Below are positions 1-64,000 of a DNA stretch of 64,000 bases, piece by piece. How positions within the stretch are numbered: position 1 is the first letter of the stretch; each line of letters starts with the position of its first letter. Both the position numbers and the translations under genes were made by a program. The notes below the pieces were generated by a model, which was not told the DNA's origin, searched no databases, and was given only the letters and a program-made list of their open reading frames with translations. Source of the DNA: Clostridiales bacterium (GTDB lineage Bacteria; Bacillota; Clostridia; Christensenellales; Borkfalkiaceae); contig SVIG01000005.1 in the NCBI GenBank assembly GCA_015071005.1, forward strand, positions 62,001 to 126,000. The letters run 5' to 3'.

Positions 1-651
1 CCAAGCCGGTAAGGTGCGGTTTTCCAAACCTTTATTCGCCGTGTTGATTTCCAAAATTTTATTCTTTTGAATAATCGCGTTCAAAATCTCATCAATTTCC
101 GTGCCAAACTCGCTTAAACGGAACTGTCTATCCTCAAACGGCGCGTACCGCGCGATATACCCAATATGCCCAACGATATCGTAAGGATAGGGCGCGTCCA
201 AGCTCTCGCGGATCAAGCGCAAATACGCTTTATAGACTTCTTCCTTCGTGCCCGTAAATTGGAAATACGCAAAATCCTTTCCTTCCGCGCCGTGCACGCT
301 GTTGATAATGTAATCGGGGCGGTATTTTTCGTAAATCATCGCATACCTGCCCTGTACGTCCGCATTTTTTGAGAACCCAAATTCCGCGCCGACGCAAACG
401 TTCATTACTCCTTGATAATCTTCCTGCAAGTGTCGCGCACCGTGGAAATATTCTTCGGGATTCGCGTCTCTAAAATACTCCTGTTCTTCCTTCGTCATTA
501 AGGAAAAATCATAATCATAGTTAAAATGCTCGCTTACGCCGTAAAAGCCAACGCCCAATTTTTGCGCTTGCTCAAGCATTTCCGCGAGCGTGTTTTTTCC
601 GTCGTGCGAATATTTCGAATGCGTATGCATATCTATGATAAATTTCTTCAT
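1..651 (-). CDS. PHP-family (histidinol-phosphatase-like) phosphoesterase, 3' end cut by window edge
   Basis: Reading the minus strand from an ATG at 651 gives 217 residues before the window ends, with no stop. The N-terminus carries the PHP metal-binding signature HTHSKYSHDG (residues 9-18), followed by VSEHFNY and GAEFGF, which is the arrangement of HisJ/HisK-type histidinol phosphatases and related PHP phosphoesterases. Family members hydrolyse phosphate monoesters in the cytoplasm using a cluster of metal ions. A good ribosome site (AAGAAGGTGAG) and a SigA-like promoter lie just upstream. No his gene is visible nearby, so the substrate is not settled: histidinol phosphate is one option, a general PHP phosphatase another. 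The C-terminal metal ligands are outside the window. Confidence 0.8.
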   Translation of the reverse strand, partial: MKKFIIDMHTHSKYSHDGKNTLAEMLEQAQKLGVGFYGVSEHFNYDYDFSLMTKEEQEYFRDANPEEYFHGARHLQEDYQGVMNVCVGAEFGFSKNADVQGRYAMIYEKYRPDYIINSVHGAEGKDFAYFQFTGTKEEVYKAYLRLIRESLDAPYPYDIVGHIGYIARYAPFEDRQFRLSEFGTEIDEILNAIIQKNKILEINTANKGLENRTLPAW

Positions 652-671
652 AATACTCACCTTCTTGTTGT

Positions 672-700
672 ATTATACCACACCGCGCCGCGTTTTTCAA
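672..700 (-). promoter_or_regulatory. SigA-type promoter of the PHP phosphatase gene
   Basis: On the minus strand TTGAAA (700-695) and TATAAT (677-672) are separated by 17 bases. The start codon lies 20 bases downstream, behind a strong ribosome site. Confidence 0.75.
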
Positions 701-804
701 GCAACCGACCATACAAATTTTCCCACTTTTCCATATTTTAGAAAAAATCTGCCTTTTCGTCTATACTTTTGCCCTTTCTTGCCAATACTCCCAATTTCTC
801 TCTA

Positions 805-834
805 TTGACCTTGCGCCCCTTTCACCGATATAAT
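805..834 (+). promoter_or_regulatory. SigA-type promoter of the NlpC/P60 lipoprotein gene
   Basis: TTGACC (805-810) and TATAAT (829-834) with an 18-base spacer precede the ATG at 887. A GGAG ribosome site lies about ten bases before the start. Confidence 0.7.
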
Positions 835-886
835 AAACTCGCACTTTTTTAGACTGCGCAATAAACAATATCGGAGATTTTTAATT

Positions 887-1756
887 ATGAAAATACGAGC
901 TTTGGCAGCGCTCGCGCTTGCCTTTTCCTTCTTTCCACTCTTTGCTTGCGGAAGAAAAAACTCTTCCCACGCCTCAAGCGATACTCCACCGACCATAGAC
1001 TCCCCAATCGATAGCGAAACTACGGAATCCGCGCCCGACTCGTCCACGAGCGAAAACGATTCTTCCGTTTCCACACCCAATCCCCCTACGCCGCCCGAAA
1101 CGCCGAGCAAGCCCATTCCAAAGACGGCAAGCTACGTGCGCTGCGTAGCGGACAGCGTGAATATTCGCTCGGGGGCAGGTACGGATTTCTCCGCGCTTGG
1201 AAGCGCGGAGAAGGGCACCGTGTACGCGGTGATTGAAAAAACGGGGAATTGGTACAAGACCTATTACCGAGGTAAAACCGCCTATATCTACGCTTCCTAT
1301 TTTTCCGCTTTTACCTTACAAAAAAGCACGGATACCGACGTCGAAGACGTCATTACAGAGGGCTACAAGCTCATCGGCACTCCTTACGTATACGGCGCGA
1401 TCCGTTTCCACGACGGTAAGGGTAAACTTTTGAAGGGCTTTTCCACAAGCAAATTCGATTGTTCCTCTCTTATGCAGTACATCTTCTACAAAGGCGCAGG
1501 CGAGCTATTGCAAGTGAACACGCGCACCCAAGTAACACAAGGAAAATTTGTTCCAAAGTCCGAGTTAAAACGAGGCGACTGTATTTATTTTACGAACGCC
1601 GAGCGAGAGCATAAAACGGGCGTCGAGCGGATCGGTCACGTCGCGCTGTATCTTGGCAACGACTATATTCTACATACCGCGTCCGACTACGCGCGTATAG
1701 AAAAAATGACCGCCAAACGCTGGTCGTATTACGTCGAAGCGCGGCGGTTTATTTAA
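887..1756 (+). CDS. SH3-NlpC/P60 cell-wall hydrolase lipoprotein
   Basis: 289 residues. A lipoprotein signal peptide ends at lipobox LFAC (Cys21), so the mature protein should be anchored outside the membrane. A Ser/Pro/Thr-rich linker (about 25-80) leads to a bacterial SH3 domain (about 82-140, with the typical VNIRSGAGTDF stretch), followed by an NlpC/P60 domain. The catalytic residues are visible: Cys192 in DCSS, His251 in GHVALYLG and probably His263 as the third polar residue. Family members cut gamma-D-Glu-diamino acid or related bonds in peptidoglycan stem peptides. The 3' end overlaps the convergent comF gene by 8 bases. The function is well supported; the exact bond cleaved is not visible. 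Confidence 0.9.
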   Translation: MKIRALAALALAFSFFPLFACGRKNSSHASSDTPPTIDSPIDSETTESAPDSSTSENDSSVSTPNPPTPPETPSKPIPKTASYVRCVADSVNIRSGAGTDFSALGSAEKGTVYAVIEKTGNWYKTYYRGKTAYIYASYFSAFTLQKSTDTDVEDVITEGYKLIGTPYVYGAIRFHDGKGKLLKGFSTSKFDCSSLMQYIFYKGAGELLQVNTRTQVTQGKFVPKSELKRGDCIYFTNAEREHKTGVERIGHVALYLGNDYILHTASDYARIEKMTAKRWSYYVEARRFI

Positions 1757-2552
1757 GTAAAAAGTTGTCTATCCACGTGTTTTCGTGCACCTTTTCCGCT
1801 AGCGAGCAAGCGGTGATAAAAAGCACCCGTTTCGCACCTGCTTTAAGGAGTTTTTCCGCGCAAGCATTACCCGTCGCGCTCGTCGTCATAATATCGTCAA
1901 TGAGCAGCACCGTTCTATCCTTGCAAAGCTTTTTCTCTTGTACGCGATAGGCTTCTTGCGCGTTTTTTCTACGTGTGTTTTTGTCTAGGTCCTTTTGCGA
2001 GAGCGTTTCCACACGCTTATAAAGCATATTTTCGCAAAGCTCTGTTTCTATACCCTTTGCTTTCAACCTCTCGCAAAAAGCTTCCGCTAACCGCTGCGCT
2101 TGATTATAGCCCCGCTCTCTCTTTCGCGTTTCGCTCATCGGTACAAACGCCACGAGCGGCGTTTCCGACTCGAAATCAAACGCGTTCTTCTTGAAAAATC
2201 CGTCCGCCATACACTCGCCAAAATACCGCGCAAGCCAAGGCTGACCGTTCTTCATGCGGTTGATAAGCGATGCCGTTTCTTGATGATAGACAAACGGCGA
2301 ATAGCCTATCTCAAAAGCAGGCGCATGTGATTTGCATTCCAAGCAAACCCCATCGCTCACCGTTTTTCTGCCGCATTTTGGACAAGTCTTTGCTCGGTTT
2401 TTCGGCAATAGCTTTTCACATTCCTCGCAAAGCCGCGAATTTGGATAAGTGAAAATTTCCTTGCCGCAACGATCGCAGGTATAGCCGCGCGTTTCCGAAT
2501 GCGTTCTAATCCAACGAAAAAATCTTTTTCCAAAACAAGCAATTCTACCCAT
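1749..2552 (-). CDS. comF: ComF family protein (phosphoribosyltransferase fold)
   Basis: 267 residues from ATG 2552. The N-terminus holds cysteine pairs typical of the ComF zinc finger (CDRCGKE, CEEC, CPKCG, CLEC). The C-terminal half is a type I phosphoribosyltransferase fold with the PRPP-binding motif VLLIDDIMTTSAT and the RERGYNQA segment. In competent Firmicutes ComF helps move single-stranded DNA inside the cell with the ComFA helicase. No comFA is next to it here, as in many Clostridia. An upstream start at 2585 is open, but it would put the first codons inside a perfect 12-bp inverted repeat (2569-2611), so the inner start behind GAGAG is preferred. Confidence 0.85.
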   Translation of the reverse strand: MGRIACFGKRFFRWIRTHSETRGYTCDRCGKEIFTYPNSRLCEECEKLLPKNRAKTCPKCGRKTVSDGVCLECKSHAPAFEIGYSPFVYHQETASLINRMKNGQPWLARYFGECMADGFFKKNAFDFESETPLVAFVPMSETRKRERGYNQAQRLAEAFCERLKAKGIETELCENMLYKRVETLSQKDLDKNTRRKNAQEAYRVQEKKLCKDRTVLLIDDIMTTSATGNACAEKLLKAGAKRVLFITACSLAEKVHENTWIDNFLLK

Positions 2553-2568
2553 TTTTTCTCTCGTAAAT

Positions 2569-2611
2569 AAACGGGCATACGGCATTTCAACGCATACCTG
2601 TATGCCCGTTT
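2569..2611. repeat. Perfect 12-bp inverted repeat between DUF368 gene and comF
   Basis: Arms AAACGGGCATAC and GTATGCCCGTTT flank a 19-base loop containing GCATACCTG, a variant of the recurrent GCAGGTATGC motif. It can fold in either RNA strand. There is no strong T-run, so it may be a processing or attenuation hairpin rather than a clean terminator. Confidence 0.6.
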
Positions 2612-2619
2612 CTCAATTT

Positions 2620-3600
2620 TTATTGATTTTCAAGCGTTTCTTTTTCTTCCTGCGCCGCCTTTTTCCGTTCATAGCGAACGAGCAAATACGCAATCACAAT
2701 TCCGACCGCAAGCAACGCTACGCCCAAACCAAAATCGAGCCATTCCACGCCCGATTTCCACGATAAATAAGTTTCCATAATATCGCCGTTGCAGAACATC
2801 GAAAGAATCGAACCAAGCGAAAGCCCCACAATCATCGAGTACGCCGTGTGGCGCGCTCTCCCAAAAATATGCGTCAAAAGCTTGGAGAAGGTTAAAAGCC
2901 CCACAAGGAAACCAAGCGCAAAACCGCCGTAAATCAAGAATACGCTGGGATTCAATTCCCAATAGGTCATGCTGATACTTTCAATTAAACTACCAAACCA
3001 ACCCACAGCCATCAAGAACGCGCTCGCACTCAAACCGGGCACGATTTGCGTGACGCCTACGACGTAGCCGATTACAAGCGCCAAAACAACATGCCACCAT
3101 TCCACGTCTGCAAATTTATCCGCACTCACGATATCCTTACCGTAGTCTTTGGCAACGGTAACCGCCGAAAAACAACCAAGCCCCACGGGAATCAACAAGC
3201 CCAAAATGAACAACGCGACACGTTTTGCGTTCATTTTCGCGCCCTTGATTTCATCCTTCACAGCAGGGAACGCGCCGATCATCAGCCCTGCGAATAGGCA
3301 AACGACGGCGAACGGTATCAGCTCTAACAGCTTTTTCACGCTGATAAATCCAAGCAGTATCCCCACGAGCATACCGAGCACAATCGGCAAAAGAAATACA
3401 AAACATTGTTTGAATTTTTTGAACAAATTCCCAAGCGCGTACAAGAATTGATCGTAAAGCTTGAAAATAATCGCGACGGTCGAGCCGCTAATCCCGGGCA
3501 CGATCACCGCCAAACCGACGAAAAAGCCGAGTAGCGCACTCTTGCTCCACGTCTTTTTGTTATATTTAATTAAGGCGATTTCAAGAGAGTCTTTTTGCAT
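2620..3600 (-). CDS. DUF368 membrane protein (PopT-type undecaprenyl-phosphate translocase family)
   Basis: 326 residues, highly hydrophobic, with about eight or nine membrane segments. The N-terminal motif GLAVIVPGISGSTVAIIFKLYD is the hallmark of DUF368 (described here as two pieces, GLAVIVPGISG then STVAIIFKLYD), and a second copy-like segment VTQIVPGLSASAFLMAVG appears near residue 195, reflecting the internal repeat of the family. DUF368 proteins (PopT) have been reported to recycle undecaprenyl phosphate across the membrane for cell-wall synthesis. The gene starts 3 bases after the vanZ stop, so the two are probably co-transcribed. Family assignment is firm; transport activity is inferred. 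Confidence 0.85.
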   Translation of the reverse strand: MQKDSLEIALIKYNKKTWSKSALLGFFVGLAVIVPGISGSTVAIIFKLYDQFLYALGNLFKKFKQCFVFLLPIVLGMLVGILLGFISVKKLLELIPFAVVCLFAGLMIGAFPAVKDEIKGAKMNAKRVALFILGLLIPVGLGCFSAVTVAKDYGKDIVSADKFADVEWWHVVLALVIGYVVGVTQIVPGLSASAFLMAVGWFGSLIESISMTYWELNPSVFLIYGGFALGFLVGLLTFSKLLTHIFGRARHTAYSMIVGLSLGSILSMFCNGDIMETYLSWKSGVEWLDFGLGVALLAVGIVIAYLLVRYERKKAAQEEKETLENQ

Positions 3601-3603
3601 CGT

Positions 3604-4224
3604 CTACTCCTTATAATACATACCAAAACGGGGATACCCCGCAGGTTTTTTCAAGTTTTTCTTTCTTTTTGGTGCTTTCGCAAGCGGGATTTCCACACCC
3701 TCTTCTTCGCGCTCTTGACGAATCGTTTTTCGCAAGCCCAACAAAATCAAGCCAGTCACAAGAACGGCAAACAGCGCACCGCATACGCCGCCGAGCGTAT
3801 TCACGCCGATATCCTTAAACTCTGCCGCCCGCGCCTGCACGAAAGTTTGTAAGCTCTCGTCGATGGCAGGGACAATCAAAATCATTAACAATGGGAAAAT
3901 CAAATACCGTTTTTTTAAGGAGTAGGAAAAGGTACACCACGTCATCGCCGCGCCAAGCGCCGCGAATTCCAAAAAGTGCGCGATAATTCGCACCCAACCA
4001 TGCAAATGCTCGTACGCAGGCCCCGTCGCCGTAGCAATCGCGGAATCAGGCGCGACCCAACCGGCTACCGTTTGCACCGCATTTACGACCGTCGTACTTT
4101 GTCGGCTTGATTGCTCTCCCGTTTTTAGGGAATTACCAAATATAAATGTAAGCAAAGCGACGCACACAATCGGAAGGAGTATCCGAAGCGCTGCGCGCCA
4201 TTTTTTTCGAGTGGATTTTTTCAT
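3604..4224 (-). CDS. VanZ-family membrane protein
   Basis: 206 residues from ATG 4224. A basic N-terminus (KKSTRKKWR) precedes several membrane helices. The VanZ pattern is visible: SxKTGEQSSRQS near the first helix, HFLEFAALG, then DESLQTFVQARAAEFKDIGV and NTLGGVCG, with the conserved acidic, Gln/Arg and Asn-Gly positions. VanZ proteins are linked to teicoplanin resistance and cell-envelope lipid handling, but the biochemical role is not established. The ATG begins only 6 bases after a perfect TATAAT, so transcripts should be essentially leaderless. An upstream TTG at 4242 lies across the promoter and is unlikely. It pairs with the DUF368 gene in a probable envelope operon. Confidence 0.8.
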   Translation of the reverse strand: MKKSTRKKWRAALRILLPIVCVALLTFIFGNSLKTGEQSSRQSTTVVNAVQTVAGWVAPDSAIATATGPAYEHLHGWVRIIAHFLEFAALGAAMTWCTFSYSLKKRYLIFPLLMILIVPAIDESLQTFVQARAAEFKDIGVNTLGGVCGALFAVLVTGLILLGLRKTIRQEREEEGVEIPLAKAPKRKKNLKKPAGYPRFGMYYKE

Positions 4225-4230
4225 ATTTCT

Positions 4231-4259
4231 ATTATACGCCAAAAATGGGCACAGGTCAA
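4231..4259 (-). promoter_or_regulatory. SigA-type promoter giving a near-leaderless vanZ transcript
   Basis: TTGACC (4259-4254), 17-base spacer, TATAAT (4236-4231). The start codon of vanZ begins 6 bases further on, about where transcription should start. Confidence 0.7.
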
Positions 4260-4413
4260 CGTTTTCAAGAAGATTTTTAGCATTTTAACCTAGTTTTTTT
4301 CCACATTTTAACCCATATTTCGAGAAAAAAAGACTTATTTTTACGCGTGAAATGATGTATAATTCCATCAAAATTATTGGCGCGTCTAAGCATAGACGAC
4401 AAAAAGGCAAGCT

Positions 4414-5433
4414 ATGAATTATGTCAAAAAAATGTGCATTTTACGGCAGATAAAGCAAGGCTTTTCAGGGGACGGCAAACCTCTTTCCGGCTTAATCAAA
4501 ATCGAGCAGTACGGTAAAAATCTCGCCGTGGAAATTTCCATTATCAATTTCGCCCCTCTTGCATTTGGAGAGTATTATTGCCTGCTTTCAGACGGAAAAG
4601 GAAAAACGGAAATGCTCGCTCTTCGCGGCAAAAGCATTTTCAACATTCTTTCCGACGTCGATATTTCAGGCGGTTTTTGCGGCATCATTTGTCACGTCAA
4701 AAACGAAGTGACGCCGATCGCTTACGGCATCAACGGCAACGGCGTTTACGATTGGCGAGCGATTCTCAACGCGACCCTGCCCCCCGTCTTTCCCCATTTT
4801 TCGGCAGATAAAACGGCAACGACGGAGATCGCCGAAGCCGCCGCCCTCACCCCAACTGAGCCACCGAAAAACGCCCCCGCCAAGCCGATTGAAACAACCA
4901 AAACTCCCTATGACGATGAAGAGGTGGCGACGGAAAATTATTATAAGGAGCAAGAAAATGAACGCGAGCAGTTTTCACAAACTCAAATCCATGCACGTAC
5001 TAAAAGCGCAAATCAAGAGCAAGACGAGGAAGAAAGGACAGCTCTTGCGGAAAATGTCGATGCTGAAAGCGTACTCCACCCGATTGCGACCGATCCCGAC
5101 GGGTATTATTTGTCCGTAAAAGCGGAAATTGACGAGCTTTTTGCTAAATATCCGCGCGACGACACTCTTTGCGGCGCGTTTTCATGTAGCGAATGGGTAC
5201 GCGTACAGGGCGAAAAGGCTTCGCCGCAGTATCTTGTAGGCGTACTATACGACGACGGGAAAGCAAAATATATTTGCTACGCCCTCGCCGCAAAAGACAA
5301 GGACAATCCTCCTGAAGAAATCCGTGACGTTTGCTCGTTCGTCCCCACGAGCATTTATAGCGACACGCAGGGCTTTTTCGTCATTTTTCAAAGCGCGACA
5401 AGCGGCGTTTGCGTAAAACCGAATCAAGTATAA
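4414..5433 (+). CDS. Hypothetical protein with two conserved-looking domains and an acidic linker
   Basis: 339 residues, no signal peptide and no membrane segment. An N-terminal beta-rich domain (about 1-125, cysteine-containing, MNYVKKMCILRQI onward) is followed by a Thr/Pro/Glu-rich linker (about 135-215) and a C-terminal domain (about 225-339) beginning GYYLSVKAEIDELFAKYP and continuing with SEWVRVQ, QYLVGVLYDDGKAKYICYA and FVIFQSA. I associate the C-terminal layout with uncharacterised clostridial proteins, but this is memory rather than a search. A TATAAT lies about 50 bases upstream. The low-complexity middle suggests two independently folding units. Function unknown. Confidence 0.7.
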   Translation: MNYVKKMCILRQIKQGFSGDGKPLSGLIKIEQYGKNLAVEISIINFAPLAFGEYYCLLSDGKGKTEMLALRGKSIFNILSDVDISGGFCGIICHVKNEVTPIAYGINGNGVYDWRAILNATLPPVFPHFSADKTATTEIAEAAALTPTEPPKNAPAKPIETTKTPYDDEEVATENYYKEQENEREQFSQTQIHARTKSANQEQDEEERTALAENVDAESVLHPIATDPDGYYLSVKAEIDELFAKYPRDDTLCGAFSCSEWVRVQGEKASPQYLVGVLYDDGKAKYICYALAAKDKDNPPEEIRDVCSFVPTSIYSDTQGFFVIFQSATSGVCVKPNQV

Positions 5434-5451
5434 TTTTTTTGTGTAAAACAC

Positions 5452-5480
5452 TTGACTTTTATCGTTTGCAAGCGTATACT
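5452..5480 (+). promoter_or_regulatory. SigA-type promoter of the ECF S-component gene
   Basis: TTGACT (5452-5457), 17-base spacer, TATACT (5475-5480). The ATG at 5518 follows a short leader with GAGAG. No riboswitch fold was recognised in this leader. Confidence 0.75.
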
Positions 5481-5517
5481 TTTTCTTAATCAAAATCTAA
5501 ATATTTCGAGAGAGTAT

Positions 5518-6075
5518 ATGAAACAAGCTTGTACGCTTTATGCCTATTCACAATCCAAAAAATTGGCGTTTACCGCGCTATTTTCCGCGCTTTGCTGCAT
5601 TGGAACGGTTATTATCGCCATTCCGCTGCCTAACGGCTATTTTACCGTCGGCGACGTTTTTGTCCTTTTATCCGGCTGGCTATTAGGCCCTTGCTACGGT
5701 AGCATTGCCGCAGCCGTTGGAAGCGCTCTTGCCGACGTAGTGAGCGGCTATGCTATTTACGCGCCTGTAACCGCTTTAATCAAGGGCGGAAGCGCACTCA
5801 TCGCGTACATGCTTTGTCGCTTTTTCAAAATATTGATTAAAAAAGAACGTTACGACCTATTCCCTCGTCTGTTTTCCGCGTTGTTTGCGGAAGGATTTAT
5901 GGCGCTTGGGTACTTACTTTTTGAAACGCTTTTATACGGTTGGGGCGGCGCGCTACTTTCTTTAACGGGCAACCTTTTACAAGGCGGCTGCTGTTTAGGA
6001 ATCGCAACGGCGATCTTCTCTGCCTTGTATCTTTCCCAAACCACCAAAAAATTCTTATCTGATTTTCGTAAATAA
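5518..6075 (+). CDS. ECF transporter S component (riboflavin-transporter-like family)
   Basis: 185 residues with about five or six membrane helices. The stretch PLPNGYFTVGDVFVLLSGWL, then GPCYGSIAAAVGSALADVVSG and APVTALIKGGSALIAY, matches the ECF_ribofla_trS type of substrate-binding S component (quoted in pieces). Such proteins capture a vitamin or related molecule and work with a shared EcfA1-EcfA2-EcfT module encoded elsewhere. The substrate cannot be read from the sequence, and no cofactor-biosynthesis gene is beside it. The start at 5518 fits the promoter at 5452-5480; an upstream in-frame start at 5452 would overlap the promoter. Confidence 0.8.
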   Translation: MKQACTLYAYSQSKKLAFTALFSALCCIGTVIIAIPLPNGYFTVGDVFVLLSGWLLGPCYGSIAAAVGSALADVVSGYAIYAPVTALIKGGSALIAYMLCRFFKILIKKERYDLFPRLFSALFAEGFMALGYLLFETLLYGWGGALLSLTGNLLQGGCCLGIATAIFSALYLSQTTKKFLSDFRK

Positions 6076-6139
6076 TATATAATAAATGTTTTGCTTAAAA
6101 CTAAAACTATTTACCGCCAGCATAGTTAGCGGATTTTGA

Positions 6140-6172
6140 AAGGGAGTTGCCTATTTGCAACTCCCTTTTTCC
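6140..6172 (+). terminator. Intrinsic terminator after the ECF S component
   Basis: AAGGGAGTTGC pairs with GCAACTCCCTT around a short loop and is followed by a T-run. Confidence 0.85.
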
Positions 6173-6180
6173 TTACGGAA

Positions 6181-6212
6181 AAGGCGCGCCCGTAAAAACG
6201 GAGCGCGCCTTC
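6181..6212 (-). terminator. Intrinsic terminator of the HtrA-like gene
   Basis: On the minus strand AAGGCGCGC pairs with GCGCGCCTT around CCGTTTTTACGG and is followed by TTCC. It lies about 60 bases after the stop of the protease gene. Confidence 0.7.
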
Positions 6213-6273
6213 CCACAAAAAAACATAAAAGAGAAGTTTGGATGGGCTAATTTATTCTTCCTTGAAAGAGCTC

Positions 6274-7719
6274 TTATTGATAGGTAGTAAAATACGATTC
6301 TTCATCGTAAAGCAGTTCTACCGTAATTTCCGACCCGTCACGAATCATACCAAGAGTCACTTTATCCCCCATTCTCACGGTAAGGAGTATATCGCTAATA
6401 TAATATTGGCGGGTAATTTCAATTTGCTCGCCGTCGTTAATGGAAATCCAACGGAAAATATCCCGCATTTTGAGTTTTCCATACGACGCCGTACCTAACT
6501 GCCCCGACTGCGTGATAACAATCGTTTCACAAATCGACAGTTTTCCATTTTCGTCCAACGCCACGCTGATATCTTCCGTTAAAAGATTGATACCGAGCAT
6601 CGCGCGCTCGACTACGCCATCGTTATCTTGGATATTCTCGCAAAGATATTTCACAAGCGTGATAGGCAAAGCGTAGCCCATATTATCCGTTTCATCCTCG
6701 ACGTTTTTCGCGTTGGTGATTCCAATCAGTTCCCCCATCGCGTTAAAAAGTCCGCCGCCCGAATTGCCGTGGTTGATCGCCGCGTCCGTTCTAATTACGC
6801 GGTAGCTAACCGCTTTTGTCGGGTTATTGAGCGCGCCCATTTGTATGGTTTCCGATTCCACCGAGATAATCCCCGACGTCGCGGAAATCCCTTCGCCGTT
6901 CGCGTTCCCGATGGCAAACACCTTTTCCCCGACCGTGACTTCGTTGGAATTGCCAAGCTTCGCTTCGGTCACCGCGCTTTCTTTCAAATAGTCGCTGCCC
7001 GAAACTTCCAAAATCGCCACGTCGTAGTCCATCGCACCGCCGACAAACCGCGCGCGAATCCCGTCGCCGCCAAAATCGCCTTGGTCCTTTTCGTTCTTAA
7101 AACCGTCCTTGTTAACGTCAGTCAAATTCCCCTTTGCGTCCGCACCCGTAGTAAAATAGTTGCGCGCGCCGTAAGGGTAGAGATAGATACAATCGGAAAT
7201 ACCGTCTTTCGTATCCGAATCATCGTTGTATAAGACGTGATAGTTGGTGACAATCAGCGCGTTACCGTTCTTTTTGTCGAGATCGATCACCACGCCGCTG
7301 CCCATAGAGCCGCTTGCGTTCAGCGTTGTTTTCGTGCCGCCGAGTATAGACGAGGACGTAGACGTTTCAATAAACGCGCAACAAACGCTCACAACGGACG
7401 AAATGTTATTTGCAATGATTTCCGTATCGTTGTTCTCGGTGATATCAAGAGAAAAATATTCCTTGATAAAGTCGCTCATGCTGCCCGCAAAGCCGTCCGC
7501 TTTCGCCGCTTCATAGAGGTCTTGGACGTCGATTTTTTCCGCGTCCTTACCATCCGAGCCTTCAAGACTTGCAAGCCATTCCTTTTCCGTACCCTCAAAT
7601 CCGTTCTTTACGGCGATATCGTAGGCGGAAATCACTTTTTCTTCCTTACAGCCGACAAGCCCCAGCGCCGCTACCACGGCCAAACACGTTGCAGCAATTT
7701 TTTTGATAAGCTTTTTCAT
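6274..7719 (-). CDS. HtrA/DegP-like trypsin-fold serine protease, lipoprotein
   Basis: 481 residues. A lipoprotein signal ends at LVGC (Cys24). Residues about 30-75 form a spacer with a short GSDGKDG-like patch. The chymotrypsin-type protease domain spans about 95-360, with the full triad visible: His161 in TNYHVL, Asp233 in DYDVAIL, Ser320 in HGNSGGG. The C-terminal 100 residues look like a single PDZ domain. HtrA proteases degrade or refold damaged extracytoplasmic proteins. Most Firmicute HtrAs are anchored by a membrane helix, so lipid anchoring here is a modest variation. An Asp/Gly/Lys-rich insertion (about 190-220, DVNKDGFKNEKD) resembles a calcium-binding loop. It is transcribed alone with a terminator at 6181-6212. 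Confidence 0.92.
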   Translation of the reverse strand: MKKLIKKIAATCLAVVAALGLVGCKEEKVISAYDIAVKNGFEGTEKEWLASLEGSDGKDAEKIDVQDLYEAAKADGFAGSMSDFIKEYFSLDITENNDTEIIANNISSVVSVCCAFIETSTSSSILGGTKTTLNASGSMGSGVVIDLDKKNGNALIVTNYHVLYNDDSDTKDGISDCIYLYPYGARNYFTTGADAKGNLTDVNKDGFKNEKDQGDFGGDGIRARFVGGAMDYDVAILEVSGSDYLKESAVTEAKLGNSNEVTVGEKVFAIGNANGEGISATSGIISVESETIQMGALNNPTKAVSYRVIRTDAAINHGNSGGGLFNAMGELIGITNAKNVEDETDNMGYALPITLVKYLCENIQDNDGVVERAMLGINLLTEDISVALDENGKLSICETIVITQSGQLGTASYGKLKMRDIFRWISINDGEQIEITRQYYISDILLTVRMGDKVTLGMIRDGSEITVELLYDEESYFTTYQ

Positions 7720-7802
7720 ATCTTTCCTTTACCGTTTGGTATACCTATTATACCGCATTTTTTCGTTGATTATTTTATGGTTTTTTGAAAATTTTGTGAT
7801 AA

Positions 7803-8006
7803 GGCTGAGCCTTAACCCAGTTTTAGTGTCTTTCCGTTCGTGTTTTTAGCTTACCCGTTTCTCTTTGGGCAACCATTTACAAACAAGCTTTTAATTTGGC
7901 TGAGCCTTAACCCAGTTTTAGTATCTTTCCGTTCGTGTTTTTAGCTTACCCGTTTCTCTTTGGGCGACCATTTTCAAACAAGCTTTTAATTGGGCTGAGC
8001 CTTAAG
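7803..8006. repeat. 95-bp tandem repeat, two copies plus a partial third
   Basis: Copies begin at 7803, 7898 and 7993, each with GGCTGAGCC, a small hairpin of AAGGC-TGA-GCCTT type. The first two continue with TTAACCCAGTTTTAG and differ at only a few positions. The third is cut off after about 14 bases, where the hairpin array begins. No open frame or promoter was recognised. The CCTTAACCC core also occurs in the 198-bp repeat at 22.9-23.4 kb. Confidence 0.85.
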
Positions 8007-8010
8007 AGTG

Positions 8011-8242
8011 CATTGCCGACGAAGTCGGCGTGAATTGCCTCTGACGGTGCGTGAATTGAGAGCCGTTGGTTCTCGTGAATTGAATTGCTTTCAACGAAAG
8101 CAATTCGTTACTGAAATATATAAAACATTCCGCAACGCATTGCGTAGAAATGCAATTCACGAACGCAAAGCGTTCAATTCACTGAGCGAAGCGAAAATTC
8201 ACGCGTTGCACAGCAACGCAATTCACGACGGCAAACGCCGTC
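8011..8242. repeat. Hairpin array 1 (behind the yfbR-like gene)
   Basis: About eight short hairpins with mostly 3-base loops follow each other, separated by GTGAATTG or CAATTCAC. Examples are GCCGAC-GAA-GTCGGC, GAACGC-AAA-GCGTTC, GCGTTGC-ACA-GCAACGC and GACGGC-AAA-CGCCGTC. The centre is AT-rich (GAAATATATAAAACATTCCG) next to a long hairpin around GAATTGCTTTC. It is the reverse complement in layout of the arrays at 41942 and 44677, and it ends 12 bases before the stop codon of the minus-strand gene at 8255. Confidence 0.85.
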
Positions 8243-8254
8243 CATCCCCGCCCA

Positions 8255-8839
8255 TTAGAACCCTTCGAGTTCGTCCAAGCTCAATTCAAACGACGGAATA
8301 AATTTTTCGAAGAAATATTCCACTTCGGGCATTTTACGACTGTGCAAGTCCTCTTCGATACTCTTTTTTGCCTTAGAAAACTCGGTGTTGCCCAAGCGGA
8401 TTTCTTCCAAGCACTTGATATACGCCGCGAGCCTATCCGCCGCCTTCACAAGCTTATATTCCACGCTCGTTTCGTCCGCGTTGATATAGGGCGCAATCCC
8501 GCCCTGCATTTCCTTCGGCAGCATACCCGTAATCTTTTCGCAAGCGCGTTTTTCCAGTTCCTTGTACGCGCCGTGAATACTGCTATTGTAGTACTTAATC
8601 GGCGTGGGCAAGTCCCCCGTCATAACCTCACTCGTTTCGTGGTACATCGCGTAAAGCACCGTCTTCAAAACGTCCGCATTGCCGCCGTAAATATCGTTAT
8701 GAACGGTCGCCAAAGCGTGCGCAAGCAGCGTAACCGACTGCGTGTGCTCCATAATATTCTCTTCGCGCGTCGAGCGCATAAGTTGCCAGCGCTTGATGTA
8801 CTTCATTCTATCCATATACGCGTAAAAATCGTACCGCAT
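8255..8839 (-). CDS. HD-domain 5'-deoxynucleotidase, YfbR-like
   Basis: 194 residues. The opening RWQLMRSTREENIMEHTQSV is the YfbR signature, with the substrate Trp/Arg region and the first metal His in MEHT. The HD-domain pair follows in AMYHETSEVMTGD, then LPTPIKYY, and a later Asp in KAADRL. YfbR enzymes dephosphorylate deoxynucleoside 5'-monophosphates and feed nucleotide salvage. The size equals the E. coli enzyme (about 199). The gene stands alone. Directly behind its stop lies hairpin array 1, which would be part of its 3' untranslated RNA. Confidence 0.88.
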   Translation of the reverse strand: MRYDFYAYMDRMKYIKRWQLMRSTREENIMEHTQSVTLLAHALATVHNDIYGGNADVLKTVLYAMYHETSEVMTGDLPTPIKYYNSSIHGAYKELEKRACEKITGMLPKEMQGGIAPYINADETSVEYKLVKAADRLAAYIKCLEEIRLGNTEFSKAKKSIEEDLHSRKMPEVEYFFEKFIPSFELSLDELEGF

Positions 8840-8869
8840 AATTTTTTTCTCCTTTTTTTCTTCAAACCG

Positions 8870-8898
8870 TTGACTTTTCGGTTTTTGTGGATTATAAT
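8870..8898 (+). promoter_or_regulatory. SigA-type promoter of the thiT transcript
   Basis: TTGACT (8870-8875), 17-base spacer, TATAAT (8893-8898), directly before the TPP riboswitch. Confidence 0.85.
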
Positions 8899-8920
8899 GG
8901 GATTACAAAATTTAATGAAT

Positions 8921-8995
8921 CCGTCGTGGGTGCCTTACAAAGGCTGAGATTATACCATTTGAATCGGCAAGGTAATACTTGAGCGAGAGATAGAT
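8921..8995 (+). promoter_or_regulatory. TPP (thi-box) riboswitch
   Basis: The aptamer core is recognisable: GGGTGC, then GGCTGAGAT, ATACC, GAATCGGCAAGGTAAT and the closing ACTTGAGCGAGAG. These are the conserved blocks of thiamine pyrophosphate aptamers. It lies between a promoter (8870-8898) and a terminator hairpin (9051-9087), ahead of a ThiT-type thiamine transporter. The expected behaviour is transcription attenuation when TPP is abundant. Confidence 0.88.
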
Positions 8996-9050
8996 ATCCG
9001 TTTTCCGTCCGTGCGCTTTTCGCGCGTACCGTTCGGCAAAAAGGTTTTTT

Positions 9051-9087
9051 GCACCCACCGTTTTTTAGGTCGGGTGTTTTCTTTTTG
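9051..9087 (+). terminator. Expression-platform terminator of the TPP riboswitch
   Basis: GCACCCACC pairs with GGTCGGGTG around TTTTTTA and is followed by TTTTCTTTTT. It ends about 30 bases before the thiT start and is the probable OFF structure. Confidence 0.8.
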
Positions 9088-9116
9088 GATAACGAGCGAC
9101 GGAAAAGGAGTGTTTT

Positions 9117-9821
9117 ATGTATCTTTATTCCCTGCTGGAAGTCAGCGCAAAAACGACGAACTTCGTCAAGTGGTGCTCCGTTGCCGCCGCGATTATCCTT
9201 CTTGTAATCATCGGCTTTGTCGGACTTGCAAGAAAAGCGGCGGGCGCGCGTAAGTACGATACCAAACGTATCGCCTTTGCAGGCGTTTGCGTCGCTTCGT
9301 CCTTCGTGCTCGCGCTCATCAAGTTCAAGCCCATCGAATACGGCGGCTCGATTACGCTCGCTTCCTTCGTGCCTATCCTTATCTACGCGTACGTGTACGG
9401 CGCGGCGGACGGCTTCATCGTCGGACTTATCCACGGACTTTTGAACTTCATCGAATCCCCGTATATTCTCAACGCGGCAACCTTTATTTTCGATTATCTG
9501 CTCGCGTTTATGAGCGTGGGGATTATGGGTTTCTTCGGCAAAATGCGCCGTAAAGAGAACGCCGCTTTGCCCATCGTTTTGGGCTGTATTTGCGTATTTT
9601 CCGCACGGTTTATCGCACATCTTGTTTCGGGAATGGTATTCTTCACGGAAAACTCCGTTTGGGTGTCCTTACCCGACTGGGCAATGGGCAACGCCTTCGC
9701 GTATTCCTTTATCTACCAATGCGTTTACATCCCTGCCGACGCACTCATCGCGACCCTGGTGCTTGTCTTTATCGCAAAAAGCGGACTTTTGAACAAGCTC
9801 ACCAAAATCATGCACCGTTAA
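9117..9821 (+). CDS. thiT: Thiamine ECF transporter S component ThiT
   Basis: 234 residues. An N-terminal extra helix (about 18-40) precedes the S-component core of six helices. Diagnostic ThiT-like segments are GGSITLASFVPI, GFIVGLIHGLLNFIESPY and FIFDYLLAFMSVGIMGFFG, then RFIAHLVSGMVFF. ThiT binds thiamine outside the cell and passes it to the shared ECF energising module. The TPP riboswitch directly upstream supports thiamine or a precursor as substrate and predicts repression by TPP. No thiamine-biosynthesis gene is adjacent. The gene is closed by a terminator at 9832-9857. Confidence 0.9.
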   Translation: MYLYSLLEVSAKTTNFVKWCSVAAAIILLVIIGFVGLARKAAGARKYDTKRIAFAGVCVASSFVLALIKFKPIEYGGSITLASFVPILIYAYVYGAADGFIVGLIHGLLNFIESPYILNAATFIFDYLLAFMSVGIMGFFGKMRRKENAALPIVLGCICVFSARFIAHLVSGMVFFTENSVWVSLPDWAMGNAFAYSFIYQCVYIPADALIATLVLVFIAKSGLLNKLTKIMHR

Positions 9822-9831
9822 AACAGCCTTT

Positions 9832-9857
9832 CAGCCTTCCTTCGGGAAGGCTTTTTT
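9832..9857 (+). terminator. Intrinsic terminator after thiT
   Basis: GCCTTCC-TTCG-GGAAGGC followed by TTTTTTC. Confidence 0.9.
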
Positions 9858-9866
9858 CTTGCCCTT

Positions 9867-12578
9867 TTAATACCCCTGCCGTCTTAATTCTTCATACCAT
9901 TTTTTGCCGTCGGCATGTCCTTGGTCGGCGGCTTTTTTATACCAGCTTTTCGCCGTAGCATAATTTCTCGTCACGCCTTCCCCGTTATGGTAGCAAACGC
10001 CTAAAAAATATTGCGCACTCGCATATCCTTGATTTGCCGACAGACGGTACCATTTCACCGCTTCCACATAGCTTTGCGCTGCTCCGTTACCATTATAATA
10101 GCAAGTCCCTAAATTGCACTGTGCCTCCGCACTCCCTTTCTCCGCTGATAAACGATACCATTTCACCGCTTCCGCATAATTTTGCGCTACGCCTTCACCC
10201 ATTTCATAGCAAGCGCCTAAATTATATTGTGCGCCTGTATCTCCTTGCTCGGCGGCCATACGAAACCATTTTACTGCTTCCACATAGCTTTGCGCTGCAC
10301 CGTTACCATAATAATAGCAAGTCCCTAAATTGCATTGTGCGCTTGCATAGCCTTGATTTGCCGCCAAACGATACCATTTCACTGCTTCCGTATAGCTTTG
10401 CGTTACGCCGTTGCCTTCATAATAGCAATTCCCTAAATTATATTGTGCAGCCGCATACCCTTGCTCTGCCGATAAACGATACCATTTCACTGCCTCCACG
10501 TAATCTTGCTTAACGCCGTTGCCGTTATCATAGCAATAGCCTAAATTGCATTGCGCATACGCAATCCCTTGCTCTGCCGATAAACGATACCATTTCACCG
10601 CTTCCGCATAATTTTGCGCTACGCCTTCACCCATTTCATAGCAAGCGCCTAAAAAATATTGCGCATACGCAATCCCTTGCTCTGCCGCCAAGCGAAACCA
10701 TTTTACTGCTTCCGCATAATTTTGCACTACACCTTCGCCCAAATAATAGCAAGTGCCTAAATTCCATTGCGCGCCTGCATCTCCTTGCTCGGCTGCCAAG
10801 CGATACCATTTTACCGCTTCCGTATAGCTTTGCGCTACGCCTTCGCCTTTTTTATAGCAATTGCCTAAATTGCATTGTGCATCCGCATCCCCTTGCTCTG
10901 CCGCCAAGCGATACCATTTTACTGCTTCCGTATAGCTTTGCGCTACACCGTTGCCTTTTTCATAGCAATCACCCAAATTGCATTGCGCCACCGCATTCCC
11001 TTGCTCTGCAGAAAGACGATACCATTTCACCGCTTCCGCATAGTTTTGCGCTACGCCTTTGCCATATTCATAGCAAAGGCCCAAATTGCATTGTGGTCTT
11101 GCATAACCTTGTTCTGCCGACAAGCGGTACCATTTCACCGCTTCCGCATAATTTTGCGCTACGCCGTTTCCTTCAACATAGCAATAGCCTAAACCGTTTT
11201 GCGCACTCGCATATCCTTGATTTGCCGACAGACGGTACCATTTCACCGCTTCCACATAGCTTTGCGCTACACCTTCGCCTTTTTCATAGCAAATGCCTAA
11301 ATTATATTGTGCGCCTGCATCTCCTTGCTCGGCGGCCATACGAAACCATTTTACTGCTTCCACATAGCTTTGCGCTGCACCGTTACCATAATAATAGCAA
11401 GTCCCTAAATTGCATTGTGCGCTTGCATAGCCTTGATTTGCCGCCAAACGATACCATTTCACTGCTTCCGTATAGCTTTGCGCTACGCCTTCGCCTTTTT
11501 CATAGCAATAGCCTAAATTGTATTGCGCTCGTGCAAGTCCTTGCTCCGCCGCCAAACGGTACCATTTCACCGCTTCAGTATAGCTTTGCGCTACGCCTTC
11601 GCCTTTATCATAGCAATAGCCTAAATTGCATTGCGCGCCTGCCTGTCCTTGCTCTGCTGCCAAGCGATACCATTTTACTGCTTCCGTATAGCTTTGCGCT
11701 ACACCGTTGCCTTCATCATAGCAAGAACCTAAACAATTTTGCGCCGCTGCGCTGCCTGTTTGCACTTCTTGCTGCAAAATCCGCGCGGCGCGGGCGTGGT
11801 CTTTTTCCATTCCGTAGCCATCTAAAAGGCAGATTGCCAACGCGACGGCGTGCCCTTTTTCCGCGGCGAGCTGATAGCATTTTTCTCCTTTCTTTGTGTC
11901 TATCTTTTTGCGGTTATTGCCCTGCATATAATCACGCGCCAAATAAAAAATTTGCTCGGCGCTCATGCCGTCCGTTTCCGTAGCGGGCTTTACGGGCGAT
12001 ATATTGCTCGGCTTCGCGGTCGGCTCAGACGGCGTATAATATTGCCAAAAAAGATCGTAAAAGGAATTTTTATTTGTGTTTTGAGAAGCTCCCGTTTTAT
12101 TTTCTACGGGCTTTTGCGGCGCAACCGTCTGCGTAACAGGTTTTTGCGGCGCAACCGTCTGCGTAACGGGCGTTTTCAGCCGCAATTTTTGCAAATATTC
12201 CCTTGCTTCGGCGTTGCCGTTATCGGCGGCTTTTTTCAGCCAAAGCATACCTGTTTCTTTATCGGTCGGCATACCCAAAGCGCCTTCTAAATAAAGCTTT
12301 GCCAAGGCAAACTGCGCCCCGATATGCCCTAAATTCGACGCTTTTGTGTACCATTTTATCGCCGAATCGCATAATTCTTTCGGCGTTTTTAATAAAACTC
12401 TACTGCCTGCTTTTATGGACTGCAATTCCGTCAAATCCATTTGCGCCAAAGCACAGCACGCGTCCGCAGAACCTAATTGCGCGGCTTGTTGATATAAGGA
12501 TTTTGCTTTGTCCTTTCTATTCATAGCAAGCTCATGGTCGGCTTGCTCTTTTAATTTTTCTCTCTTTTGGCTTATCAT
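9867..12578 (-). CDS. Giant Sel1-repeat (TPR-like) protein
   Basis: 903 residues without signal peptide. Residues 1-145 contain degenerate Sel1/TPR units. A Thr/Val/Gln/Pro-rich linker (about 147-180) holds a duplicated TQTVAPQKPV. From about 205 to the end there are about 18 Sel1 repeats of 36 residues, each with the pattern GNGVAQSYxEAVKWYRLAA then EQGxAxAQxNLGxCYE. Such solenoids serve as protein-interaction scaffolds. Neighbouring units are nearly identical at DNA level, and a block of roughly 175 bp at about 10230 recurs at about 11310, exactly 1,080 bp or ten repeats away, which indicates recent segmental duplication. It starts 14 bases after the rimM stop with ribosome site AAGGGG, so it sits in the operon position normally taken by trmD. 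Partner unknown. Confidence 0.92.
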   Translation of the reverse strand: MISQKREKLKEQADHELAMNRKDKAKSLYQQAAQLGSADACCALAQMDLTELQSIKAGSRVLLKTPKELCDSAIKWYTKASNLGHIGAQFALAKLYLEGALGMPTDKETGMLWLKKAADNGNAEAREYLQKLRLKTPVTQTVAPQKPVTQTVAPQKPVENKTGASQNTNKNSFYDLFWQYYTPSEPTAKPSNISPVKPATETDGMSAEQIFYLARDYMQGNNRKKIDTKKGEKCYQLAAEKGHAVALAICLLDGYGMEKDHARAARILQQEVQTGSAAAQNCLGSCYDEGNGVAQSYTEAVKWYRLAAEQGQAGAQCNLGYCYDKGEGVAQSYTEAVKWYRLAAEQGLARAQYNLGYCYEKGEGVAQSYTEAVKWYRLAANQGYASAQCNLGTCYYYGNGAAQSYVEAVKWFRMAAEQGDAGAQYNLGICYEKGEGVAQSYVEAVKWYRLSANQGYASAQNGLGYCYVEGNGVAQNYAEAVKWYRLSAEQGYARPQCNLGLCYEYGKGVAQNYAEAVKWYRLSAEQGNAVAQCNLGDCYEKGNGVAQSYTEAVKWYRLAAEQGDADAQCNLGNCYKKGEGVAQSYTEAVKWYRLAAEQGDAGAQWNLGTCYYLGEGVVQNYAEAVKWFRLAAEQGIAYAQYFLGACYEMGEGVAQNYAEAVKWYRLSAEQGIAYAQCNLGYCYDNGNGVKQDYVEAVKWYRLSAEQGYAAAQYNLGNCYYEGNGVTQSYTEAVKWYRLAANQGYASAQCNLGTCYYYGNGAAQSYVEAVKWFRMAAEQGDTGAQYNLGACYEMGEGVAQNYAEAVKWYRLSAEKGSAEAQCNLGTCYYNGNGAAQSYVEAVKWYRLSANQGYASAQYFLGVCYHNGEGVTRNYATAKSWYKKAADQGHADGKKWYEELRRQGY

Positions 12579-12592
12579 TTGTTTGCCCCTTT

Positions 12593-13093
12593 TTATAACA
12601 CCGCGATTTGGTCGAAAACGGCTTTATTGATAATCACTTTGCCATTTTGCAAATCAATATCCACGATTACGCCGTTGACAACGGGGAATAGAATATTTTT
12701 GCCGTCCTTTTCAATCGTGTAAACGTCGCTCGCAAGATTAGAAATTTCTTTCACCGTGCCCAAAAACTCCCCGTCTTGCGTTTCGCAAGGCAAGCCGATA
12801 ATGTCTACGATATAATATCTTCCCTCTTCCAAGGGGGGCGCGTCCTCGCGATCCCCTTCTAATTTTTTGCCGCGGAAAAGCTCCGCCGCGTTTCTATCGG
12901 GTATGCCGCGCAAACCCATATACGCCGCGCCGTCAGGCCCGACTCTAAAAGAAAGAATTTTATACGCAACGTCATCAATATACACCGTGCCAAATTTTTT
13001 TACGTCTTCGGGTGAGTCGGTGAAGGTTTTCACTTTCAATTCTCCGCGAATGCCTTGCGGCTTTAATACTTCGCCAATCATCAAACGATTCAT
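12593..13093 (-). CDS. rimM: 16S rRNA processing protein RimM
   Basis: 166 residues from ATG 13093, chosen because GGAGAG sits 5 bases before it; an open upstream start at 13123 lacks a ribosome site. The N-terminal RimM beta-barrel is seen in IGEVLKPQGIRGELKVKTFTD, and the C-terminal PRC-barrel in YYIVDIIGLPCETQDGEFLG and VYTIEKDGKNILFPVV. RimM binds ribosomal protein S19 and assists maturation of the 30S head. It lies downstream of rpsP and khpA as usual, but the usual trmD and rplS do not follow. Confidence 0.95.
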   Translation of the reverse strand: MNRLMIGEVLKPQGIRGELKVKTFTDSPEDVKKFGTVYIDDVAYKILSFRVGPDGAAYMGLRGIPDRNAAELFRGKKLEGDREDAPPLEEGRYYIVDIIGLPCETQDGEFLGTVKEISNLASDVYTIEKDGKNILFPVVNGVIVDIDLQNGKVIINKAVFDQIAVL

Positions 13094-13162
13094 CTTGCTC
13101 TCCTTATGGGCAAATTCGCGCATTAAACGCGTACCTGCCCCTATGTTTTTTCAAAAAAGGAC

Positions 13163-13197
13163 AAAAAAAGGCTTTGTTTTGCGCAAAGCCTTTTTCG
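13163..13197 (-). terminator. Terminator hairpin between khpA and rimM
   Basis: On the minus strand AAAAAGGCTTTG pairs with CAAAGCCTTTTT around CGCAAAA, followed by more T. It separates khpA from rimM, so rimM may need its own promoter or readthrough. Confidence 0.75.
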
Positions 13198-13208
13198 TAT
13201 AAATCCGA

Positions 13209-13475
13209 TTAGTTTTCGCTATCGCAATCTACGGCTTCGCCATCTCTTTCGCGAATTTCGATCACGTATCTCTTGCTGCTCGCAGGCGTTGCCGCACGTA
13301 CAATCGTACGAAGCGCTTTTGCAATCTTGCCTTGCTTACCGATTACTTTTCCCATGTCGGACGGGGAAAGGACTACCGTCACTTCGATTACGCGGTCCTT
13401 TTCGTTGACTACGTATTCTACGTTTTCCTTGTCTTCCGCAAACTGCCCGACAACGTACTTAATTAAATCCAACAT
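13209..13475 (-). CDS. khpA: KH-domain RNA-binding protein KhpA
   Basis: 88 residues, almost entirely one KH domain. The RNA-binding loop is in SDMGKVIGKQGKIAKALRTI. KhpA (YlqC) works with KhpB/Jag in many Firmicutes to bind RNA and influence cell-wall growth and division. The rpsP-khpA-rimM order is the canonical one. A strong site, AAGGAGACGATAT, precedes the start. The 271 bases between rpsP and this gene are unusually long and hold structured repeats. Confidence 0.93.
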   Translation of the reverse strand: MLDLIKYVVGQFAEDKENVEYVVNEKDRVIEVTVVLSPSDMGKVIGKQGKIAKALRTIVRAATPASSKRYVIEIRERDGEAVDCDSEN

Positions 13476-13746
13476 ATATCGTCTCCTTAACGCTTAAACG
13501 GCGTAATGCGGACAAACTTATCCCTAAAAAGCTATGCTTAAAGGCGCCCGCGAAGGGGGCTGACAAGCGTATATCTTGCCCGCGGTGGCTCACCGCTTAC
13601 ATTTCCGTTCGTCCAAAACGCTTAAACGGCGCAGATACGAGCATCTCAAGGCGCGGCGAGCACTTCCGCAGGGAGCGTACTTGTGCGTACGTGACCAAGG
13701 AGCGCGGAGCCGCAACGCTGAAATGCGACGTATATCCGTCGTTTAA
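13476..13746. repeat. Structured, repeat-rich gap between rpsP and khpA
   Basis: No gene was recognised in these 271 bases. AACGCTTAAACGGCG occurs twice (near 13490 and 13619). The 25-base element CTTGCCCGCGGTGGCTCACC plus GCTTA (13575-13599) recurs exactly at 14201-14225, where its last three bases are the ffh stop codon; it folds as GCGGTG-GCT-CACCGC. The right part contains GCGTACTTGTGCGTACG and other imperfect palindromes. It does not look like a tRNA, SRP RNA or known ribosomal leader. A REP-like intergenic element is the best description. Confidence 0.6.
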
Positions 13747-14037
13747 TTATTTGGATTTTTTGCCTTTCGTCTTGGAAGGGCTAAGCTTGCTGCTTTGTTC
13801 GATAACGCCAGCTTTTACAAGAAGGTTCTTAACCGTTTCGGTGGGTTGAACGCCCTTTGCAAGCCATGCTTTTGCGGATTCTGCGTTCATGTCAAGTTCA
13901 ACGGGATCGCAGGTAGGTCTGTAGTGACCAACGCATTCGATATATTCGCCCGTTGCAGCCTTTCTGCTGTCAACAACAACTACACGGTAGATAGGGTTCT
14001 TCTTGTCGCCCATTCTCAAAAGTCTCATTTTTACCAT
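13747..14037 (-). CDS. rpsP: 30S ribosomal protein S16
   Basis: 96 residues from ATG 14037, chosen for the site GGAGG eight bases upstream and the family start MVKMRLLRMGDKKNP. The S16 core IYRVVVVDSRKAATGEYIECVGHY is intact, with a short basic tail ending SKTKGKKSK. An upstream frame opening at 14154 is spurious. It belongs to the ylxM-ffh-rpsP-khpA-rimM order of Firmicutes. Confidence 0.97.
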   Translation of the reverse strand: MVKMRLLRMGDKKNPIYRVVVVDSRKAATGEYIECVGHYRPTCDPVELDMNAESAKAWLAKGVQPTETVKNLLVKAGVIEQSSKLSPSKTKGKKSK

Positions 14038-14200
14038 AATAATACCTCCAAAGTATCTTAAAATATTTTTTTCTTTTATTTCAATCGGCTCTCGCCGTTT
14101 GATTTTCTTTTGTTTGTTTTCTTTGTGTTTGCTCGCAAAAACAGCGGAGTGCAAGACAAGGAAGGCGCGGATTTGCCAACGGAAATGTGTTTCACTCTTA

Positions 14201-14225
14201 CTTGCCCGCGGTGGCTCACCGCTTA
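14201..14225. repeat. 25-bp hairpin repeat abutting the ffh stop codon
   Basis: Identical to 13575-13599. On the coding strand it reads TAAGCGGTGAGCCACCGC and on, so the stop codon TAA is its first triplet. The same TAAGCGGTGAG begins at the era stop codon (44948), where array 3 starts. Confidence 0.75.
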
Positions 14226-15542
14226 GAAGGGCATTCTAAATTTGCCCTTATTCCCTTTCAACTGCTTCATCAGCATTTTCGTTTGTTCATACTGCTTCAA
14301 AAGCTGATTGATTTCTTGTACGCTCGTACCCGAGCCTGCCGCGATACGGCGTTTTCTCTTGCTGTCAATAATCGCGGGGTTGTTGCGTTCTTGCATCGTC
14401 ATCGAAAGGATAATCGCTTTCGTGCGCTCGATACGCTTTTCGTCCACGTCCCCTTCGTTGACTTTGAGCTTGCCCGCCCCAGGGAGCATGGAAAGCATCG
14501 CCGACGCGCCGCCCATTTTTTTCATCATGGAGAACTGCTCCAAGTAATCGTTAAGCGTGAACGTATTCGCGAGCATTTTTTGCTGCATTTTCTTCGCGTC
14601 TTCTTCCGTGATCGCCTGCTGCGCTTTCTCAATCAAGGACAACACGTCCCCCATGCCGAGAATTCTCGAAGCCATACGATCGGGATAGAAAGGCTCTAAA
14701 TCGGTGAGCTTTTCGCCAACGCCGATAAACTTAATCGGCTTACCCGTCACCGCTTTGATCGAAAGGCAAGCACCGCCGCGCGTGTCGCCGTCGAGCTTCG
14801 TCAAAATCACGCCCGTTACGTCCAAACGCGCATTGAACGTTTCCGCAACGTTCACCGCTTCTTGACCGGTCATCGCGTCCACGACAAGCAACGTTTCCGT
14901 CACGTCGATTTCCTTCTTGACGTTTTCAAGCTCTTGCATGAGCGAATCGTCGATTTGCAAACGCCCAGCCGTATCCAAAATCACCGTGTCGTAATTCATC
15001 GAGCGCGCGTATTCAATCGCTTGCTTTGCCGTCTTCACGGGGTTTTGCGTGCCCTTTTCAAAGACTTCCACCTGTGCGTTTTTCCCAACGACTTGAAGCT
15101 GCGTAATCGCCGCCGGACGGTAAATATCACCTGCAACAAGCAAGGGTTTTTTGCCCTGCTTTTTGAGCTGAATCGCAAGCTTGCCGCAAAGGGTCGTTTT
15201 CCCTGCGCCTTGCAAACCGCACATCATAATCACCGTCGGAAGACGGGGGGACACTTCCAGCTTGGAGTTTTTCGAACCCATAAGCTCAATCAACTCGTCG
15301 TTGACTATTTTGATAACCTGTTGCGCGGGATTGAGCGAAGAAAGAATTTGCTGCCCGACCGCCTTTTCCGAAACTTCCGCAATAAACTGCTTGGCAACCT
15401 TCAAATTTACGTCCGCTTCCAAAAGCGCTACGCGCACTTCGCGCATCGCCGTGCGGATTTCAAGCTCCGTCAGTTTCCCGCGTTTCGTCAGCTTGGAAAA
15501 TATATGATTTAATCTTTCCGATAATCCACCGAATAATCCCAT
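14223..15542 (-). CDS. ffh: Signal recognition particle protein Ffh (SRP54)
   Basis: 439 residues, normal for Ffh. N domain (1-90); G domain with P-loop GLQGAGKTTLCGKLA, then DIYRPAAITQL, DTAGRLQIDD and TKLDGDTRGG; M domain from about 300, methionine-rich (MQQKMLANTFTLNDY, MMKKMGG) with the RNA-binding stretch RKRRIAAGSGTSVQEINQLL. Ffh binds signal peptides at the ribosome and delivers them to FtsY at the membrane. It starts 4 bases after ylxM, its usual partner. Its stop codon is embedded in a hairpin repeat shared with other sites. Confidence 0.98.
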   Translation of the reverse strand: MGLFGGLSERLNHIFSKLTKRGKLTELEIRTAMREVRVALLEADVNLKVAKQFIAEVSEKAVGQQILSSLNPAQQVIKIVNDELIELMGSKNSKLEVSPRLPTVIMMCGLQGAGKTTLCGKLAIQLKKQGKKPLLVAGDIYRPAAITQLQVVGKNAQVEVFEKGTQNPVKTAKQAIEYARSMNYDTVILDTAGRLQIDDSLMQELENVKKEIDVTETLLVVDAMTGQEAVNVAETFNARLDVTGVILTKLDGDTRGGACLSIKAVTGKPIKFIGVGEKLTDLEPFYPDRMASRILGMGDVLSLIEKAQQAITEEDAKKMQQKMLANTFTLNDYLEQFSMMKKMGGASAMLSMLPGAGKLKVNEGDVDEKRIERTKAIILSMTMQERNNPAIIDSKRKRRIAAGSGTSVQEINQLLKQYEQTKMLMKQLKGNKGKFRMPF

Positions 15543-15546
15543 TTTT

Positions 15547-15813
15547 TTAATCCTTGTTCGTCAGCGCGTCAATTTGCGCTTGCATTTCTTGCAACGTACG
15601 TGCAAAACCGAGCTTTTCTTCATAGCTTTCAAGCTGTTTTCTGCTTTTGTTCAAACAGTCGGATACGCTTTGTCTGGAAACTCCCTTTTGCTCGGCAATT
15701 TCCGCCAAAGACAAATCGTAATTGAAATACAAATCGGTAATCTCTCTTTGCGTTGCCGTCAAAAGAGGCGAGTACAAGTCCAAAAGCCGAAGAAATTCTA
15801 AATCGTCTTTCAT
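15547..15813 (-). CDS. ylxM: YlxM-type HTH protein (SRP-operon regulator)
   Basis: 88 residues with a sigma-70 region 4-like helix-turn-helix: LTATQREITDLYFNYDLSLA then EIAEQKGVSRQSVSDCLNKS, and a C-terminal helix. YlxM sits upstream of ffh across Firmicutes and has been shown to modulate SRP GTPase activity in some species. It is the first gene after a strong promoter whose -35 box is part of the preceding terminator hairpin. Confidence 0.92.
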   Translation of the reverse strand: MKDDLEFLRLLDLYSPLLTATQREITDLYFNYDLSLAEIAEQKGVSRQSVSDCLNKSRKQLESYEEKLGFARTLQEMQAQIDALTNKD

Positions 15814-15845
15814 ATTCGCACCCCTTTTTCGTATTACCGTAGTCC

Positions 15846-15874
15846 ATTATACACGATAAAAAAACAAGTGTCAA
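15846..15874 (-). promoter_or_regulatory. Consensus SigA promoter of ylxM-ffh
   Basis: TTGACA (15874-15869), 17-base spacer, TATAAT (15851-15846): a full consensus. The -35 hexamer lies within the 3' arm of the terminator at 15858-15894. Confidence 0.9.
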
Positions 15875-15894
15875 GCAAAAATACTTGACACTTG
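15858..15894 (-). terminator. Intrinsic terminator of the rseP operon, overlapping the ylxM promoter
   Basis: CAAGTGTCAAG and CTTGACACTTG form a perfect 11-bp stem around TATTTTTG and are followed by seven T. It lies 28 bases behind the rseP stop. The distal arm supplies the -35 box of the next promoter, so the two signals are superimposed. Confidence 0.9.
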
Positions 15895-15921
15895 CAACTT
15901 TTTTCGATTTTTTTCTTTTTC

Positions 15922-17253
15922 CTATACGATGAAATGGAGTACGTCCACAAAAATCGCAAACCCGAACAAGAACGCAATTCCTGCAAGATTGACGATCATT
16001 TCCACTTTGCGGTTGATCGGCTTTTTGCGAATCCATTCGATAATGCAGAAAATCACCTTACAACCGTCGAGCGCAGGGATCGGCAAAAGGTTAAACACCG
16101 CCAAATTCACCCCAATAAACGCCGCGATATTCAAGAAAGACAAGAAACTGTACGAAGCCGCTTGCGCCGTCACTTCGATCGTAGTGACCGGTCCACCCAT
16201 CGAGCGAATCCCGATTTTGCCCGTGAGAAGTTCCCCAAGCGAGCGCAAAATCGTGCCGCCCGTTTTGAAGGAATAGACGAACGATTGCCCAATCGTATCA
16301 AAAAAGCCCTGCTTGGCGCTCACGGTGGAAATCCCCCCGCCGCGCGTGGTTTTCATCACCATTTCCCCCGTTTCTTCGTCGGGAACTTCTTCTCGGCAAG
16401 CAATCCCGAGCGCATAGAAAATGACGTTGGTATCCGACATATTTTTTGGATCGGCGTCTTCCCAAAGCGCAAGCTCTAAATCCTGCTCTTTTCCATCGCG
16501 AAGTATAGTGAGCGTGACGACGTCACCCTTGTCTTTACCGTCGAGCGCGTCGATATAGTCCGTCACCATATACATCTTTTTGCCGTTGATTTCCAGGATA
16601 ACGTCTCCTGTTTGCAAACCCGTATTATACGTTTCCTGCACCAAGGGAGTATCGTATTTATCGGGCGCGCTTTTGACAACCTGCAATACGGGTCGACCGT
16701 ACGCACCGAACATTATAAAGATGAAAAAGAGCGCCAAAAGATAGTTCATCGCCGCGCCTGCAAGCAACACAATGATACGCTTCCACGGCTTTTGATCGTT
16801 AAAGCGCGCGCCCTTAGGCTCGGGATAGTCTTCCTTTTCTTTCGCCTTTTCTTCCTGCAAAACTTCCGAAGTTTCTTCGAGGTTCTCCGTTTTCAACGCG
16901 GACACGCCCCCATCGTTTTCTTCTTTTTGCGGAAATTCTTCAAAGGGCTCTTCTTCGCCTTTTTCCTCGTCCTTTTCTTCCTCTTCTTCGTAATCATCCT
17001 CGCCGTCAAACGCGCAATATCCGCCGAGCGGAATCACGCGAAGGGCAAAAAGCTCGCCTGTTTTTTTGCTACGCTTTTTGAAAATCGCAGGCCCAAAACC
17101 AACGGAAAACTCGTTGATCTTAAAGCCGAGCAATTTCCCTGCAAGATAGTGCCCGAATTCGTGAATGGTCACCATCGCAAGCAAAATTCCGATTGCGAGT
17201 AAAATCCCACCAAAGGAAGAAATGAAATTTGAAGCCAATAACTGATACGTCAA
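15922..17253 (-). CDS. rseP: Site-2 intramembrane metalloprotease RseP with acidic insert
   Basis: 443 residues. Zinc site HEFGH (His31, Glu32, His35) in the first helix; PLGGYC (75-80) beta segment; PDZ domain about 200-275; C-terminal catalytic-motif segment NLLPIPALDG. Family members cleave membrane-bound anti-sigma factors or signal peptides inside the membrane. Between PLGGYCAFDGE and the second helix lies an unusually long Glu/Asp/Lys insert (about 84-150) rich in EEEE runs. The usual family length is about 420-450, but the extra length is normally in PDZ domains. It closes the pyrH-frr-uppS-cdsA-dxr-rseP cluster; spacing to dxr is 36 bases. Confidence 0.95.
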   Translation of the reverse strand: MTYQLLASNFISSFGGILLAIGILLAMVTIHEFGHYLAGKLLGFKINEFSVGFGPAIFKKRSKKTGELFALRVIPLGGYCAFDGEDDYEEEEEKDEEKGEEEPFEEFPQKEENDGGVSALKTENLEETSEVLQEEKAKEKEDYPEPKGARFNDQKPWKRIIVLLAGAAMNYLLALFFIFIMFGAYGRPVLQVVKSAPDKYDTPLVQETYNTGLQTGDVILEINGKKMYMVTDYIDALDGKDKGDVVTLTILRDGKEQDLELALWEDADPKNMSDTNVIFYALGIACREEVPDEETGEMVMKTTRGGGISTVSAKQGFFDTIGQSFVYSFKTGGTILRSLGELLTGKIGIRSMGGPVTTIEVTAQAASYSFLSFLNIAAFIGVNLAVFNLLPIPALDGCKVIFCIIEWIRKKPINRKVEMIVNLAGIAFLFGFAIFVDVLHFIV

Positions 17254-17289
17254 TACAAAACTCCCACTTTTCCCATTAAGGAAAGGTTC

Positions 17290-18435
17290 TTATATTTTTT
17301 CAATGAACGCTTTTGCAAGCGCTCTTGCGCGCGCGTCCGTTTCCTGCAAAATCTCGTACGATTCAGGTTTTGCCCGCTCCGTTTTTTCGAGCGCATATTG
17401 AATAGTTTCCGCAATTTGCGTGAAAGCTATCCGTCCGCCCAAAAATGCGTGCACCGCAATTTCCCCCGCGCCGTTGAGCGCACAGGAATAGTTATCCCCC
17501 ATTTCCGCGCTCGTCAACGCCAAGTCGTAACACGGGAAACGTTTTCTCTCCAAAGGTAAAAACTTAATCGCGCCGAGCTTTTCAAAATCGAGCGATTTCA
17601 AATCACAATCAAAGCGGTCGGGATAAGTAAGTGCGAGCTGAATGGGCAATTCCATCGTTGGATAGCTCATTTGCGCCATTACGCAACCGTCGTCAAACTC
17701 CACCATCGAGTGGATAATACTCTCGGGCTGCACAAGCGTGTGAATTTTCGAAAGCTCGGTGTCGTAAAGCCACTTCGCTTCAATCACTTCAAAGCCCTTG
17801 TTGAGCAAGGTCGCTGAATCGATCGTAATTTTCGCACCCATACTCCACGTCGGGTGTTTAAGTGCGGACGCTGGCGTGACCGACTTCAACTGCTCGGGCG
17901 TATACGAATAAAACGGACCGCCGCTTGCCGTAATAATGAGCCGCTTAAAGGGCGCGTTGGCGCGAAAATTAAGTGCCTGCCAAAGGGCGGAATGCTCACT
18001 ATCCACAGGCATTAGATCGATACCTGCCCCCTTGATTTTACGCATAACGAGCTCGCCGCCGCATACGAGTGTTTCCTTGTTCGCAAGCGCAATCGGCTTT
18101 TTAAGTTCAATGGCTTTCAAGGAATATTTGAGCCCTGCAAAGCCCGTTGCCGCCACGAATGCCACATCGCCGTAGTCTATCGCCTCTTCCGCCGCCTTCT
18201 CGCCGTAAGCAAATTTTACGCCGTCGGGGATTTGATGGGCAATCGACTTGCCTATCTCTTCGTTTGCAAGGGCGCAGTATTCGGGCTTAAACTCCCGTAC
18301 CTGCTCTAAAAAGAGCTCCGCGGACGAGTTTGCCACGATGCTCTTGATTTGAAATTTATCGGCGTGCCGACGGACAACCGAGCATACTTGTTTGCCAATC
18401 GAACCGGTCGAGCCGATCAAAGAAATACTTTTCAT
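17290..18435 (-). CDS. dxr: 1-deoxy-D-xylulose 5-phosphate reductoisomerase
   Basis: 381 residues. NADPH-binding start SLIGSTGSIGKQ, then AATGFAGL, ALANKETLV, the metal and substrate residues in PVDSEHSALWQ, ASGGPF, HPTWSMGAKITIDSATLLNKG and the C-terminal helical domain. The enzyme makes 2-C-methyl-D-erythritol 4-phosphate, the committed step of the MEP isoprenoid pathway. Its ATG overlaps the cdsA stop as TAATG, so translation is probably coupled; the longer frame to 18465 is discarded. Together with uppS here and ispE at 56.6 kb it supplies undecaprenyl precursors. Confidence 0.98.
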   Translation of the reverse strand: MKSISLIGSTGSIGKQVCSVVRRHADKFQIKSIVANSSAELFLEQVREFKPEYCALANEEIGKSIAHQIPDGVKFAYGEKAAEEAIDYGDVAFVAATGFAGLKYSLKAIELKKPIALANKETLVCGGELVMRKIKGAGIDLMPVDSEHSALWQALNFRANAPFKRLIITASGGPFYSYTPEQLKSVTPASALKHPTWSMGAKITIDSATLLNKGFEVIEAKWLYDTELSKIHTLVQPESIIHSMVEFDDGCVMAQMSYPTMELPIQLALTYPDRFDCDLKSLDFEKLGAIKFLPLERKRFPCYDLALTSAEMGDNYSCALNGAGEIAVHAFLGGRIAFTQIAETIQYALEKTERAKPESYEILQETDARARALAKAFIEKI

Positions 18436-19337
18436 TAGAAAATTCCTACCGCAAGCTTCACGCAAACGAACGCCGTGTAAACGACAATCGTTGCAAAGAA
18501 CACGCTATCCAAGCGGTCTAATACGCCGCCGTGACCGGGCATAATCTTACCCATATCCTTAATGCCGAGCTTGCGCTTGATACTGCTTTCCACAAGGTCG
18601 CCAAACGCGGTTGCGATCGAGGCAAGCAAACCCAAGCCCAAGTACACGGGCAACCAAACGTACATTTTATCGAACGTACCGCAAACTCCGTTGTACGCAA
18701 AATACAAAATCAACGCGCCAAGCACGCCGCCGACAAGTCCGCCGATACCGCCGATCACCGTCTTATTCGGGCTCAAATTCGGGGTCATTTTCTTAGGGAA
18801 AAACTTCTTAAAGCTGATACCGAATACGTACGCGATCGAGTCCGCGCAAGGAGTGACGACGAAAATGAACAAAATCAAAAGCCGCGAATCAAAGGCGTAG
18901 GGCGCAAGCTCCAAGCCTGCTTCCGCGTGGTTGACAAGCGCAAGTAAGCAAAGAAGCATCGTGGGATATACCGCCGACAAGAGCGCAATTCCCGTACTTT
19001 CCAACGTCGTCTTCATATAACGAATGACGAGCAGAGAAAGGATCACCACAATCACAGCGAAAAGGCAAACGCCTAAAACGGTCAAGCCGAGTCCCCATTT
19101 CCATTCCGAAAGAGCTACCGCAGGTACGGCGATAGTCGCATACGCGTACACAACACCGCGTTGCGCTTTCGTTGTTTTTTCTTTAACCGCGCGGAGCATT
19201 TCAAACGCGCCGAGAATGGCAAACGCCCAAATCAAGCCGTCGAAATAGAATTCTCCGTAGGGCAAAAAGATTTTCAAGCAATAAAACGCCACAAGGAGCG
19301 CGATATAGCATGTGCCTGAAATCAAACGTATTTTCAT
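18435..19337 (-). CDS. cdsA: Phosphatidate cytidylyltransferase
   Basis: 300 residues, about eight membrane helices. The CDP-diglyceride synthetase signature is complete near the C-terminus: SSIKRKLGIKDMGKIMPGHG then GVLDRLDS. The enzyme converts phosphatidate and CTP to CDP-diacylglycerol, the precursor of acidic phospholipids. It sits between uppS and dxr as in most Firmicutes and overlaps dxr by one base. Confidence 0.97.
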   Translation of the reverse strand: MKIRLISGTCYIALLVAFYCLKIFLPYGEFYFDGLIWAFAILGAFEMLRAVKEKTTKAQRGVVYAYATIAVPAVALSEWKWGLGLTVLGVCLFAVIVVILSLLVIRYMKTTLESTGIALLSAVYPTMLLCLLALVNHAEAGLELAPYAFDSRLLILFIFVVTPCADSIAYVFGISFKKFFPKKMTPNLSPNKTVIGGIGGLVGGVLGALILYFAYNGVCGTFDKMYVWLPVYLGLGLLASIATAFGDLVESSIKRKLGIKDMGKIMPGHGGVLDRLDSVFFATIVVYTAFVCVKLAVGIF

Positions 19338-19424
19338 AAGTTTATCCGCCTTATTTTTCTTCTTACAAAACGCAAGGGCGGCGCACTACGTTCATTTCGT
19401 CGCATACCTGCCCCTTTGTTTTTC

Positions 19425-20153
19425 TTATTTTTTGTTTTTTATCTGTTCGTCCGTCTTTCCAAATCTTCTCGTTCTGGAGGAAAAGTCGATAATCGCTTTG
19501 TCCAATTCCTTATCCGAAAAGTCAGGGAACATTTTTTCTGAGAAATACAGCTCCGCGTATGCCGCCTGGTACAAAAGAAAGTTGGAAAGCCGCACTTCCT
19601 TTCCCGTGCGAATAATCAAATCGGGATCGGGTACTTCCGCCGTATAGAGCAGCTTGGAAAAACTCTCTTCCGTCACCTTTTCCCCTTTCTCGACCGCCGT
19701 ATTTACCGCGTGCACGATTTCATCGCGCGAACCGTAGCCAACGGCAACGCAAATACCCTTGCCTTCGTAGCAAGCCGTTTCTTCTTCCGATTCACGCAAG
19801 GATTTTTGTATATCTTCAGGCAAAAGGGAAATATCTCCAATCGCGCGAAGGCGTACGCCGCGCGCGCATACCCTTGAAATGTACTGCTTGAAATGGTTTC
19901 TAAAAAGGTTAAAAAGCCCTTCAATCTCCTCTTTCGGACGTTTCAAGTTTTCCGTAGAAAGCGCGTACACGGTGATATAGTCCACGCCCAAATCAAAGGC
20001 GTGTTCCATCAGCCCAATCATACGCTCCATACCGTTTTTATGCCCAAAAGAACGGGGCATTAAACGTTTTTTCGCCCAACGCCCGTTTCCGTCCATAATA
20101 ATTGCGATATGTCGGGGTATATTTACCCCTTGCATTATCTTATTCTTGCGCAT
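19425..20153 (-). CDS. uppS: Isoprenyl (undecaprenyl diphosphate) synthase
   Basis: 242 residues. The cis-prenyltransferase signature IAIIMDGNGRWAKKR (catalytic Asp in MDGNGRW) is near the start, followed by GHKNGMERM, YALSTENLKRP and the C-terminal DLIIRTGKEVRLSNFLLYQ and YAELYF. It extends farnesyl diphosphate with isopentenyl units to the C55 lipid carrier for cell-wall synthesis. It begins 3 bases after frr. Start 20153 is used; an in-frame ATG at 20135 is possible. Confidence 0.96.
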   Translation of the reverse strand: MRKNKIMQGVNIPRHIAIIMDGNGRWAKKRLMPRSFGHKNGMERMIGLMEHAFDLGVDYITVYALSTENLKRPKEEIEGLFNLFRNHFKQYISRVCARGVRLRAIGDISLLPEDIQKSLRESEEETACYEGKGICVAVGYGSRDEIVHAVNTAVEKGEKVTEESFSKLLYTAEVPDPDLIIRTGKEVRLSNFLLYQAAYAELYFSEKMFPDFSDKELDKAIIDFSSRTRRFGKTDEQIKNKK

Positions 20154-20156
20154 ACC

Positions 20157-20729
20157 TTAAATAGTCATCAATTCTTTTTCTTTCGCGGAAATAATTGATT
20201 CAAGCTTGCTCATATGCCCCGAAATCGTCTTTTCAACGTCCGCCTCGCAGCCTGCCGCTTCGTCTTCGGAGAGCTCCTTCGCCGTCTTCATTTTCTTGAT
20301 AATATCCATACCTTCACGGCGGTGATTACGAACGGCGACCTTCGCTTCTTCGCCCATCTTCTTCGCTTGTTTTACAAGCTCGCGACGGCGTTCTTCGGTC
20401 ATATCGGGAAATACCAAACGGATTACGTTCCCATCGTTCGACGGCGTCAAACCGATATTCGATTGCAAAATCGCTTTTTCTACCGCTTTGAGCAAGGATT
20501 TATCCCAAAGGCTGATTTGCAAGCATTTTGCGTCCAACGCGGATACGTTGCCAAGCTCGATAAGCTTGCTCATACCGCCGTACGCTTCCACTTCCAATCT
20601 ATCGAGAATACGGGGATTTGCTCTGCCCGTACGAATCGCGCCGTAATCTCTATCAAGCGCATTGATCGTGTTTTCGCATTTTTCTTCGAGTTCAAACATC
20701 ATCTCTTCAATCTTTTCGTTTTCAATCAT
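20157..20729 (-). CDS. frr: Ribosome recycling factor
   Basis: 190 residues against the usual 185. The three-helix domain I and the RRF hallmark segments are present: AIRTGRANPRILDRLEVEAY, DAKCLQISLWDKSLLKAVEK, LTPSNDGNVIRLVFPDMTEE, and RRELVKQAKKMGEEAKVAVR then NHRRE. RRF with EF-G splits the 70S ribosome after termination. It lies in the classic pyrH-frr-uppS order. Confidence 0.98.
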   Translation of the reverse strand: MIENEKIEEMMFELEEKCENTINALDRDYGAIRTGRANPRILDRLEVEAYGGMSKLIELGNVSALDAKCLQISLWDKSLLKAVEKAILQSNIGLTPSNDGNVIRLVFPDMTEERRRELVKQAKKMGEEAKVAVRNHRREGMDIIKKMKTAKELSEDEAAGCEADVEKTISGHMSKLESIISAKEKELMTI

Positions 20730-20778
20730 AATATATTCTCCTGAATTATTTTATTTTCTTGTCAAAACGGAAATACCG

Positions 20779-21483
20779 TTAGGTAATAATCGTGCCCAAA
20801 GCCTCTCCGCAAACCGCGCGAACAATCGAATTTTCTTCGTTCAATCCGAACGCCAACGTCGGTACGTTGTTTTCCATACACATCGTCGCCGCCGTGAAAT
20901 CGATTACCTTCAAGCCGCGGTTGATAATGTCGGCATAATGCAACTCTTCATACTTTTTCGCAAACGGATTCGTTTTAGGATCGGAATCGTAAATACCGTC
21001 GACGTTCTTTGCCATCAGCAACACGTCCGCGTCAATTTCGCAAGCACGGAGCGCCGCAGCGGTGTCCGTCGAGCAATAAGGATTCCCCGTACCGCATGCA
21101 AAAATAACAATTCTTCCCTGCTCGAAATGGCGCAATGCCTTACGCAAAATAAACGGCTCTGCCAAGGAAATCATATCCAAAGCGGTTTGCACGCGCACAG
21201 GCACGCCACGCTGCTCAATCGCGTCCATCATAGCAAGCGAGTTCATAACGGTTGCAAGCATACCCATTTGGTCCGCCGTCGTTCTATCCATCTTCGTGCC
21301 TTGACGACCGCGCCAAAAGTTCCCCCCGCCGATTACCAAACCGACCTGCACGCCCATATTATGGATTTGCACGATTTGCTCGACCACGGGCGCGATAACC
21401 TCGTGATTCAAACCAAAACGTTGATCGCCTGCAAGGGCTTCCCCAGAAAGCTTCAAAAGCACTCTTTTGTATTTAGGTTGCAT
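20779..21483 (-). CDS. pyrH: Uridylate kinase
   Basis: 234 residues. Amino-acid-kinase fold with KLSGEALAG at the start, VIGGGNFWRGRQG, DRTTADQMGMLATVMNSLAM and the GTGNPYCSTDTAAALRA block. It phosphorylates UMP to UDP with ATP and is usually a hexamer regulated by GTP and UTP. Ribosome site AAGGAGG lies upstream. A TATAAT with an extended TG at about 21555 probably starts the operon. The usual upstream pair rpsB-tsf lies at 23.4-25.2 kb, separated by the small regulator region and repeats. Confidence 0.97.
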   Translation of the reverse strand: MQPKYKRVLLKLSGEALAGDQRFGLNHEVIAPVVEQIVQIHNMGVQVGLVIGGGNFWRGRQGTKMDRTTADQMGMLATVMNSLAMMDAIEQRGVPVRVQTALDMISLAEPFILRKALRHFEQGRIVIFACGTGNPYCSTDTAAALRACEIDADVLLMAKNVDGIYDSDPKTNPFAKKYEELHYADIINRGLKVIDFTAATMCMENNVPTLAFGLNEENSIVRAVCGEALGTIIT

Positions 21484-21663
21484 CGTAACGATTCCTCCTT
21501 ACGATCACAGTTTTTTTTACATAGTAAAAAAGTCCGCAATCATTCATTTTATCTATTATAACATACTTTTCCAAAGAATGCTATACTATTTCGAAAAAAA
21601 TCCCAGAAAAAAAGGAAAATTTTTTCGACAAAAAAAGCGACTTTCGCCGCTTTGTTTTTAATA

Positions 21664-22101
21664 CTATATAACGGAAAATATCCTTTTTCCCTTTCTTTGC
21701 GCAAACTCCACCGCTTTCGCCGCGCCTCCCCACGAGTACCGAACCCCCGAAAGCACAAAATCCGCCTTCAAAATCGCGCACTCATTGGAACGAATGATCG
21801 CATACCTGGGTGGCACGTATGCCTCTAAAAGATACACGCTATCATCAAAATATTCAGGCAAACTTTGCCCCTCACCCACTTTGGGGATATAAGAGAGAAA
21901 AAGGGTGTTTTTAATATGCGGATACCTCGTTTTTAGCGCCGCCACCGTTCGCGCGCATATGCCGTCAAACGCACCTCGACCGCCCGAATAAAACTGCCCT
22001 ACGTCATATTTTTCAATCAACTCGATAATACTGTCTTTAATTCGTTCCTTGTACGGCACGTAATCATATTTTGCGTGCCCAAAACACACACACGATTTCA
22101 T
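21664..22101 (-). CDS. SLOG-like (YpsA/DUF1273-type) nucleotide-binding hypothetical protein
   Basis: 145 residues. It starts SCVCFGHAKYDY, has YSGGRGAFDGICARTVAALK in the first half and ends with LSGVRYSWGGAAKAVEFAQR and KGKRIFSVI. The GGRGAFD and SWGGAAKAVEFA segments resemble Rossmann-like SLOG/DprA-type proteins that bind nucleotides or their derivatives. The assignment rests on pattern memory only. It is divergent from a small XRE regulator, and a 15-bp palindrome lies exactly between its -35 and -10 boxes, so it is very likely repressed by that neighbour. SLOG proteins often occur in stress or defence settings, but nothing here proves that. Confidence 0.65.
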   Translation of the reverse strand: MKSCVCFGHAKYDYVPYKERIKDSIIELIEKYDVGQFYSGGRGAFDGICARTVAALKTRYPHIKNTLFLSYIPKVGEGQSLPEYFDDSVYLLEAYVPPRYAIIRSNECAILKADFVLSGVRYSWGGAAKAVEFAQRKGKRIFSVI

Positions 22102-22130
22102 AAATAACTCCTAATCCACTTTTATGGATT

Positions 22131-22182
22131 ATTATACATCATTTTATGATGTTATGCAATACTTTTACATCATTTTATGATA
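22131..22182. promoter_or_regulatory. Divergent promoter with two CATCATTTTATGATG operators
   Basis: The minus promoter has TTGCAT (22159-22154) and TATAAT (22136-22131) with a 17-base spacer. Palindrome CATCATTTTATGATG at 22137-22151 fills that spacer. A second copy differing in its last base lies at 22168-22182, next to the start of the XRE gene. The centres are 31 bp apart, about three helical turns. This is a typical autoregulated repressor layout. Confidence 0.8.
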
Positions 22183-22192
22183 TTTTTGAATT

Positions 22193-22402
22193 ATGGAAAT
22201 CGCAAAGAGAATCGGACAAAACTTAAAAGAAGCACGGAAATTTAAGGGGCTTACTCAAAAGCAGGTGGCATCAATGATGAATATGACTCAGCAGCAGTAT
22301 AGCCGCTTTGAAAACGGTGTATTTGAATTGAATTACCAACAAATTCTTTCTCTTTGCCAAATTTACGAAATTTCCCCGAACGAACTTTTTAACATAGATT
22401 AA
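22193..22402 (+). CDS. Small XRE-family HTH repressor
   Basis: 69 residues, essentially one Cro/CI-type helix-turn-helix: IGQNLKEARKFKGLTQKQVA then SMMNMTQQQYSRFENG. No extra domain. It has no visible ribosome site, only TTTTTGAATT before the ATG, and may be translated from a very short leader. It lies 11 bases downstream of one of two identical palindromes shared with the divergent SLOG-like gene, so it is the obvious candidate to bind them and control both genes. The region is AT-richer than its surroundings. Confidence 0.85.
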   Translation: MEIAKRIGQNLKEARKFKGLTQKQVASMMNMTQQQYSRFENGVFELNYQQILSLCQIYEISPNELFNID

Positions 22403-22437
22403 ACTGCAAAGCGTAATAACAATCATATAAAACACTT

Positions 22438-22638
22438 ATGATTTCGTATGCACCTTTTTATAAAACAATTAAAGAGAAAAATATTTCGACTTATAAACTA
22501 ATTAACGTTTATAATATTAGCCGTAGTCTTTTGGATCGATTAAAGCACGACAAGCCCATTACAATGGTGACCTTAAACGATTTGTGCAGGATTCTTGATT
22601 GCAAAGTGGAAGACGTTATCGTTTATATTCCCGATTAA
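22438..22638 (+). CDS. Small Cro/CI-type HTH protein (HTH_26-like)
   Basis: 66 residues: PFYKTIKEKNISTYKLINVY then NISRSLLDRLKHDKP and LNDLCRILDCKVEDVI. This compact helix-turn-helix type with a C-terminal DLCRILDC helix is common in mobile elements and toxin-antitoxin-like settings of Firmicutes. It follows the first XRE gene by 35 bases and precedes a third HTH gene by one base, so the three appear co-transcribed. Target unknown. Confidence 0.75.
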   Translation: MISYAPFYKTIKEKNISTYKLINVYNISRSLLDRLKHDKPITMVTLNDLCRILDCKVEDVIVYIPD

Positions 22639-22639
22639 C

Positions 22640-22849
22640 ATGAAAACGAAAATTGCGGAAAATATAAAATTTTATAGAAAACAAATGGGCTTAACGCAAG
22701 AACAGCTTGCCGAATATTTACACGGTAAAAAGAGCTTGATTTGCAATTATGAAACGGGGTATAGCACACCCGATATTTATACGCTTTGTCGCCTTGCTAC
22801 TATTTTTGATATTACACTGGACGAATTAGTGGAATATGAAAAAGAATAA
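22640..22849 (+). CDS. Small XRE-family HTH protein
   Basis: 69 residues from ATG 22640, which directly follows the previous stop (TAAC then ATG). IAENIKFYRKQMGLTQEQLA then EYLHGKKSLICNYETG is a standard Cro/CI helix-turn-helix; the end is LDELVEYEKE. The longer frame from 22595 overlaps the preceding gene and is rejected. It is the last of three HTH genes, closed by a terminator at 22855-22897. Three regulators in a row with no visible effector beyond the divergent SLOG-like gene is unusual. Confidence 0.8.
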   Translation: MKTKIAENIKFYRKQMGLTQEQLAEYLHGKKSLICNYETGYSTPDIYTLCRLATIFDITLDELVEYEKE

Positions 22850-22854
22850 AGCAA

Positions 22855-22897
22855 CCACACCGTGAACGCGTACACGGTGCGGTCATTTTTGTTTTTG
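22855..22897 (+). terminator. Intrinsic terminator after the three HTH genes
   Basis: ACACCGTG and CACGGTGCGG pair around AACGCGTA and are followed by TCATTTTTGTTTTT. Confidence 0.7.
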
Positions 22898-22942
22898 GGG
22901 CATTTCCCATTCATTTTCTATAAGCAACGTTCTTTGCCCTTA

Positions 22943-23411
22943 TATTGTGTACACGCTTTGCGTGTATGGACCGCTTTTGCGTTGAGTGGCACAAGCAAAG
23001 CTTGCTTTTTTAGAGGCTTTTCCGCTTTCGCGGCAACTGACGTTGGGTCTTAAAGGCGCTGCCTTAAAAATCCGTAAGGGTGCTCCACCCTTAACCCGTG
23101 TTTTTTAGGGAGCACACCGCAAATGACGTTCTTTACTCCTACATTGTGTACACGCTTTGCGTGTATAGACCGCTTTGCGGTGGGTGGCGCAAGCAAAGCT
23201 TGCTTTTTTAGAGGCTTTTCCGCTTTCGCGGCAACTGACGTTGGGTCTTTAAGGCGCTGCCTTAAAAATCCGCAAGGGTGCTCCACCCTTAACCCGTGTT
23301 TTTTAGGGAGCACACCGCAAATGACATTCTTTACTCCTATATTGTGTACACGCTTTGCGTGTATGGACCGCTTTTGCGCTAAGTGGCGCAAGCGGAGTTC
23401 GCTTGCATAAG
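22943..23411. repeat. 198-199-bp tandem repeat, two copies plus a partial third
   Basis: Copies start at ATTGTGTACACGC at 22944, 23143 and 23341. Each is built from small hairpins with triplet loops: ACACGC-TTT-GCGTGT, GCAAGC-AAA-GCTTGC, CCGC-TTTC-GCGG, AAGGC-GCT-GCCTT and GGGTG-CTC-CACCC, followed by TTAACCCGTGTTTTTTAGGG. No coding frame is convincing. The repeat lies between the terminator of the HTH genes and that of tsf, so it is probably not part of either transcript. Its first palindrome equals an operator-like site at 29920. Confidence 0.85.
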
Positions 23412-23448
23412 AAAAACCCGTGTGGATATCCACACGGGTTCGTTTTTC
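23411..23448. terminator. Terminator of rpsB-tsf (possibly bidirectional)
   Basis: AACCCGTGTGG and CCACACGGGTT flank ATAT. On the minus strand the hairpin is followed by TTTC; on the plus strand by CGTTTTTC. Confidence 0.85.
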
Positions 23449-23459
23449 TTTTTGGAAGA

Positions 23460-24353
23460 TTAGTTCTTCATTGCCGCTACTTGTTTAGCAACTTCTTCGC
23501 TCAAATCTTCGCTCTTCTTTTCAAGACCTTCGCCCATTACGAAGAATGCGAACTTCGCAATGCTCGTCTTGCCTGCGTTCAAAAGTTCGGAAATCTTCTT
23601 GGAATCGTCTTTGATGAAAGCTTGTTCTACAAGACAGTTTTCTTCATAGAATTTCTTAATTCTACCCATAACCATCTTTTCAGCGATTGCTTCGGGCTTG
23701 CCTTCGTTCATCGCTTGTTGCTTCAATACTTCCTTTTCCTTTTCGATTACGTCCGCCGCAACTTCGTCTTTCGTAAGGTATGCGGGCTTCGTGAACGCGA
23801 TTTGAAGGGTTACGTCGTGCGCAACTTCTTTCGCTTCAGCCGTAGCTTCGCCGTTCATGTCAAGCATAACGCCGAGCTTGCCGCCAAGATGGATATAGCT
23901 TTCAAGGAAGCCGTTGGATTCGTAGCGAACGAATCTTCTTACAGCGATCTTCTCGCCGATAACTGCGATCTTGCTCTTCAAATATTCTTCTACCGAGCTA
24001 CCGTCAGCCATCACACAGCTAAGCAACGCTTCTACGTCTGCAGGGTTGGATTTAACAACAACCTTTGCACATTCGTTAGCAATTTCAAGGAATTGAGGGT
24101 TCTTTGCAACGAAGTCGGATTCGCAGTTGAGTTCGATAAGAACGCCTACGTTACCTTCGATATAGCAAGCAACGATACCTTCCGCTGCGATACGGGAAGC
24201 CTTCTTATCCGCTTTCGCGATCCCTCTTTCACGAAGAAGGTCAGCCGCCTTGTTCATATCGCCGTCAGCGTCGGTAAGTGCCTTTTTGCAGTCCATAACG
24301 CCTGCGCCCGTCTTTTCGCGGAGCGCCATTACGTCTTTAGCAGAAATAGCCAT
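23460..24353 (-). CDS. tsf: Translation elongation factor Ts
   Basis: 297 residues from ATG 24353 behind AAGGAG. N-terminal UBA-like domain with VMALREKTGAGVMDCKKALT, then the EF-Tu-interacting core with CESDFVAKN and the repeated dimerisation subdomains. EF-Ts exchanges GDP for GTP on EF-Tu. It follows rpsB by 66 bases in the canonical operon, and its transcript ends at 23411-23448. Confidence 0.98.
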   Translation of the reverse strand: MAISAKDVMALREKTGAGVMDCKKALTDADGDMNKAADLLRERGIAKADKKASRIAAEGIVACYIEGNVGVLIELNCESDFVAKNPQFLEIANECAKVVVKSNPADVEALLSCVMADGSSVEEYLKSKIAVIGEKIAVRRFVRYESNGFLESYIHLGGKLGVMLDMNGEATAEAKEVAHDVTLQIAFTKPAYLTKDEVAADVIEKEKEVLKQQAMNEGKPEAIAEKMVMGRIKKFYEENCLVEQAFIKDDSKKISELLNAGKTSIAKFAFFVMGEGLEKKSEDLSEEVAKQVAAMKN

Positions 24354-24419
24354 AATTATTTTCTCCTTATTTTTCAAATTTTAGAAAGGTGAACTTTTCA
24401 CCCGTTGTGTTTACAAAAC

Positions 24420-25187
24420 TTACGCGTTTTCTTCAGCCGCTGCAACTACTTCTTCGATAGATTCAGCCGCTTTTTCTTCTACTGCGGGAGCAACGATCGC
24501 TTCTTCGCCTTGGTTTGCTTCGATAACTGCGTTTGCGATTACGGAAGCGATCAATTTGATTGCGCGGATTGCGTCATCGTTACCAGGGATAACGTAATCG
24601 ATTTCGTCGGGGTCACAGTTCGTATCGGTGATTGCAACGATCTTGATACCAAGTTTCTTCGCTTCTTTGATTGCGATGTCTTCGTTGTGGGGGTCAACCA
24701 CGAACATAACGCCAGGCATACCCTTCATCGTCTTGATACCGCCAAGGTTCGCTTGCAATTTGCCCATTTCTTTCTTCAAGAGCATAACTTCTTTCTTAGG
24801 CAAAAGATCGAAATCGCCGTTTGCTTCCATAGCTTCGAGCTTTTCAAGTCTTTCAACGCGGCTTCTCATCGTCTTGAAGTTGGTAAGGCAACCGCCAAGC
24901 CATCTGCTGTTTACGTAGTACTGACCGCAACGTTCAGCTTCTTCCTTAATAGCGTCTTGCGCTTGTTTCTTCGTACCAACGAAAAGAACGGTCTTGCCTT
25001 CTTTCACGCTGTTGCAAACAAAGGAGTACGCTTCTTCGATCAAGTTAGCGGTAAGTTGCAAGTCGATGATGTGAATGTCGTTTCTTGCCGCGAAGATGTA
25101 CTTCTTCATTTTGGGGTTCCACTTTCTCGTCTGATGACCGAAGTGAACGCCTGCTTCTAAGAGCTGCTTCATAGTAATAACTGCCAT
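24420..25187 (-). CDS. rpsB: 30S ribosomal protein S2
   Basis: 255 residues. [20 protein letters not shown], then [33 protein letters not shown] and [19 protein letters not shown] are typical S2. The tail is a Glu/Ala-rich extension (about 225-255). S2 joins the back of the 30S subunit late in assembly. It starts the rpsB-tsf operon behind a structured leader of about 110 bases. Confidence 0.98.
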
Positions 25188-25334
25188 AATTCAAACCTCC
25201 GTTTTTCCTCCCCGCCCCGTGTTGGCTCGTAATGACGTCCGCATGCAAAAAATTTACGGACACGGATTACGCACGTGATAGCGAGTGTGAATTTTCAGCC
25301 TTTCTATTTTACCATAAAGGACAGCGAAGCGCAA
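25188..25334 (-). promoter_or_regulatory. Promoter and structured leader of rpsB-tsf
   Basis: TTGCGC (25334-25329), 17-base spacer and TAAAAT (25311-25306) form the promoter. The leader can pair GTAAT with ATTAC and GTCCG with CGGAC around a loop containing AAATTTTTTGCAT. It may be an autogenous S2 leader, but I cannot match it to a named family. The ribosome site is CGGAGG. Confidence 0.5.
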
Positions 25335-25428
25335 CTTATTTTTACGCGTTTTTTCCATTTTTTCAAGAAAAATCCCGCTTTTTATATATTTTATATATAA
25401 CTTTGTGCCGATTTTAACAAATACAAAC

Positions 25429-25460
25429 AAAAGCGGGCGGTTTCAAAACCGCCCGCTTTT
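25429..25460 (-). terminator. Intrinsic terminator of the ruvX-DUF1292 gene
   Basis: AAAAGCGGGCGGTTT and AACCGCCCGCTTTT pair around a tight turn, followed by GTTTG on the minus strand. Confidence 0.85.
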
Positions 25461-25475
25461 ATGTTTTTCAACAAA

Positions 25476-26249
25476 TTATTCCAATTCTTCCGCTTCGTCC
25501 GCGCCTTCAAACTTTTCGTATTGATGGCAAAATTCCGCGAATACTTCGTCCAAAAGTTCTTCGTCTTCCAAGGGTACGAGCATTGCGTCGTCGCCTTCCC
25601 CTTCCAACGCAAAGATGATCACTTCGTCTTCTTCCTCTTCGCATTCGGGCTCCGCCTTTTGGAACACACAGTACATATTCTTTCTATACTCGATCGTTGC
25701 GATATGATACAATTTTTCAATCGTACCGTCGTCCGCTTCAAGCTCAAAAATACGATCTTCTTCGTCTTCGTAAATTTCGTCTTTCATTTCTTCTGCCATT
25801 TTCTTTTCCTCCGCTTTTTTGTTTCTAATTTTTTCCCGATTAAGCCAGCTTTCTAAAATATAGGACGCCGCAATCGAATCAATCGTTTTCTTTCGATCGT
25901 CACGCTTAATACCGCCCATGATTTGCGTTTCCCGCGCTTGCATGGTCGTAAACCGCTCGTCTTCCAGCTCAATGGGTAAATCGGTCTTTGTCTTCAACGC
26001 TTCGATAAAACCGCGCGTCTTTTCCGTTTGAATACTTTCCGTGCCGTCAAAATTATAGGGAATGCCGCAAACAATCACGCCCACGCCTCTATCCTTGGCG
26101 ATTTTCGCGATCGCTTCCACGTCCTTTTGAAAATTCCCCGTACGGTTGTACGTTTCGCAGGGCATAGCGTATTCGTTAAACGGGTCGGATATCGCGACCC
26201 CTATGCGTTTGTTGCCTATATCAAAGGCGATTGCTCTCTTACCGATCAT
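25476..26249 (-). CDS. Fusion of RuvX/YqgF (RNase H-like) with a DUF1292 domain
   Basis: 257 residues from ATG 26249. Residues 1-140 are a complete YqgF/RuvX domain: AIAFDIGNKRIGVAISDPF with the first catalytic Asp, VGVIVCGIPYNFDGTES, LEDERFTTMQA and the last Asp in DSIAASYILE. After a charged helix (about 141-155), residues about 160-257 match DUF1292: DEEDRIFELEADDGTIEKLY then YHIATIEYRKNMYCVFQKAE and an acidic C-terminus. RuvX processes the 5' end of pre-16S rRNA; DUF1292 proteins (YrzB) have no known activity. In Firmicutes the two are usually separate adjacent genes, so this looks like a fusion. The ATG begins 6 bases after TATAAT, a near-leaderless arrangement. Confidence 0.88.
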   Translation of the reverse strand: MIGKRAIAFDIGNKRIGVAISDPFNEYAMPCETYNRTGNFQKDVEAIAKIAKDRGVGVIVCGIPYNFDGTESIQTEKTRGFIEALKTKTDLPIELEDERFTTMQARETQIMGGIKRDDRKKTIDSIAASYILESWLNREKIRNKKAEEKKMAEEMKDEIYEDEEDRIFELEADDGTIEKLYHIATIEYRKNMYCVFQKAEPECEEEEDEVIIFALEGEGDDAMLVPLEDEELLDEVFAEFCHQYEKFEGADEAEELE

Positions 26250-26255
26250 AGCCCT

Positions 26256-26284
26256 ATTATACCACAAACGCCGCGCCCCGTCTA
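26256..26284 (-). promoter_or_regulatory. Promoter giving a near-leaderless ruvX-DUF1292 transcript
   Basis: TAGACG (26284-26279), 17-base spacer, TATAAT (26261-26256). Six bases separate TATAAT from the ATG. The spacing is identical to the vanZ promoter at 4231-4259. Confidence 0.65.
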
Positions 26285-26368
26285 TCGTTTCGAGCCAACT
26301 TTTTTCCTTTCTCGCGTATTTCTTCCCGATTTTTTCACATACTATTCCTAAACGATGGAGGTAACCTT

Positions 26369-26614
26369 ATGGAAAAATTCGTAGTCGGCGTCGCACTCGG
26401 CGTCATCGGCGGCGCGTTGCTTACCGCAAATAATTATAAAATGCGTAGATTCGTAAGAAAGAGTCAAGAAGAAGTCCAAGCAAAGTTGGATAAATTCATC
26501 GACGAAAAAGCGGACGAACTCGAAGAAAGCGCGGAAACCTTAAAGGAAAAAGCGGAAGAAGCGTTAGAAAAACGGAAAGCAAAGAAAAAAACACAAAAAG
26601 CGGAAGCGAAATAA
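26369..26614 (+). CDS. Small membrane-anchored coiled-coil protein (YtxH-like)
   Basis: 81 residues. A glycine-rich hydrophobic segment at the start (VVGVALGVIGGALLTA) can insert in the membrane. The rest is a highly charged helix with heptad character (QEEVQAKLDKFIDEKADELE and on) ending in Lys/Ala repeats. This is the layout of YtxH-type stress proteins, but similarity is architectural only. A strong site GGAGG lies 8 bases before the start. CATACTATT at 26338-26346 resembles a sporulation sigma -10 element. It is closed by a terminator at 26620. Confidence 0.75.
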   Translation: MEKFVVGVALGVIGGALLTANNYKMRRFVRKSQEEVQAKLDKFIDEKADELEESAETLKEKAEEALEKRKAKKKTQKAEAK

Positions 26615-26619
26615 GTTCG

Positions 26620-26654
26620 AAAGCCGCCCGACGGCAAGTCGGGCGGCTTTCTTT
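26620..26654. terminator. Bidirectional terminator
   Basis: AAAGCCGCCCGAC and GTCGGGCGGCTTT around GGCAA, with T-runs on both sides. It serves the convergent genes 26369-26614 and 26654-27298. Confidence 0.85.
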
Positions 26655-27298
26655 TACGCGTTTTTATCCTTTAACGAGTCTTTCAGCTTCTCGTTTTCCG
26701 CGCGCAAGCGCGCATTTTCTTCCTTCAACGCCGTCGCTAATCGATCGTATAGCGCGTTGATCTCATTTTCCAGCCTGCGCCGCAAAAAATCTTTATCGGG
26801 CAGGGCAGGTACGCGTTCATTCTTCGTTTTTTGCGCTTTTTCTACCTTTTCCGCGTCTTGCGGCATACCCAATTCCCTTGCCACCTTCGCAATCCGTTCG
26901 GGTTCTTTTTTCAAGGTGTTGCGGTACTTGTTTTGCAAGCGGAGCATCAATTTATCATCCCCTTGCGCAAGGTTAAAAATTGCGCGACGGACGGACAATC
27001 CCTTGCTCTTTTCCTGCAAAATACTCCGAATCGCCGCGTCCGTTTCCTCTTCCGTAAACTCGCGGATTTTCTCCACAGACAAGCTCGTGCCGTCCAAAAG
27101 CTGCACAATTCTCTCGTCCCCCTTCTCGTTTTTCATAAGCGCGTAATAATAATTCCGCACGCTCCCCTTTGCTCTACCGTACTGCAAACCATACGTTTCA
27201 AAAAGATAGGTGAGCGTCTTACCCTTGCGCTTGCCTTCGGTGATGTACTTGACGAGCGTTCTCGCTTCTTCTTCCGTGTAGCCGTTGATTTTATGCAT
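26654..27298 (-). CDS. Hypothetical protein, possible RsfA/Myb-like DNA-binding N-terminus plus coiled coil
   Basis: 214 residues from ATG 27298, chosen because GGAGG lies 7 bases upstream. Residues 5-60 (GYTEEEARTLVKYITEGKRK then GKTLTYLFETYGLQYGRAKG and SVRNYYY) look like a small helical DNA-binding unit of the SANT/RsfA kind, with GR-GSVRNYYY as its recognisable core. A second similar helical segment covers about 78-130. The last 50 residues form a coiled coil (RRRLENEINALYDRLATALK then EENARLRAENEKLKDSLKDK). Such proteins are common in Clostridia without assigned function. A transcription regulator is an inference. It carries one inverted copy of the GGGCAGGTACGCG motif. Confidence 0.65.
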   Translation of the reverse strand: MHKINGYTEEEARTLVKYITEGKRKGKTLTYLFETYGLQYGRAKGSVRNYYYALMKNEKGDERIVQLLDGTSLSVEKIREFTEEETDAAIRSILQEKSKGLSVRRAIFNLAQGDDKLMLRLQNKYRNTLKKEPERIAKVARELGMPQDAEKVEKAQKTKNERVPALPDKDFLRRRLENEINALYDRLATALKEENARLRAENEKLKDSLKDKNA

Positions 27299-27392
27299 AA
27301 TCAAGCCTCCGTACTTTTGATTTTCCGTACTGATTATTTACTTATTTTTTCCTTTTTATACTTTTCCGCGCAAAAAAAGAATAAACTACATT

Positions 27393-28289
27393 ATGAAAGT
27401 CTATTTTTTATCTTCTATCCCCTGCGCCCTGCGCGTAAATAATCTCTTTTTCGGCACGACCAACCTTTTCGAGCGCTTTGCCGAACTCTCCTTAAAAGAC
27501 GGACTCTTTATCGAGTTTGTCCCCGAAGGCAAACAAGCCGTTTCCTTTTTCCTCACCGAACAAATCCGTTTTGCACCCCCAAAGGGGTGCGAAGTGTATC
27601 TTCTTAAAGACGGGCTTGCTATCTACGCGCGAGATTTTCCCCCAAGCGACTTTACCTTACGCGTAATTGCGCAAGCGCGCGAGGGAAATACCCTCGCCAC
27701 CCTCTTTTCTCAAGGAGAACTGCACCTCTCGATCGAGCAAGATCGTCAATTATTCATCGCAACCCTGCCCCCATCCTTTGTTCATTCCGAGCTGTTTTTT
27801 GAGAGCGGCTTGCTCTTTGTCAAAAGTGCCGACCATTTCTCTATCTACACGAAAAAAGCCGAGCTACTCTTATCCGAAAAGGCGCAAGCCTTTTCCATCG
27901 AATCGGGAATTTTACGCGCGACCCTTCCTTTGTCGGACAACGGCAATCGTTTTGCCGAGTGCGAATGGGCGTTGTCCGAAACGGATTGCGTGCGCTTAAA
28001 GTGCACTCTTTCCACGAGTGAACCCGACGGGAGTTTTTCCCCTCGCTCGATTGCTTATTCCTTCTTTGAAAGCGTCTTAATCGGCGCAAATCACGCCGAG
28101 TTTCTCGCCGATGAATTGATAGACAAAGCGGATATTTTAATCGATTTTTTGGGGGATTTTGTGGGCGTAATTCCAACGGAAGAGGAAAACGTCTGCGGTT
28201 TGATACGAAAAAAATCGGAAAATCTTTTCGAGGCGGCGTATTACACCGTAAAAATTGAAAATAACAAAATTACCGATATAACGACATAA
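27393..28289 (+). CDS. Hypothetical protein, beta-rich, cytoplasmic
   Basis: 298 residues without signal peptide or membrane helix. Predicted mostly beta strands: MKVYFLSSIPCALRVNNLFF, then GKQAVSFFLTEQIRFAPPKG and CEVYLLKDGLAIYARDFPPS. The C-terminus (about 240-298) contains ADELIDKADILIDFLGDFVG and ends with AYYTVKIENNKITDITT, reminiscent of a small conserved tail domain. I cannot place it in a family. It reads divergently from the coiled-coil protein and is followed, after a promoter, by another small hypothetical. Base composition is like the neighbours, so it appears resident. Confidence 0.65.
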   Translation: MKVYFLSSIPCALRVNNLFFGTTNLFERFAELSLKDGLFIEFVPEGKQAVSFFLTEQIRFAPPKGCEVYLLKDGLAIYARDFPPSDFTLRVIAQAREGNTLATLFSQGELHLSIEQDRQLFIATLPPSFVHSELFFESGLLFVKSADHFSIYTKKAELLLSEKAQAFSIESGILRATLPLSDNGNRFAECEWALSETDCVRLKCTLSTSEPDGSFSPRSIAYSFFESVLIGANHAEFLADELIDKADILIDFLGDFVGVIPTEEENVCGLIRKKSENLFEAAYYTVKIENNKITDITT

Positions 28290-28307
28290 TTTACCAAGGC
28301 AATCTTC

Positions 28308-28337
28308 TTGACAATGCATATTCGTATCTTATATAAT
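28308..28337 (+). promoter_or_regulatory. SigA-type promoter of the 77-residue hypothetical gene
   Basis: TTGACA (28308-28313), 18-base spacer, TATAAT (28332-28337), then ribosome site AAAAGGAG before ATG 28379. Confidence 0.8.
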
Positions 28338-28378
28338 AGTTCCGAAAACGGGCAACGCCCATAAAAAGGAGAAAGAAT

Positions 28379-28612
28379 ATGCAAAAAGTAATTTGTAAAA
28401 AGACGTACGATACGGAAACGTCTACCCTTATTAAAAAGGTGACGCACGGGAACTACGGCGATCCCGCAGGCTACGAAGAAATCCTCTTTCAAACGGAAGG
28501 CGGACTTTTCTTCCTCTACGTAAACGGCGGCGCGGACAGCAAATATCCCAAAGAAGACATCATTCGTATGTCGAAAGAAAAGAAGACCGCATTTTTAGCG
28601 GAAAACGCTTAA
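28379..28612 (+). CDS. Small conserved-looking hypothetical protein
   Basis: 77 residues: VICKKTYDTETSTLIKKVTH then GNYGDPAGYEEILFQTEGGL and FFLYVNGGADSKY. The pattern of a short KxYDTETSTLI strand, an LFQTEGGLFFLY strand pair and a final amphipathic helix is familiar from small Firmicute proteins, often on mobile elements, whose role is unknown. It has its own strong promoter, an excellent ribosome site and a terminator, so it is certainly expressed as a single gene. Confidence 0.75.
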   Translation: MQKVICKKTYDTETSTLIKKVTHGNYGDPAGYEEILFQTEGGLFFLYVNGGADSKYPKEDIIRMSKEKKTAFLAENA

Positions 28613-28626
28613 AACGCGGCAAAGTA

Positions 28627-28657
28627 AAATCCCTTGCAAATTGCAAGGGATTTTTTA
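28627..28657. terminator. Bidirectional terminator
   Basis: AAATCCCTTGCAA and TTGCAAGGGATTT form the stem, with T-rich flanks on both strands. It separates the convergent genes ending at 28612 and 28661. Confidence 0.85.
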
Positions 28658-28660
28658 TTA

Positions 28661-29536
28661 TTAGTATTTCGTTACTTTCACGGATTTGATTACGATGGGC
28701 ACTTTGGGTACGTCGAATTTCTTTTCAACGTGGAAATTGCTCATGAATACGTCGTCCACCGTCACCTCGAGCGATCTTTCCGTCGTGAATTTGTTGTTTT
28801 CGTCCGAGTAATATTCTTCGATGTACTCGTTCAAATCGTCTTGGAAATCTTCCAATTCCCCTTTGTTCTTCAATTTCGCGAAGGTACAATGAGTGTCGTC
28901 CGATTTCTCAATGTTCGACATAGAAATAAAGAATTTCGAAGTTGCGCAGTTGTATCTATACTCCTTTTCCGCCATCTTACCGTCGGATTTCTTTTTAATC
29001 CAAACGTTGCTCGATGCTGCGTTGTAGCTGGAAAGGTCTTCATAATACATCGTCAACGAACCGAAGGTTTGCTTCAAATTCCCATTTTCCACCTTAAAGT
29101 TGTTCCCTTCCCAGAATTCGCCGTACAAGGTATACGTCGGATCATCTTTAGCTTCATCCGTCCAAACGCTGTGCGGGAAGGAATCGATATCGTCGTAAGA
29201 GAGAATCGTCTCATAATATTTTTTATATTCCAAGCCCTCTTCTTTGTCTTCCGTCGCAACGTACGCGCCCGTATACATTGCGTCTACGTCGTAATCATGG
29301 ATACAAACGCCATCGTAATAGCCGTTTTCCGCAAGCCAAAGGAAATGCTCTACCGTCTTGGGAGCGATCTTTCTATAAAGCTTATATTTGAGGGTATACG
29401 TTTCACCGTTAAATTCGATTTTCATCTTCACTTCGGGATTGGAAGTTTTGCAAGCGGTAAACGTCCCCGCGCAACCAAACACACTGATCGCTGCCAACGC
29501 GCTACAAGCAATTTTCTTAAAAATCTTTTTAGACAT
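28661..29536 (-). CDS. Cyclophilin-like (peptidyl-prolyl isomerase) lipoprotein
   Basis: 291 residues from ATG 29536 behind GGAGAAAG. Signal peptide with lipobox TFTAC. Residues about 35-90 (KMKIEFNGETYTLKYKLYRK then IAPKTVEHFLWLAENGYYDG and VCIHDYDVD) match the first strands and helix of cyclophilins, including AP-T-EHFLWLA and GYYDG. The later SKFFISMSN corresponds to the QFFI-core strand. The catalytic Arg of the FHR motif seems replaced (CIHDYD instead of FHRV), and there are insertions around 110-190, so isomerase activity is doubtful. An extracytoplasmic chaperone-like or binding role is possible. Monocistronic. Confidence 0.75.
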   Translation of the reverse strand: MSKKIFKKIACSALAAISVFGCAGTFTACKTSNPEVKMKIEFNGETYTLKYKLYRKIAPKTVEHFLWLAENGYYDGVCIHDYDVDAMYTGAYVATEDKEEGLEYKKYYETILSYDDIDSFPHSVWTDEAKDDPTYTLYGEFWEGNNFKVENGNLKQTFGSLTMYYEDLSSYNAASSNVWIKKKSDGKMAEKEYRYNCATSKFFISMSNIEKSDDTHCTFAKLKNKGELEDFQDDLNEYIEEYYSDENNKFTTERSLEVTVDDVFMSNFHVEKKFDVPKVPIVIKSVKVTKY

Positions 29537-29653
29537 AATCTTTCTCCATTTTTGCATAATGCTACATTTAATATTTTACCTTTTATTTTACATTATGTCA
29601 ATCTCTTTTTACTATTTTCCACCAATTTTTACGCATTTTACACAAAAGAGAAT

Positions 29654-29854
29654 TCAGTCTTCCCACCCTAATAATTCGTTTGGTGTCACATCCAATATTT
29701 TACAAATTTTGAATAAGGTTTCGTAGTCAGGCTGATTAACCCCTTGCACCCATCTACTCACAGTTTGCTGCGTAGTTTTTATTTCCAACGCAAGCTGTGC
29801 TTGCGGCATTTTCTTTTGTACCAATTCCGCTCGAAGATTTTCTGAAAACGTCAT
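29654..29854 (-). CDS. Small XRE-family repressor with palindromic operators upstream
   Basis: 66 residues from ATG 29854 (site GGAGGG). SENLRAELVQKKMPQAQLAL then EIKTTQQTVSRWVQG is a Cro/CI helix-turn-helix; the end is LFKICKILDVTPNELLGWED. A much longer frame to 30010 runs through the operator region and is rejected. Three 15-bp palindromes of the type ACACGNAAANCGTGT lie between this gene and the divergent small gene at 29992, covering both promoters. Autorepression is therefore likely. The same palindrome is present in the 198-bp tandem repeats. Confidence 0.85.
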   Translation of the reverse strand: MTFSENLRAELVQKKMPQAQLALEIKTTQQTVSRWVQGVNQPDYETLFKICKILDVTPNELLGWED

Positions 29855-29889
29855 ATCACTACCCTCCAAAAATACTTTTACTATATTAT

Positions 29890-29959
29890 ACACGAAAAAC
29901 GTGTATAAATACTTGACATACACGCAAAGCGTGTGATATACTGTACACGTAAAACGTGT
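29890..29959. promoter_or_regulatory. Divergent promoter region with three 15-bp operator palindromes
   Basis: Palindromes: ACACGAAAAACGTGT (29890-29904), ACACGCAAAGCGTGT (29920-29934), ACACGTAAAACGTGT (29945-29959). The plus promoter TTGACA (29913-29918), 18-base spacer, TATACT (29937-29942) has the second palindrome inside its spacer. On the minus strand a TATAAT (29889-29884) is placed so that the first palindrome lies in its spacer. The layout strongly suggests repression of both directions by the XRE protein. Confidence 0.8.
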
Positions 29960-29991
29960 ATAAATATGAATAAAGAGGTAGATAGAATGGT

Positions 29992-30234
29992 ATGAAAGAT
30001 TTTCAAACAATTATAGAATTCCGCAAAAGCTACAAGAAACTTCATTATTTACAAGGGCATTTAACTATTGTAGACTTAACACGTTGGGTAGATACTTGGT
30101 GTCAAGAACGAAATTTTGATTTTTTCTTACAATTCCACTTTCGCGAGCTCGCTCTTTCTTACGTTGAGAAAGAACTACATGAGAATAGTATTCTAAATAA
30201 GTTAAAAGCTCAGCGTTTACAAAAACACAAATAG
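29992..30234 (+). CDS. Small hypothetical protein under XRE control
   Basis: 80 residues, helical and charged, with no signal or membrane segment: MKDFQTIIEFRKSYKKLHYL then VDLTRWVDTWCQERNFDFFL and ELHENSILNKLKAQRLQKHK. No family recognised. The start ATG overlaps the stop of a two-codon frame (ATG GTA TGA at 29988-29996) that sits at the ideal distance from AGAGG, so translation may be coupled or damped. It is read from a strong promoter covered by palindromic operators. The pair XRE plus small helical protein could be a toxin-antitoxin-like or excision-control unit, but nothing visible decides this. Confidence 0.6.
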   Translation: MKDFQTIIEFRKSYKKLHYLQGHLTIVDLTRWVDTWCQERNFDFFLQFHFRELALSYVEKELHENSILNKLKAQRLQKHK

Positions 30235-30282
30235 CCCCAACCCTTTTGAGCCACTGCAAACAAAAATCGCTTTCATTTCCAT

Positions 30283-30297
30283 ACACGTAAAACGTGT
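30283..30297. promoter_or_regulatory. Fourth operator-like palindrome behind the small gene
   Basis: ACACGTAAAACGTGT is identical to the site at 29945-29959. It lies 49 bases after the stop of the small gene, so the operators bracket that gene. Confidence 0.65.
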
Positions 30298-30423
30298 ACG
30301 GAATTTCTATTCTCAGTCGTCTATTTATCAAGTCGATTTACAAACAATTTACGAGCAATCTCCCCCCTTACGGACAGCGATTCCTTTCGTTTTAATGCAC
30401 ATCTTTTTCACAGCGCGCATAAC

Positions 30424-30457
30424 AAAAAATGGATTGCCGTTCGGCAATCCATCTTTC
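30424..30457 (-). terminator. Intrinsic terminator of rplJ-rplL
   Basis: GATGGATTGCC and GGCAATCCAT pair around GAAC and are followed by TTTTTTG. It ends the transcript after rplL, so rpoB does not follow. Confidence 0.9.
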
Positions 30458-30480
30458 GTCTGTCAGTCGGTAACTGTAAC

Positions 30481-30849
30481 TTATTTAAGTTCAGCGGTAG
30501 CGCCAGCTTCTTTAAGCTTGTTAACGAGTTCTTCAGCATCAGCCTTGGGAGCGTTTTCTTTGATAACGCCCATAGCTTCAACTGCTTTCTTCGCGTCAGC
30601 AAGACCAAGACCCGTTGCTTCTTTAACAACTTTGATAACTGCGATCTTGTTCGCGCCGATATCTTTAAGAACAACGTCGAATTCCGTCTTTTCTTCTGCT
30701 GCGGGAGCTGCTTCTGCTGCGCCACCTGCTGCGGGAGCTGCTGCAACTGCTGCGCTTACGCCGAATTCTGCTTCAAGTGCTTTTACAAGTTCGTTCAATT
30801 CAAGAACGGTCATAGCTTTTACTTCTTCAATGAGTTTCTGTACGTCCAT
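30481..30849 (-). CDS. rplL: 50S ribosomal protein L7/L12
   Basis: 122 residues. N-terminal dimerisation helices ([20 protein letters not shown]), an Ala/Pro/Glu hinge ([20 protein letters not shown]) and the globular C-terminal domain with [21 protein letters not shown]7/L12 forms the ribosomal stalk that recruits translation GTPases. It follows rplJ by 50 bases. The transcript ends here with a terminator, whereas rpoB usually continues the region in Bacillota. Confidence 0.98.
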
Positions 30850-30899
30850 TTTTTTAATCCTCCGATTTTTTAATAATGATTTTTTAATGAATTAGGAAA

Positions 30900-31403
30900 T
30901 TAGTTTGCTTCTTTTGCTTTCGCGATTTGATCCAAAACACCAACAAACTTGGAAAGAGAAGACTGGAAGCAGCCGAGCATCTTCGCGATAAGGATTTCCT
31001 TGGAAGGAATAGCCGAAAGTTCTTTCACGCCGTTCTTATCAAGATACTTGTTTTCCACGTACGCGCACTTAGGCACGATCTTTTCTACCAATGCAGGGTT
31101 TGCTTTCGTTTCTTTTGCGAATACAGCCGCGCCGCTCGTTTCGTCCGAGCAGAATACGGTTGCCGTCGTACCGTTCAAATCAGCGTCGAAATCCGTGATG
31201 CCAAGTTCGTTAAGCGCCTTTCTTACAAGCGTATTTTTGTATACCTTGTATTCACAGTTCGCTTCCTTGAACTTTCTTCTCAAATCCGTTACTTCCAAAA
31301 CGGTAAGCTTGTTGTAATCCGCAAAAACAATAGACTTGCTTTCCTGTACTTTTGCTTTGATCTCTTCAACGATCAGTTTCTTTGCTTCTACATTCGCCGA
31401 CAT
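30900..31403 (-). CDS. rplJ: 50S ribosomal protein L10
   Basis: 167 residues. VEEIKAKVQESKSIVFADYN, then LTVLEVTDLRRKFKEANCEY and KVYKNTLVRKAL are typical L10; the C-terminal helix FQSSLSKFVGVLDQIAKAKE anchors L7/L12 dimers. It is headed by an L10 leader RNA and its own consensus promoter, separate from rplK-rplA, so stalk proteins are tuned independently. Confidence 0.97.
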   Translation of the reverse strand: MSANVEAKKLIVEEIKAKVQESKSIVFADYNKLTVLEVTDLRRKFKEANCEYKVYKNTLVRKALNELGITDFDADLNGTTATVFCSDETSGAAVFAKETKANPALVEKIVPKCAYVENKYLDKNGVKELSAIPSKEILIAKMLGCFQSSLSKFVGVLDQIAKAKEAN

Positions 31404-31560
31404 AAGTTACCTCCTTTAAGCGTTTTTCCGCCTGACATAAAAAATACCTTATACCGCGCGGCATAAGGACATAAACGTTTCGTGTTTGTATTCCCTCTAC
31501 CTCGGCGAGCGGTTTCCCATTAGATCTTACGATACTCGCTGTCTGCGGTTGATTTTTACT
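31404..31560 (-). promoter_or_regulatory. Ribosomal protein L10 leader RNA
   Basis: On the minus strand the leader holds AACCGCAGACAGCGAGTATC, GTAAGATCTAATGGG, CCGCTCGCCGAGGTA and a later GTGTTTGTA, which are the conserved blocks of the Firmicute L10 leader (the GACAGC and GCCGAGGT elements). The region lies directly between a consensus promoter and rplJ. L10 (or the L10-L12 complex) is expected to bind it and repress rplJL. Confidence 0.87.
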
Positions 31561-31565
31561 ATGCT

Positions 31566-31594
31566 ATTATACCATCTTGCAAAAATCCCGTCAA
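31566..31594 (-). promoter_or_regulatory. SigA promoter of the L10 leader-rplJ-rplL transcript
   Basis: TTGACG (31594-31589), 17-base spacer, TATAAT (31571-31566). Confidence 0.9.
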
Positions 31595-31652
31595 CTATTT
31601 TTAACAGCGTTTTCAAGAAAATTTTATTTTTTAGCGGAAATTTTATAAAATG

Positions 31653-31684
31653 AAAAGCGGCTGATTTCTCAGCCGCTTTTTTCC
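31653..31684. terminator. Terminator of the rplK-rplA transcript
   Basis: AAAAGCGGCTGA and TCAGCCGCTTTT around TTTC/GAAA, lying between the rplA stop and the rplJ promoter. Confidence 0.8.
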
Positions 31685-31694
31685 TTTCTAAAAA

Positions 31695-32381
31695 TTAGAG
31701 TTTGGGCAATACTTTTACGCCAGGGCCCATCGTCGAAGCAAGCGTTACGCTCTTAAGATACGTACCTTTTGCTGCTGCGGGTTTCGCTTTTACAATCGCG
31801 TCCATAAGCGCTGCATAGTTTTCTGCAAGCTTTTCTTTGCCGAAGCTCTTCTTACCGATCGGGCAGTGGATAATAGCAGTCTTGTCGAGACGATATTCAA
31901 CTTTACCTGCTTTAACTTCTGCGATCGCTTTTTCAACGTCCATCGTAACCGTACCGGACTTAGGGTTAGGCATCAAGCCTTTGGGACCGAGTACACGACC
32001 GATACGACCTACCATACCCATCATGTCGGGCGTGGTGATCATTACGTCGAAATCGAACCAGCTTTCGTTTTGGATCTTCGCGATGAGTTCTTCAGCGCCT
32101 ACGTAATCAGCGCCTGCTGCTGCAGCTGCGTCAGCTTTAGCACCCTTTGCGATAACCAATACTCTCTTCGTCTTACCAGTACCGTGGGGAAGAACGAGTA
32201 CGCCACGTACTTGTTGGTCAGCTTGACGAGGGTCAACGCCGAGACGTACGTGAAGTTCAATCGTTTCGTCGAATTTTGCTTTAGCCGTTTCAAGCAAAAC
32301 GGAGATTGCTTCGTTTGCTTCGTATTGCTTAGCAAGGTCGAATGCTTTTACGCTATCTTGATATTTCTTACCGTGTTTCAT
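31695..32381 (-). CDS. rplA: 50S ribosomal protein L1
   Basis: 228 residues. [20 protein letters not shown] opens the protein; [20 protein letters not shown] then [17 protein letters not shown] is the L1 core, and [20 protein letters not shown] contains the signature region. L1 forms the mobile stalk near the E site and often represses its own operon. It starts 14 bases after rplK. Confidence 0.98.
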
Positions 32382-32395
32382 ACAGTCCGACCTCC

Positions 32396-32821
32396 TTACT
32401 CTTCAACCGTAACGCCCATCGAACGAGCGGTACCTGCTACCATGCTCATAGCGCTTTCAAGGCTCGTGCAGTTCAAGTCAGGCATCTTCGTCTTTGCGAT
32501 TTCTTCTACCTGTGCTTTCGTGAGCTTACCAACCTTTACGGAGTTGGGTTTTGCGCTTGCCGTATCCAAACCAAGAGCTTTCTTGATAAGAACGGGTGCG
32601 GGAGGGGTCTTCAAAATGAACGTGAAGGAACGATCTTGATAAATCGTTACGACAACGGGGATGATGAGACCGGGTTTGTCTGCCGTTTTTGCATTGAATT
32701 CCTTGGTGAAGCCGGGAAGGTTGATACCGAACGGACCAAGCGTAGAACCTACGGGAGGAGCCGGGGTCGCTTTACCAGCGGGAAGCTGCAATTTTACGAC
32801 TGCTGTGATTTTCTTAGCCAT
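32396..32821 (-). CDS. rplK: 50S ribosomal protein L11
   Basis: 141 residues from ATG 32821 (site AAAGGAGAAA), the standard family length; the frame to 32851 is spurious. [20 protein letters not shown] then [20 protein letters not shown] is the N-terminal domain, with the Pro-rich hinge, and the C-terminal RNA-binding domain holds [21 protein letters not shown]11 is the site of stringent-response sensing by RelA. Confidence 0.98.
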
Positions 32822-32931
32822 AAAAAATTTTCTCCTTTGTGGTTTTATCAAGACGCCTTGAAAGTATTTGACGTCTCTCCCACATTTTTAACAATGTTAG
32901 CGCGCGTATCGTGCGCGGACCGCGGAATCGC

Positions 32932-33492
32932 TTACGCTTCTTCCGTCGTTTCGGGCAAACCACCGTCCATCTTTTCGATTTGAACGTATTCCACTTCTAC
33001 GTCCGTCGTTCTGCCGAACATCGTCGTGGAAACGGTTGCCTTTTGCGCCGTCGCGTTGACTGCCTTTACCGTACCGAAGAAGCCCTTCAAAGGACCGTCT
33101 ACAATCGATACCGTATCGCCAACTGCGAATGCGTCAGCCGACATTACGGGCTCTTCGAGGCGCATTTTACGGATTTCTTCGGGCTTCATGGGGATAGGTC
33201 TACCTTGAGGGCCGCAGAAACCAGTTACGCCGCGCGTGCTCGTAACGTAATACCAAATTTGGTTGGTGTAGATCATCTTGATAAAGACGTAGCAAGGCAT
33301 AAGTTTTCTTTCGACCACTTTCAACTTGCCGTTCTTTTCTTCAACGACCTGCTCCATAGGGATTTTCAAATCAACGATGTAATCGCCCAAATTGTTGTTT
33401 TCAATCAATTTTTCCAAGCTGTCCTTGACCATTGCTTCATAACCGGAATAGGTATGAAGAATGTACCACTTGGGTTGTTCGTTCATCGGCAT
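32932..33492 (-). CDS. nusG: Transcription termination/antitermination factor NusG
   Basis: 186 residues. NGN domain with PKWYILHTYSGYEAMVKDSL, then RKLMPCYVFIKMIYTNQIWY and VTSTRGVTGFCGPQGRPIPM; C-terminal KOW domain with VGDTVSIVDGPLKGFFGTVK. It binds RNA polymerase, and in Bacillota it promotes pausing and links transcription with translation. It lies between secE and rplK as usual. Ribosome site CGGAGG precedes ATG 33492. Confidence 0.98.
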   Translation of the reverse strand: MPMNEQPKWYILHTYSGYEAMVKDSLEKLIENNNLGDYIVDLKIPMEQVVEEKNGKLKVVERKLMPCYVFIKMIYTNQIWYYVTSTRGVTGFCGPQGRPIPMKPEEIRKMRLEEPVMSADAFAVGDTVSIVDGPLKGFFGTVKAVNATAQKATVSTTMFGRTTDVEVEYVQIEKMDGGLPETTEEA

Positions 33493-33507
33493 ATAGAAAT
33501 CCTCCGA

Positions 33508-33729
33508 TTACGAAATAACGCCAAGCAACCAGCCAAGCAAAGCGTCAACGCCCGTGACAATGCCAAGGAACGCGGTGACGATGACGAGAACAACGCCCGT
33601 TGTTTTAAGAACGGTGGTGAATTTAGGCCAAGTAACCTTCTTCAATTCCGAGAAAGTTTCCTTGAACTTCGCGCCCACGCGTTTGAACCAATTCGGTTTT
33701 TTATTCTTCGTTTTAGTTGCGTTTGCCAT
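33508..33729 (-). CDS. secE: Preprotein translocase subunit SecE
   Basis: 73 residues. A basic N-terminus, the conserved amphipathic segment KETFSELKKVTWPKFTTVLK and one C-terminal membrane helix (VLVIVTAFLGIVTGVDALLG) are the single-span SecE form of Bacillota. It clamps SecY in the Sec channel. The gene sits between rpmG and nusG with 15-50 base spacing. Confidence 0.96.
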   Translation of the reverse strand: MANATKTKNKKPNWFKRVGAKFKETFSELKKVTWPKFTTVLKTTGVVLVIVTAFLGIVTGVDALLGWLLGVIS

Positions 33730-33776
33730 TTGTTACCTCAATATGCGCGGCGTCAAATTACGCCACGCTTCATGGA

Positions 33777-33941
33777 TTATTTAGATTCTTTGTGTTCGGT
33801 GTGCTTCTTGCAGAAAGGGCAGTATTTGGAAAGAACCAATCTATCGGGATCGTTCTTCTTGTTCTTAATACTGTCGTAGTTTCTATGCTTGCATTCCGTA
33901 CATTCAAACGTAATTTTCGCTCTAGCGGTTTTAACTGCCAT
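33777..33941 (-). CDS. rpmG: 50S ribosomal protein L33, zinc-binding form
   Basis: 54 residues from [10 protein letters not shown] at 33941. Two CxxC pairs (CTEC and CPFC) show the zinc-ribbon C+ form. TYDS-like [20 protein letters not shown] is typical. It is the first gene of rpmG-secE-nusG-rplK-rplA behind a consensus promoter. Confidence 0.96.
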
Positions 33942-33991
33942 AATAAAAACTCCATACAAAAAATTACACCCCTTGTCGGGTGCGTAAAATT

Positions 33992-34020
33992 AGTTTAACA
34001 CACTTTCAAGGGGTTGTCAA
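33992..34020 (-). promoter_or_regulatory. Promoter of the rpmG-secE-nusG-rplK-rplA operon
   Basis: TTGACA (34020-34015), 17-base spacer, TAAACT (33997-33992). The leader contains a hairpin pairing CACCC with GGGTG just before rpmG. Confidence 0.8.
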
Positions 34021-34088
34021 TCTTTTTTGAAAGCTTTTTGTATTTTTTTTGCGTTTTTGCAAAATAATTTTTCAAGCCTTTCATTTTG

Positions 34089-34259
34089 TTAGATTTCTTC
34101 GGCGTTTACACGGATTTTTTTGCCGCCGGACAGGTTAAAAACAAAGGAATCCTCCCCTTCTTCCGTGATAAAACCGACGATTTCTTCTCGTAAATACTCT
34201 TTAATTTTTGCAATCAGTTCTTGAGAAATAGGCGCTTGTTTTTCGTTCGTTGCTTTCAT
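34089..34259 (-). CDS. Small hypothetical protein, helix plus beta hairpin
   Basis: 56 residues from ATG 34259, behind AAGGAGAAAAATT. A helix (ISQELIAKIKEYLREEIVGF) is followed by strands ITEEGEDSFVFNLSGGKKIR and ending VNAEEI. A SigA promoter (TTGAAA, 17, TATAAT) precedes it. The 48-residue protein at 59533-59679 has the same plan: helix, short strand pair, and a loop with Gly followed by a basic or hydrophobic strand. No family is recognised. Confidence 0.65.
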   Translation of the reverse strand: MKATNEKQAPISQELIAKIKEYLREEIVGFITEEGEDSFVFNLSGGKKIRVNAEEI

Positions 34260-34397
34260 AATTTTTCTCCTTGACACGTATTTTCTTTATGGTTATATTA
34301 TACCACGAAAATACGCCTTTTTCAAGGGAAATTCGAGCTTTTTCTCTGTCTGTTTTTGTCGAAAAATGTCTTTGTTTGTTTTATGCTGTCGAACGGA

Positions 34398-35591
34398 CTA
34401 AATCAAACTGTATTCTTCCGCAAGCGCTTTGAAAAGAGGCAACGCGCGCTCAATACGTTCCGTTTGCACGCAGTATGCAATGCGCACCCATCCGGGATAG
34501 CCGAAATCCGCACCGTTTACGAGCAACAATTCGTGCTTTTTCGCACGCTCGCAAAACGCCGCCGCATCCGCTTCCGCCGCCTTGACGAACAAATAAAACG
34601 CACCGTCGGGATAAATGCAGGTAAAGCCGTAATCGGTCAAGGCGTTATACAATAAATCGCGATTGCGTTTGTATACGGACAAATCCGCCGTCAAACCGTC
34701 GCATTCCGCCGCCACTCTTTGGAAAAGCGCGGGCGCGCAAACAAACCCAAGCATACGCCCTGCTCCACATACGGAAAAATACACCGCTTTTGCGTCCGTC
34801 GCTTCGGGGTTGACTGCAATGTAGCCGATACGCTCCCCAGGCATGGACAAGGATTTGGAATAGGAATAGCAAACGATAGAGTTTGCGTAATATTTCATGA
34901 CGGACGGCACTACCGTGTCCTTATCGTAGACGAGTTCTCTATACGGTTCGTCGGAAATCAAATAGATAGGCGCGCCGTATTCCTCCGATTTTTGCTGCAA
35001 AATTTCCGCAAGCCGCGCAATCGTTACGCCGTCGTATACCACCCCCGACGGATTATTCGGGGAGTTGATAATGATCCCCTTCACGTGGGGATTGAGCGCC
35101 TTTTCAAGCGCGTCAAAATCGGGCAGCATCGTGCTTTCATCGGACGGCAACACGGTAAATTTCGAGCCCGTACCCGTCACAAACACGCGGTATTCGGGGA
35201 AGAAAGGCGCAAACACGATAAACTCATCCCCTTCGCACGCAAGCGCGTGGAGCGTGATCGTAAGCGACGCCGCCGCGCCGCAGGTCATATACAAATCATC
35301 CCCCGAAAGCTTTACGTCGAAGCGTTCGGAATACTTTCTCGCGATTTCATCGCGTACCTGCTTATCCCCTTGCGCGGACGTATAGCCGTGCAGCTCGACG
35401 GACGGCATTTCTTTCACGATCCGTTCGATGGCGGCGTTGACTTCGTCGGGCGCAGGCACGGACGGATTCCCGATGGAAAAGTCAAAGACGTTTTCCGCAC
35501 CGATTTCCGCGCTGCGTTTTTTTGCGTATTCGAAGATTTCGCGAATGGTCGAGCGTTTGCTGCCAAGCGCGTACGTTTTCTGATTATACAT
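34398..35591 (-). CDS. Pyridoxal-phosphate aminotransferase, class I/II
   Basis: 397 residues. Fold-type I PLP enzyme: FSIGNPSVPAPDEV near the start, CGAAASLTITLHAL, the NSPNNPSGVVY motif, SDEPYRELVY with the PLP Asp, and the Schiff-base Lys in YSYSKSLSMPGERIGY. The C-terminal Arg binding the substrate carboxylate is probably in GWVRIAYC. The layout is that of aspartate or aromatic aminotransferases of subgroup I. The substrate cannot be fixed from the sequence and no amino-acid operon surrounds it. Possibly monocistronic. Confidence 0.88.
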   Translation of the reverse strand: MYNQKTYALGSKRSTIREIFEYAKKRSAEIGAENVFDFSIGNPSVPAPDEVNAAIERIVKEMPSVELHGYTSAQGDKQVRDEIARKYSERFDVKLSGDDLYMTCGAAASLTITLHALACEGDEFIVFAPFFPEYRVFVTGTGSKFTVLPSDESTMLPDFDALEKALNPHVKGIIINSPNNPSGVVYDGVTIARLAEILQQKSEEYGAPIYLISDEPYRELVYDKDTVVPSVMKYYANSIVCYSYSKSLSMPGERIGYIAVNPEATDAKAVYFSVCGAGRMLGFVCAPALFQRVAAECDGLTADLSVYKRNRDLLYNALTDYGFTCIYPDGAFYLFVKAAEADAAAFCERAKKHELLLVNGADFGYPGWVRIAYCVQTERIERALPLFKALAEEYSLI

Positions 35592-35690
35592 AAGGCGTTT
35601 TCCCTTTCATTATTATATAATTATATATATTATAGCACCGAAAAAATACTTTGTCAACGCAAAACGAGATTCTTCCCATTCTTGTAAGAC

Positions 35691-35730
35691 AAAAACGGCT
35701 TGCCCGTTAGGACAAGCCGTTTTCTTTTTA
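35691..35730 (-). terminator. Intrinsic terminator of the secreted-protein gene
   Basis: AAAACGGCTTGTCC and GGGCAAGCCGTTTT around TAAC. The 40-base element is identical to the terminator at 37554-37593. Confidence 0.9.
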
Positions 35731-35731
35731 C

Positions 35732-37252
35732 TTATGCGACTGGCTTTGCTTCAAATCCAAAATTGATTGACCCGAAATGGTAGTTCCCATCTTTATCGGA
35801 TGCCGACGGATCCAACTCAATAGAAACGCCGCCCCCTCTTGTAATATCCTCTAAATACACCGTAATTTTATGTTCCGTCACTTGATTGGTTATCTTATTG
35901 CCCAATTGATCATACACAGGAAGCCTCGTCAACTCACCATCAATTAACTCTTCTTGATATACGTTATATTTAATCTTATTATTATCTCCCGCAGGGGTAT
36001 GAAAATCAAAGGTCATGCTCGTAACGCCGAACGCCCTTAAATCCTCAAAAAATGCCTTGGAAAGAATGATCGTCCTGTTCTTATTAGGATCTTTCGTTGC
36101 GTGCAAACTAATCCCAATTTGCTGTTTCGTGTTTTCATCTATTACCTTGTCCGCTTCCCAAACGCCACCGTCCGCCGTCATTTTTACACCAAAATTATGG
36201 CTTGCATTGTCAGGATTTAAGAAGTTTGCTACAAGCGCCGCCAAAGTATCCGCTTTATGCTCTTCGGAAATTGTCTTCGAGTTTTCATAATACAAATCCA
36301 ACGTTTGCATACCTGCCGCATATACGCGCCCACTTTCCGTCGGCTTCGACTCGTCTATATCAAAAACAAAATTGAGCCCTTCAAGCGCAGGAATCCCCGC
36401 AGGCTTTTCGATGGGAAGTGCCGTGACTTGCGAATTAAGCGGCGCATAGTGCTCGGTTCTTTCCGTGTGCACTACTACGTGCGTGCCGTCGCCATTATGA
36501 TCTATATAATGGTGATTTACGTAATAACGATATTGATAGTTCTTGAAACGATCGGTTTGAGAAAAAGGCACAATATAATTTTCTTGCAAAAAGCTTGCAT
36601 GCTCCGATTCTTCTTCCTGCGCACGCTGTGCAACGTAATAAATACACCGAGTATTGTTCGCAATATTCCCCTCGTAATAGGGCGCAAAATGATACGAGTA
36701 CGTCAACTCCCCGCTTTCATTTGTTTGCGGAATTGCGACGTATACCCGACCGATAAACGAACGAGTGAAATTATTTAATAAAATGTTAACCAGCGAACCG
36801 CAAATTTCAATATTTTCATCTTTGTCAATATTTTCACAAGCCGCACTCGAAACGTGGAGCATAGAAATCTTACTGCCATCTCCATTCGTTTCATTGCTGA
36901 AATAAAAGGACGGATTTGCGCCAAATACGGTTTCCTCATTAATCTCCACCGACTTAAGCAAGTCCTTGGCAACAATCACCACCCCGAACCGCGCGCCTGC
37001 ATTTTTCAACGCATCGTATTCACTCGCACTAATTTCCGCACTAAAACGCAAGCCGTTGCTCTCTACGGCTTCGCCTTGATCGTTCGTCAAAGTCTTAATT
37101 CGTACAGCCGCACCGTTTTCCATAGAAAAACTATCAAACGTCAGCGCCGTTTCGGCTTTGACAGATTGTGGGTTCAGCTTCCCTAACGCTATTATGGACA
37201 GGGAACAAACCAAAACCGCAAAAATACCTTTAAGTAATTTTTTCAAGTTCAT
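35732..37252 (-). CDS. Secreted hypothetical protein
   Basis: 506 residues from ATG 37252, chosen for GGAGGAGAGGA upstream. A Sec signal (KKLLKGIFAVLVCSLSIIAL) ends near VKAET. The mature protein is beta-rich with no LPXTG or lipobox. Residues about 35-190 hold a domain beginning AAVRIKTLTNDQGEAVESNG, with LRFSAEISASEYDAL and FIGRVYVAIPQTNESG. A middle part (about 235-300) contains YRYYVNHHYIDHNGDGTHVV, resembling surface-protein linkers. The C-terminal domain (about 330-506) looks like a jelly-roll: ISLHATKDPNKNRTIILSKA. I do not recognise a named family. It may be a surface or carbohydrate-binding protein. Its terminator is identical to that of ppdK. Confidence 0.7.
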   Translation of the reverse strand: MNLKKLLKGIFAVLVCSLSIIALGKLNPQSVKAETALTFDSFSMENGAAVRIKTLTNDQGEAVESNGLRFSAEISASEYDALKNAGARFGVVIVAKDLLKSVEINEETVFGANPSFYFSNETNGDGSKISMLHVSSAACENIDKDENIEICGSLVNILLNNFTRSFIGRVYVAIPQTNESGELTYSYHFAPYYEGNIANNTRCIYYVAQRAQEEESEHASFLQENYIVPFSQTDRFKNYQYRYYVNHHYIDHNGDGTHVVVHTERTEHYAPLNSQVTALPIEKPAGIPALEGLNFVFDIDESKPTESGRVYAAGMQTLDLYYENSKTISEEHKADTLAALVANFLNPDNASHNFGVKMTADGGVWEADKVIDENTKQQIGISLHATKDPNKNRTIILSKAFFEDLRAFGVTSMTFDFHTPAGDNNKIKYNVYQEELIDGELTRLPVYDQLGNKITNQVTEHKITVYLEDITRGGGVSIELDPSASDKDGNYHFGSINFGFEAKPVA

Positions 37253-37268
37253 AAAATCCTCTCCTCCA

Positions 37269-37460
37269 CTAAAAACGTCCCGTAGGCTGCGCATCTTCGT
37301 CTTCCCAATCCCCATTATTATCTCCAACGTAAGAGGTGCGAATGATGTCCTCTTGGGGAAGAACGAACAACCAAATTTCCATCGTCTCGTATTCTTTTTT
37401 TCTTTTATTTTCTTGCACTTTGCCTTCTCCAAACTTTGTTTGACTTTTTATACTCAACAT
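37269..37460 (-). CDS. Small putative protein with DIIRTS tail, upstream of the secreted protein
   Basis: Up to 63 residues; a shorter start at METMEIW-like M27 is equally possible. The segment YETMEIWLFVLPQEDIIRTS then YVGDNNGDWEDEDAQPTGRF is the kind of short tail (acidic residue, I-x-T-S, then Gly/Asp/Trp) that recurs in small Firmicute proteins of unknown role. It directly follows a promoter (TTGACA, 16, TATAAT at 37501-37474) and ends 16 bases before the secreted protein gene, so it would be the first gene of that transcript. No strong ribosome site is visible, so it could also be just leader sequence. Confidence 0.45.
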   Translation of the reverse strand: MLSIKSQTKFGEGKVQENKRKKEYETMEIWLFVLPQEDIIRTSYVGDNNGDWEDEDAQPTGRF

Positions 37461-37473
37461 TTTTATAGATTAT

Positions 37474-37501
37474 ATTATAATACATTTTTTGGTTTTGTCA
37501 A
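37474..37501 (-). promoter_or_regulatory. SigA-type promoter of the secreted-protein transcript
   Basis: TTGACA (37501-37496), 16-base spacer, TATAAT (37479-37474). Confidence 0.75.
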
Positions 37502-37553
37502 CTACTTTATAATATTGTTGAATACTTTACATAAAAATATCTACAAAAATACA

Positions 37554-37593
37554 CAAAAACGGCTTGCCCGTTAGGACAAGCCGTTTTCTTTTT
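37554..37593 (-). terminator. Intrinsic terminator of ppdK
   Basis: Same 40-base sequence as 35691-35730, placed 17 bases after the ppdK stop. Confidence 0.9.
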
Positions 37594-37609
37594 TAGTTAG
37601 CCTTGCAAA

Positions 37610-40255
37610 TTAGTTGCGAGGGTTTTTAATGTTCGCTTGCGCAGCTGCCAATCTTGCGATGGGAACGCGGTAAGGCGAGCAGGAAACGTAGGAAAGACCG
37701 ATTTCGTGGCAGAATTCGATGGACGAAGGATCGCCTCCGTGTTCGCCGCAGATACCAAGGTGCATGTTGGGACGAACTGCTTTACCGCCGTCAACTGCCA
37801 TCTTCATGAGCTTACCAACACCCGTCGTATCCAATCTTGCGAAAGGATCGGATTCGTAAATCTTGTTTGCATAGTATGCGGGCAAGAATTTACCAGCGTC
37901 GTCACGCGAGAAACCGAATGCCATTTGCGTAAGGTCGTTCGTACCGAAGCAGAAGAATTCCGCTTCTTTTGCGATGTCTTCCGCCGTCAAGCATGCTCTA
38001 GGGATTTCGATCATCGTACCAACTTCGTAGTTGAGCTTGATACCGCTTGCTGCGATAACTTCTTCCGCCGTCTTAACAACGATGTCCTTAACGAACTTGA
38101 ATTCCTTCGTTTCGCCCGTAAGAGGGATCATGATTTCGGGAACAAGGTTCCAATCAGGATGCTTCTTCAATACGCTGATAGCCGCTTTGATAACCGCCTT
38201 CGTTTGCATTACTGCAATTTCGGGATAGGTTACGGTAAGACGGCAACCACGGTGACCCATCATGGGGTTGAATTCGTGGAGACCTTGAATGATGTCCTTA
38301 ATTTGAGCAACCGTCTTATTTTGTGCGTTTGCAAGCTGTTCGATTTCGTATTCGCTCGTAGGCACGAATTCGTGAAGAGGAGGATCGAGGAAACGGATGG
38401 TTACAGGGTAACCGCCAAGCGCTTCGAACAAACCTTCGAAGTCAGCTTGTTGCATAGGTTCGATCTTCGCAAGCGCTGCTTCTCTTTCTTCAACGGTGTC
38501 GGAGCAGATCATTTCACGGAACGCGCCGATTCTCGAAGGATCGAAGAACATGTGTTCCGTACGGCAAAGGCCGATACCTTGCGCGCCGAATGCAACTGCT
38601 TGTTTCGCGTCAGCGGGGCTGTCCGCGTTCGTTCTAATACCAAGCGCTTTGAACTTGTCAGCAAGTTCCATAATTCTGCCGAAGTAACCGGAGTTAGGAT
38701 CAGCAGGAACGGTCTTAATCAAGCCGTCGTAGATATTACCCGTCGAACCGTCAAGGGAAAGTTCGTCGCCTTCGCGGAAGATCTTGCCAGCGAGTTCGAA
38801 GTATTTTTCTTCTTCGTGCATCTTGATATCGCCGCAACCGGATACACAGCACGTACCCATACCACGAGCAACAACCGCTGCGTGAGAGGTCATACCGCCA
38901 CGAACGGTCAAGATACCCTTCGCATATTTCATACCTTCGATATCTTCGGGAGACGTTTCAAGACGAACAAGAATTACGTTTTCGCCCTTCTTGCCTTCGA
39001 TAACAGCGTCTTCAGCCGTGAATACGATCTTACCAGCCGCTGCACCGGGGGAAGCTGCAAGACCTTTACCAACAACGTTGTTCTTGTTTGCTTCTTTGAG
39101 CGCTTTCGCGTCGAATTGAGGGTGAAGGAGCATGTCAAGGCTCTTCGCGTCGATTTGCATTACTGCTTCTTGTTCGGTGATCATACCTTCGTCGATCAAG
39201 TCGCAAGCGATCTTGATAGCAGCCGCAGCCGTTCTCTTACCGTTACGGGTTTGAAGCATGTAAAGCTTTCTATCTTGGATCGTGAATTCCATATCTTGCA
39301 TATCACGGTAGTGATTTTCAAGAATGTTGCAAACTTTAAGGAATTGTTCGTAAACTTCGGGGAATACTTCCTTCATTTGTGCGATGGGCATCGGGGTACG
39401 AACACCTGCAACAACGTCTTCGCCTTGCGCGTTGGTCAAGAATTCACCCATAAGACCCTTTTCACCCGTAGCAGGGTCACGCGTGAACGCAACGCCCGTA
39501 CCGGACGTTTCACCCATGTTACCGAACGCCATCATTTGTACGTTTACCGCAGTACCCCAGCTGTAAGGGATATCGTGGTCCATACGGTAGATGTTCGCAC
39601 GGGGGTTGTCCCACGAACGGAATACTGCCTTAACTGCTTCGAAGAGCTGTTCTTTCGGATCGGAAGGGAAGTCCTTGCCGAGTTGCTTTTTGTATTCTGC
39701 CTTGAACTGATTAGCGAGTTCTTTCAAATCTTCCGCCGTAAGTTCAACGTCTTGCGTAACGCCCTTCTTTTCCTTCATTTCGTCGATGAGCTTTTCGAAG
39801 TACTTCTTACCAACTTCCATTACAACGTCCGAGAACATTTGAATGAAACGACGGTAGCAGTCCCAAGCCCAACGGGGGTTACCGGATTTTGCAGCAATCG
39901 TGTTTACTACTTCTTCGTTAAGACCAAGGTTCAAAATGGTGTCCATCATGCCGGGCATGGATGCACGCGCACCCGAACGAACGGATACGAGCAAGGGGTT
40001 TTCCTTGTCGCCGAACTTCATACCGCAGATGTTTTCCATCTTTTCGATGTATTCCATGATTTCTGCTTGGATTTCATCGTTGATCTTTCTGCCGTCTTCA
40101 TAGTATTGGGTGCAAGCTTCCGTAGAGATCGTGAAGCCTTGAGGTACGGGAAGACCGATGTTCGTCATTTCCGCAAGGTTTGCGCCCTTACCGCCGAGGA
40201 TTTCACGCATTTTCGCGTTGCCTTCGGTGAAGAGATAGCAATACTTTTTAGCCAT
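37610..40255 (-). CDS. ppdK: Pyruvate, phosphate dikinase
   Basis: 881 residues from ATG 40255 (site GGAGGAAAT), standard length. N-terminal ATP-grasp domain (KMREILGGKGANLAEMTNIG, then DTILNLGLNEEVV), central phospho-His domain with catalytic His in GGMTSHAAVVARGMGTCCVS, and C-terminal PEP/pyruvate barrel with RTEHMFF, GHRGCRL and the end CGEHGGDPSSIEFCHEIGLS then YVSCSPYRVPIARLAA. It interconverts pyruvate, ATP and phosphate with PEP, AMP and diphosphate, and acts as a glycolytic enzyme in many anaerobic Clostridia. The frame upstream to 40372 is not coding. It has its own promoter (TTGATA 40406-40401, TACAAT 40383-40378) and terminator. Confidence 0.98.
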   Translation of the reverse strand: MAKKYCYLFTEGNAKMREILGGKGANLAEMTNIGLPVPQGFTISTEACTQYYEDGRKINDEIQAEIMEYIEKMENICGMKFGDKENPLLVSVRSGARASMPGMMDTILNLGLNEEVVNTIAAKSGNPRWAWDCYRRFIQMFSDVVMEVGKKYFEKLIDEMKEKKGVTQDVELTAEDLKELANQFKAEYKKQLGKDFPSDPKEQLFEAVKAVFRSWDNPRANIYRMDHDIPYSWGTAVNVQMMAFGNMGETSGTGVAFTRDPATGEKGLMGEFLTNAQGEDVVAGVRTPMPIAQMKEVFPEVYEQFLKVCNILENHYRDMQDMEFTIQDRKLYMLQTRNGKRTAAAAIKIACDLIDEGMITEQEAVMQIDAKSLDMLLHPQFDAKALKEANKNNVVGKGLAASPGAAAGKIVFTAEDAVIEGKKGENVILVRLETSPEDIEGMKYAKGILTVRGGMTSHAAVVARGMGTCCVSGCGDIKMHEEEKYFELAGKIFREGDELSLDGSTGNIYDGLIKTVPADPNSGYFGRIMELADKFKALGIRTNADSPADAKQAVAFGAQGIGLCRTEHMFFDPSRIGAFREMICSDTVEEREAALAKIEPMQQADFEGLFEALGGYPVTIRFLDPPLHEFVPTSEYEIEQLANAQNKTVAQIKDIIQGLHEFNPMMGHRGCRLTVTYPEIAVMQTKAVIKAAISVLKKHPDWNLVPEIMIPLTGETKEFKFVKDIVVKTAEEVIAASGIKLNYEVGTMIEIPRACLTAEDIAKEAEFFCFGTNDLTQMAFGFSRDDAGKFLPAYYANKIYESDPFARLDTTGVGKLMKMAVDGGKAVRPNMHLGICGEHGGDPSSIEFCHEIGLSYVSCSPYRVPIARLAAAQANIKNPRN

Positions 40256-40377
40256 AATTTTTATTTCCTCCAAATTGATTTTTTCCTGTTTTTGCTTTGG
40301 TATTCGCTTTGAAACAGCGTTTTTTTCTTCTTGTTTTAACAAGAAAAACACGCTTGTCCCGCGGCTCACCATTCTAT

Positions 40378-40406
40378 ATTGTAATACAAAACAAATAAAA
40401 TATCAA
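40378..40406 (-). promoter_or_regulatory. Promoter of ppdK
   Basis: TTGATA (40406-40401), 17-base spacer, TACAAT (40383-40378). The leader of about 115 bases contains the palindrome TTCTTGTTTTAACAAGAA at about 40328-40345. Confidence 0.65.
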
Positions 40407-40494
40407 GCAAAAGTGCGTAAAAAATGATTTTTTTTTGAAAAAGGTAAAAAAAGCTCCCTACAAGGGAGCGCGTGGGGTTTATTCCTTGGAATAC

Positions 40495-40523
40495 TTGACT
40501 TTTTTGAGCGGCTTGTGTATAAT
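40495..40523 (+). promoter_or_regulatory. SigA-type promoter of the AT-rich hypothetical-XRE pair
   Basis: TTGACT (40495-40500), 17-base spacer, TATAAT (40518-40523). Confidence 0.8.
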
Positions 40524-40553
40524 CTTCTTACTATCAAAATAATGGAGTGTATT

Positions 40554-41198
40554 ATGAGTGAGCTTAATCTTTTTGAGGCATATTATAAAAAATGGACAAA
40601 AATAGAAGCTAAATTAAACAAGAAAATAGAAGCCAACCCGAAAAAAGGTAATAAAAAGTTAGCAGTTAAATGCCAAGAATTGATAGATAAAATGAAGGAA
40701 TCCGCAGAGCCCGAAATTCAAAAATTCGAGACAAAACCGCAAATACAAGAAATTATTAAATTTCTTGTCGACAGATTTTCTTTTCTTATTCGCCGTGCCG
40801 ACCGTGCAAACAAATATCCTTCTATTTGCGTAACCTTTGATTTTATGGTGGAATGCAATCAAATTTATTATCTTGAAGAATATTCCCACTATGGAGATAG
40901 AGCATGGCAAAGAATTTGCTTTAATTTCAACGACCATCGCATGGAAGACCTTTCTGAAAAGCAGGTTTTTATTGTTGCACAAACGCTTTTGCGAACGATA
41001 GAAAAAGAATTAAAAAAACAAATTCCCAAAGACAGCAGTGGTACAGAATATAGAATAATCACCAATTTTAGAGAAAAATTGTGCAATTACGTCGAAGATT
41101 TTTCAAACTATAACTCGCACAGCCGTTATTATTTTATCAACTCCACTATGGTATATACTGCAAAAAACGGCTATTACGAAGAAAAATCCACTTGGTAA
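40554..41198 (+). CDS. AT-rich hypothetical protein
   Basis: 214 residues from ATG 40554 (GGAG 8 bases upstream). No signal or membrane segment. Helical, Lys/Glu-rich N-terminus (YYKKWTKIEAKLNKKIEANP), then a mixed part with PSICVTFDFMVECNQIYYLE, RAWQRICFNFNDHRM and YYFINSTMVYTAKNGYYEEK. No family recognised. Codon choice is strongly A/T-ended compared with adjacent ppdK, suggesting recent acquisition. It is followed after 10 bases by an XRE regulator and shares its transcript, a pairing typical of accessory modules. Function unknown; an accessory or defence-related role is speculation. Confidence 0.7.
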   Translation: MSELNLFEAYYKKWTKIEAKLNKKIEANPKKGNKKLAVKCQELIDKMKESAEPEIQKFETKPQIQEIIKFLVDRFSFLIRRADRANKYPSICVTFDFMVECNQIYYLEEYSHYGDRAWQRICFNFNDHRMEDLSEKQVFIVAQTLLRTIEKELKKQIPKDSSGTEYRIITNFREKLCNYVEDFSNYNSHSRYYFINSTMVYTAKNGYYEEKSTW

Positions 41199-41208
41199 GC
41201 ATGCTAAT

Positions 41209-41430
41209 ATGAAAATCGGTGAAAAGATCAAAGAATTGAGAACTGAAAAAGCCTTATCGCAAGCAGAGCTTGGGAAGGCGATAGGCGTTAGCCAAAAGGC
41301 GATTGATTATTGGGAACGTTCCGTGAACGAGCCGAAGATTGGCTACGTTATGACGCTGGTTGAATTTTTCCAAATTTCCTATGACGAATTCTTTGCCGAT
41401 ATTGAAAAGCCCATAATTGAAAAAAATTAA
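41209..41430 (+). CDS. Small XRE-family HTH regulator
   Basis: 73 residues: IGEKIKELRTEKALSQAELG then KAIGVSQKAIDYWERSVNEP is a standard Cro/CI helix-turn-helix; the C-terminus is YVMTLVEFFQISYDEFFADI. It lies 10 bases after the AT-rich hypothetical and is probably co-transcribed from 40495. No palindromic operator was seen at the promoter. It is closed by a terminator at 41429-41457. Confidence 0.85.
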   Translation: MKIGEKIKELRTEKALSQAELGKAIGVSQKAIDYWERSVNEPKIGYVMTLVEFFQISYDEFFADIEKPIIEKN

Positions 41431-41457
41431 AGCTCTCGTTTTTACGAGAGCTTTTTA
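41429..41457 (+). terminator. Intrinsic terminator after the XRE gene
   Basis: AAAGCTCTCG and CGAGAGCTTTTT around TTTTTA. Confidence 0.85.
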
Positions 41458-41467
41458 AGTCTTAAAA

Positions 41468-41770
41468 TTACGCTTGCTTTTCTTCAATTCCTTCATTTTT
41501 CTCCTTTTCTAATCTTTCAATTTCTCTTTTTAGCTTTTTTAATCGTGAATCAGGCGTTATCAAAGAAATAAGTAATATCAATCCCGCCAAGAAACAAAAA
41601 CTAACAGCCATTATTTTTTCGTTTTTATCAAATCCTAAATTTAACCCTATAATTCCCATAATAAAGAAAAAACACGTAATAATTACCGAAAGCCACGCAC
41701 GGAAAATAAGATAATTATATTGTTCTTTTAATAAATCAAGGGGATCGTGCTCCTTAATTTTTTTACCCAT
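41468..41770 (-). CDS. Small two-helix membrane protein with coiled-coil tail
   Basis: 100 residues. Two membrane helices (about 24-46 and 52-71: LSVIITCFFFIMGIIGLNLG and IMAVSFCFLAGLILLISLIT) are followed by a charged helix LKKLKREIERLEKEKNEGIE. The N-terminus is cytoplasmic and charged. No family recognised. It is AT-rich like the convergent pair 40554-41430 and may belong to the same acquired segment. Confidence 0.7.
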   Translation of the reverse strand: MGKKIKEHDPLDLLKEQYNYLIFRAWLSVIITCFFFIMGIIGLNLGFDKNEKIMAVSFCFLAGLILLISLITPDSRLKKLKREIERLEKEKNEGIEEKQA

Positions 41771-41903
41771 AAATACTCCTTATGCTTTCTTTTGTATAAA
41801 TACTGACGATTGATATTTTTTGTGCCCCGAGACGATTTTAATCATAGCATACTATCCTTTATTTGTCAATATTTGCCAACTATATTTTTTCATCGAAATA
41901 AAG

Positions 41904-41940
41904 AAACTCCTGTCGAAAAGACAGGAGTTTTCTTCTTTTT
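41904..41940. terminator. Terminator hairpin behind array 2
   Basis: AAACTCCTGTC and GACAGGAGTTT around GAAAA or TTTTC. On the minus strand it would end the mrr-like transcript after hairpin array 2; the plus strand also has a T-run. Confidence 0.75.
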
Positions 41941-41941
41941 A

Positions 41942-42177
41942 GACCGCTTGGGCGGTTATATGATTGTGAATTAACGGCTATTACCGTTGTGAATTGGTTT
42001 CGCCGTGAATTGCATTACAACGTAATGCGTTGTGGAATTATTTATAATTTTTCCATAACGAATTGCTTTTTACAAAAGCAATTCAATTCACGCGCCGATA
42101 GGCGCAATTCACGCCGACTTTGTCGGCAATTCACGTTTTCGTTAGAAAACAATTCACTTGCAAAGCAAAGCGTTGTC
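41942..42177. repeat. Hairpin array 2 (behind the Mrr-like gene)
   Basis: Left units are introduced by GTGAATT: AACGGC-TATT-ACCGTT, GGTTTCGCC, GCATTAC-AAC-GTAATGC. An AT-rich centre (GGAATTATTTATAATTTTTC) is followed by GAATTGCTTTT-TAC-AAAAGCAATTC. Right units end with AATTCAC: GCGCC-GAT-AGGCGC, GCCGAC-TTT-GTCGGC, GTTTTC-GTTA-GAAAAC. A leading ACCGC-TTG-GGCGGT opens the array. It ends at the stop codon of the mrr-like gene. Confidence 0.85.
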
Positions 42178-43701
42178 TTACAGCATATTGAAAAATGCTT
42201 TCGTGCCCGAAAGGAGTTTTTCGTCCAGCTTCCAGTTCCCGTTTTCGTAAACCAAACCGAACCTACATTCCTTCGCCGCTTCGTATAAATCCGAGCCGTC
42301 GTAGCCGACAATCTTATCCGACATCGTTTCCAAAATCTTCTTCGCTTCGGGTGTAAACCGCGACGCCGTGACAAAAATTCCCCGACAATGCTGTTTTCCG
42401 TCCCTTGCTTGTCTGCACGCACACGCGCCGATAAATTGTTGTAAAAGGGTTTCGCCGACAACCCAATTTTCCTCTTTCCCCTTTTCGGGATCCCAATTTT
42501 TCGACTGCACGTAAATCGTTTCTCTAAAACCGAATTTATCCGTCAATTCGATTTCGCCGTCGATACCGCCGTCATGCTCGCCGCCGTTAATTTTCATTCC
42601 TTCCAAACGTCTGCCGTTTTTCATGGAATAGCGTTCGAGCAGGTACACCGAATAATACTCGAAATAATCCCCGCCGAGCGCGCGAATCCGCTTTAAGAAA
42701 TTCTCTTTGAGCTTTTCGTCCGCGGTAAGCGGTTTTTGCGGCAATTTTCGAACGGTCGGCTTGACGATTTTAATCACTACGTCCGAATTTTTTTGCACCT
42801 TGAATTTTTCCGCTTTCACGGGTGCTTTTTTGGCTTCCGTCGGCTTTTCTTCCGTGGGTTTCGGCTCTTCCTTTTGCACCGCTTGGGGAGTAGGAGCAGG
42901 TTTTTCCTGCGGCTTTGCCTTGCCGCCAAGCAAAAAGCTCATATCCACGAGCGCAGGCTTGACAAGCTCCGCTTTTTCCTTTACCGCAGGCAGATTTTCC
43001 ACAATAGGCTTTTCTTCCGCTTGCTCTTTTTTAGGCTGTTCGACTGCCTTTTCTTCGACTGCTTTTTCCGTTTTCGCAGGCGTTTCTACCGTCGGTTCTG
43101 CCTTGACTTCTTCCTGTGCTGCTTTGGGCTTTCTGCCGCGTTTTTTGGGCGCGGTTTCTTCCAATTTTTCCGCTTTTTCTTCTACGATAATAGCTTCTTC
43201 TTGCTTTGTTTTTTTCGTCGTCTTTTTTGCAGGTTTTTCGTCGGCTTTTTCTTCCGCTTTTGCCGTTTCTTCCGTCGATTTGGTAGATTTTTTCGTTGCC
43301 TTTTTTACGGGCTTTTCTTCCGTTTGTTCGTCCTTTTCTATCGTGGCTTTTGTAGCCGTCTTTTTCACGGGTTTTTCTGCTTTTGAGGCAGGTTTTTCTT
43401 CTACAACGGGCATCATAATACGCGCTTTCAACGCGTACATGCCCCCATCGTACATAATTTCACTGCTCTTTTGCATCGCGTCGAGCACCGAGCCGATTCT
43501 CCCCTTTACGTCGTTGGCGTTTTCGTTGTCCGCTCCGACGTACCGAGCGGAAAAAATCTTCGCTGCGCTCTCGATGAGTTCGTTGTGTTTATGCGGTTTG
43601 ACCGCCAAAAGTTCCTTGATAACGTTTTTTGCCGCGTCCGTTCTTTGGGCGCGCGTAAGAGTCTTTAACTCTTGCGTTTCTTCTTTTTTCTTTCTTGCCA
43701 T
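42178..43701 (-). CDS. Mrr-like restriction endonuclease with winged-helix start and H1-like AT-hook linker
   Basis: 507 residues. Residues about 19-98 look like the winged-helix Mrr N-terminal domain (AAKNVIKELLAVKPHKHNEL and RIGSVLDAMQKSSEIMYDGG). Residues about 100-320 are a very long Lys/Ala/Glu/Pro/Thr linker with KPVKK repeats and an AT-hook-like KKRGRKPK (186-193). Residues about 330-507 form an Mrr-type PD-(D/E)XK nuclease: GGIDGEIEL with Asp381, then YVQSKNW (Gln399, Lys401), LLQQFIGACA and GIFVTASRFTPEAKKIL. Mrr proteins cut methylated DNA or otherwise act on DNA; the catalytic motif is intact here. The gene is upstream of hairpin array 2 and directly follows recO on the same strand (56-base gap). 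A role in defence or in DNA repair is possible. Confidence 0.85.
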   Translation of the reverse strand: MARKKKEETQELKTLTRAQRTDAAKNVIKELLAVKPHKHNELIESAAKIFSARYVGADNENANDVKGRIGSVLDAMQKSSEIMYDGGMYALKARIMMPVVEEKPASKAEKPVKKTATKATIEKDEQTEEKPVKKATKKSTKSTEETAKAEEKADEKPAKKTTKKTKQEEAIIVEEKAEKLEETAPKKRGRKPKAAQEEVKAEPTVETPAKTEKAVEEKAVEQPKKEQAEEKPIVENLPAVKEKAELVKPALVDMSFLLGGKAKPQEKPAPTPQAVQKEEPKPTEEKPTEAKKAPVKAEKFKVQKNSDVVIKIVKPTVRKLPQKPLTADEKLKENFLKRIRALGGDYFEYYSVYLLERYSMKNGRRLEGMKINGGEHDGGIDGEIELTDKFGFRETIYVQSKNWDPEKGKEENWVVGETLLQQFIGACACRQARDGKQHCRGIFVTASRFTPEAKKILETMSDKIVGYDGSDLYEAAKECRFGLVYENGNWKLDEKLLSGTKAFFNML

Positions 43702-43757
43702 TTTGGTTTCCTTTTTCGTTTTTTTCGTTATCGCCTGAAACCAAATGGAGCAGGCGA

Positions 43758-44486
43758 TTAACCTTCTTCGTATAAACGAAGAAACTCGCCGAGGTTTTTA
43801 TACTCCTCCTCGGTCTTGTCCACGAGAAACGCTTTCAAAAGGCGTAAGGCGCGTTTTTTGCCGCCTGAAAGTTTTTCTTCATCGTAAGTGAGCCCTGCGC
43901 ATTTGCGCAAGGTGTGATAAGTAGATAAGCTTGCCCGTTCACCGCGTACGCAACGGTCGAACGTGGAAAACCGTCCGTCCGAGAAATCGAACCATACTTT
44001 GTCGCCGATATCCCCGCCGCATTCTTCCAAAAAGGATAAATCAAGGGGATAGCCGCTTTCACGCAAGGCAATGATGAGAAAGGAAACGAGCGCTTCCGCC
44101 GGATCGTCCTCACTCAACGAAAGGGCTTTCAGGCACTCGATAAGTCCGATAAAAAGCCCCTCGTAATGCTCGTTTTCCGTGAGTACTACTCGGCATACTT
44201 CCGTCGCCGCGCAAGCGGCGTAAAACCGCTCGATATCGTAGCGCAAGGAAAAGAAGCTTTCGTGCAAGTACGCGCCCGTGACCGTGTACCTGCCCCCCTT
44301 CTCCGCCAAAACGTACTCGGAAAAACAAAAGGGTTGGGCGGCAAACGCGAGCTTTGCCGTCGGCTTTTTCACACCCTTTGCCCCTGCCGTGATTTTGCCC
44401 AAGGACGGGGAAAAAAGCGTAAGGATTTTGTCGTTATCTTTATAATCGACCGTTTGTAAAACGATGGCGTCCGTTTTGATTTCCAT
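43758..44486 (-). CDS. recO: DNA repair protein RecO
   Basis: 242 residues. N-terminal OB fold with DAIVLQTVDYKDNDKILTLF then SPSLGKITAGAKGVKKPTAK, followed by the helical domain (AACAATEVCRVVL, ALRESGYPLDL). RecO anneals SSB-coated strands and loads RecA with RecR. The usual four-cysteine zinc site seems incomplete: only EECGG and DRCV keep cysteines. It follows yqzL and era in the classical order. One GGGGGCAGGTACACGG motif copy lies inside, read as G-G-R-Y-T. Confidence 0.94.
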   Translation of the reverse strand: MEIKTDAIVLQTVDYKDNDKILTLFSPSLGKITAGAKGVKKPTAKLAFAAQPFCFSEYVLAEKGGRYTVTGAYLHESFFSLRYDIERFYAACAATEVCRVVLTENEHYEGLFIGLIECLKALSLSEDDPAEALVSFLIIALRESGYPLDLSFLEECGGDIGDKVWFDFSDGRFSTFDRCVRGERASLSTYHTLRKCAGLTYDEEKLSGGKKRALRLLKAFLVDKTEEEYKNLGEFLRLYEEG

Positions 44487-44519
44487 ACTTTTTTCCCTTT
44501 GCTTGTGTTTTTTGACCGT

Positions 44520-44633
44520 TTACTTTTTTCTTGTTAAATCGTAATAGAGCATATAATAGCTGATGCTGCCCGTTTTTTCAAAGAGCTCCCAAGCCATTTT
44601 CGCAGCGCCGTTTTCATCCCGTCTATCTCGCAT
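44520..44633 (-). CDS. yqzL: YqzL-family small protein
   Basis: 37 residues: MRDRRDENGAAKMAWELFEK then TGSISYYMLYYDLTRKK. The W-ELFEKTGSISYYMLY core matches the YqzL pattern (aromatic, F-x-x-TG-x-I-x-x-Y-L). It is too short for usual gene calls but has GGGGGGAGAG before ATG 44633 and sits exactly where yqzL lies in Bacillota, between era and recO. The function of YqzL is unknown. Confidence 0.82.
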   Translation of the reverse strand: MRDRRDENGAAKMAWELFEKTGSISYYMLYYDLTRKK

Positions 44634-44676
44634 ATACTCTCTCCCCCCATTCACAGTTTGCGTGGGGAAAAAGGGT

Positions 44677-44945
44677 TTTATGCAAAGCATAAAAAAGTGA
44701 ATTGAACGCTTTGCGTTCGTGAATTGCGTTGCTCTGCGCCGCGTGAATTGACGGCTACCGCCGTCGCGAATTGCAAGGCTATGCCTTGCGTTGTGGATTT
44801 ATTTATATATTTTTCCATAACGAATTGCTTTTCAAGAAAGCAATTCAATTCACGAGAGCCAACGGCTATCAATTCATGCCGACTTTGTCGGCAATTCACG
44901 TTTTTCGTCAGAAAACAATTCACTCGTAAAACGGTAACTCACCGC
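44677..44945. repeat. Hairpin array 3 (behind era)
   Basis: It opens with TTATGC-AAA-GCATAA. Left units after GTGAATT are GAACGC-TTT-GCGTTC, GCGTTGCTCTGCGCCGC, GACGGC-TACC-GCCGTC and GCAAGGC-TAT-GCCTTGC. The centre is GTGGATTTATTTATATATTT and then GAATTGCTTTTC-AAG-AAAGCAATTC. Right units before AATTCAC are AGCC-AAC-GGCT, GCCGAC-TTT-GTCGGC and GTTTTTCGTCAGAAAAC. It ends in ACGGTAACTCACCGC at the era stop codon. Orientation matches array 2. Confidence 0.85.
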
Positions 44946-45839
44946 TTATACGTCTTTTATATCTTCGTAGCCGTATTCACGGAGCAGATTAGGCCTATCG
45001 CGCCAATCTTCCTTGACCTTTACGTACGTAGTCAGGAAAACCTTTCCGCCTAAAAACTTCTCCATGTCTTGCCGAGCAAAGGAAGATACTTCCTTAATCG
45101 CCTTGCCCTGCTTACCGATTAAAATTGCCTTATGGTTCGCTCGTTCGCAAACGATATCGAGATTCACCTCGTACACGCCCTTGTCATTTCTCGTAAACTC
45201 GTTGATGACAATGGCAATACCGTGGGGTATTTCTTTATCGAATTTAAGCAAGATTTTCTCGCGCATGATTTCCGAAATCATGAAACGCTCGCTCTTATCC
45301 GAAACGATATCCTCTTCGAAAACTTTCTCCCCTTCGGGCATTTGTTTCACAAGGAATTCTTTGAGATGTTTTACGTTCTTTCCCTTTCTTGCGGAAACGG
45401 GGAAGACGTCGATATCGAGTTCCGCGTCCGAAAACTTCGCCATATCCAAAGGAATATTTTCCTTAGGCATAATGTCGATTTTCGTGTACGCGACCGCCAT
45501 CGGGATATTCATCGCCTTATACTTGCGGATCAGCTCGAAATCCTCTTCCGCAATCCCGTCGTGTCCGTCTAAGACGTACAAGATAAAATCCACCGAGCGC
45601 GCGCTGGTTTCCGTCGTGCGCATCATCATGTCCGTCAAGGCGTTTCTCGCCTTGTAAATCCCAGGCGTATCCACGAAAACGATTTGATAATCCTCGTCCG
45701 TGAGTACCCCCAAAATCCGATCGCGCGTGGTTTGGGGTTTAGGCGAAACGATCGAAACCTTTTCCCCTACCAAAACGTTGATGAGCGTGCTTTTGCCCGC
45801 GTTCGCTCTGCCGATTACTGCTACGTATCCACTTCTCAT
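44946..45839 (-). CDS. era: GTPase Era
   Basis: 297 residues. GTPase domain with GRANAGKST (P-loop; usual GRPNVGKST), QTTRDRILG, DTPGI and TKID in place of NKxD; C-terminal KH domain with ANHKAILIGKQGKAIKEVSS. Era checks the 3' end of 16S rRNA during 30S assembly. It precedes yqzL-recO and follows ybeY with 25 bases. The stop codon is the first triplet of a hairpin element shared with ffh (TAAGCGGTGAG). Confidence 0.97.
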   Translation of the reverse strand: MRSGYVAVIGRANAGKSTLINVLVGEKVSIVSPKPQTTRDRILGVLTDEDYQIVFVDTPGIYKARNALTDMMMRTTETSARSVDFILYVLDGHDGIAEEDFELIRKYKAMNIPMAVAYTKIDIMPKENIPLDMAKFSDAELDIDVFPVSARKGKNVKHLKEFLVKQMPEGEKVFEEDIVSDKSERFMISEIMREKILLKFDKEIPHGIAIVINEFTRNDKGVYEVNLDIVCERANHKAILIGKQGKAIKEVSSFARQDMEKFLGGKVFLTTYVKVKEDWRDRPNLLREYGYEDIKDV

Positions 45840-45864
45840 AGTGACTCCTTGTTTTTACCTTTCG

Positions 45865-46341
45865 TTAACGTACGATGCCAAGCTTCCCCAGCACGTACTC
45901 TTCCTTTTCGCGCATTTTCGCGCGGTCTTCGTCCTGAATATGATCGTATCCAAGACAATGCATAACGCCGTGCACAATTAAATAGTGCAATTCTCTCTCG
46001 TAAGAATGTCCGTATTCTTCCGCTTGCTCTCTCGCTCTATCCGCGCAGATCGCAATCGAGCCGATCAAAAGACGGCCTTCTTCGTCTATTTCAAACGGGT
46101 GCTCCGCCCCTTTTAACGCTACGCCTTGAATTCCGTCCATCGTCGGATAACTCAATACGTCGGTGACTTTATCGATATTCCGCGTTTCGCGATTCAAGCG
46201 GCGGATTTCTTCTCCGTCTACAAAAATCAATTCTACGGACAAATCCACGTCCGCTTCCACAAACCCATTCAAAGCGCCTTCTAACGCCGCTTTGTTTTCG
46301 GGCGCAAACTCCTCGTCCTCGCAATAGATGAAAAAACTCAT
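45865..46341 (-). CDS. ybeY: Endoribonuclease YbeY
   Basis: 158 residues. Zinc site HGVMHCLGYDH (H-x3-H-x5-H) near the C-terminus and TDVLSYP in the core. It processes 16S rRNA 3' ends and takes part in ribosome quality control. The start overlaps the stop of the upstream HD phosphodiesterase by 4 bases (ATGA), indicating coupled translation. Confidence 0.97.
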   Translation of the reverse strand: MSFFIYCEDEEFAPENKAALEGALNGFVEADVDLSVELIFVDGEEIRRLNRETRNIDKVTDVLSYPTMDGIQGVALKGAEHPFEIDEEGRLLIGSIAICADRAREQAEEYGHSYERELHYLIVHGVMHCLGYDHIQDEDRAKMREKEEYVLGKLGIVR

Positions 46342-47849
46342 TCGTTTTCCCCCGTCGTCTTACCGCTTTCCGTGCGTTTGTATTTCAAATTCGGGTACTT
46401 GATGCGGTGATGGTTTACACCCGTCAATGCGTGTACGAGCGCCAAACGAATCTTTGTCAAATCCGCAAGCGTGACGTCGCATTCGGAGAATTGTTCCAAA
46501 TCCATACGTTCTTCAATGACCGCACGAATACACTTTTCCGCCGCCTCGGGCGTATGCGCTTTCGCCGCGCGTACCACCGCTTCGGACGAATCCGCAATCA
46601 TGACGATTGCCGCAATCTTCGTTTGCGGTTTAGGGCCGAGATAGGAAAAGTCCTCAATGTTCAGCTCGCCGTCCGTCATTTTCAAAGCCTTGGCATAGAA
46701 ATAACGAATGGGCATCGTGCCGTGGTGCTGCACCGCTACGTCCGCCAAGAAATCGGGCAAATGATGATTGCGAATTAACGCGTACCCGTCGTTTGCGTGC
46801 GAACGGATAATATCCGCCGAAAGCTCGGGGGAAAGCTCGTCGTGCAAGTTGTAATCCCCTTGGTTTTCCGTGAAATGCTCGGGGTTGTGCAATTTCCCGA
46901 CGTCGTGATAAAGCGCTGCCGCGCGTGCATAATCTACGTTTTCGCCGATTGCCGCTGCGCAAGCTTCCGCAAGCTGCGCTACCATCATCGAATGGTTGTA
47001 CGTTCCGGGCGCTTCCATTTGCAATTTTTTCAAAATCTTCGCGTCCGAGCTTGTCAATTCACGCAAACGATACACCGTCAAGCAGTTGAAAACCCATTCA
47101 AAGAGGGGCAGAATCGTCAAGAACAAAATCGTCGACGCAACGCCGCCGAATAAGCCGTAGCCCATACGCGTCACTACCCTTTGCATATCGGAAAGCTCCG
47201 TCACCGTGTTCACGTCAACAAAGTTCGATACTTCCAAAAGGAAGATGATAACGTCGATAGGGATAACGATAAAAATACCGATAAGCACCACCGTGAAACG
47301 AGTTTTTGCCTTTCCGCAGAAGAAAATCGCGAGCATCCCTGCCGAGAAGGAAATAATCAAGGAAGAGTAGTACTCGTTTTGCGTTAAGGCGTTTCCAGGC
47401 GAGAAGGTGTCGATAATAAACACGAGCAACGCGCTGACAATGTTCATAAAAATTGCTTCTCTGCGCCCGATCAAAACGTAGATCATAAGCGCAACGAACG
47501 CCACGGGGCGCGCGTAGATATCAATCTTTTCGCCGATAAACCAAGACATGATAAAGTACACGTCGAGCACCGCGAAAATCAAGGTGATGTTTCGCATACT
47601 CGAAAGCATCGTCTTATTCTCGAAGTAGAAATAAAAATACATAATCGCAATAAGCAAGAAAATACTAAACAACGCGTACAAGTAGTTCGCACCGTTCACC
47701 CGTAAGTGGTCGCTGAAATTTTTAATCTCCATCCCCACGACCAAAAACATTGCTATCGCGACAAAAATGACGAAATGCACGAAGAACAACAACGCGCTTT
47801 TCAACGTGTCGCTTTTCGTAAATTCTTTGCCGAATTCTCTTACAGCCAT
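46338..47849 (-). CDS. HD-domain membrane phosphodiesterase, PgpH-like but lacking the extracellular HDED domain
   Basis: 503 residues. After a short N-terminus there are about seven or eight membrane helices (7TMR-HD type, about 20-245), then a cytoplasmic HD domain: APGTYNHSMMVAQLAEACAA, ARAAALYHDVGKL (HD), HDELSPELSADIIRSHANDG and VAVQHHGT. PgpH-type enzymes hydrolyse cyclic di-AMP. Classical PgpH is about 700-800 residues with a large extracellular HDED region between the first and second helices; here that region is absent. Its place between phoH and ybeY is canonical, so this is a reduced ortholog. Confidence 0.9.
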   Translation of the reverse strand: MAVREFGKEFTKSDTLKSALLFFVHFVIFVAIAMFLVVGMEIKNFSDHLRVNGANYLYALFSIFLLIAIMYFYFYFENKTMLSSMRNITLIFAVLDVYFIMSWFIGEKIDIYARPVAFVALMIYVLIGRREAIFMNIVSALLVFIIDTFSPGNALTQNEYYSSLIISFSAGMLAIFFCGKAKTRFTVVLIGIFIVIPIDVIIFLLEVSNFVDVNTVTELSDMQRVVTRMGYGLFGGVASTILFLTILPLFEWVFNCLTVYRLRELTSSDAKILKKLQMEAPGTYNHSMMVAQLAEACAAAIGENVDYARAAALYHDVGKLHNPEHFTENQGDYNLHDELSPELSADIIRSHANDGYALIRNHHLPDFLADVAVQHHGTMPIRYFYAKALKMTDGELNIEDFSYLGPKPQTKIAAIVMIADSSEAVVRAAKAHTPEAAEKCIRAVIEERMDLEQFSECDVTLADLTKIRLALVHALTGVNHHRIKYPNLKYKRTESGKTTGENE

Positions 47850-47855
47850 CTTTCG

Positions 47856-48890
47856 TTACTCTCCTTCCACGGTTTCCCCATCCTTCTTTTTCGGGGTTTT
47901 CCGCGTCTTTTCCAAAGCGGACTTGTCCGCTTTTTCCGCGTCCTTTTCGTACGCGCGTATGATTCGCATTACCAACGGATGTCTTACGACGTCTTTTGCC
48001 GTCAGTCTGCATACCGCAATCCCGTCCACGCCGTCCAAAATGTCCGTCGCGTGTACAAGACCGCTGTCCTTTCCGTCCAAGTCAATTTGCGTGACGTCGC
48101 CTGTGACGACCGTCTTACTTCCTTCGCCCATACGGGTTAAGAACATTTTCATTTGCTCTTTCGTCGTGTTTTGCGCTTCGTCGAGAATGATGAACGCATT
48201 CGACAGCGTTCTACCGCGCATATACGCGAGCGGCGCGACTTCGATTGCGCCCCTTTCCATGAGCTTTCCGTACGTTTCCAAGCCGAGCATTTCTTGCAAC
48301 GCGTCATATAGCGGCCGCAAGTACGGATCTACCTTTTCGTGTAAATCCCCAGGCAGGAAGCCGAGCTTTTCCCCTGCTTCCACGGCAGGACGGGTGAGAA
48401 TGATTTTTTCCACCTGCTTGCTCTTAAACGCCGATACCGCCATACAAACCGCTAAATAGGTCTTTCCCGTACCGGCAGGTCCGACGCCAAACACGACCGT
48501 ATTTTTCTTAATCGCGTCGACGTAAGTCTTTTGACCAACCGTCTTACACTTGATTTGTTTGCCGCGCGCCGTGATCGCAATTACGCCGCTTTCAAGCGTA
48601 GAAATTTCGCCCGATCTGCCTTCCTTGGCAAGCTCGATACAGTACGCCATTTTCGTTTTGTCAATGCTCTCGCTGCCAGCAATTTTCACCAAGGAAGAAA
48701 GGACTTCCGCGCCGATTCTTACCTCGTCCACGTCCCCTTCCAAGTGAATCTTCACGCCGTCTACGTACGCGACGATTCCAAGCTCCCTCGAAAGGAAATT
48801 TAAGTTTTCGTCAAACGTACCCAAAATCCGTGCGAGTCTGTCTACCGAACCCGTATCAACGGTACGTTTGATCCTTTCGATTTTTTCCAT
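47856..48890 (-). CDS. phoH: PhoH family ATPase
   Basis: 344 residues. N-terminal KH-like part, then the P-loop GPAGTGKTYLAVCMAV, ILTRPAVEAGEKLGFLPGDL then HEKVDPYLRPLYDAL and Walker B FIILDEAQNTT. PhoH-like proteins are helicase-type ATPases linked to RNA handling. It starts 198 bases after yqfD and leads the run to ybeY and era. The acidic/basic C-terminal tail ends KKKDGETVEGE. Confidence 0.95.
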   Translation of the reverse strand: MEKIERIKRTVDTGSVDRLARILGTFDENLNFLSRELGIVAYVDGVKIHLEGDVDEVRIGAEVLSSLVKIAGSESIDKTKMAYCIELAKEGRSGEISTLESGVIAITARGKQIKCKTVGQKTYVDAIKKNTVVFGVGPAGTGKTYLAVCMAVSAFKSKQVEKIILTRPAVEAGEKLGFLPGDLHEKVDPYLRPLYDALQEMLGLETYGKLMERGAIEVAPLAYMRGRTLSNAFIILDEAQNTTKEQMKMFLTRMGEGSKTVVTGDVTQIDLDGKDSGLVHATDILDGVDGIAVCRLTAKDVVRHPLVMRIIRAYEKDAEKADKSALEKTRKTPKKKDGETVEGE

Positions 48891-49088
48891 ATCTACTCCT
48901 TTTCTTTTACGACTGTGTCACGGAAAACGGCTGATTAGTGATTTATCACGATTTAGGGAGAAAAACACAAGAAAGACAAGCATTATGTAAAGGCGCATAC
49001 CCTCTGCGGTCTGTAACCGCGCATAATGCGATGAATTTCACAGCGTTTTTCCACTAAAAATCAACCGGATGATGTGACAGAGCCTCTT

Positions 49089-49985
49089 CTAAAAATTCAT
49101 GCTTTGCGTTGCCGTATAAACAAGTTTTACGTGAAACGCGCCGTCCAATTCTTCAATGATTTTCTCGGTGATTTCCGCATTGACGCCGATTTCAAGATAA
49201 GCCTTTGCAAACGCTTCTTCCGCCGTTTCCGCGCTTACGTCGCTCTCCCATACGCACGAGAAACGTGCGCGCGCGATGATTTCAACGCGTACCTGCCCCC
49301 CGCCTTCAAGAGAAAAACAGTCGTCTACAATCGCTTGACCTTGCTCCACCTTATCCCCGACTTTGACCAGCGGCGTGCCGCGTAATGCCGTCAAGGCAAT
49401 CACTTCCCCCGTATAATTTGATTGCATCTTCCCCGTTTGCGCGTACTCGCTCGCAAACGGGCTTAAACGGGTTTCTACAATCAACCTCGTACCCGATTTT
49501 TTGATGGAACAATACTCCACCCCATCAAGCGCGAGAATTTGTGAACAAATCCAATCTTCCTTTCCCGACACGTAGGGTGCAAAGGTTTTAACGCCTGCTT
49601 TATCGAGCGCGATGCGCGTTTCACGCGCATAGATGTCCGTTCCCACGTATTCCACCTTGAAAACAAATCGATCGGCGTAAAGGGTGATTGCTACGAATAA
49701 CAACGCGCCTAACAAAAGTCCCACACGAGAAAAGAGTTTTTCTATCCGTCCAAGCACTCCCACGCCGCCGCAATCGGTGACTTTATAGGGCGAAAACTCG
49801 CTGTTTGGAAACACCGAAAGCACCTTTTCTAAATCCCTTTGCTTCACGCGCAAGGATAGGTGGGTTTTGTCGGTTTTTCGAATGGAATAAAGAGGGATTT
49901 TTGCTCGTTTTAGACGCAACAACGCACGCTCAGGCATAATCCCTTCGATTGTTAGTTTGCGGTAAGCATTCCCAAAAAGGCTCAT
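49089..49985 (-). CDS. yqfD: Sporulation protein YqfD
   Basis: 298 residues. It starts with a YqfD-type segment (MSLFGNAYRKLTIEGIMPER, then LLRLKRAKIPLYSIRKTD), has one membrane helix (about 92-107: LLLGALLFVAITLYA) and an extracytoplasmic domain with VEYVGTDIYARETRIALDKA. Bacillus YqfD is about 400 residues, so this is shorter at the C-terminus. YqfD is expressed in the mother cell and is needed for efficient spore formation. Its start overlaps yqfC by 4 bases. A GGGGGGCAGGTACGCG copy lies within, read as G-G-Q-V-R. Confidence 0.85.
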   Translation of the reverse strand: MSLFGNAYRKLTIEGIMPERALLRLKRAKIPLYSIRKTDKTHLSLRVKQRDLEKVLSVFPNSEFSPYKVTDCGGVGVLGRIEKLFSRVGLLLGALLFVAITLYADRFVFKVEYVGTDIYARETRIALDKAGVKTFAPYVSGKEDWICSQILALDGVEYCSIKKSGTRLIVETRLSPFASEYAQTGKMQSNYTGEVIALTALRGTPLVKVGDKVEQGQAIVDDCFSLEGGGQVRVEIIARARFSCVWESDVSAETAEEAFAKAYLEIGVNAEITEKIIEELDGAFHVKLVYTATQSMNF

Positions 49986-50245
49986 GGTTCACCGCCCTTG
50001 GAAAGCACTTCCATCACGGTGATTTTACCGCTGATTTCCATATCCCCGTCGCAGTATTTTTTGATGGAAAGACGTTCTCCGCGCACTGCTACGCGCTCGC
50101 GCGCAAAACACAGAATCATCGCGTCCGAGGTGAAATCTTCCACCGCCTTCACGCCTTCAAAATAACCGCCGCCGCTTGGCACAATAATACACCGATCCCC
50201 CGCAACTCCGTCCGCGTTTTTGAAAATTTCTTCGTATAACCGCAT
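49982..50245 (-). CDS. yqfC: YabP/YqfC-family sporulation protein
   Basis: 87 residues, predicted beta-rich: GDRCIIVPSGGGYFEGVKAV, SDAMILCFARERVAVRGERL and MEISGKITVMEVL. This is the YabP/YqfC fold. In Bacillus yqfC and yqfD form a SigE-dependent pair next to phoH, as here. The upstream region has a possible SigE-like pair (TCATATC and CATATACT, 50293-50262) and no good SigA promoter, consistent with sporulation control but not proven. Confidence 0.85.
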   Translation of the reverse strand: MRLYEEIFKNADGVAGDRCIIVPSGGGYFEGVKAVEDFTSDAMILCFARERVAVRGERLSIKKYCDGDMEISGKITVMEVLSKGGEP

Positions 50246-50261
50246 ACCTCACCCCACTTTT

Positions 50262-50293
50262 CATAGTATATGAGTATGCGAAAAAAGATATGA
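50262..50293 (-). promoter_or_regulatory. Possible sporulation-sigma (SigE-like) promoter of yqfCD
   Basis: TCATATC (50293-50287) and CATATACTATG (50272-50262) are spaced roughly like SigE elements. The match is partial. Confidence 0.3.
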
Positions 50294-50329
50294 CTTTTTG
50301 AAAAACGTATAAGACAGGTACGCGTTGAA

Positions 50330-51925
50330 TTAGCCGAGAATGGATAATAACTCTTCCTTACTCTTCTGCGGATCGTCCGTTTTGCAAACGATTGTCAAAA
50401 CGTCGCCGCCGCGCAAAATGGTTTCACCGTCGGGAAGGATGGTTTCTTCGCCGCGTGCAATACTCGTCACTCTCGCACCCTGCGGCCACAATACGTTACG
50501 CACTTGGCGTTTATCCGCTAACGCGCCCTTGACAAGCGTAATGGTGAATATTTCTCTCACCGCGCGTTCGTGGACACCCGTTTCGTGTTCGTACTGTTCG
50601 AGCAGTTCTTCATAGATACCGTCCGTTCTCGACATTTCGCCGATAATATAGCTAATTGAAACGGCGATGATTACAGGGAGTAAATGCGCAAAGCTGCCTG
50701 TGAACTCGCAAATCATTACGATGGACGTGATGGGCGCTTTTACCACCGCCGTAAAGAACGACGCCATACAAATCATCACCATCAAATCCCAATGCACGCC
50801 GTCCATACCCCATTCGAGCCATACTTTATTGAGCAAACCGCCCAAGCACGCGCCGATGGCGATAATCGGAATAAAGATACCGCAAGGAATCCCCGAACCA
50901 ACGTTGACCGACGTGATAAAGAATTTCAAAAGCAAAACGGTAATCACTACGCTCACCGCCATTTTTACGGGCGTCGTACCGCCGTTCGAGCCAAGATCTT
51001 CAATCAAATCGTGTCCGCCGCCCATCGCGCCGACCGCGATCAAGGAAACGACACCGCCGCAAAGCACGGCGATCATCACGCGCAAACCGTGGGTGATTTT
51101 GTCGTTCTTTAAGCGGATTAGCTTGAAAAGCTTGCGCATACCAAAGCAAAGCTTATAGAAAAGTACGCCCAAGACGCCGCAAGCAATCCCTGCCAACACA
51201 ACGTAGCCGTAGGAAGATAACGGTAAATCGGTAAAGACGTAGGAATGAAAAGCGTTTACAATTTCCATATCGAGAAGGTTGTAAATCACCGTTCTCGTCA
51301 GCATACCGACAATAACGGAGAACGCCGAGCAAATAAACACTTCGGGCGTAAGCCGTTTGTAGGCTTCTTCAAAGGCGAACGCAACCCCCGTCAAGGGCGC
51401 GCCGCCTGCTACGGCAAGACCGGTACAAGCCCCGCTCGCCGCTTGGTATTTACGAATCATTTGCTTGCGTTTCAAGCTCGCCGCCACACCGTCACCCATG
51501 CTTGCGCCGATGAGTACGGACGGTCCTTCCGCGCCGATGGAAAGACCCATAAAGATACTTAAAAGGCTCGCTGCAAACATCGCGGTCATATCCCGCCACC
51601 ATTTCAAGGGTACGATACCGCGCGTCGCACCTTCCGCTTGCGGAATTCCACAGCCGCGGATTACGGAAGAAATATTCACCGCCACCCCGAGCAAGAACGC
51701 GCCTCCAAAGAGCGCCAAAAAGAGCAAGGGGATAAACGCGTGGTGATCGCGCACGTATGCGTACACGTCACGGGAAATTTCTTCCCCTTCGTGCGCTAAA
51801 ATCGTAAAGGCGGTGACTACCGCACCGGCAAAAATACCCGTGATACAGCCGACGATGACAAGCTCAAGAAAGTTTCTATACACGTTTCCCTTTTTATTCG
51901 ATTTTTGAGTTTCTTTTGTTTCCAT
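50330..51925 (-). CDS. ClC-family chloride/proton transporter with C-terminal RCK_C domain
   Basis: 531 residues. About ten or more membrane helices with the three ClC selectivity motifs: GCGIPQAEG, GAEGPSVLIG and GIFIPIIAIG. The gating Glu in GAEGP is present, as in H+/Cl- exchangers. The Ser of GSGIP is Cys here, possibly changing anion preference. The last about 80 residues (FTITLVKGALADKRQVRNVL then GARVTSIARGEETILPDGET and GGDVLTIVCK) form a TrkA-C/RCK_C domain that could bind a ligand. It is monocistronic or the last gene after the ABC pair (24-base gap). Confidence 0.92.
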   Translation of the reverse strand: METKETQKSNKKGNVYRNFLELVIVGCITGIFAGAVVTAFTILAHEGEEISRDVYAYVRDHHAFIPLLFLALFGGAFLLGVAVNISSVIRGCGIPQAEGATRGIVPLKWWRDMTAMFAASLLSIFMGLSIGAEGPSVLIGASMGDGVAASLKRKQMIRKYQAASGACTGLAVAGGAPLTGVAFAFEEAYKRLTPEVFICSAFSVIVGMLTRTVIYNLLDMEIVNAFHSYVFTDLPLSSYGYVVLAGIACGVLGVLFYKLCFGMRKLFKLIRLKNDKITHGLRVMIAVLCGGVVSLIAVGAMGGGHDLIEDLGSNGGTTPVKMAVSVVITVLLLKFFITSVNVGSGIPCGIFIPIIAIGACLGGLLNKVWLEWGMDGVHWDLMVMICMASFFTAVVKAPITSIVMICEFTGSFAHLLPVIIAVSISYIIGEMSRTDGIYEELLEQYEHETGVHERAVREIFTITLVKGALADKRQVRNVLWPQGARVTSIARGEETILPDGETILRGGDVLTIVCKTDDPQKSKEELLSILG

Positions 51926-51949
51926 AGCCTTTATCGCGTTTCCGTTTTT

Positions 51950-53698
51950 TTAACTAAACTGTCCTCTATGCAGCTCCGCATACGCGCCGTTTTTCGCCAA
52001 AAGCTCGCTATGCGTACCCTTTTCCACAACCTTACCTTTGTCCATAACCAAAATACAATCGGAGTGTACGATGGTGGAAAGTCTATGCGCGACCACAAAG
52101 GACGTCCTTCCTTCCATAAGCTTGGCAAACGCGTCGGAAATTTTCAATTCCGTGCGCGTATCGATGGATGAAGTCGCTTCGTCCAAAATCAGCATGGGCG
52201 GTTTTGTAAGCATAATACGCGTGATACAAAGGAGCTGTTTTTGCCCTTCCGAAAGCGCGCCGCCGTCCTTGATGACGGTGTCGTACCCCTTTTCCATGCG
52301 CTTGATAAAGCTGTGCGCGTGCGCCGCTTTCGCCGCCGCGATCATCTCCTCATCCGTCGCCGTTGGCTTGCCCATTTTTAAGTTCTCGCGTACCGTACCG
52401 TTTTTCAGCCACGTTTCTTGTAAAACCATACCGTAGCTTTCGCGAAGCGATTTCCGCGTGATACTACGAACGTCCTTCCCATCCACGCAAACCGCGCCGC
52501 CGTCTACGTCGTAAAAACGCATAAGAAGATTGATCAACGTCGTTTTACCGCTGCCTGTTCTACCGACGATCGCCACTCTTTGCCCAGGCGTAACCGTCAA
52601 GGAAAGGTCTTGAATCAACTCCTGTTCGTCCGTATAGGAAAAACAGACGTTTTCAAGCGCAACGTTCCCTGCCGCTTGCCCTAAATTTTCACTATTTTCA
52701 TCGGAAATTTCTTCCGTTTCGTCAATCAATTCGAAAATTCTGCCTGCGCAGGTAAACGCGCCTTTAAGCTCGGTAATAACCCCCGAAATTTCGTTAAAGG
52801 GCTTGGTGTACTGATTCGCATACGAAAGAAATTTCGTCAGTCCGCCGACCGTAAACGCCCCCCTGCTCACGTCGAGCGCGCCCACAAGCGCGACCGCCGC
52901 GTAAATCAAGTTATTGATAAAGCGCGTAGACGGATTGGTGAGGGAAGAATAAAAAGTCGCGTTCATCGTCGCCTTTTCCAAGCGCGCGTTGATTTCGTTG
53001 AACTTTTCTTCGTTTTCTTCCTCGTGACCGAACGCCTTGGTTGTTTTTAAGCCGCCGACCGCCTCTTCCATAAACGCCGTTTGTTCGCCGCGCGTCGCAG
53101 TCTGTTCTTTGAAAAATTTATGGGTATGGGTTGCAACGAATCTCGCGACGAACAGCGAAATCGGGGACGCCAAAACGACGATTAAGCCGATTTTCCAGTT
53201 CGTCAAAAGCATGAATACGATCGTGCCGAGAATGGTCGCAAGCCCCGTCAAAAATTGCGTAAATCCAAGCAACAAACCATCGGAAAATTGATCCGCGTCA
53301 GCGATAATACGGCTAACCGTATCCCCGTGCGCGTGCGTATCGATGTACTGCAAGGGCAGCGCGCCGATTTTGCGGAACGCGTCCGCGCGCAAGTCGCGCA
53401 CAACGTTGCAGGAAATATGATTGTTGCAAAGACTCATAAGCCATTGACAAAGCCCTGCAATCCCTACGACAAGCCCCGTTTTTAAGAAAATTCGTTTCAG
53501 TTTCGACCAAGCCACGCCGTATTCCACGATACAGTCTATCGCGTCCCCGAAAAAGACGGGTACGAACAAGGTCGCACCGACGCTTATCAGCGCAAGCACG
53601 ATCGAACCGATCAAAGAAACGGGGTATCTGCCCACGTATTGCAATACGCGGCGGAAAGTACCTTTTTTCGCTTTTTGTTTTACGGGTGTGTGTTTCAT
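51950..53698 (-). CDS. ABC exporter half-transporter, subunit B of a heterodimer
   Basis: 582 residues. Six-helix type I exporter domain (about 25-320) and ATPase domain with Walker A GRTGSGKTTL, signature LSEGQKQ (non-canonical, for LSGGQ), Walker B MLILDEATS with the catalytic Glu and the His switch AHRLST. In heterodimeric exporters one site is degenerate by a changed signature in one subunit and a changed Glu in the other; exactly that is seen with the next gene. It overlaps its partner by 4 bases (ATGA). Lipid or drug export is likely, but the substrate is unknown. Confidence 0.92.
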   Translation of the reverse strand: MKHTPVKQKAKKGTFRRVLQYVGRYPVSLIGSIVLALISVGATLFVPVFFGDAIDCIVEYGVAWSKLKRIFLKTGLVVGIAGLCQWLMSLCNNHISCNVVRDLRADAFRKIGALPLQYIDTHAHGDTVSRIIADADQFSDGLLLGFTQFLTGLATILGTIVFMLLTNWKIGLIVVLASPISLFVARFVATHTHKFFKEQTATRGEQTAFMEEAVGGLKTTKAFGHEEENEEKFNEINARLEKATMNATFYSSLTNPSTRFINNLIYAAVALVGALDVSRGAFTVGGLTKFLSYANQYTKPFNEISGVITELKGAFTCAGRIFELIDETEEISDENSENLGQAAGNVALENVCFSYTDEQELIQDLSLTVTPGQRVAIVGRTGSGKTTLINLLMRFYDVDGGAVCVDGKDVRSITRKSLRESYGMVLQETWLKNGTVRENLKMGKPTATDEEMIAAAKAAHAHSFIKRMEKGYDTVIKDGGALSEGQKQLLCITRIMLTKPPMLILDEATSSIDTRTELKISDAFAKLMEGRTSFVVAHRLSTIVHSDCILVMDKGKVVEKGTHSELLAKNGAYAELHRGQFS

Positions 53699-55452
53699 GC
53701 TTGCACACCCCCTTCCCTTTCGTCTACGTACTGCGAACGGTAAATTTCACGATAGACCTCGCACGAATCAAGTAATTCCTCGTGCGTACCGATTCCCACC
53801 GCTTTCCCATCGTCAAGCACCACGATTTTATCCGCGTGCTGTACAGATGAAGCGCGTTGAGAAACGATAATCGTCGTCGTTTGTAAAGTTTTTATATCCT
53901 TGCGAAGCTCCGCGTCCGTCGCATAATCGAGTGCGGACGAGGAATCGTCGAGAATTAAAATTTCCGGCTTTCGCACAAGCGCGCGCGCAATCGTGAGGCG
54001 TTGTTTTTGACCGCCCGAAAAGTTTTTGCCGCCCTGCTCCACTTCCGCGTCCAAACCGCCCTTGCCTGCCACCACCTCGCTCGCTTGCGCAAGTTTGAGC
54101 GCGATAAAAAGCTCTTCATCCGTCGCGTCCGCCTTACCCCAAAGCAGGTTTTCGCGAATCGTGCCCTTGAAAAGTCGGGCTTTTTGCGGTACTACGCCCA
54201 CGCGCTCACGCAAATACTCTTGCATGCTCGCCGCACGCACGTCCTTGCCGCCCACGCGTACCTGCCCACCGCTTACGTCGTAAAAATGGGGAATCAGATT
54301 GACCAAGGTCGTTTTCCCCGACCCCGTACCGCCGATAACGCCAAGCGTTTCTCCGCGGCGGACTGAAAAGGAGATGTTTTCCAAAGCCTCGTCGCCGCCG
54401 TCGTTATAGCGCGCAGACACGTTTTCAAATACGATAAACTGTTCGTCATCATGCGCTTCCGTCCCTTCGTCCGACGTGATTTCAATCGAGGGCTGCATCT
54501 CTAACACGTGTTCGATACGGCTCGCCGAAGCCGCAGCCTTTGCAACGGTGACAATCAAATTCGCGAGCTTGATAAGCTCGATCAAAATTTGCCCCATCAA
54601 GTTATAGAGCGCGATCACCTTCCCTTGCGAGAGCGCGCCGCCGTCTACGCGGATTGCTCCCACCCATAAAAGCCATATAATCGCCGCGTTAATCAGTACG
54701 AACGTGAGTGGGTTGGTAATTGCCGCAATCGCGCCGACAAATTTACTACTTCTATTTTGCGCGTCGTTTCTTTCGTTAAAAATTTCCCGTTCCTTATCCT
54801 CTTGACAAAAGGCACGGATCACTCTCGCGCCGCCGAGATTTTCACGGGTGGAAAGGAGTACCTTATCCAGCTTATCCTGCGCCTTTTTATAGAGGGGCAT
54901 ACAAATCAACATCACCGCATAAACGACAATCGCAAGTACGGCAATCGTCGCCGCAAACACGCCGAACGAGCTCGGATCGATAATATACGCGCAAATCATT
55001 GCGCCGAACACGATAAAGGGAGAGCGCAAGAAAAGGCGCAAGAAAAGGTTGATCCCCGTTTGCATCTTATCCACGTCGCTCGTCATACGGGTGAGCATAG
55101 TCGCTTCGCCCATTTTATCGACGTCTTTATAGGACAGCGTTTGCATTTTTTTGAACAAATCTTTACGCACGCCCGCGGACACGCCCGTAGCCACGCGCGC
55201 GGAAAAATATTGCGCGGCGACGGCAAAACCGAAGCCGAGCAAACCGAACGCGCCAAGGAGCAAGCAGGCATGGACGATATAGCCTTTATCGGCGTGGTAC
55301 TTCCCATTCACCGCCAAGCCAAGCCCGTTATCCACGATCGCCGCCACGACGAAAGGCACCAAAAGCTCAAACGTCGCTTCCAGCAATTTGAAAAGCGGAC
55401 CGAGCGCCGTCCGTCCTTTATAGGGTTTGAAATACGCAAAGATTTTTTTCAT
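53695..55452 (-). CDS. ABC exporter half-transporter, subunit A of a heterodimer
   Basis: 585 residues. Type I exporter membrane domain (about 1-320), ATPase with Walker A GGTGSGKTTL, canonical signature FSGGQKQRLTIARAL, and Walker B LILDDSSSALD, where the catalytic Glu is Asp; the switch His is replaced in SQRASS. These are the marks of a degenerate ATPase site in BmrCD/TM287-288-like pairs. It is the first gene of the pair. A TATAAT lies just before the start (about 55455-55465). Confidence 0.92.
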   Translation of the reverse strand: MKKIFAYFKPYKGRTALGPLFKLLEATFELLVPFVVAAIVDNGLGLAVNGKYHADKGYIVHACLLLGAFGLLGFGFAVAAQYFSARVATGVSAGVRKDLFKKMQTLSYKDVDKMGEATMLTRMTSDVDKMQTGINLFLRLFLRSPFIVFGAMICAYIIDPSSFGVFAATIAVLAIVVYAVMLICMPLYKKAQDKLDKVLLSTRENLGGARVIRAFCQEDKEREIFNERNDAQNRSSKFVGAIAAITNPLTFVLINAAIIWLLWVGAIRVDGGALSQGKVIALYNLMGQILIELIKLANLIVTVAKAAASASRIEHVLEMQPSIEITSDEGTEAHDDEQFIVFENVSARYNDGGDEALENISFSVRRGETLGVIGGTGSGKTTLVNLIPHFYDVSGGQVRVGGKDVRAASMQEYLRERVGVVPQKARLFKGTIRENLLWGKADATDEELFIALKLAQASEVVAGKGGLDAEVEQGGKNFSGGQKQRLTIARALVRKPEILILDDSSSALDYATDAELRKDIKTLQTTTIIVSQRASSVQHADKIVVLDDGKAVGIGTHEELLDSCEVYREIYRSQYVDEREGGVQA

Positions 55453-55533
55453 ACGGAATTATTATACCACGTTTTTGCATTAAAATCAAGAGATTTTAAT
55501 AGAGTAAAAAAATCCCCTCGAAAAAGACAAAAG

Positions 55534-55563
55534 AAACGACCCGACTTTCTCGTCGGGTCGTTC
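55534..55563 (-). terminator. Intrinsic terminator after ispE and the 323-residue gene
   Basis: ACGACCCGAC and GTCGGGTCGT around GAGAAA, followed by TTCTTTTG on the minus strand. Confidence 0.85.
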
Positions 55564-55567
55564 TCCA

Positions 55568-56539
55568 TTATTCTTCCGCTACAACGGTCGTTTCTTCTTC
55601 CTGTTCTTCCTCATAAGCGATAGGCAATAAACCCTCGTAAATCTTTTTAAGAAGCTCGATTTCAAGGAGTCTTGCGCCGTCGTCCGTCTCGTCTAACCGC
55701 TCGTTCTTGCGATACATTCTGCACGCGTTAATGAAACGGTTTGTAAACACCGCAAACACGATAAAAAAGACCACGCTCGCCGCCGCCATACCGATGGTAA
55801 CGCCGATATATTCATTGCCGCGCGTCGTAAAATTCTTCATACCGAAAAACACGGTGAGCAACAAACACGCAAGCAAGGGAATCGCGGCAATCGCAAAGAA
55901 AATCCCGCGTTTCAAACGTCTTGCTTTCAAGATTTCTCTGCGGTGGCGTTGTTTGCCTTCTACGTCCGCACGCAAGGGTTCTTCTTCCGCCGTCAATTCA
56001 TCCAGCTTTGCCTTGAAAACGTCTTCGTATTTCTCGCGGATAATATCCGTCGCGGCATACCCTAAATCGTATTCCAAGCTTTCAATACTCTCGTCCATGT
56101 ACTCGTTTACAAGCACGTCGGGATCGGTGAAATCCGCCGTCTTTGCGCGCCAGTATCCAACGGACGCTTCCGTCGCTTCATCGTCATATTTAAGGGCTTT
56201 TTCATATTTCAGCTCCGCCGCCTTAAAGCTACCCGTCGCCAAAAGCTCTTCCCCTTCCTTGCAAAGCTGATCGTACACCGCTTTCTTCGCCAATGCTTCC
56301 TCTTCACGGCGTTTTTTGAATGCCGCTACTTCTTCGGCGGTCATTTCAGCGAACGATTCTTCGTTTTCTTCTTCATCTACGGGGAAAGCAAATGCGATTT
56401 CGTCTTCCGCAAGCGCCGCTTCTTCATTTTCTACGTTCGCGCCTTCCGCAAGCTCGTCCGTCGCGTCCACGTATCCGTCCTTCGTCTTTTTCAAACGCAC
56501 GCCCCTGCCGTATTCGTCGTCAATCATTCTTTCTTCCAT
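55568..56539 (-). CDS. Hypothetical membrane protein with acidic ends and TPR-like region
   Basis: 323 residues. An acidic N-terminus (1-70) is followed by helical repeats around LCKEGEELLATGSFKAAELK then YEKALKYDDEATEASVGYW, which resemble one TPR unit. Residues about 125-200 contain DVLVNEYMDESIESLEYDLG. Two membrane helices lie at about 212-232 and 246-266, with a charged cytoplasmic end finishing EEEQEEETTVV. It starts 12 bases after ispE and shares its transcript. I recognise no family; a membrane-associated scaffold is the most that can be said. Confidence 0.65.
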   Translation of the reverse strand: MEERMIDDEYGRGVRLKKTKDGYVDATDELAEGANVENEEAALAEDEIAFAFPVDEEENEESFAEMTAEEVAAFKKRREEEALAKKAVYDQLCKEGEELLATGSFKAAELKYEKALKYDDEATEASVGYWRAKTADFTDPDVLVNEYMDESIESLEYDLGYAATDIIREKYEDVFKAKLDELTAEEEPLRADVEGKQRHRREILKARRLKRGIFFAIAAIPLLACLLLTVFFGMKNFTTRGNEYIGVTIGMAAASVVFFIVFAVFTNRFINACRMYRKNERLDETDDGARLLEIELLKKIYEGLLPIAYEEEQEEETTVVAEE

Positions 56540-56551
56540 ATGATTTTCTCC

Positions 56552-57484
56552 TTATTCTTCGATTAAGCTCAATTCTTCTTCCGTAAGTTTGTACGGATTT
56601 TTCCAATCTGTTTTTTTGCCATTCGGGTTTACCGACTGCGCCACAATCGCGCGGAACTTCCCCCTATAACGGCTCTTCGCCCAACGACACAGCTCTTCCG
56701 TTTCAAAAAGCGCGAAAACGCAGCTTCCCGAGCCCGTCATCGCCACCCCAAGCGGCGAAAAATTTTTAAGCTCCTCGTACGCTTTTTCCACGTCGCCATT
56801 GATGTGCAGCGCAGGCTTATATAAATCATTCATCACGTACCTGCCTATGCCCTCTTGGTCATTTTCGCAGGTCGCCTTGATACAATTTTGCGTAAAACTT
56901 TCCCGCCATTCAAGCGTTTTTGGAAGCTCGTCATATTTTTTATAACACGCCCCTGCCGACACTTCCGAGCTTGGACAAAGCAATAAAAAATGCAGCTTCG
57001 TATTCGTCTCAATCGGCGTGACAAGTTCGCCGCGCCCCTGCATTCTTGCAAAGCCGCCCGTCAGCATATACCCCGTATCGCTGCCGAGGTTGTCCGCGAT
57101 TTCTTTCAGCTTTTCGTAATCGGTCACCCCGTAGAGCTTCGCCATACCGTTCAAAACGCCGCTCACGTCCGCGGACGAACCGCCGAGCCCCGCGCCCATC
57201 GGAATATTCTTGTAAACGGTGATATCCGCGCCGTTTGTCCCAAACGCTTTCGAAAAGGCTTCCGCCGCTTTGAGCGCGTTGTTCTTTTCGGGGGGAATAC
57301 TCTCGCTCCCAAGCCCGTGCATCGTCACGCTACTGAGCGGATTCTTGCGTTTTTTCAGCACGACCAAGTCAAAAACGTCGATACTGCACACAAAAGAATC
57401 TAACACGTGATACCCCTGCTCCACGCCCGTGATTTCGAGCGTCAAGTTCACTTTTGCGTATGCTTTGATTTTTACCTTGTTCAT
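56552..57484 (-). CDS. ispE: 4-diphosphocytidyl-2-C-methyl-D-erythritol kinase
   Basis: 310 residues. GHMP kinase fold: KAYAKVNLTLEI with the substrate Lys, PMGAGLGGSSADVSGVLNGM (the ATP loop), DTGYMLTGGFA and the end MTGSGSCVFALFE. It phosphorylates CDP-methylerythritol in the MEP pathway, complementing dxr at 17.3 kb. veg lies upstream on the opposite strand, echoing the veg-ispE order of Bacillus. A hairpin (57501-57526) lies in the leader behind its promoter. Confidence 0.96.
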   Translation of the reverse strand: MNKVKIKAYAKVNLTLEITGVEQGYHVLDSFVCSIDVFDLVVLKKRKNPLSSVTMHGLGSESIPPEKNNALKAAEAFSKAFGTNGADITVYKNIPMGAGLGGSSADVSGVLNGMAKLYGVTDYEKLKEIADNLGSDTGYMLTGGFARMQGRGELVTPIETNTKLHFLLLCPSSEVSAGACYKKYDELPKTLEWRESFTQNCIKATCENDQEGIGRYVMNDLYKPALHINGDVEKAYEELKNFSPLGVAMTGSGSCVFALFETEELCRWAKSRYRGKFRAIVAQSVNPNGKKTDWKNPYKLTEEELSLIEE

Positions 57485-57540
57485 GCCCTATACCCAAAAT
57501 GGCGGTGGGGAACACCCCACCGCGAGATTGTTCTTATAGT

Positions 57541-57569
57541 ATTTTACCATATTTTTTCTAAAATTTCAA
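57541..57569 (-). promoter_or_regulatory. Promoter of ispE, with a leader hairpin
   Basis: TTGAAA (57569-57564), 17-base spacer, TAAAAT (57546-57541). The leader contains GCGGTGGGG-AACA/TGTT-CCCCACCGC at about 57501-57526, which may also end transcripts from the upstream gene. Confidence 0.65.
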
Positions 57570-57606
57570 TATTTTAGAGCATTTTCTATGCGTTTTTCCG
57601 TATTTT

Positions 57607-59094
57607 TTAGCGAATTTGCCGATAAACGTAAATTTTATCCGTTTCCGACAGAGGGAATTTTAAGTCGGGATTGCTCTTTTCAAGCTCCTCGGGCGTACAG
57701 CGGAGTCTTTTCGCCACCGACCATAAATCCGCACCTGCCCCAGGTAAATACACCGAAAAGGCGCTGTCTTCCGCCTCGTAGGCTTCCCCTTCTTCTATCT
57801 CGGAAACGTACTCCCATTCCCCGTTTGCATAGGAACGGACGCAGAGCTTCAAAACCCCTTCCGCTTCCATTTCCCCCGTGCGTTTTCTTCGCACGTTGAT
57901 TGCACAAATCATACCGTCCGCTTCCACGATATCCCCCTGCGCGTCCAATGGAAAGGCGAAAGGCAAGGAAAGAGAAACGCTCCGCTTCGAGCCGTCGCTC
58001 CCTGCAAAAATAATTTCCGCAAGCGCCGCACCTTCCGCCTCAAACCCGTTCTCCGTCTTTTTGCAAGCGATTTCCACGCGCGGCAACACCGCCGCCTGCA
58101 AGACGATCTCCCCTTCCAACGCAGGGGAAATCGCCGCGATACCGCTCACTCTTTCCACTTGTTTTTGCACGTTCGTCAAATACCTGCCCCCATCCTTTCG
58201 CTTATGCAAGGTCAAAGGCGCAGCAATGGAATAGCCGTCTTGGAGCACTTCGATTTCTTCCTGCACGTGCACGAAACAGTCCGCCGCAAGGGTGTAGGAA
58301 AAGACGATTCTGCTCTTTCCCTTTTCCTCATCCGCGCCGACTGTTAAGTAGGCGGATTTTACCTGCACCCTCGCGCTTGCCGTCGCCGAGCCGAACGCCT
58401 CGTCGCAAGGTACTTGCATGCGGAAGGGCGTGAGCCGTTCATACGAGCAAACGCGCTCGTCGGCGGTCAAGACGCAAATATTGAGCGCGATTTCCCCTTC
58501 AAGCTCGATTTGACCGCCTTCCGTTTCCACGCGGTAGACGATCGCGCGCTCGCTATGTAATAAAACGTCGCCCACGTAATCGGAATCGAATTCGTCCTCG
58601 CCGTCTGTTTCCCCCGTTACGCAAAGACTTTTACGTACGGTGATGGGCGCAGTTTTCGCAATCAAGCCTTCGCCGCCCGTTAAATATTCCATTTGTTTGC
58701 CACCGTAAACGAGAATTTCCGCGCCGACGATAATCGAAAAATATAAGCCCGAGCCTTCCCTGCGCCAAGCGACGTTTTCCGCGCAAAGCGCCGTTTTCGC
58801 AAAGCACGCAGGCGTAACCTCTTTCCCTTCCGCCTTGTGGAAAAACTCCACGCCGCGCTCCGCGCGACAAACCTTTCTATCCCCGTCCTCGTAAACGACG
58901 GTAAGCATTACTTTGCCGCCGTATTTCACTTCGCCATCCGCGCAAACGCTTTCGGCAGGCACGGTCTTTGCTTCCACCGCCAAAATACTGCTGATTTCGC
59001 TACCGGGCAAACGACATTCCACCATCGATTGTCCGTGAAGACTTGCCACTTCTCCTATAAAGCGGTAGGTTTCTATTTTTGGTTGCACAAACAT
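57607..59094 (-). CDS. DUF3794 (SPOCS)/LysM protein, probable spore-associated
   Basis: 495 residues from ATG 59094, chosen for AGGAGG upstream; the longer frame to 59121 includes that site. Three or four beta-rich DUF3794-like repeats cover about 10-430 (GKVMLTVVYEDGD, GEIALNICVLTAD, SRIVFSYTLAADCFVHVQEE). A C-terminal LysM-like motif is at about 445-495 (GADLWSVAKRLRCTPEELEK then SNPDLKFPLSETDKIYVY). DUF3794 proteins such as SpoVID-related and CsxA-type proteins belong to the spore envelope of Clostridia. No signal peptide. It is divergent from veg. Confidence 0.85.
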   Translation of the reverse strand: MFVQPKIETYRFIGEVASLHGQSMVECRLPGSEISSILAVEAKTVPAESVCADGEVKYGGKVMLTVVYEDGDRKVCRAERGVEFFHKAEGKEVTPACFAKTALCAENVAWRREGSGLYFSIIVGAEILVYGGKQMEYLTGGEGLIAKTAPITVRKSLCVTGETDGEDEFDSDYVGDVLLHSERAIVYRVETEGGQIELEGEIALNICVLTADERVCSYERLTPFRMQVPCDEAFGSATASARVQVKSAYLTVGADEEKGKSRIVFSYTLAADCFVHVQEEIEVLQDGYSIAAPLTLHKRKDGGRYLTNVQKQVERVSGIAAISPALEGEIVLQAAVLPRVEIACKKTENGFEAEGAALAEIIFAGSDGSKRSVSLSLPFAFPLDAQGDIVEADGMICAINVRRKRTGEMEAEGVLKLCVRSYANGEWEYVSEIEEGEAYEAEDSAFSVYLPGAGADLWSVAKRLRCTPEELEKSNPDLKFPLSETDKIYVYRQIR

Positions 59095-59108
59095 TTCTTT
59101 ATTCCTCC

Positions 59109-59137
59109 TTGCACTTGCCATACTTGCTTTTTATACT
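59109..59137 (+). promoter_or_regulatory. SigA-type promoter of veg
   Basis: TTGCAC (59109-59114), 17-base spacer, TATACT (59132-59137). It overlaps the first codons and ribosome site of the divergent DUF3794 gene region. Confidence 0.65.
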
Positions 59138-59157
59138 ATGCAAAGAGGGTGAATGCT

Positions 59158-59469
59158 ATGCCAAATTTTGAGAAAAACGGTATAAAAAACCTCTTTTTCG
59201 CGCATACTTATCCTATGATTAAGCCAAGCAAAAATATCGCCGACGTAAAAAGATTGGTCAACGACTGTCGCGCGCAACGAGTAGCCGTGCGCGTGAATTT
59301 AGGTAGAAACAAAAGCATAAGCTATTCGGGGATTCTTTCGGGTATTTACCCTGCCCTTTTCACCGTCAAGCCCGACGAAGAAGGTTTTTTAGGGAAAACT
59401 TCCTATTCCTATTCCGACCTACTTTGCGGCAATGTGAAAATTAAGAAACTCGAAAATAAAGAAGCGTAA
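59158..59469 (+). CDS. veg: Veg family protein
   Basis: 103 residues from ATG 59158, supported by AGAGGGTG about 10 bases upstream and by the promoter; the family-like part begins at the inner Met at 59215 (MIKPSKNIADVKRLVNDCRA). Core: QRVAVRVNLGRNKSISYSGI then LSGIYPALFTVKPDEEGFLG and KTSYSYSDLL. Veg (DUF1021) stimulates biofilm formation and acts early in sporulation or outgrowth in Bacillus, with an Sm-like barrel fold. The first 19 residues (MPNFEKNGIKNLFFAHTYP) have no parallel that I recall and could be an extended start. Confidence 0.9.
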   Translation: MPNFEKNGIKNLFFAHTYPMIKPSKNIADVKRLVNDCRAQRVAVRVNLGRNKSISYSGILSGIYPALFTVKPDEEGFLGKTSYSYSDLLCGNVKIKKLENKEA

Positions 59470-59489
59470 AAAGCCTTGCTTTATAAGGC

Positions 59490-59527
59490 AAAGCCGCCTG
59501 CGGAAATTCCGCAGGCGGCTTGTGTTT
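59490..59527 (+). terminator. Intrinsic terminator after veg
   Basis: AAGCCGCCTGCGG and CCGCAGGCGGCTT around AAATT, then GTGTTT. Confidence 0.85.
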
Positions 59528-59532
59528 CATAT

Positions 59533-59679
59533 TTAATTTTCCTTAATTAATAACTCAAAAACTTGTCCGTTCAAAAATTCCATTTGCAACGACTCTTCTT
59601 TTTCCACAATCTTCGCAACAAATACATCGGATAACGCTTCTTTGAGTTCCGCAACCAAATTTTCTTTTTCGATTTTCAT
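59533..59679 (-). CDS. Very small hypothetical protein, resembling the one at 34.1 kb
   Basis: 48 residues: MKIEKENLVAELKEALSDVF then VAKIVEKEESLQMEFLNGQV and FELLIKEN. A helix is followed by two or three strands, the same plan as the 56-residue protein at 34089-34259. Site GGAGAAAAACAA precedes ATG 59679, and a TATAAT lies about 40 bases upstream. It is below common length cut-offs. Family unknown. Confidence 0.6.
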   Translation of the reverse strand: MKIEKENLVAELKEALSDVFVAKIVEKEESLQMEFLNGQVFELLIKEN

Positions 59680-59811
59680 TTGTTTTTCTCCTTTTTTCTT
59701 TTTTTTCGACGTCGTAATACTATTATATCACTCTCTTTGTCCAAATCGCAACCATTTTTCCGAGAAAGAGAGTAGCATATATTGTAGAATTATGTCTTTG
59801 TTTGGTGGATT

Positions 59812-60243
59812 ATGTCGAAACTTTCTATAAGGCTCAAAGAATTGATGGAAGAAAAGGCAATAAATCAATTGGAATTAGCTGCATTGTCGGGCATAGATAA
59901 TTCTAGTATTTCCGATTTCTTGCTAGAAAAACACGCCCCGTCCTATCACGCTTTTATAAAATTGCTCTCTCACTTTAACTGTTCTGCGGATTATTTGTTG
60001 GGATTAACGGAGCTTCACACCGACCAAGTGTTACACCCCGTCTTGCCTTTTCACGAGCGTTTGCGCGCGGTGATGAAAGAACAAAAGATAACGCACGAAA
60101 AAATGATTAAAACAATGCCCGTCTCTTCTTCCGTCTTATATAAATGGGTCAGCGGTAAAAGCTTACCCAATGCCGATACTCTTGTTCGTATTTCGAAATT
60201 TTTGGAATGTTCGGTTGATTATTTAATTGGACGCGTAAGATAA
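59812..60243 (+). CDS. Double XRE-type HTH regulator
   Basis: 143 residues with two Cro/CI helix-turn-helix domains in tandem: SIRLKELMEEKAINQLELAA then LSGIDNSSISDFLLEKHAP (about 5-45), and ERLRAVMKEQKITHEKMIKT then MPVSSSVLYKWVSGKSLPNA (about 83-120). Both end in a SADYLLG or SVDYLIG helix, so the protein is a duplicated unit that may bind DNA as a pseudo-dimer. GGTGG precedes the ATG. No operator was recognised. It lies between the small gene and uvrA; its target is unknown. Confidence 0.85.
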   Translation: MSKLSIRLKELMEEKAINQLELAALSGIDNSSISDFLLEKHAPSYHAFIKLLSHFNCSADYLLGLTELHTDQVLHPVLPFHERLRAVMKEQKITHEKMIKTMPVSSSVLYKWVSGKSLPNADTLVRISKFLECSVDYLIGRVR

Positions 60244-60250
60244 AAATACT

Positions 60251-60288
60251 AAAATCCCATAACCGTGTACGCGGTTATGGGATTTTTT
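60251..60288. terminator. Bidirectional terminator
   Basis: AAATCCCATAACCG and CGGTTATGGGATTT around TGTACG, with T-rich flanks; shared by the convergent HTH gene and uvrA. Confidence 0.9.
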
Positions 60289-60289
60289 G

Positions 60290-63112
60290 TTAATCATCCA
60301 ACACCTTTTTTAAGAATTGTCCTGTGTAGCTATTCTTTACTTTTGACACTTCTTCGGGCGTGCCTTGACAAACGATTGTACCGCCGCCGTTGCCGCCTTC
60401 GGGACCAAGATCAACGATATAATCCGCCGTCTTAATTACGTCAAGGTTATGCTCGATGACAAGCACCGTGTTTCCACCCTCGCGCAGCTTTAATAAAATC
60501 TTAATCAGCTTGTCCACGTCGTAGCTATGCAAGCCCGTCGTCGGCTCGTCCAAAATATAGAGCGTCTTACCCGTCGAGCGCTTTGCAAGCTCCGTTGCAA
60601 GCTTGACGCGTTGCGCTTCGCCACCCGAAAGAGTCGTTGAGCTTTGTCCGAGCTTAATATATCCCAAGCCCACGTCGTTGAGCGTCTTGATTTTATTATA
60701 AATCATAGGCACGGACGCGAAAAATTCACACGCTTCTTCCACCGTCATATCCAGCACGTCGAAAATGCTCTTGCCTTTGTACTTAACCTCTAACGTTTCG
60801 CGGTTGTATCTCTTGCCTCCACATACCTCACAGGGCACGAAAATATCGGGCAAGAAATGCATTTCAATCTTGATAATCCCGTCGCCAAAACAATGCTCAC
60901 AGCGCCCACCCGAAACGTTGAACGAGAACCTGCCTGCCTTGTAGCCCCGTTCTTTCGCGTCGGGCGTCATCGCAAACAAATCGCGAATGGCGTTGAAAAC
61001 CCCCGTATACGTCGCAGGATTACTCCTCGGCGTTCTACCGATCGGAGATTGATCGATGTCGATTACCTTATCGAAATACTCCACGCCGTTTGCCTTGTCA
61101 AACGCACCGAGCTTATGCTTCGAGCCGTTGTGCGTGTTCGACACAAACGGATAGATGATTTCGTTGACCAAGCTCGATTTGCCACTCCCCGAAACCCCCG
61201 TCACCGCCGTAATCAACCCAACGGGGATTTTTACGTCGATATTTTTTAAGTTGTTTTGCTTACAACCGTACAGCTCAAACCATTTTTCAGACGGCGCTTT
61301 TCTTACCGCAGGCGTCGAGATTTTCCGTCTACCTGCAAGGTAATCGCCCGTGATAGACCGCGGTTCGTTCATAATCGCTTGTTGATCGCCGCAAGCCACG
61401 ACTTCCCCGCCGTGCACCCCCGCTTTCGGGCCGATATCGACGATATAGTCCGCCGCGCGCATCGTGTCTTCGTCGTGTTCGACGACGATTAGGGTATTCC
61501 CCAAATCACGCAATCCCTTCAAGGAATTGAGCAGCTTTTCGTTATCGCGTTGGTGCAAACCGATGCTCGGTTCGTCGAGTATATACAGCACCCCCGTCAA
61601 CGCGCTGCCAATTTGCGTCGCCAAACGGATTCGTTGGCTCTCCCCGCCCGACAGCGTGACCGCCGTCCGCGCAAGCGTCAAATAGTTCAAGCCCACGTTA
61701 CGCAAGAATCCCAAGCGGTTATTGATTTCTTTGATAATCGCGTCCGCAATCAGGTGCTCGGTGGGCGTAAGAGTTTCCAAAAGCCCGTCCATAAACGTGC
61801 AAAGATTGTCCACCGACAGTTCGCAAAGCTCCCAAATATTTTTGCCGCCGACGGTGACTGCCAACGCTTCCTTTTTCAAGCGTTTGCCGTTGCAGCTATC
61901 ACAAGGCGCGCTACGCATCAAGCGCTCGATATCACTCTTTACGCCGTCTGACGAAGTCGTGCCGTATCTACGCTGCAAGTTATTAACGTACCCTTCCCAC
62001 GTCTTTCTAAAACTCCCCGAAAAGGAACGGGTTTGGTACTGCATATCCACCGCGCGGTCGCTGCCGTACATTAAGACGTCGTACACCCCGTCGGGCAAAT
62101 CCTTCACGGGCACGTCGAGCGAGAAATCGTACGCCTTGGCAAGCGCGGAAAGCTCCATCAGCGCCATAGACGCCGAGCCTAAATTCCAACCCGTGACCTT
62201 CATCGCGCCCTCGCGCAAGGTCTTGCTCTTGTCGGGACAAATCAGGTCGGGATCGACAAATTGTTTCATGCCCAAGCCCGAACAAGTCGGACACGCACCG
62301 TAGACCGTATTAAACGAGAACATTCTCGGCTCGACTTCTTCCAACGACACGCCGCAATCGGGGCAAGCGTAATTGACGGAGTACAATTCTTCCACGCCGT
62401 CGCAGTCAATCACCACAAGCCCTTCGGCGAGCTTTAACGCCGTTTCCAAGCTGTCCGTCAAGCGTTTTTGAATAGTGTCTTTGACCACCAAACGGTCGAT
62501 CACCACGGAAATATTATGTTTAAGGTTCTTTTCGAGTTTGATTTCTTCCTGCAAATCGTAGACGATCCCGTCGATTTTCACTCTGCCGTAGCCGCTCTTT
62601 TTGAAACCTTGCAGCTCCTTGACGTACTCGCCCTTTCTGCCGCGGACTACGGGCGCGTTGACTAAAATCTTGCTCCCCGTCGGCATCGACATAATCTTAT
62701 CGCAAATCTCGTCTACCGTTTGACGGCGGATTTCCCTGCCGCATTTCGGACAATGAGGTACGCCGATTCTCGCAAACAACAAACGGAAATAATCGTAAAC
62801 TTCCGTCACCGTACCCACCGTGGAACGGGGATTTCGCGACGTGGTTTTTTGGTCGATAGAAATGGCAGGCGAAAGCCCGTCGATACTCTCGACGTCGGGT
62901 TTTTCCATTTGCCCCAAGAACTGACGCGCATACGAAGATAAACTCTCTACGTACCGTCTTTGTCCCTCGGCGAAAATGGTATCGAACGCAAGCGTGGACT
63001 TACCGCTCCCCGAAAGCCCCGTAAATACGGTGAGCTTGTTTCTCGGAATCGTCAAATTCACGTTTTTCAAGTTATTCTCTTTTGCGCCTTTAATTACGAT
63101 TTCTTCTTGCAT
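60290..63112 (-). CDS. uvrA: Excinuclease ABC subunit A
   Basis: 940 residues, standard length. Two ABC ATPase halves with Walker A GLSGSGKSTLAFDTIF and GVSGSGKSSLVNEIIY, signatures LSGGESQRIRLA and LSGGEAQRVKLA, and zinc modules CPDCGVSLEEVEP through CPTCSGLG and CEHCFGDG through CEVCGGKRY. UvrA recognises lesions and loads UvrB. It follows uvrB by 58 bases in the canonical order. Confidence 0.99.
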   Translation of the reverse strand: MQEEIVIKGAKENNLKNVNLTIPRNKLTVFTGLSGSGKSTLAFDTIFAEGQRRYVESLSSYARQFLGQMEKPDVESIDGLSPAISIDQKTTSRNPRSTVGTVTEVYDYFRLLFARIGVPHCPKCGREIRRQTVDEICDKIMSMPTGSKILVNAPVVRGRKGEYVKELQGFKKSGYGRVKIDGIVYDLQEEIKLEKNLKHNISVVIDRLVVKDTIQKRLTDSLETALKLAEGLVVIDCDGVEELYSVNYACPDCGVSLEEVEPRMFSFNTVYGACPTCSGLGMKQFVDPDLICPDKSKTLREGAMKVTGWNLGSASMALMELSALAKAYDFSLDVPVKDLPDGVYDVLMYGSDRAVDMQYQTRSFSGSFRKTWEGYVNNLQRRYGTTSSDGVKSDIERLMRSAPCDSCNGKRLKKEALAVTVGGKNIWELCELSVDNLCTFMDGLLETLTPTEHLIADAIIKEINNRLGFLRNVGLNYLTLARTAVTLSGGESQRIRLATQIGSALTGVLYILDEPSIGLHQRDNEKLLNSLKGLRDLGNTLIVVEHDEDTMRAADYIVDIGPKAGVHGGEVVACGDQQAIMNEPRSITGDYLAGRRKISTPAVRKAPSEKWFELYGCKQNNLKNIDVKIPVGLITAVTGVSGSGKSSLVNEIIYPFVSNTHNGSKHKLGAFDKANGVEYFDKVIDIDQSPIGRTPRSNPATYTGVFNAIRDLFAMTPDAKERGYKAGRFSFNVSGGRCEHCFGDGIIKIEMHFLPDIFVPCEVCGGKRYNRETLEVKYKGKSIFDVLDMTVEEACEFFASVPMIYNKIKTLNDVGLGYIKLGQSSTTLSGGEAQRVKLATELAKRSTGKTLYILDEPTTGLHSYDVDKLIKILLKLREGGNTVLVIEHNLDVIKTADYIVDLGPEGGNGGGTIVCQGTPEEVSKVKNSYTGQFLKKVLDD

Positions 63113-63170
63113 ATTCTTATCCTATTCAATATTCAACCCGTACACGGGTGCTTGTTTTTATCTAATTTAC

Positions 63171-64000
63171 TTATTTCATCGCCTTGCGGAGCTTTAATTT
63201 TAGCTCGGCAATTTTTTCACGAATCTCTATCGCGCGTTCGAAATCAAGCTGTCCGCTCGCAACCTTCATCAACGCTTTCAGTTTCTCGATTTCGTCGGGA
63301 ATATCCTGCATCTTAATGTCGTCGTCCGTCTTTTTCTTCGTGATATTTAAGGTGGATTTGACTTCCTTGATAATCGTTTTCGGGATAATGCCGTGCGCCT
63401 TGTTATATTCGTCCTGCACACCGCGGCGACGGTTGGTTTCTCCAATCGCGCGCTTCATACTGTCCGTCATCACGTCCGCGTACATAATCACGCGCCCCTC
63501 GCTGTTTCTCGCCGCTCGCCCAATCGTTTGGATTAGCGCCGTGTCACTACGCAGGAAACCTTCCTTATCCGCGTCCAAAATCGCCACAAGCTTCACTTCG
63601 GGCAAGTCCAGCCCCTCACGAAGCAAGTTAATACCGCAAAGTACGTCAAATTCGCCCAAGCGCAACCCGTTGACAATGTCGATTCTCTCTAACGTGTCAA
63701 TGTCGCTATGCATATATTTGACTTTGATTGCATGCTCTTTCAAATAGTCGGTGAGTTCTTCCGCCATACGCTTGGTAAGCGTGGTAATTAAGACCCTGCC
63801 CCCATCGTTTACCGTATTTTTGATTTCGAAAAGCAGGTCGTCAATTTGTCCTTTCGTGGGCTTCACCGTGATTTCGGGATCAAGCAAGCCAGTCGGTCGA
63901 ATGAGCTGCTCTACCTTTTGCCCCGCCTGCTCCAATTCATACGGAGCAGGGGTCGCGGAAACGCAAATAAGCTGCGGTACGCGCGCGTCAAATTCATCGA
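63171..64000 (-). CDS. uvrB: Excinuclease ABC subunit B, 5' end outside the window
   Basis: The visible C-terminal part is about 275 residues. It begins inside the helicase region with [20 protein letters not shown], then [60 protein letters not shown] and [20 protein letters not shown], and ends with the UVR motif ([20 protein letters not shown]) that contacts UvrC. The usual VSATPGPYE has Ala in place of Gly. The N-terminal half and start lie beyond base 64000. Confidence 0.98.

Follow-up and report, generated by a model that had tools for sequence, protein, structure and literature searches.

The three hairpin arrays in the window, the whole 64,000-nucleotide stretch of DNA analysed here, are probably non-autonomous copies of a mobile-element family whose members are bordered by heptamers and carry a PF05635 gene. 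They are members of a family of DNA elements scattered through gut bacteria, in which the stems change freely while the 7-base tag and the four-plus-four hairpin plan persist. Compensatory variation, further copies, and the lack of fit to a REP, CRISPR, or MITE plan, all put forward in the original prediction, hold up, while its view of a wholly undescribed element gives way to a partial match to the Gut-1 RNA. The PF05635 partner gene and the heptamer link in other phyla, both located outside the window, replace the picture of odd hairpins by one of non-autonomous members of a mobile-element family.

The arrays lie where they were originally placed, with refined ends at 8008–8242 (array 1, minus strand), 41966–42157 (array 2, plus strand), and 44697–44923 (array 3, plus strand), and array 1 is inverted relative to the other two. 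A sequence check confirms that GTGAATT precedes each hairpin left of the core and that AATTCAC follows each hairpin right of it. The stems, first given as mostly 6–8 bp with 3-base loops, are mostly 5–8 bp with loops of 3–4 bases. One word that had been read as a hairpin (TGAGCGAAGCGAA / TTCGCTTCGCTCA) forms a poor stem but recurs in several copies.

Array 1 consists of tags and hairpins, five of the latter on one side. It opens with a degenerate GTGCATT (8008–8014), followed by GTGAATT at 8030–8036, 8051–8057, and 8075–8081. A long hairpin, GAATTGCTTTC...GAAAGCAATTC (8082–8106), adjoins the core at 8107–8136, which is composed of GTTACTG (8107–8113), an AT-rich loop, and CCGCAAC (8130–8136). 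AATTCAC follows at 8154–8160, 8176–8182, 8196–8202, and 8220–8226. In array 2, whose DNA fold has a z of −9.98, hairpins lie between GTGAATT tags at 41966–41972, 41989–41995, and 42005–42011 and between AATTCAC tags at 42085–42091, 42106–42112, 42128–42134, and 42151–42157, around a core at 42029–42059 (GTTGTGG 42029–42035, loop, CCATAAC 42053–42059). Array 3 carries GTGAATT at 44697–44703, 44719–44725, and 44743–44749 and a degenerate GCGAATT at 44766–44772 on the left; on the right, AATTCAC at 44847–44853, 44893–44899, and 44917–44923 is joined by a degenerate AATTCAT at 44871–44877. Its core spans 44790–44821 (GTTGTGG 44790–44796, AT-rich loop, CCATAAC 44815–44821). Array 3 is located downstream of an era-like gene (44946–45839, minus strand), whose 3′ end points towards the array and which we take to be era, presumably with yqzL and recO downstream. 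The window has 31 occurrences of GTGAATT on the two strands combined, 20 of them inside the arrays (shuffles: mean 11.5, maximum 22). Outside the arrays, the word is at background (11 of 31; 11.5 expected), and a DNA uptake word was rejected.

The expected further copies exist, the three arrays of the window being 3 of about 23 in the 1.69-Mb genome. Genome-wide, two tags spaced by 8–38 bases occur 58 + 57 times and the reversed pattern 0 + 0 times. The common plan is a 7-base tag with its hairpin, repeated about four times, a core GTTnnGG-loop-CCnnAAC, and then the inverse; 139 of 206 half-arrays contain four hairpins. Four tag classes, GTGAATT, GTGAAAT, GTGAAGT, and GCGATAT, were found, and a scan of 2.03 Mb for two-sided arrays with exact heptamers returned only these and the reversed AATTCAC. 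Both halves share a tag class in 64 of 75 arrays. Since eight arrays of genome G022 combine a GTGAATT half with a GTGAAAT half, perfect pairing of halves by tag class is not required. Two copies in genome G049 (L189 and L190) share 95% identity across the element but differ in the 20 bases flanking it on each side. No consistent target-site duplication was seen (only seven arrays have matches of 4–5 bases, at varying offsets), and no exact empty site was definable; both points count against the preferred explanation. A MITE of a DDE transposon would be expected to show such duplications; gene-bearing versions do exist, and their gene is PF05635 rather than a known transposase. CRISPR was dismissed: the constant part has only 7 bases, the parts between are hairpins, and long identical repeats with unique spacers are lacking. 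Integron attC sites were also rejected: relative to their consensus, RYYYAAC ... GTTRRRY, the core words here point the opposite way, GTT being outermost on the left and AAC outermost on the right. Transcription terminators were discarded because inspection of the sequence revealed no T-run after the hairpins.

The compensatory variation first noticed in the stems is real and strong. Taken over 20 genomes and 344 distinct tagged segments, 91% of the stem pairs (1734 of 1901) are Watson–Crick, versus about 47% after re-dealing of the 3′ arms (875–904 in five re-deals). Comparison of close copies over 64 hairpins yielded 95 changes in loops, 24 one-sided and 17 two-sided stem changes, and four other double changes. 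The freely varying loops and the two-sided changes would also be expected if template switching during replication made and corrected quasi-palindromes as a mutational by-product, without any mobilising protein. Such an origin is highly improbable, as it leaves unexplained why the 7-base tag is constant and why a half usually has four units, and likewise the core words, the dispersal with clean ends, and the PF05635 gene in the loop. In a mobile element working as proposed below, only the tags and the pairing would matter, so that stems would drift by paired changes; the excess of one-sided (24) over two-sided (17) stem changes counts against this preferred explanation.

The claim of a wholly undescribed element is not supported: half of array 2 (42080–42159, minus strand) matches Rfam RF01706, Gut-1, with 38 bits (E 3e-06 in a search of 249 bases). 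This score lies below the gathering score of 50, which no match in the window reaches; the alignment nevertheless comprises three hairpins with linkers of the GUGAAAU type, here GUGAAUU. Within the genus, 16 of 18 genomes have matches at E 0.1 and 6 of 18 exceed the cut-off, compared with 2 of 14 and none among control genomes. Gut-1 was published in 2010 as a candidate RNA, and the table from that publication marks it “Y” (certainly RNA) and not cis-regulatory. It is described as a 77-nt RNA of the human gut only, with three tandem hairpins separated by GUGAAAU, and resembles one half-array. In contrast, the arrays are 4 + 4 palindromic elements with several tag classes and many dispersed copies per genome. 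Gut-1 thus seems to represent a portion of a single half of such an element.

The “Y” mark favours a reading in which each half (Gut-1) or the whole tree is transcribed and acts as a regulatory RNA, as a sponge, or in mRNA stability, with selection acting on RNA pairing. RNA folds with z of −9.2 and −14.5 agree with it, as does the location of 66 of 86 arrays (those with both sides called) between co-directional genes. Of the 16 co-directional arrays of this genome that could be scored, 11 have the long-hairpin half facing the end of the upstream gene (7 unscored; p 0.21). RNA under compensatory evolution usually accumulates many G-U and few A-C pairs. Here, both mispairs are rare, and on the sense strand of co-directional arrays G-T (23) is not clearly above A-C (14) among 1301 pairs (p 0.19); grouped by tag orientation, the counts are 31 and 37. 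A tRNA control for this ratio comprised two tRNAs only and was not usable. Overall, we regard a structured RNA as unlikely.

The mobile-element reading is carried by PF05635, the four-helix-bundle protein of 23S rRNA intervening sequences, whose gene is framed or adjoined by arrays in some relatives. By an automatic test, the genus has 27 PF05635 loci of which 18 lie within 420 bp of an array, compared with none of 36 control windows of this genome; 9 of the 27 loci, and 24 of 30 in the order, failed the hairpin test. By eye, the open reading frame sits between two half-arrays at 8 of the 27 loci (L415, L417, L418, L419, L424, L425, L429, and L435), and another 10 have it next to a complete array; these are the same 18 that passed the automatic test. 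Across the order, PF05635 is present in 25 of 33 genomes with at least five array matches versus 80 of 362 others (Fisher p 8e-10); these 80 carry the gene with fewer than five GTGAANT matches, and 8 of the 33 array-rich genomes are without it. No PF05635 match was found in the window's own genome (94% complete, about 23 arrays) or in the array-rich genomes G049 and G022, which counts against the mobile-element reading. A tree of 26 PF05635 proteins sorts by tag class: the classes need 10 changes, the minimum, whereas shuffling gave a mean of 18.0 and no value that low in 200 trials, with tags assigned by eye on a quick tree in which support for the GTGAATT group is only 62. This agreement could be mere co-inheritance, because gene and array are physically linked. 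PF05635 is stated to resemble Avd, the accessory protein of diversity-generating retroelements (PMC10053308); the solved structures nearest in sequence are 2rld and 2gsc, not an Avd chain. Inspection of gene-bearing elements by eye brought no reverse transcriptase to notice, and PADLOC assigned no family.

Each half thus strings together some four 7-base tags, every one with a hairpin behind it, and ends in a fifth 7-base word, the core GTTnnGG; a loop separates the two opposed halves. Gene-bearing relatives have the PF05635 gene in this loop or directly beside the array. We propose that its protein reads those tags that belong to its class, on a single strand of DNA or RNA in folded form, and drives or helps copying into new intergenic sites. 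We infer that the PF05635 protein binds the tags and mobilises the element.

Alternatively, the arrays might be intercistronic sites useful to the host, in nucleoid organisation, supercoiling, or transcription, at which a separate PF05635 element simply happens to land. None of 103 arrays lies inside a called gene, and the same junctions bear different tag classes in several species; at the era junction, GTGAATT, GTGAAGT, and GCGATAT arrays occur in five species. Such same-junction arrays could be old, functional loci rather than insertions. However, presence is patchy (by eye, an array at 5 of 30 era junctions within the stretch inspected), the tag class follows the PF05635 tree, and heptamer borders around PF05635 genes recur in cyanobacteria, Chloroflexota, and Treponema. 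We consider host sites very unlikely as the explanation.

Least probable of all is a REP/BIME type of tagged palindrome that owes its mobility to a RAYT-like Y1 (HUH) transposase. The layout is the same in words, with extragenic palindromes, a short tag at the hairpin foot, and head-to-head groups (PMC3733652), and three array-bearing genomes (G047, G022, and G069) have a Y1_Tnp match. Yet PF01797 was found neither in the window's own genome (94% complete) nor in five other array-bearing genomes (G051, G006, G017, G059, and G008), whereas in four genomes that possess it (G045, G054, G058, and G071) the GTGAATT pair pattern is matched no more than twice per genome. With no clear correlation across the genus, a tag of seven bases that is neither GTAG nor CGTC, and the usual four-plus-four plan, this identity was rejected.

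For the PF05635 mobile element, the heptamers around the gene elsewhere provide a second line of evidence. In other families and phyla, the gene often has borders made of tags only, in the form of plain inverted heptamer repeats. Within the order, a period of 7 marks the flanks of 17 of 27 PF05635 loci, compared with 1 of 60 random places and 1 of 30 era flanks; by lag, 12 loci respond at 14, one at 8, and none at any other lag from 4 to 15. Plasmid and viral PF05635 loci have heptamer flanks in 13 of 16 cases, versus 3 of 125 other genes on four of those plasmids; the loci looked at are those other than viral L472, L476, and L477 and two phage records. In the genus, only 3 of 26 loci show the period. 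The window arrays show no plain 7-base period because their 7-base linkers are split by hairpins. At least three exact heptamers each way, in inverted arrangement, occur at 8 of 27 loci in the order and 10 of 26 in the genus, versus 0 of 60 random places and 3 of 30 era flanks. These period and exact-copy tests replaced a test with one mismatch, which was undiscriminating (PF05635, 25 of 27 and 28 of 30; controls, 15 of 30 and 33 of 60).

Related copies with a PF05635 gene, together with the frequent heptamer borders of such genes elsewhere, suggest one little-known kind of mobile element. We tentatively extend this to a previously unrecognised class over several phyla, a real possibility in which PF05635 proteins would recognise and move inverted runs of a 7-base word, with optional stem-loops between the words. 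Heptamer repeats, 23S rRNA intervening sequences, Gut-1, and the window arrays would be its forms; four units plus the core word per half would give five sites, perhaps one per subunit of a homopentamer, and Avd might be a domesticated cousin. Thereby, three loose ends without known function (heptamer repeats, intervening-sequence proteins, and Gut-1 RNA) would meet in one anatomy, in an element preserved through its structure and tag rather than its stem sequence. It may also explain PF05635 genes inside operons, even between cas1 and cas2, and the small protein and its 7-base word form a directly testable pair. Among the matches listed from the open-licence literature (for some searches the best 12–25 of many), none brings PF05635 together with arrays of heptamers or hairpins in its title or the opening of its abstract; PMC2864571 and PMC10910872 were also consulted.

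Parts of this anatomy are on record. Rehm et al (2015; PMC4692102) describe heptameric repeats in Xanthomonas and Nostoc that have 7-base units, a clear preference for four units, and many inverted pairs, and that are over-represented in non-coding regions. Unlike for the arrays, the portion of that paper considered here mentions no hairpins between units and names no protein partner, and a connection with mobile elements was in general not seen by its authors. In the 23S rRNA intervening sequence of one species, tandem heptamers precede the open reading frame (PMC4990558). These insertions, with their S23p/IVP frame, share with 8 of the 27 relatives' loci, as judged by eye, a PF05635-type frame in the loop of a self-complementary insert. 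In contrast, the arrays examined lie between protein genes, have a hairpin after each tag, and are numerous per genome; an insertion in 23S rRNA was rejected for the window arrays on their position between protein genes. Some PF05635 elements are located after tRNA-like genes.

The three hairpin arrays described in the original prediction are present in the window, at 8008–8242 (array 1, in inverse orientation), 41966–42157 (array 2), and 44697–44923 (array 3). In their own genome (1,687,223 bases, 12 contigs, 93.86% complete), array 2 as BLAST query finds 33 matches, and the pattern tag-N8..38-tag, in which the tag is the 7-base word flanking each hairpin, occurs 58 times forward and 57 times in reverse, compared to 0 + 0 for the reversed-pattern control. 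Parsing 17 fetched stretches of this genome yielded 23 arrays with four or more tags. Just before array 1, a tandem repeat with a period of about 95 bases spans 7803–8000, where GGCTGAGCC begins at 7803, 7898, and 7993. A ribosomal protein L10 leader (Rfam RF00557) lies at 31431–31566.

Across relatives, the element follows one plan: four times tag and hairpin, GTTnnGG, a loop, CCnnAAC, and then the inverse. Cores of other kinds occur in some genomes, as judged by eye (e.g. GTGATA...TATCAC in G153). Among 206 half-arrays, decayed halves included, four hairpins are the commonest number (139); 38 halves carry three, 21 carry two, and 8 carry five or more. Of 58 parsed cores, 14 were judged false parses from the table and the remaining 44 were sorted by hand; in these, the position-4 pair is nearly always mismatched and the mismatch is conserved (the two words read G/A in 38, A/A in 4, A/T in 2, and G/G in 0). 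The predicted folds of three arrays (window array 2 and those at loci L182 and L326) reach z scores of −8.8 to −14.5, no shuffle being equally good, and take the shape of trees with nested four-way junctions, where the tags of one half would pair with those of the other. The majority of these junctions, not all, form in each fold, and the trunk of window array 2 is predicted to be partly open. The outer hairpins are predicted to pair with each other instead in L326 and, when folded as RNA, in L182; modeled as DNA, L182 refolds at its centre. An array at about 670–790 of the fetched stretch L186 holds in its core loop an intrinsic-terminator-like hairpin with a T-run.

The stems vary in a paired manner. 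Within 480 tagged segments (344 distinct, with 166 different 5′ arms) from 20 genomes, 1734 of 1901 stem pairs are Watson–Crick, versus 875–904 after re-dealing the 3′ arms among equal-length segments in five trials. Between close copies (20 array pairs at least 85% alike, same species), the 64 differing hairpins show 95 changes in the loop; in the stem, 24 changes are one-sided, 17 are two-sided, and 4 are doubles of another kind, and a single word exchange (GTCGC/CTCGC) accounts for many of the one-sided ones. G-T and A-C mispairs are about equally frequent, with 31 vs 37 when sorted by tag orientation and 23 vs 14 in the sense strand (p 0.19; segments of more than two mismatches left out). 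This points to an action at the DNA level or paired copying more than to selection on RNA, which may nevertheless be at work.

An exact scan of 2.03 Mb retrieved as two-sided hairpin-unit heptamers only GTGAATT, GTGAAGT, GTGAAAT, GCGATAT, and the reversed AATTCAC; as much of this DNA was obtained via GTGAATT, GTGAAAT, or Gut-1 queries, other tag classes are under-sampled. Both halves share one class in 64 of 75 arrays, while 11 are mixed (8 of them in genome G022). Thus, cross-half pairing is usual with mismatch tolerated, and the halves are modular to some degree. In L122 and L124, the tag is reversed within the arrays (left AATTCAC, right GTGAATT).

A partner gene emerges from locus L322 (genome G006), where a loop of about 400 bases encloses a 117-aa ORF matching PF05635 (E 6e-24), the four-helix-bundle protein of 23S rRNA intervening sequences (IVS, IVP), as well as TIGR02436 (four helix bundle protein). 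A family search across the 57 genomes of the genus detects PF05635 in 21, over cut-off in 20. At 18 of 27 over-cut-off places, four or more tagged hairpin units that share one heptamer lie within 420 bp of the gene, compared to 0 of 36 random window stretches away from arrays. By eye, the gene sits between two halves in 8 loci and directly after a whole array in 10; the other nine loci comprise four with sub-threshold repeated tags, four with tags lacking hairpins, and one cut by a contig end. Further tags beside PF05635 genes include GTTATAT, GTTATGA, and GATGATA. On a quick tree of 26 proteins (strong support on 5 of 23 inner branches, 62 for the GTGAATT group), the tag class changes 10 times, which is the minimum. 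In the order, PF05635 occurs in 25 of 33 array-rich genomes versus 80 of 362 others (96 of 105 hits over cut-off, kinship uncorrected, the array and PF05635 sets of 395 genomes assumed identical). Sharing tag, plan, and genus, the window arrays and the PF05635-bearing elements are well supported as one family, and the PF05635 protein probably acts on the tags. The window's genome is one of eight array-rich genomes of the order without PF05635, and since it has no detectable gene of this kind, present-day movement of its arrays is doubtful. By eye, five PF05635 elements (L416, L421, L423, L431, and L436) lie directly downstream of tRNA- or tmRNA-like genes.

Beyond the hairpin form, PF05635 genes often have plain heptamer borders. 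The hairpin test is passed by 6 of 30 order loci (best-scoring, one per genome), and many others carry heptamers in tandem, inverted across the gene (13 loci read). Omitting three contig-end loci, period 7 is found at 17 of 27, whereas 60 random places and 30 era loci show it once each; no order locus is positive at lags 4–6, 9–13, or 15. Within the genus, whose tags are separated by hairpins, period 7 appears at 3 of 26 loci. PF05635 relatives listed on plasmids are mostly from Nostoc, Planktothrix, and other cyanobacteria, and also from Chlorohelix and Treponema. In a set of 16 loci (12 of 25 plasmid records and four of seven viral loci), 13 show period 7 and 13 have two or more exact inverted heptamers on either side, compared to period 7 at 3 of 125 other genes on four of the same plasmids. 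The heptamer CAATTCG is common to L478 and L479, plain in one and with longer self-complementary-looking inserts in the other. On cyanobacterial plasmids (L483 and L484), a PF05635 gene with heptamer-like borders is sited between cas2 and cas1, which might explain why a CRISPR survey's figure legend includes 23S rRNA IVP among CRISPR-associated domains (PMC10910872); in L487, a PF05635 gene with heptamer borders is part of a defence cluster, with drmD on one side and a pglX gene on the other. Tandem heptamers are described preceding the PF05635-type ORF of one 23S rRNA IVS, and a solved protein of this ORF family as a homopentamer of four-helix bundles (PMC4990558). Heptameric repeats of Xanthomonas and Nostoc are reported to prefer four units, with frequently inverted pairs in Xanthomonas and a role that, in the words of that account, “remains to be elucidated” (PMC4692102). 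PF05635 is also noted to resemble Avd (PMC10053308).

With our home-made gene caller, no array out of 103 falls within a gene; the neighbouring genes are co-directional in 66, convergent in 17, divergent in 3, and uncalled on one side in 17. In the window's genome, 16 co-directional arrays were scorable, 7 of 23 being left unscored; in 11 of the 16, the half with the long hairpin is turned toward the end of the upstream gene (p 0.21). At 130 3′-facing ends, the tag supplies the stop codon in 9 and abuts it in 5. The base before the terminal tag is A at 94 of 140 ends, and no consistent target duplication is found at array ends. Flanking-gene comparison across species yields 35 array pairs that occupy a shared junction, some by one flank only and 9 between or with deliberately chosen era loci. 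The era junction, the intergenic site at the 3′ end of an era-like gene that array 3 occupies in the window, bears three tag classes among five species. In L356 (G020) and L363 (G016), the same junction holds a long imperfect palindrome that lacks tagged hairpins and has a core resembling GTGGC...GCC.

At least one GTGAATT pair occurs in 38 of 57 genomes of the genus and at least 16 in 14; many of the remainder carry one or two pairs that may have arisen by chance. The triple GTGAANT unit is found in 66 of 395 genomes and 40 of 140 genera of the order, with five or more in 33 genomes. The reversed control pattern is rare except in G086, where 8+13 matches suggest another repeat class. Rfam Gut-1 (RF01706), entered in PMC2864571 as certainly RNA and from human gut only, matches a half-array.
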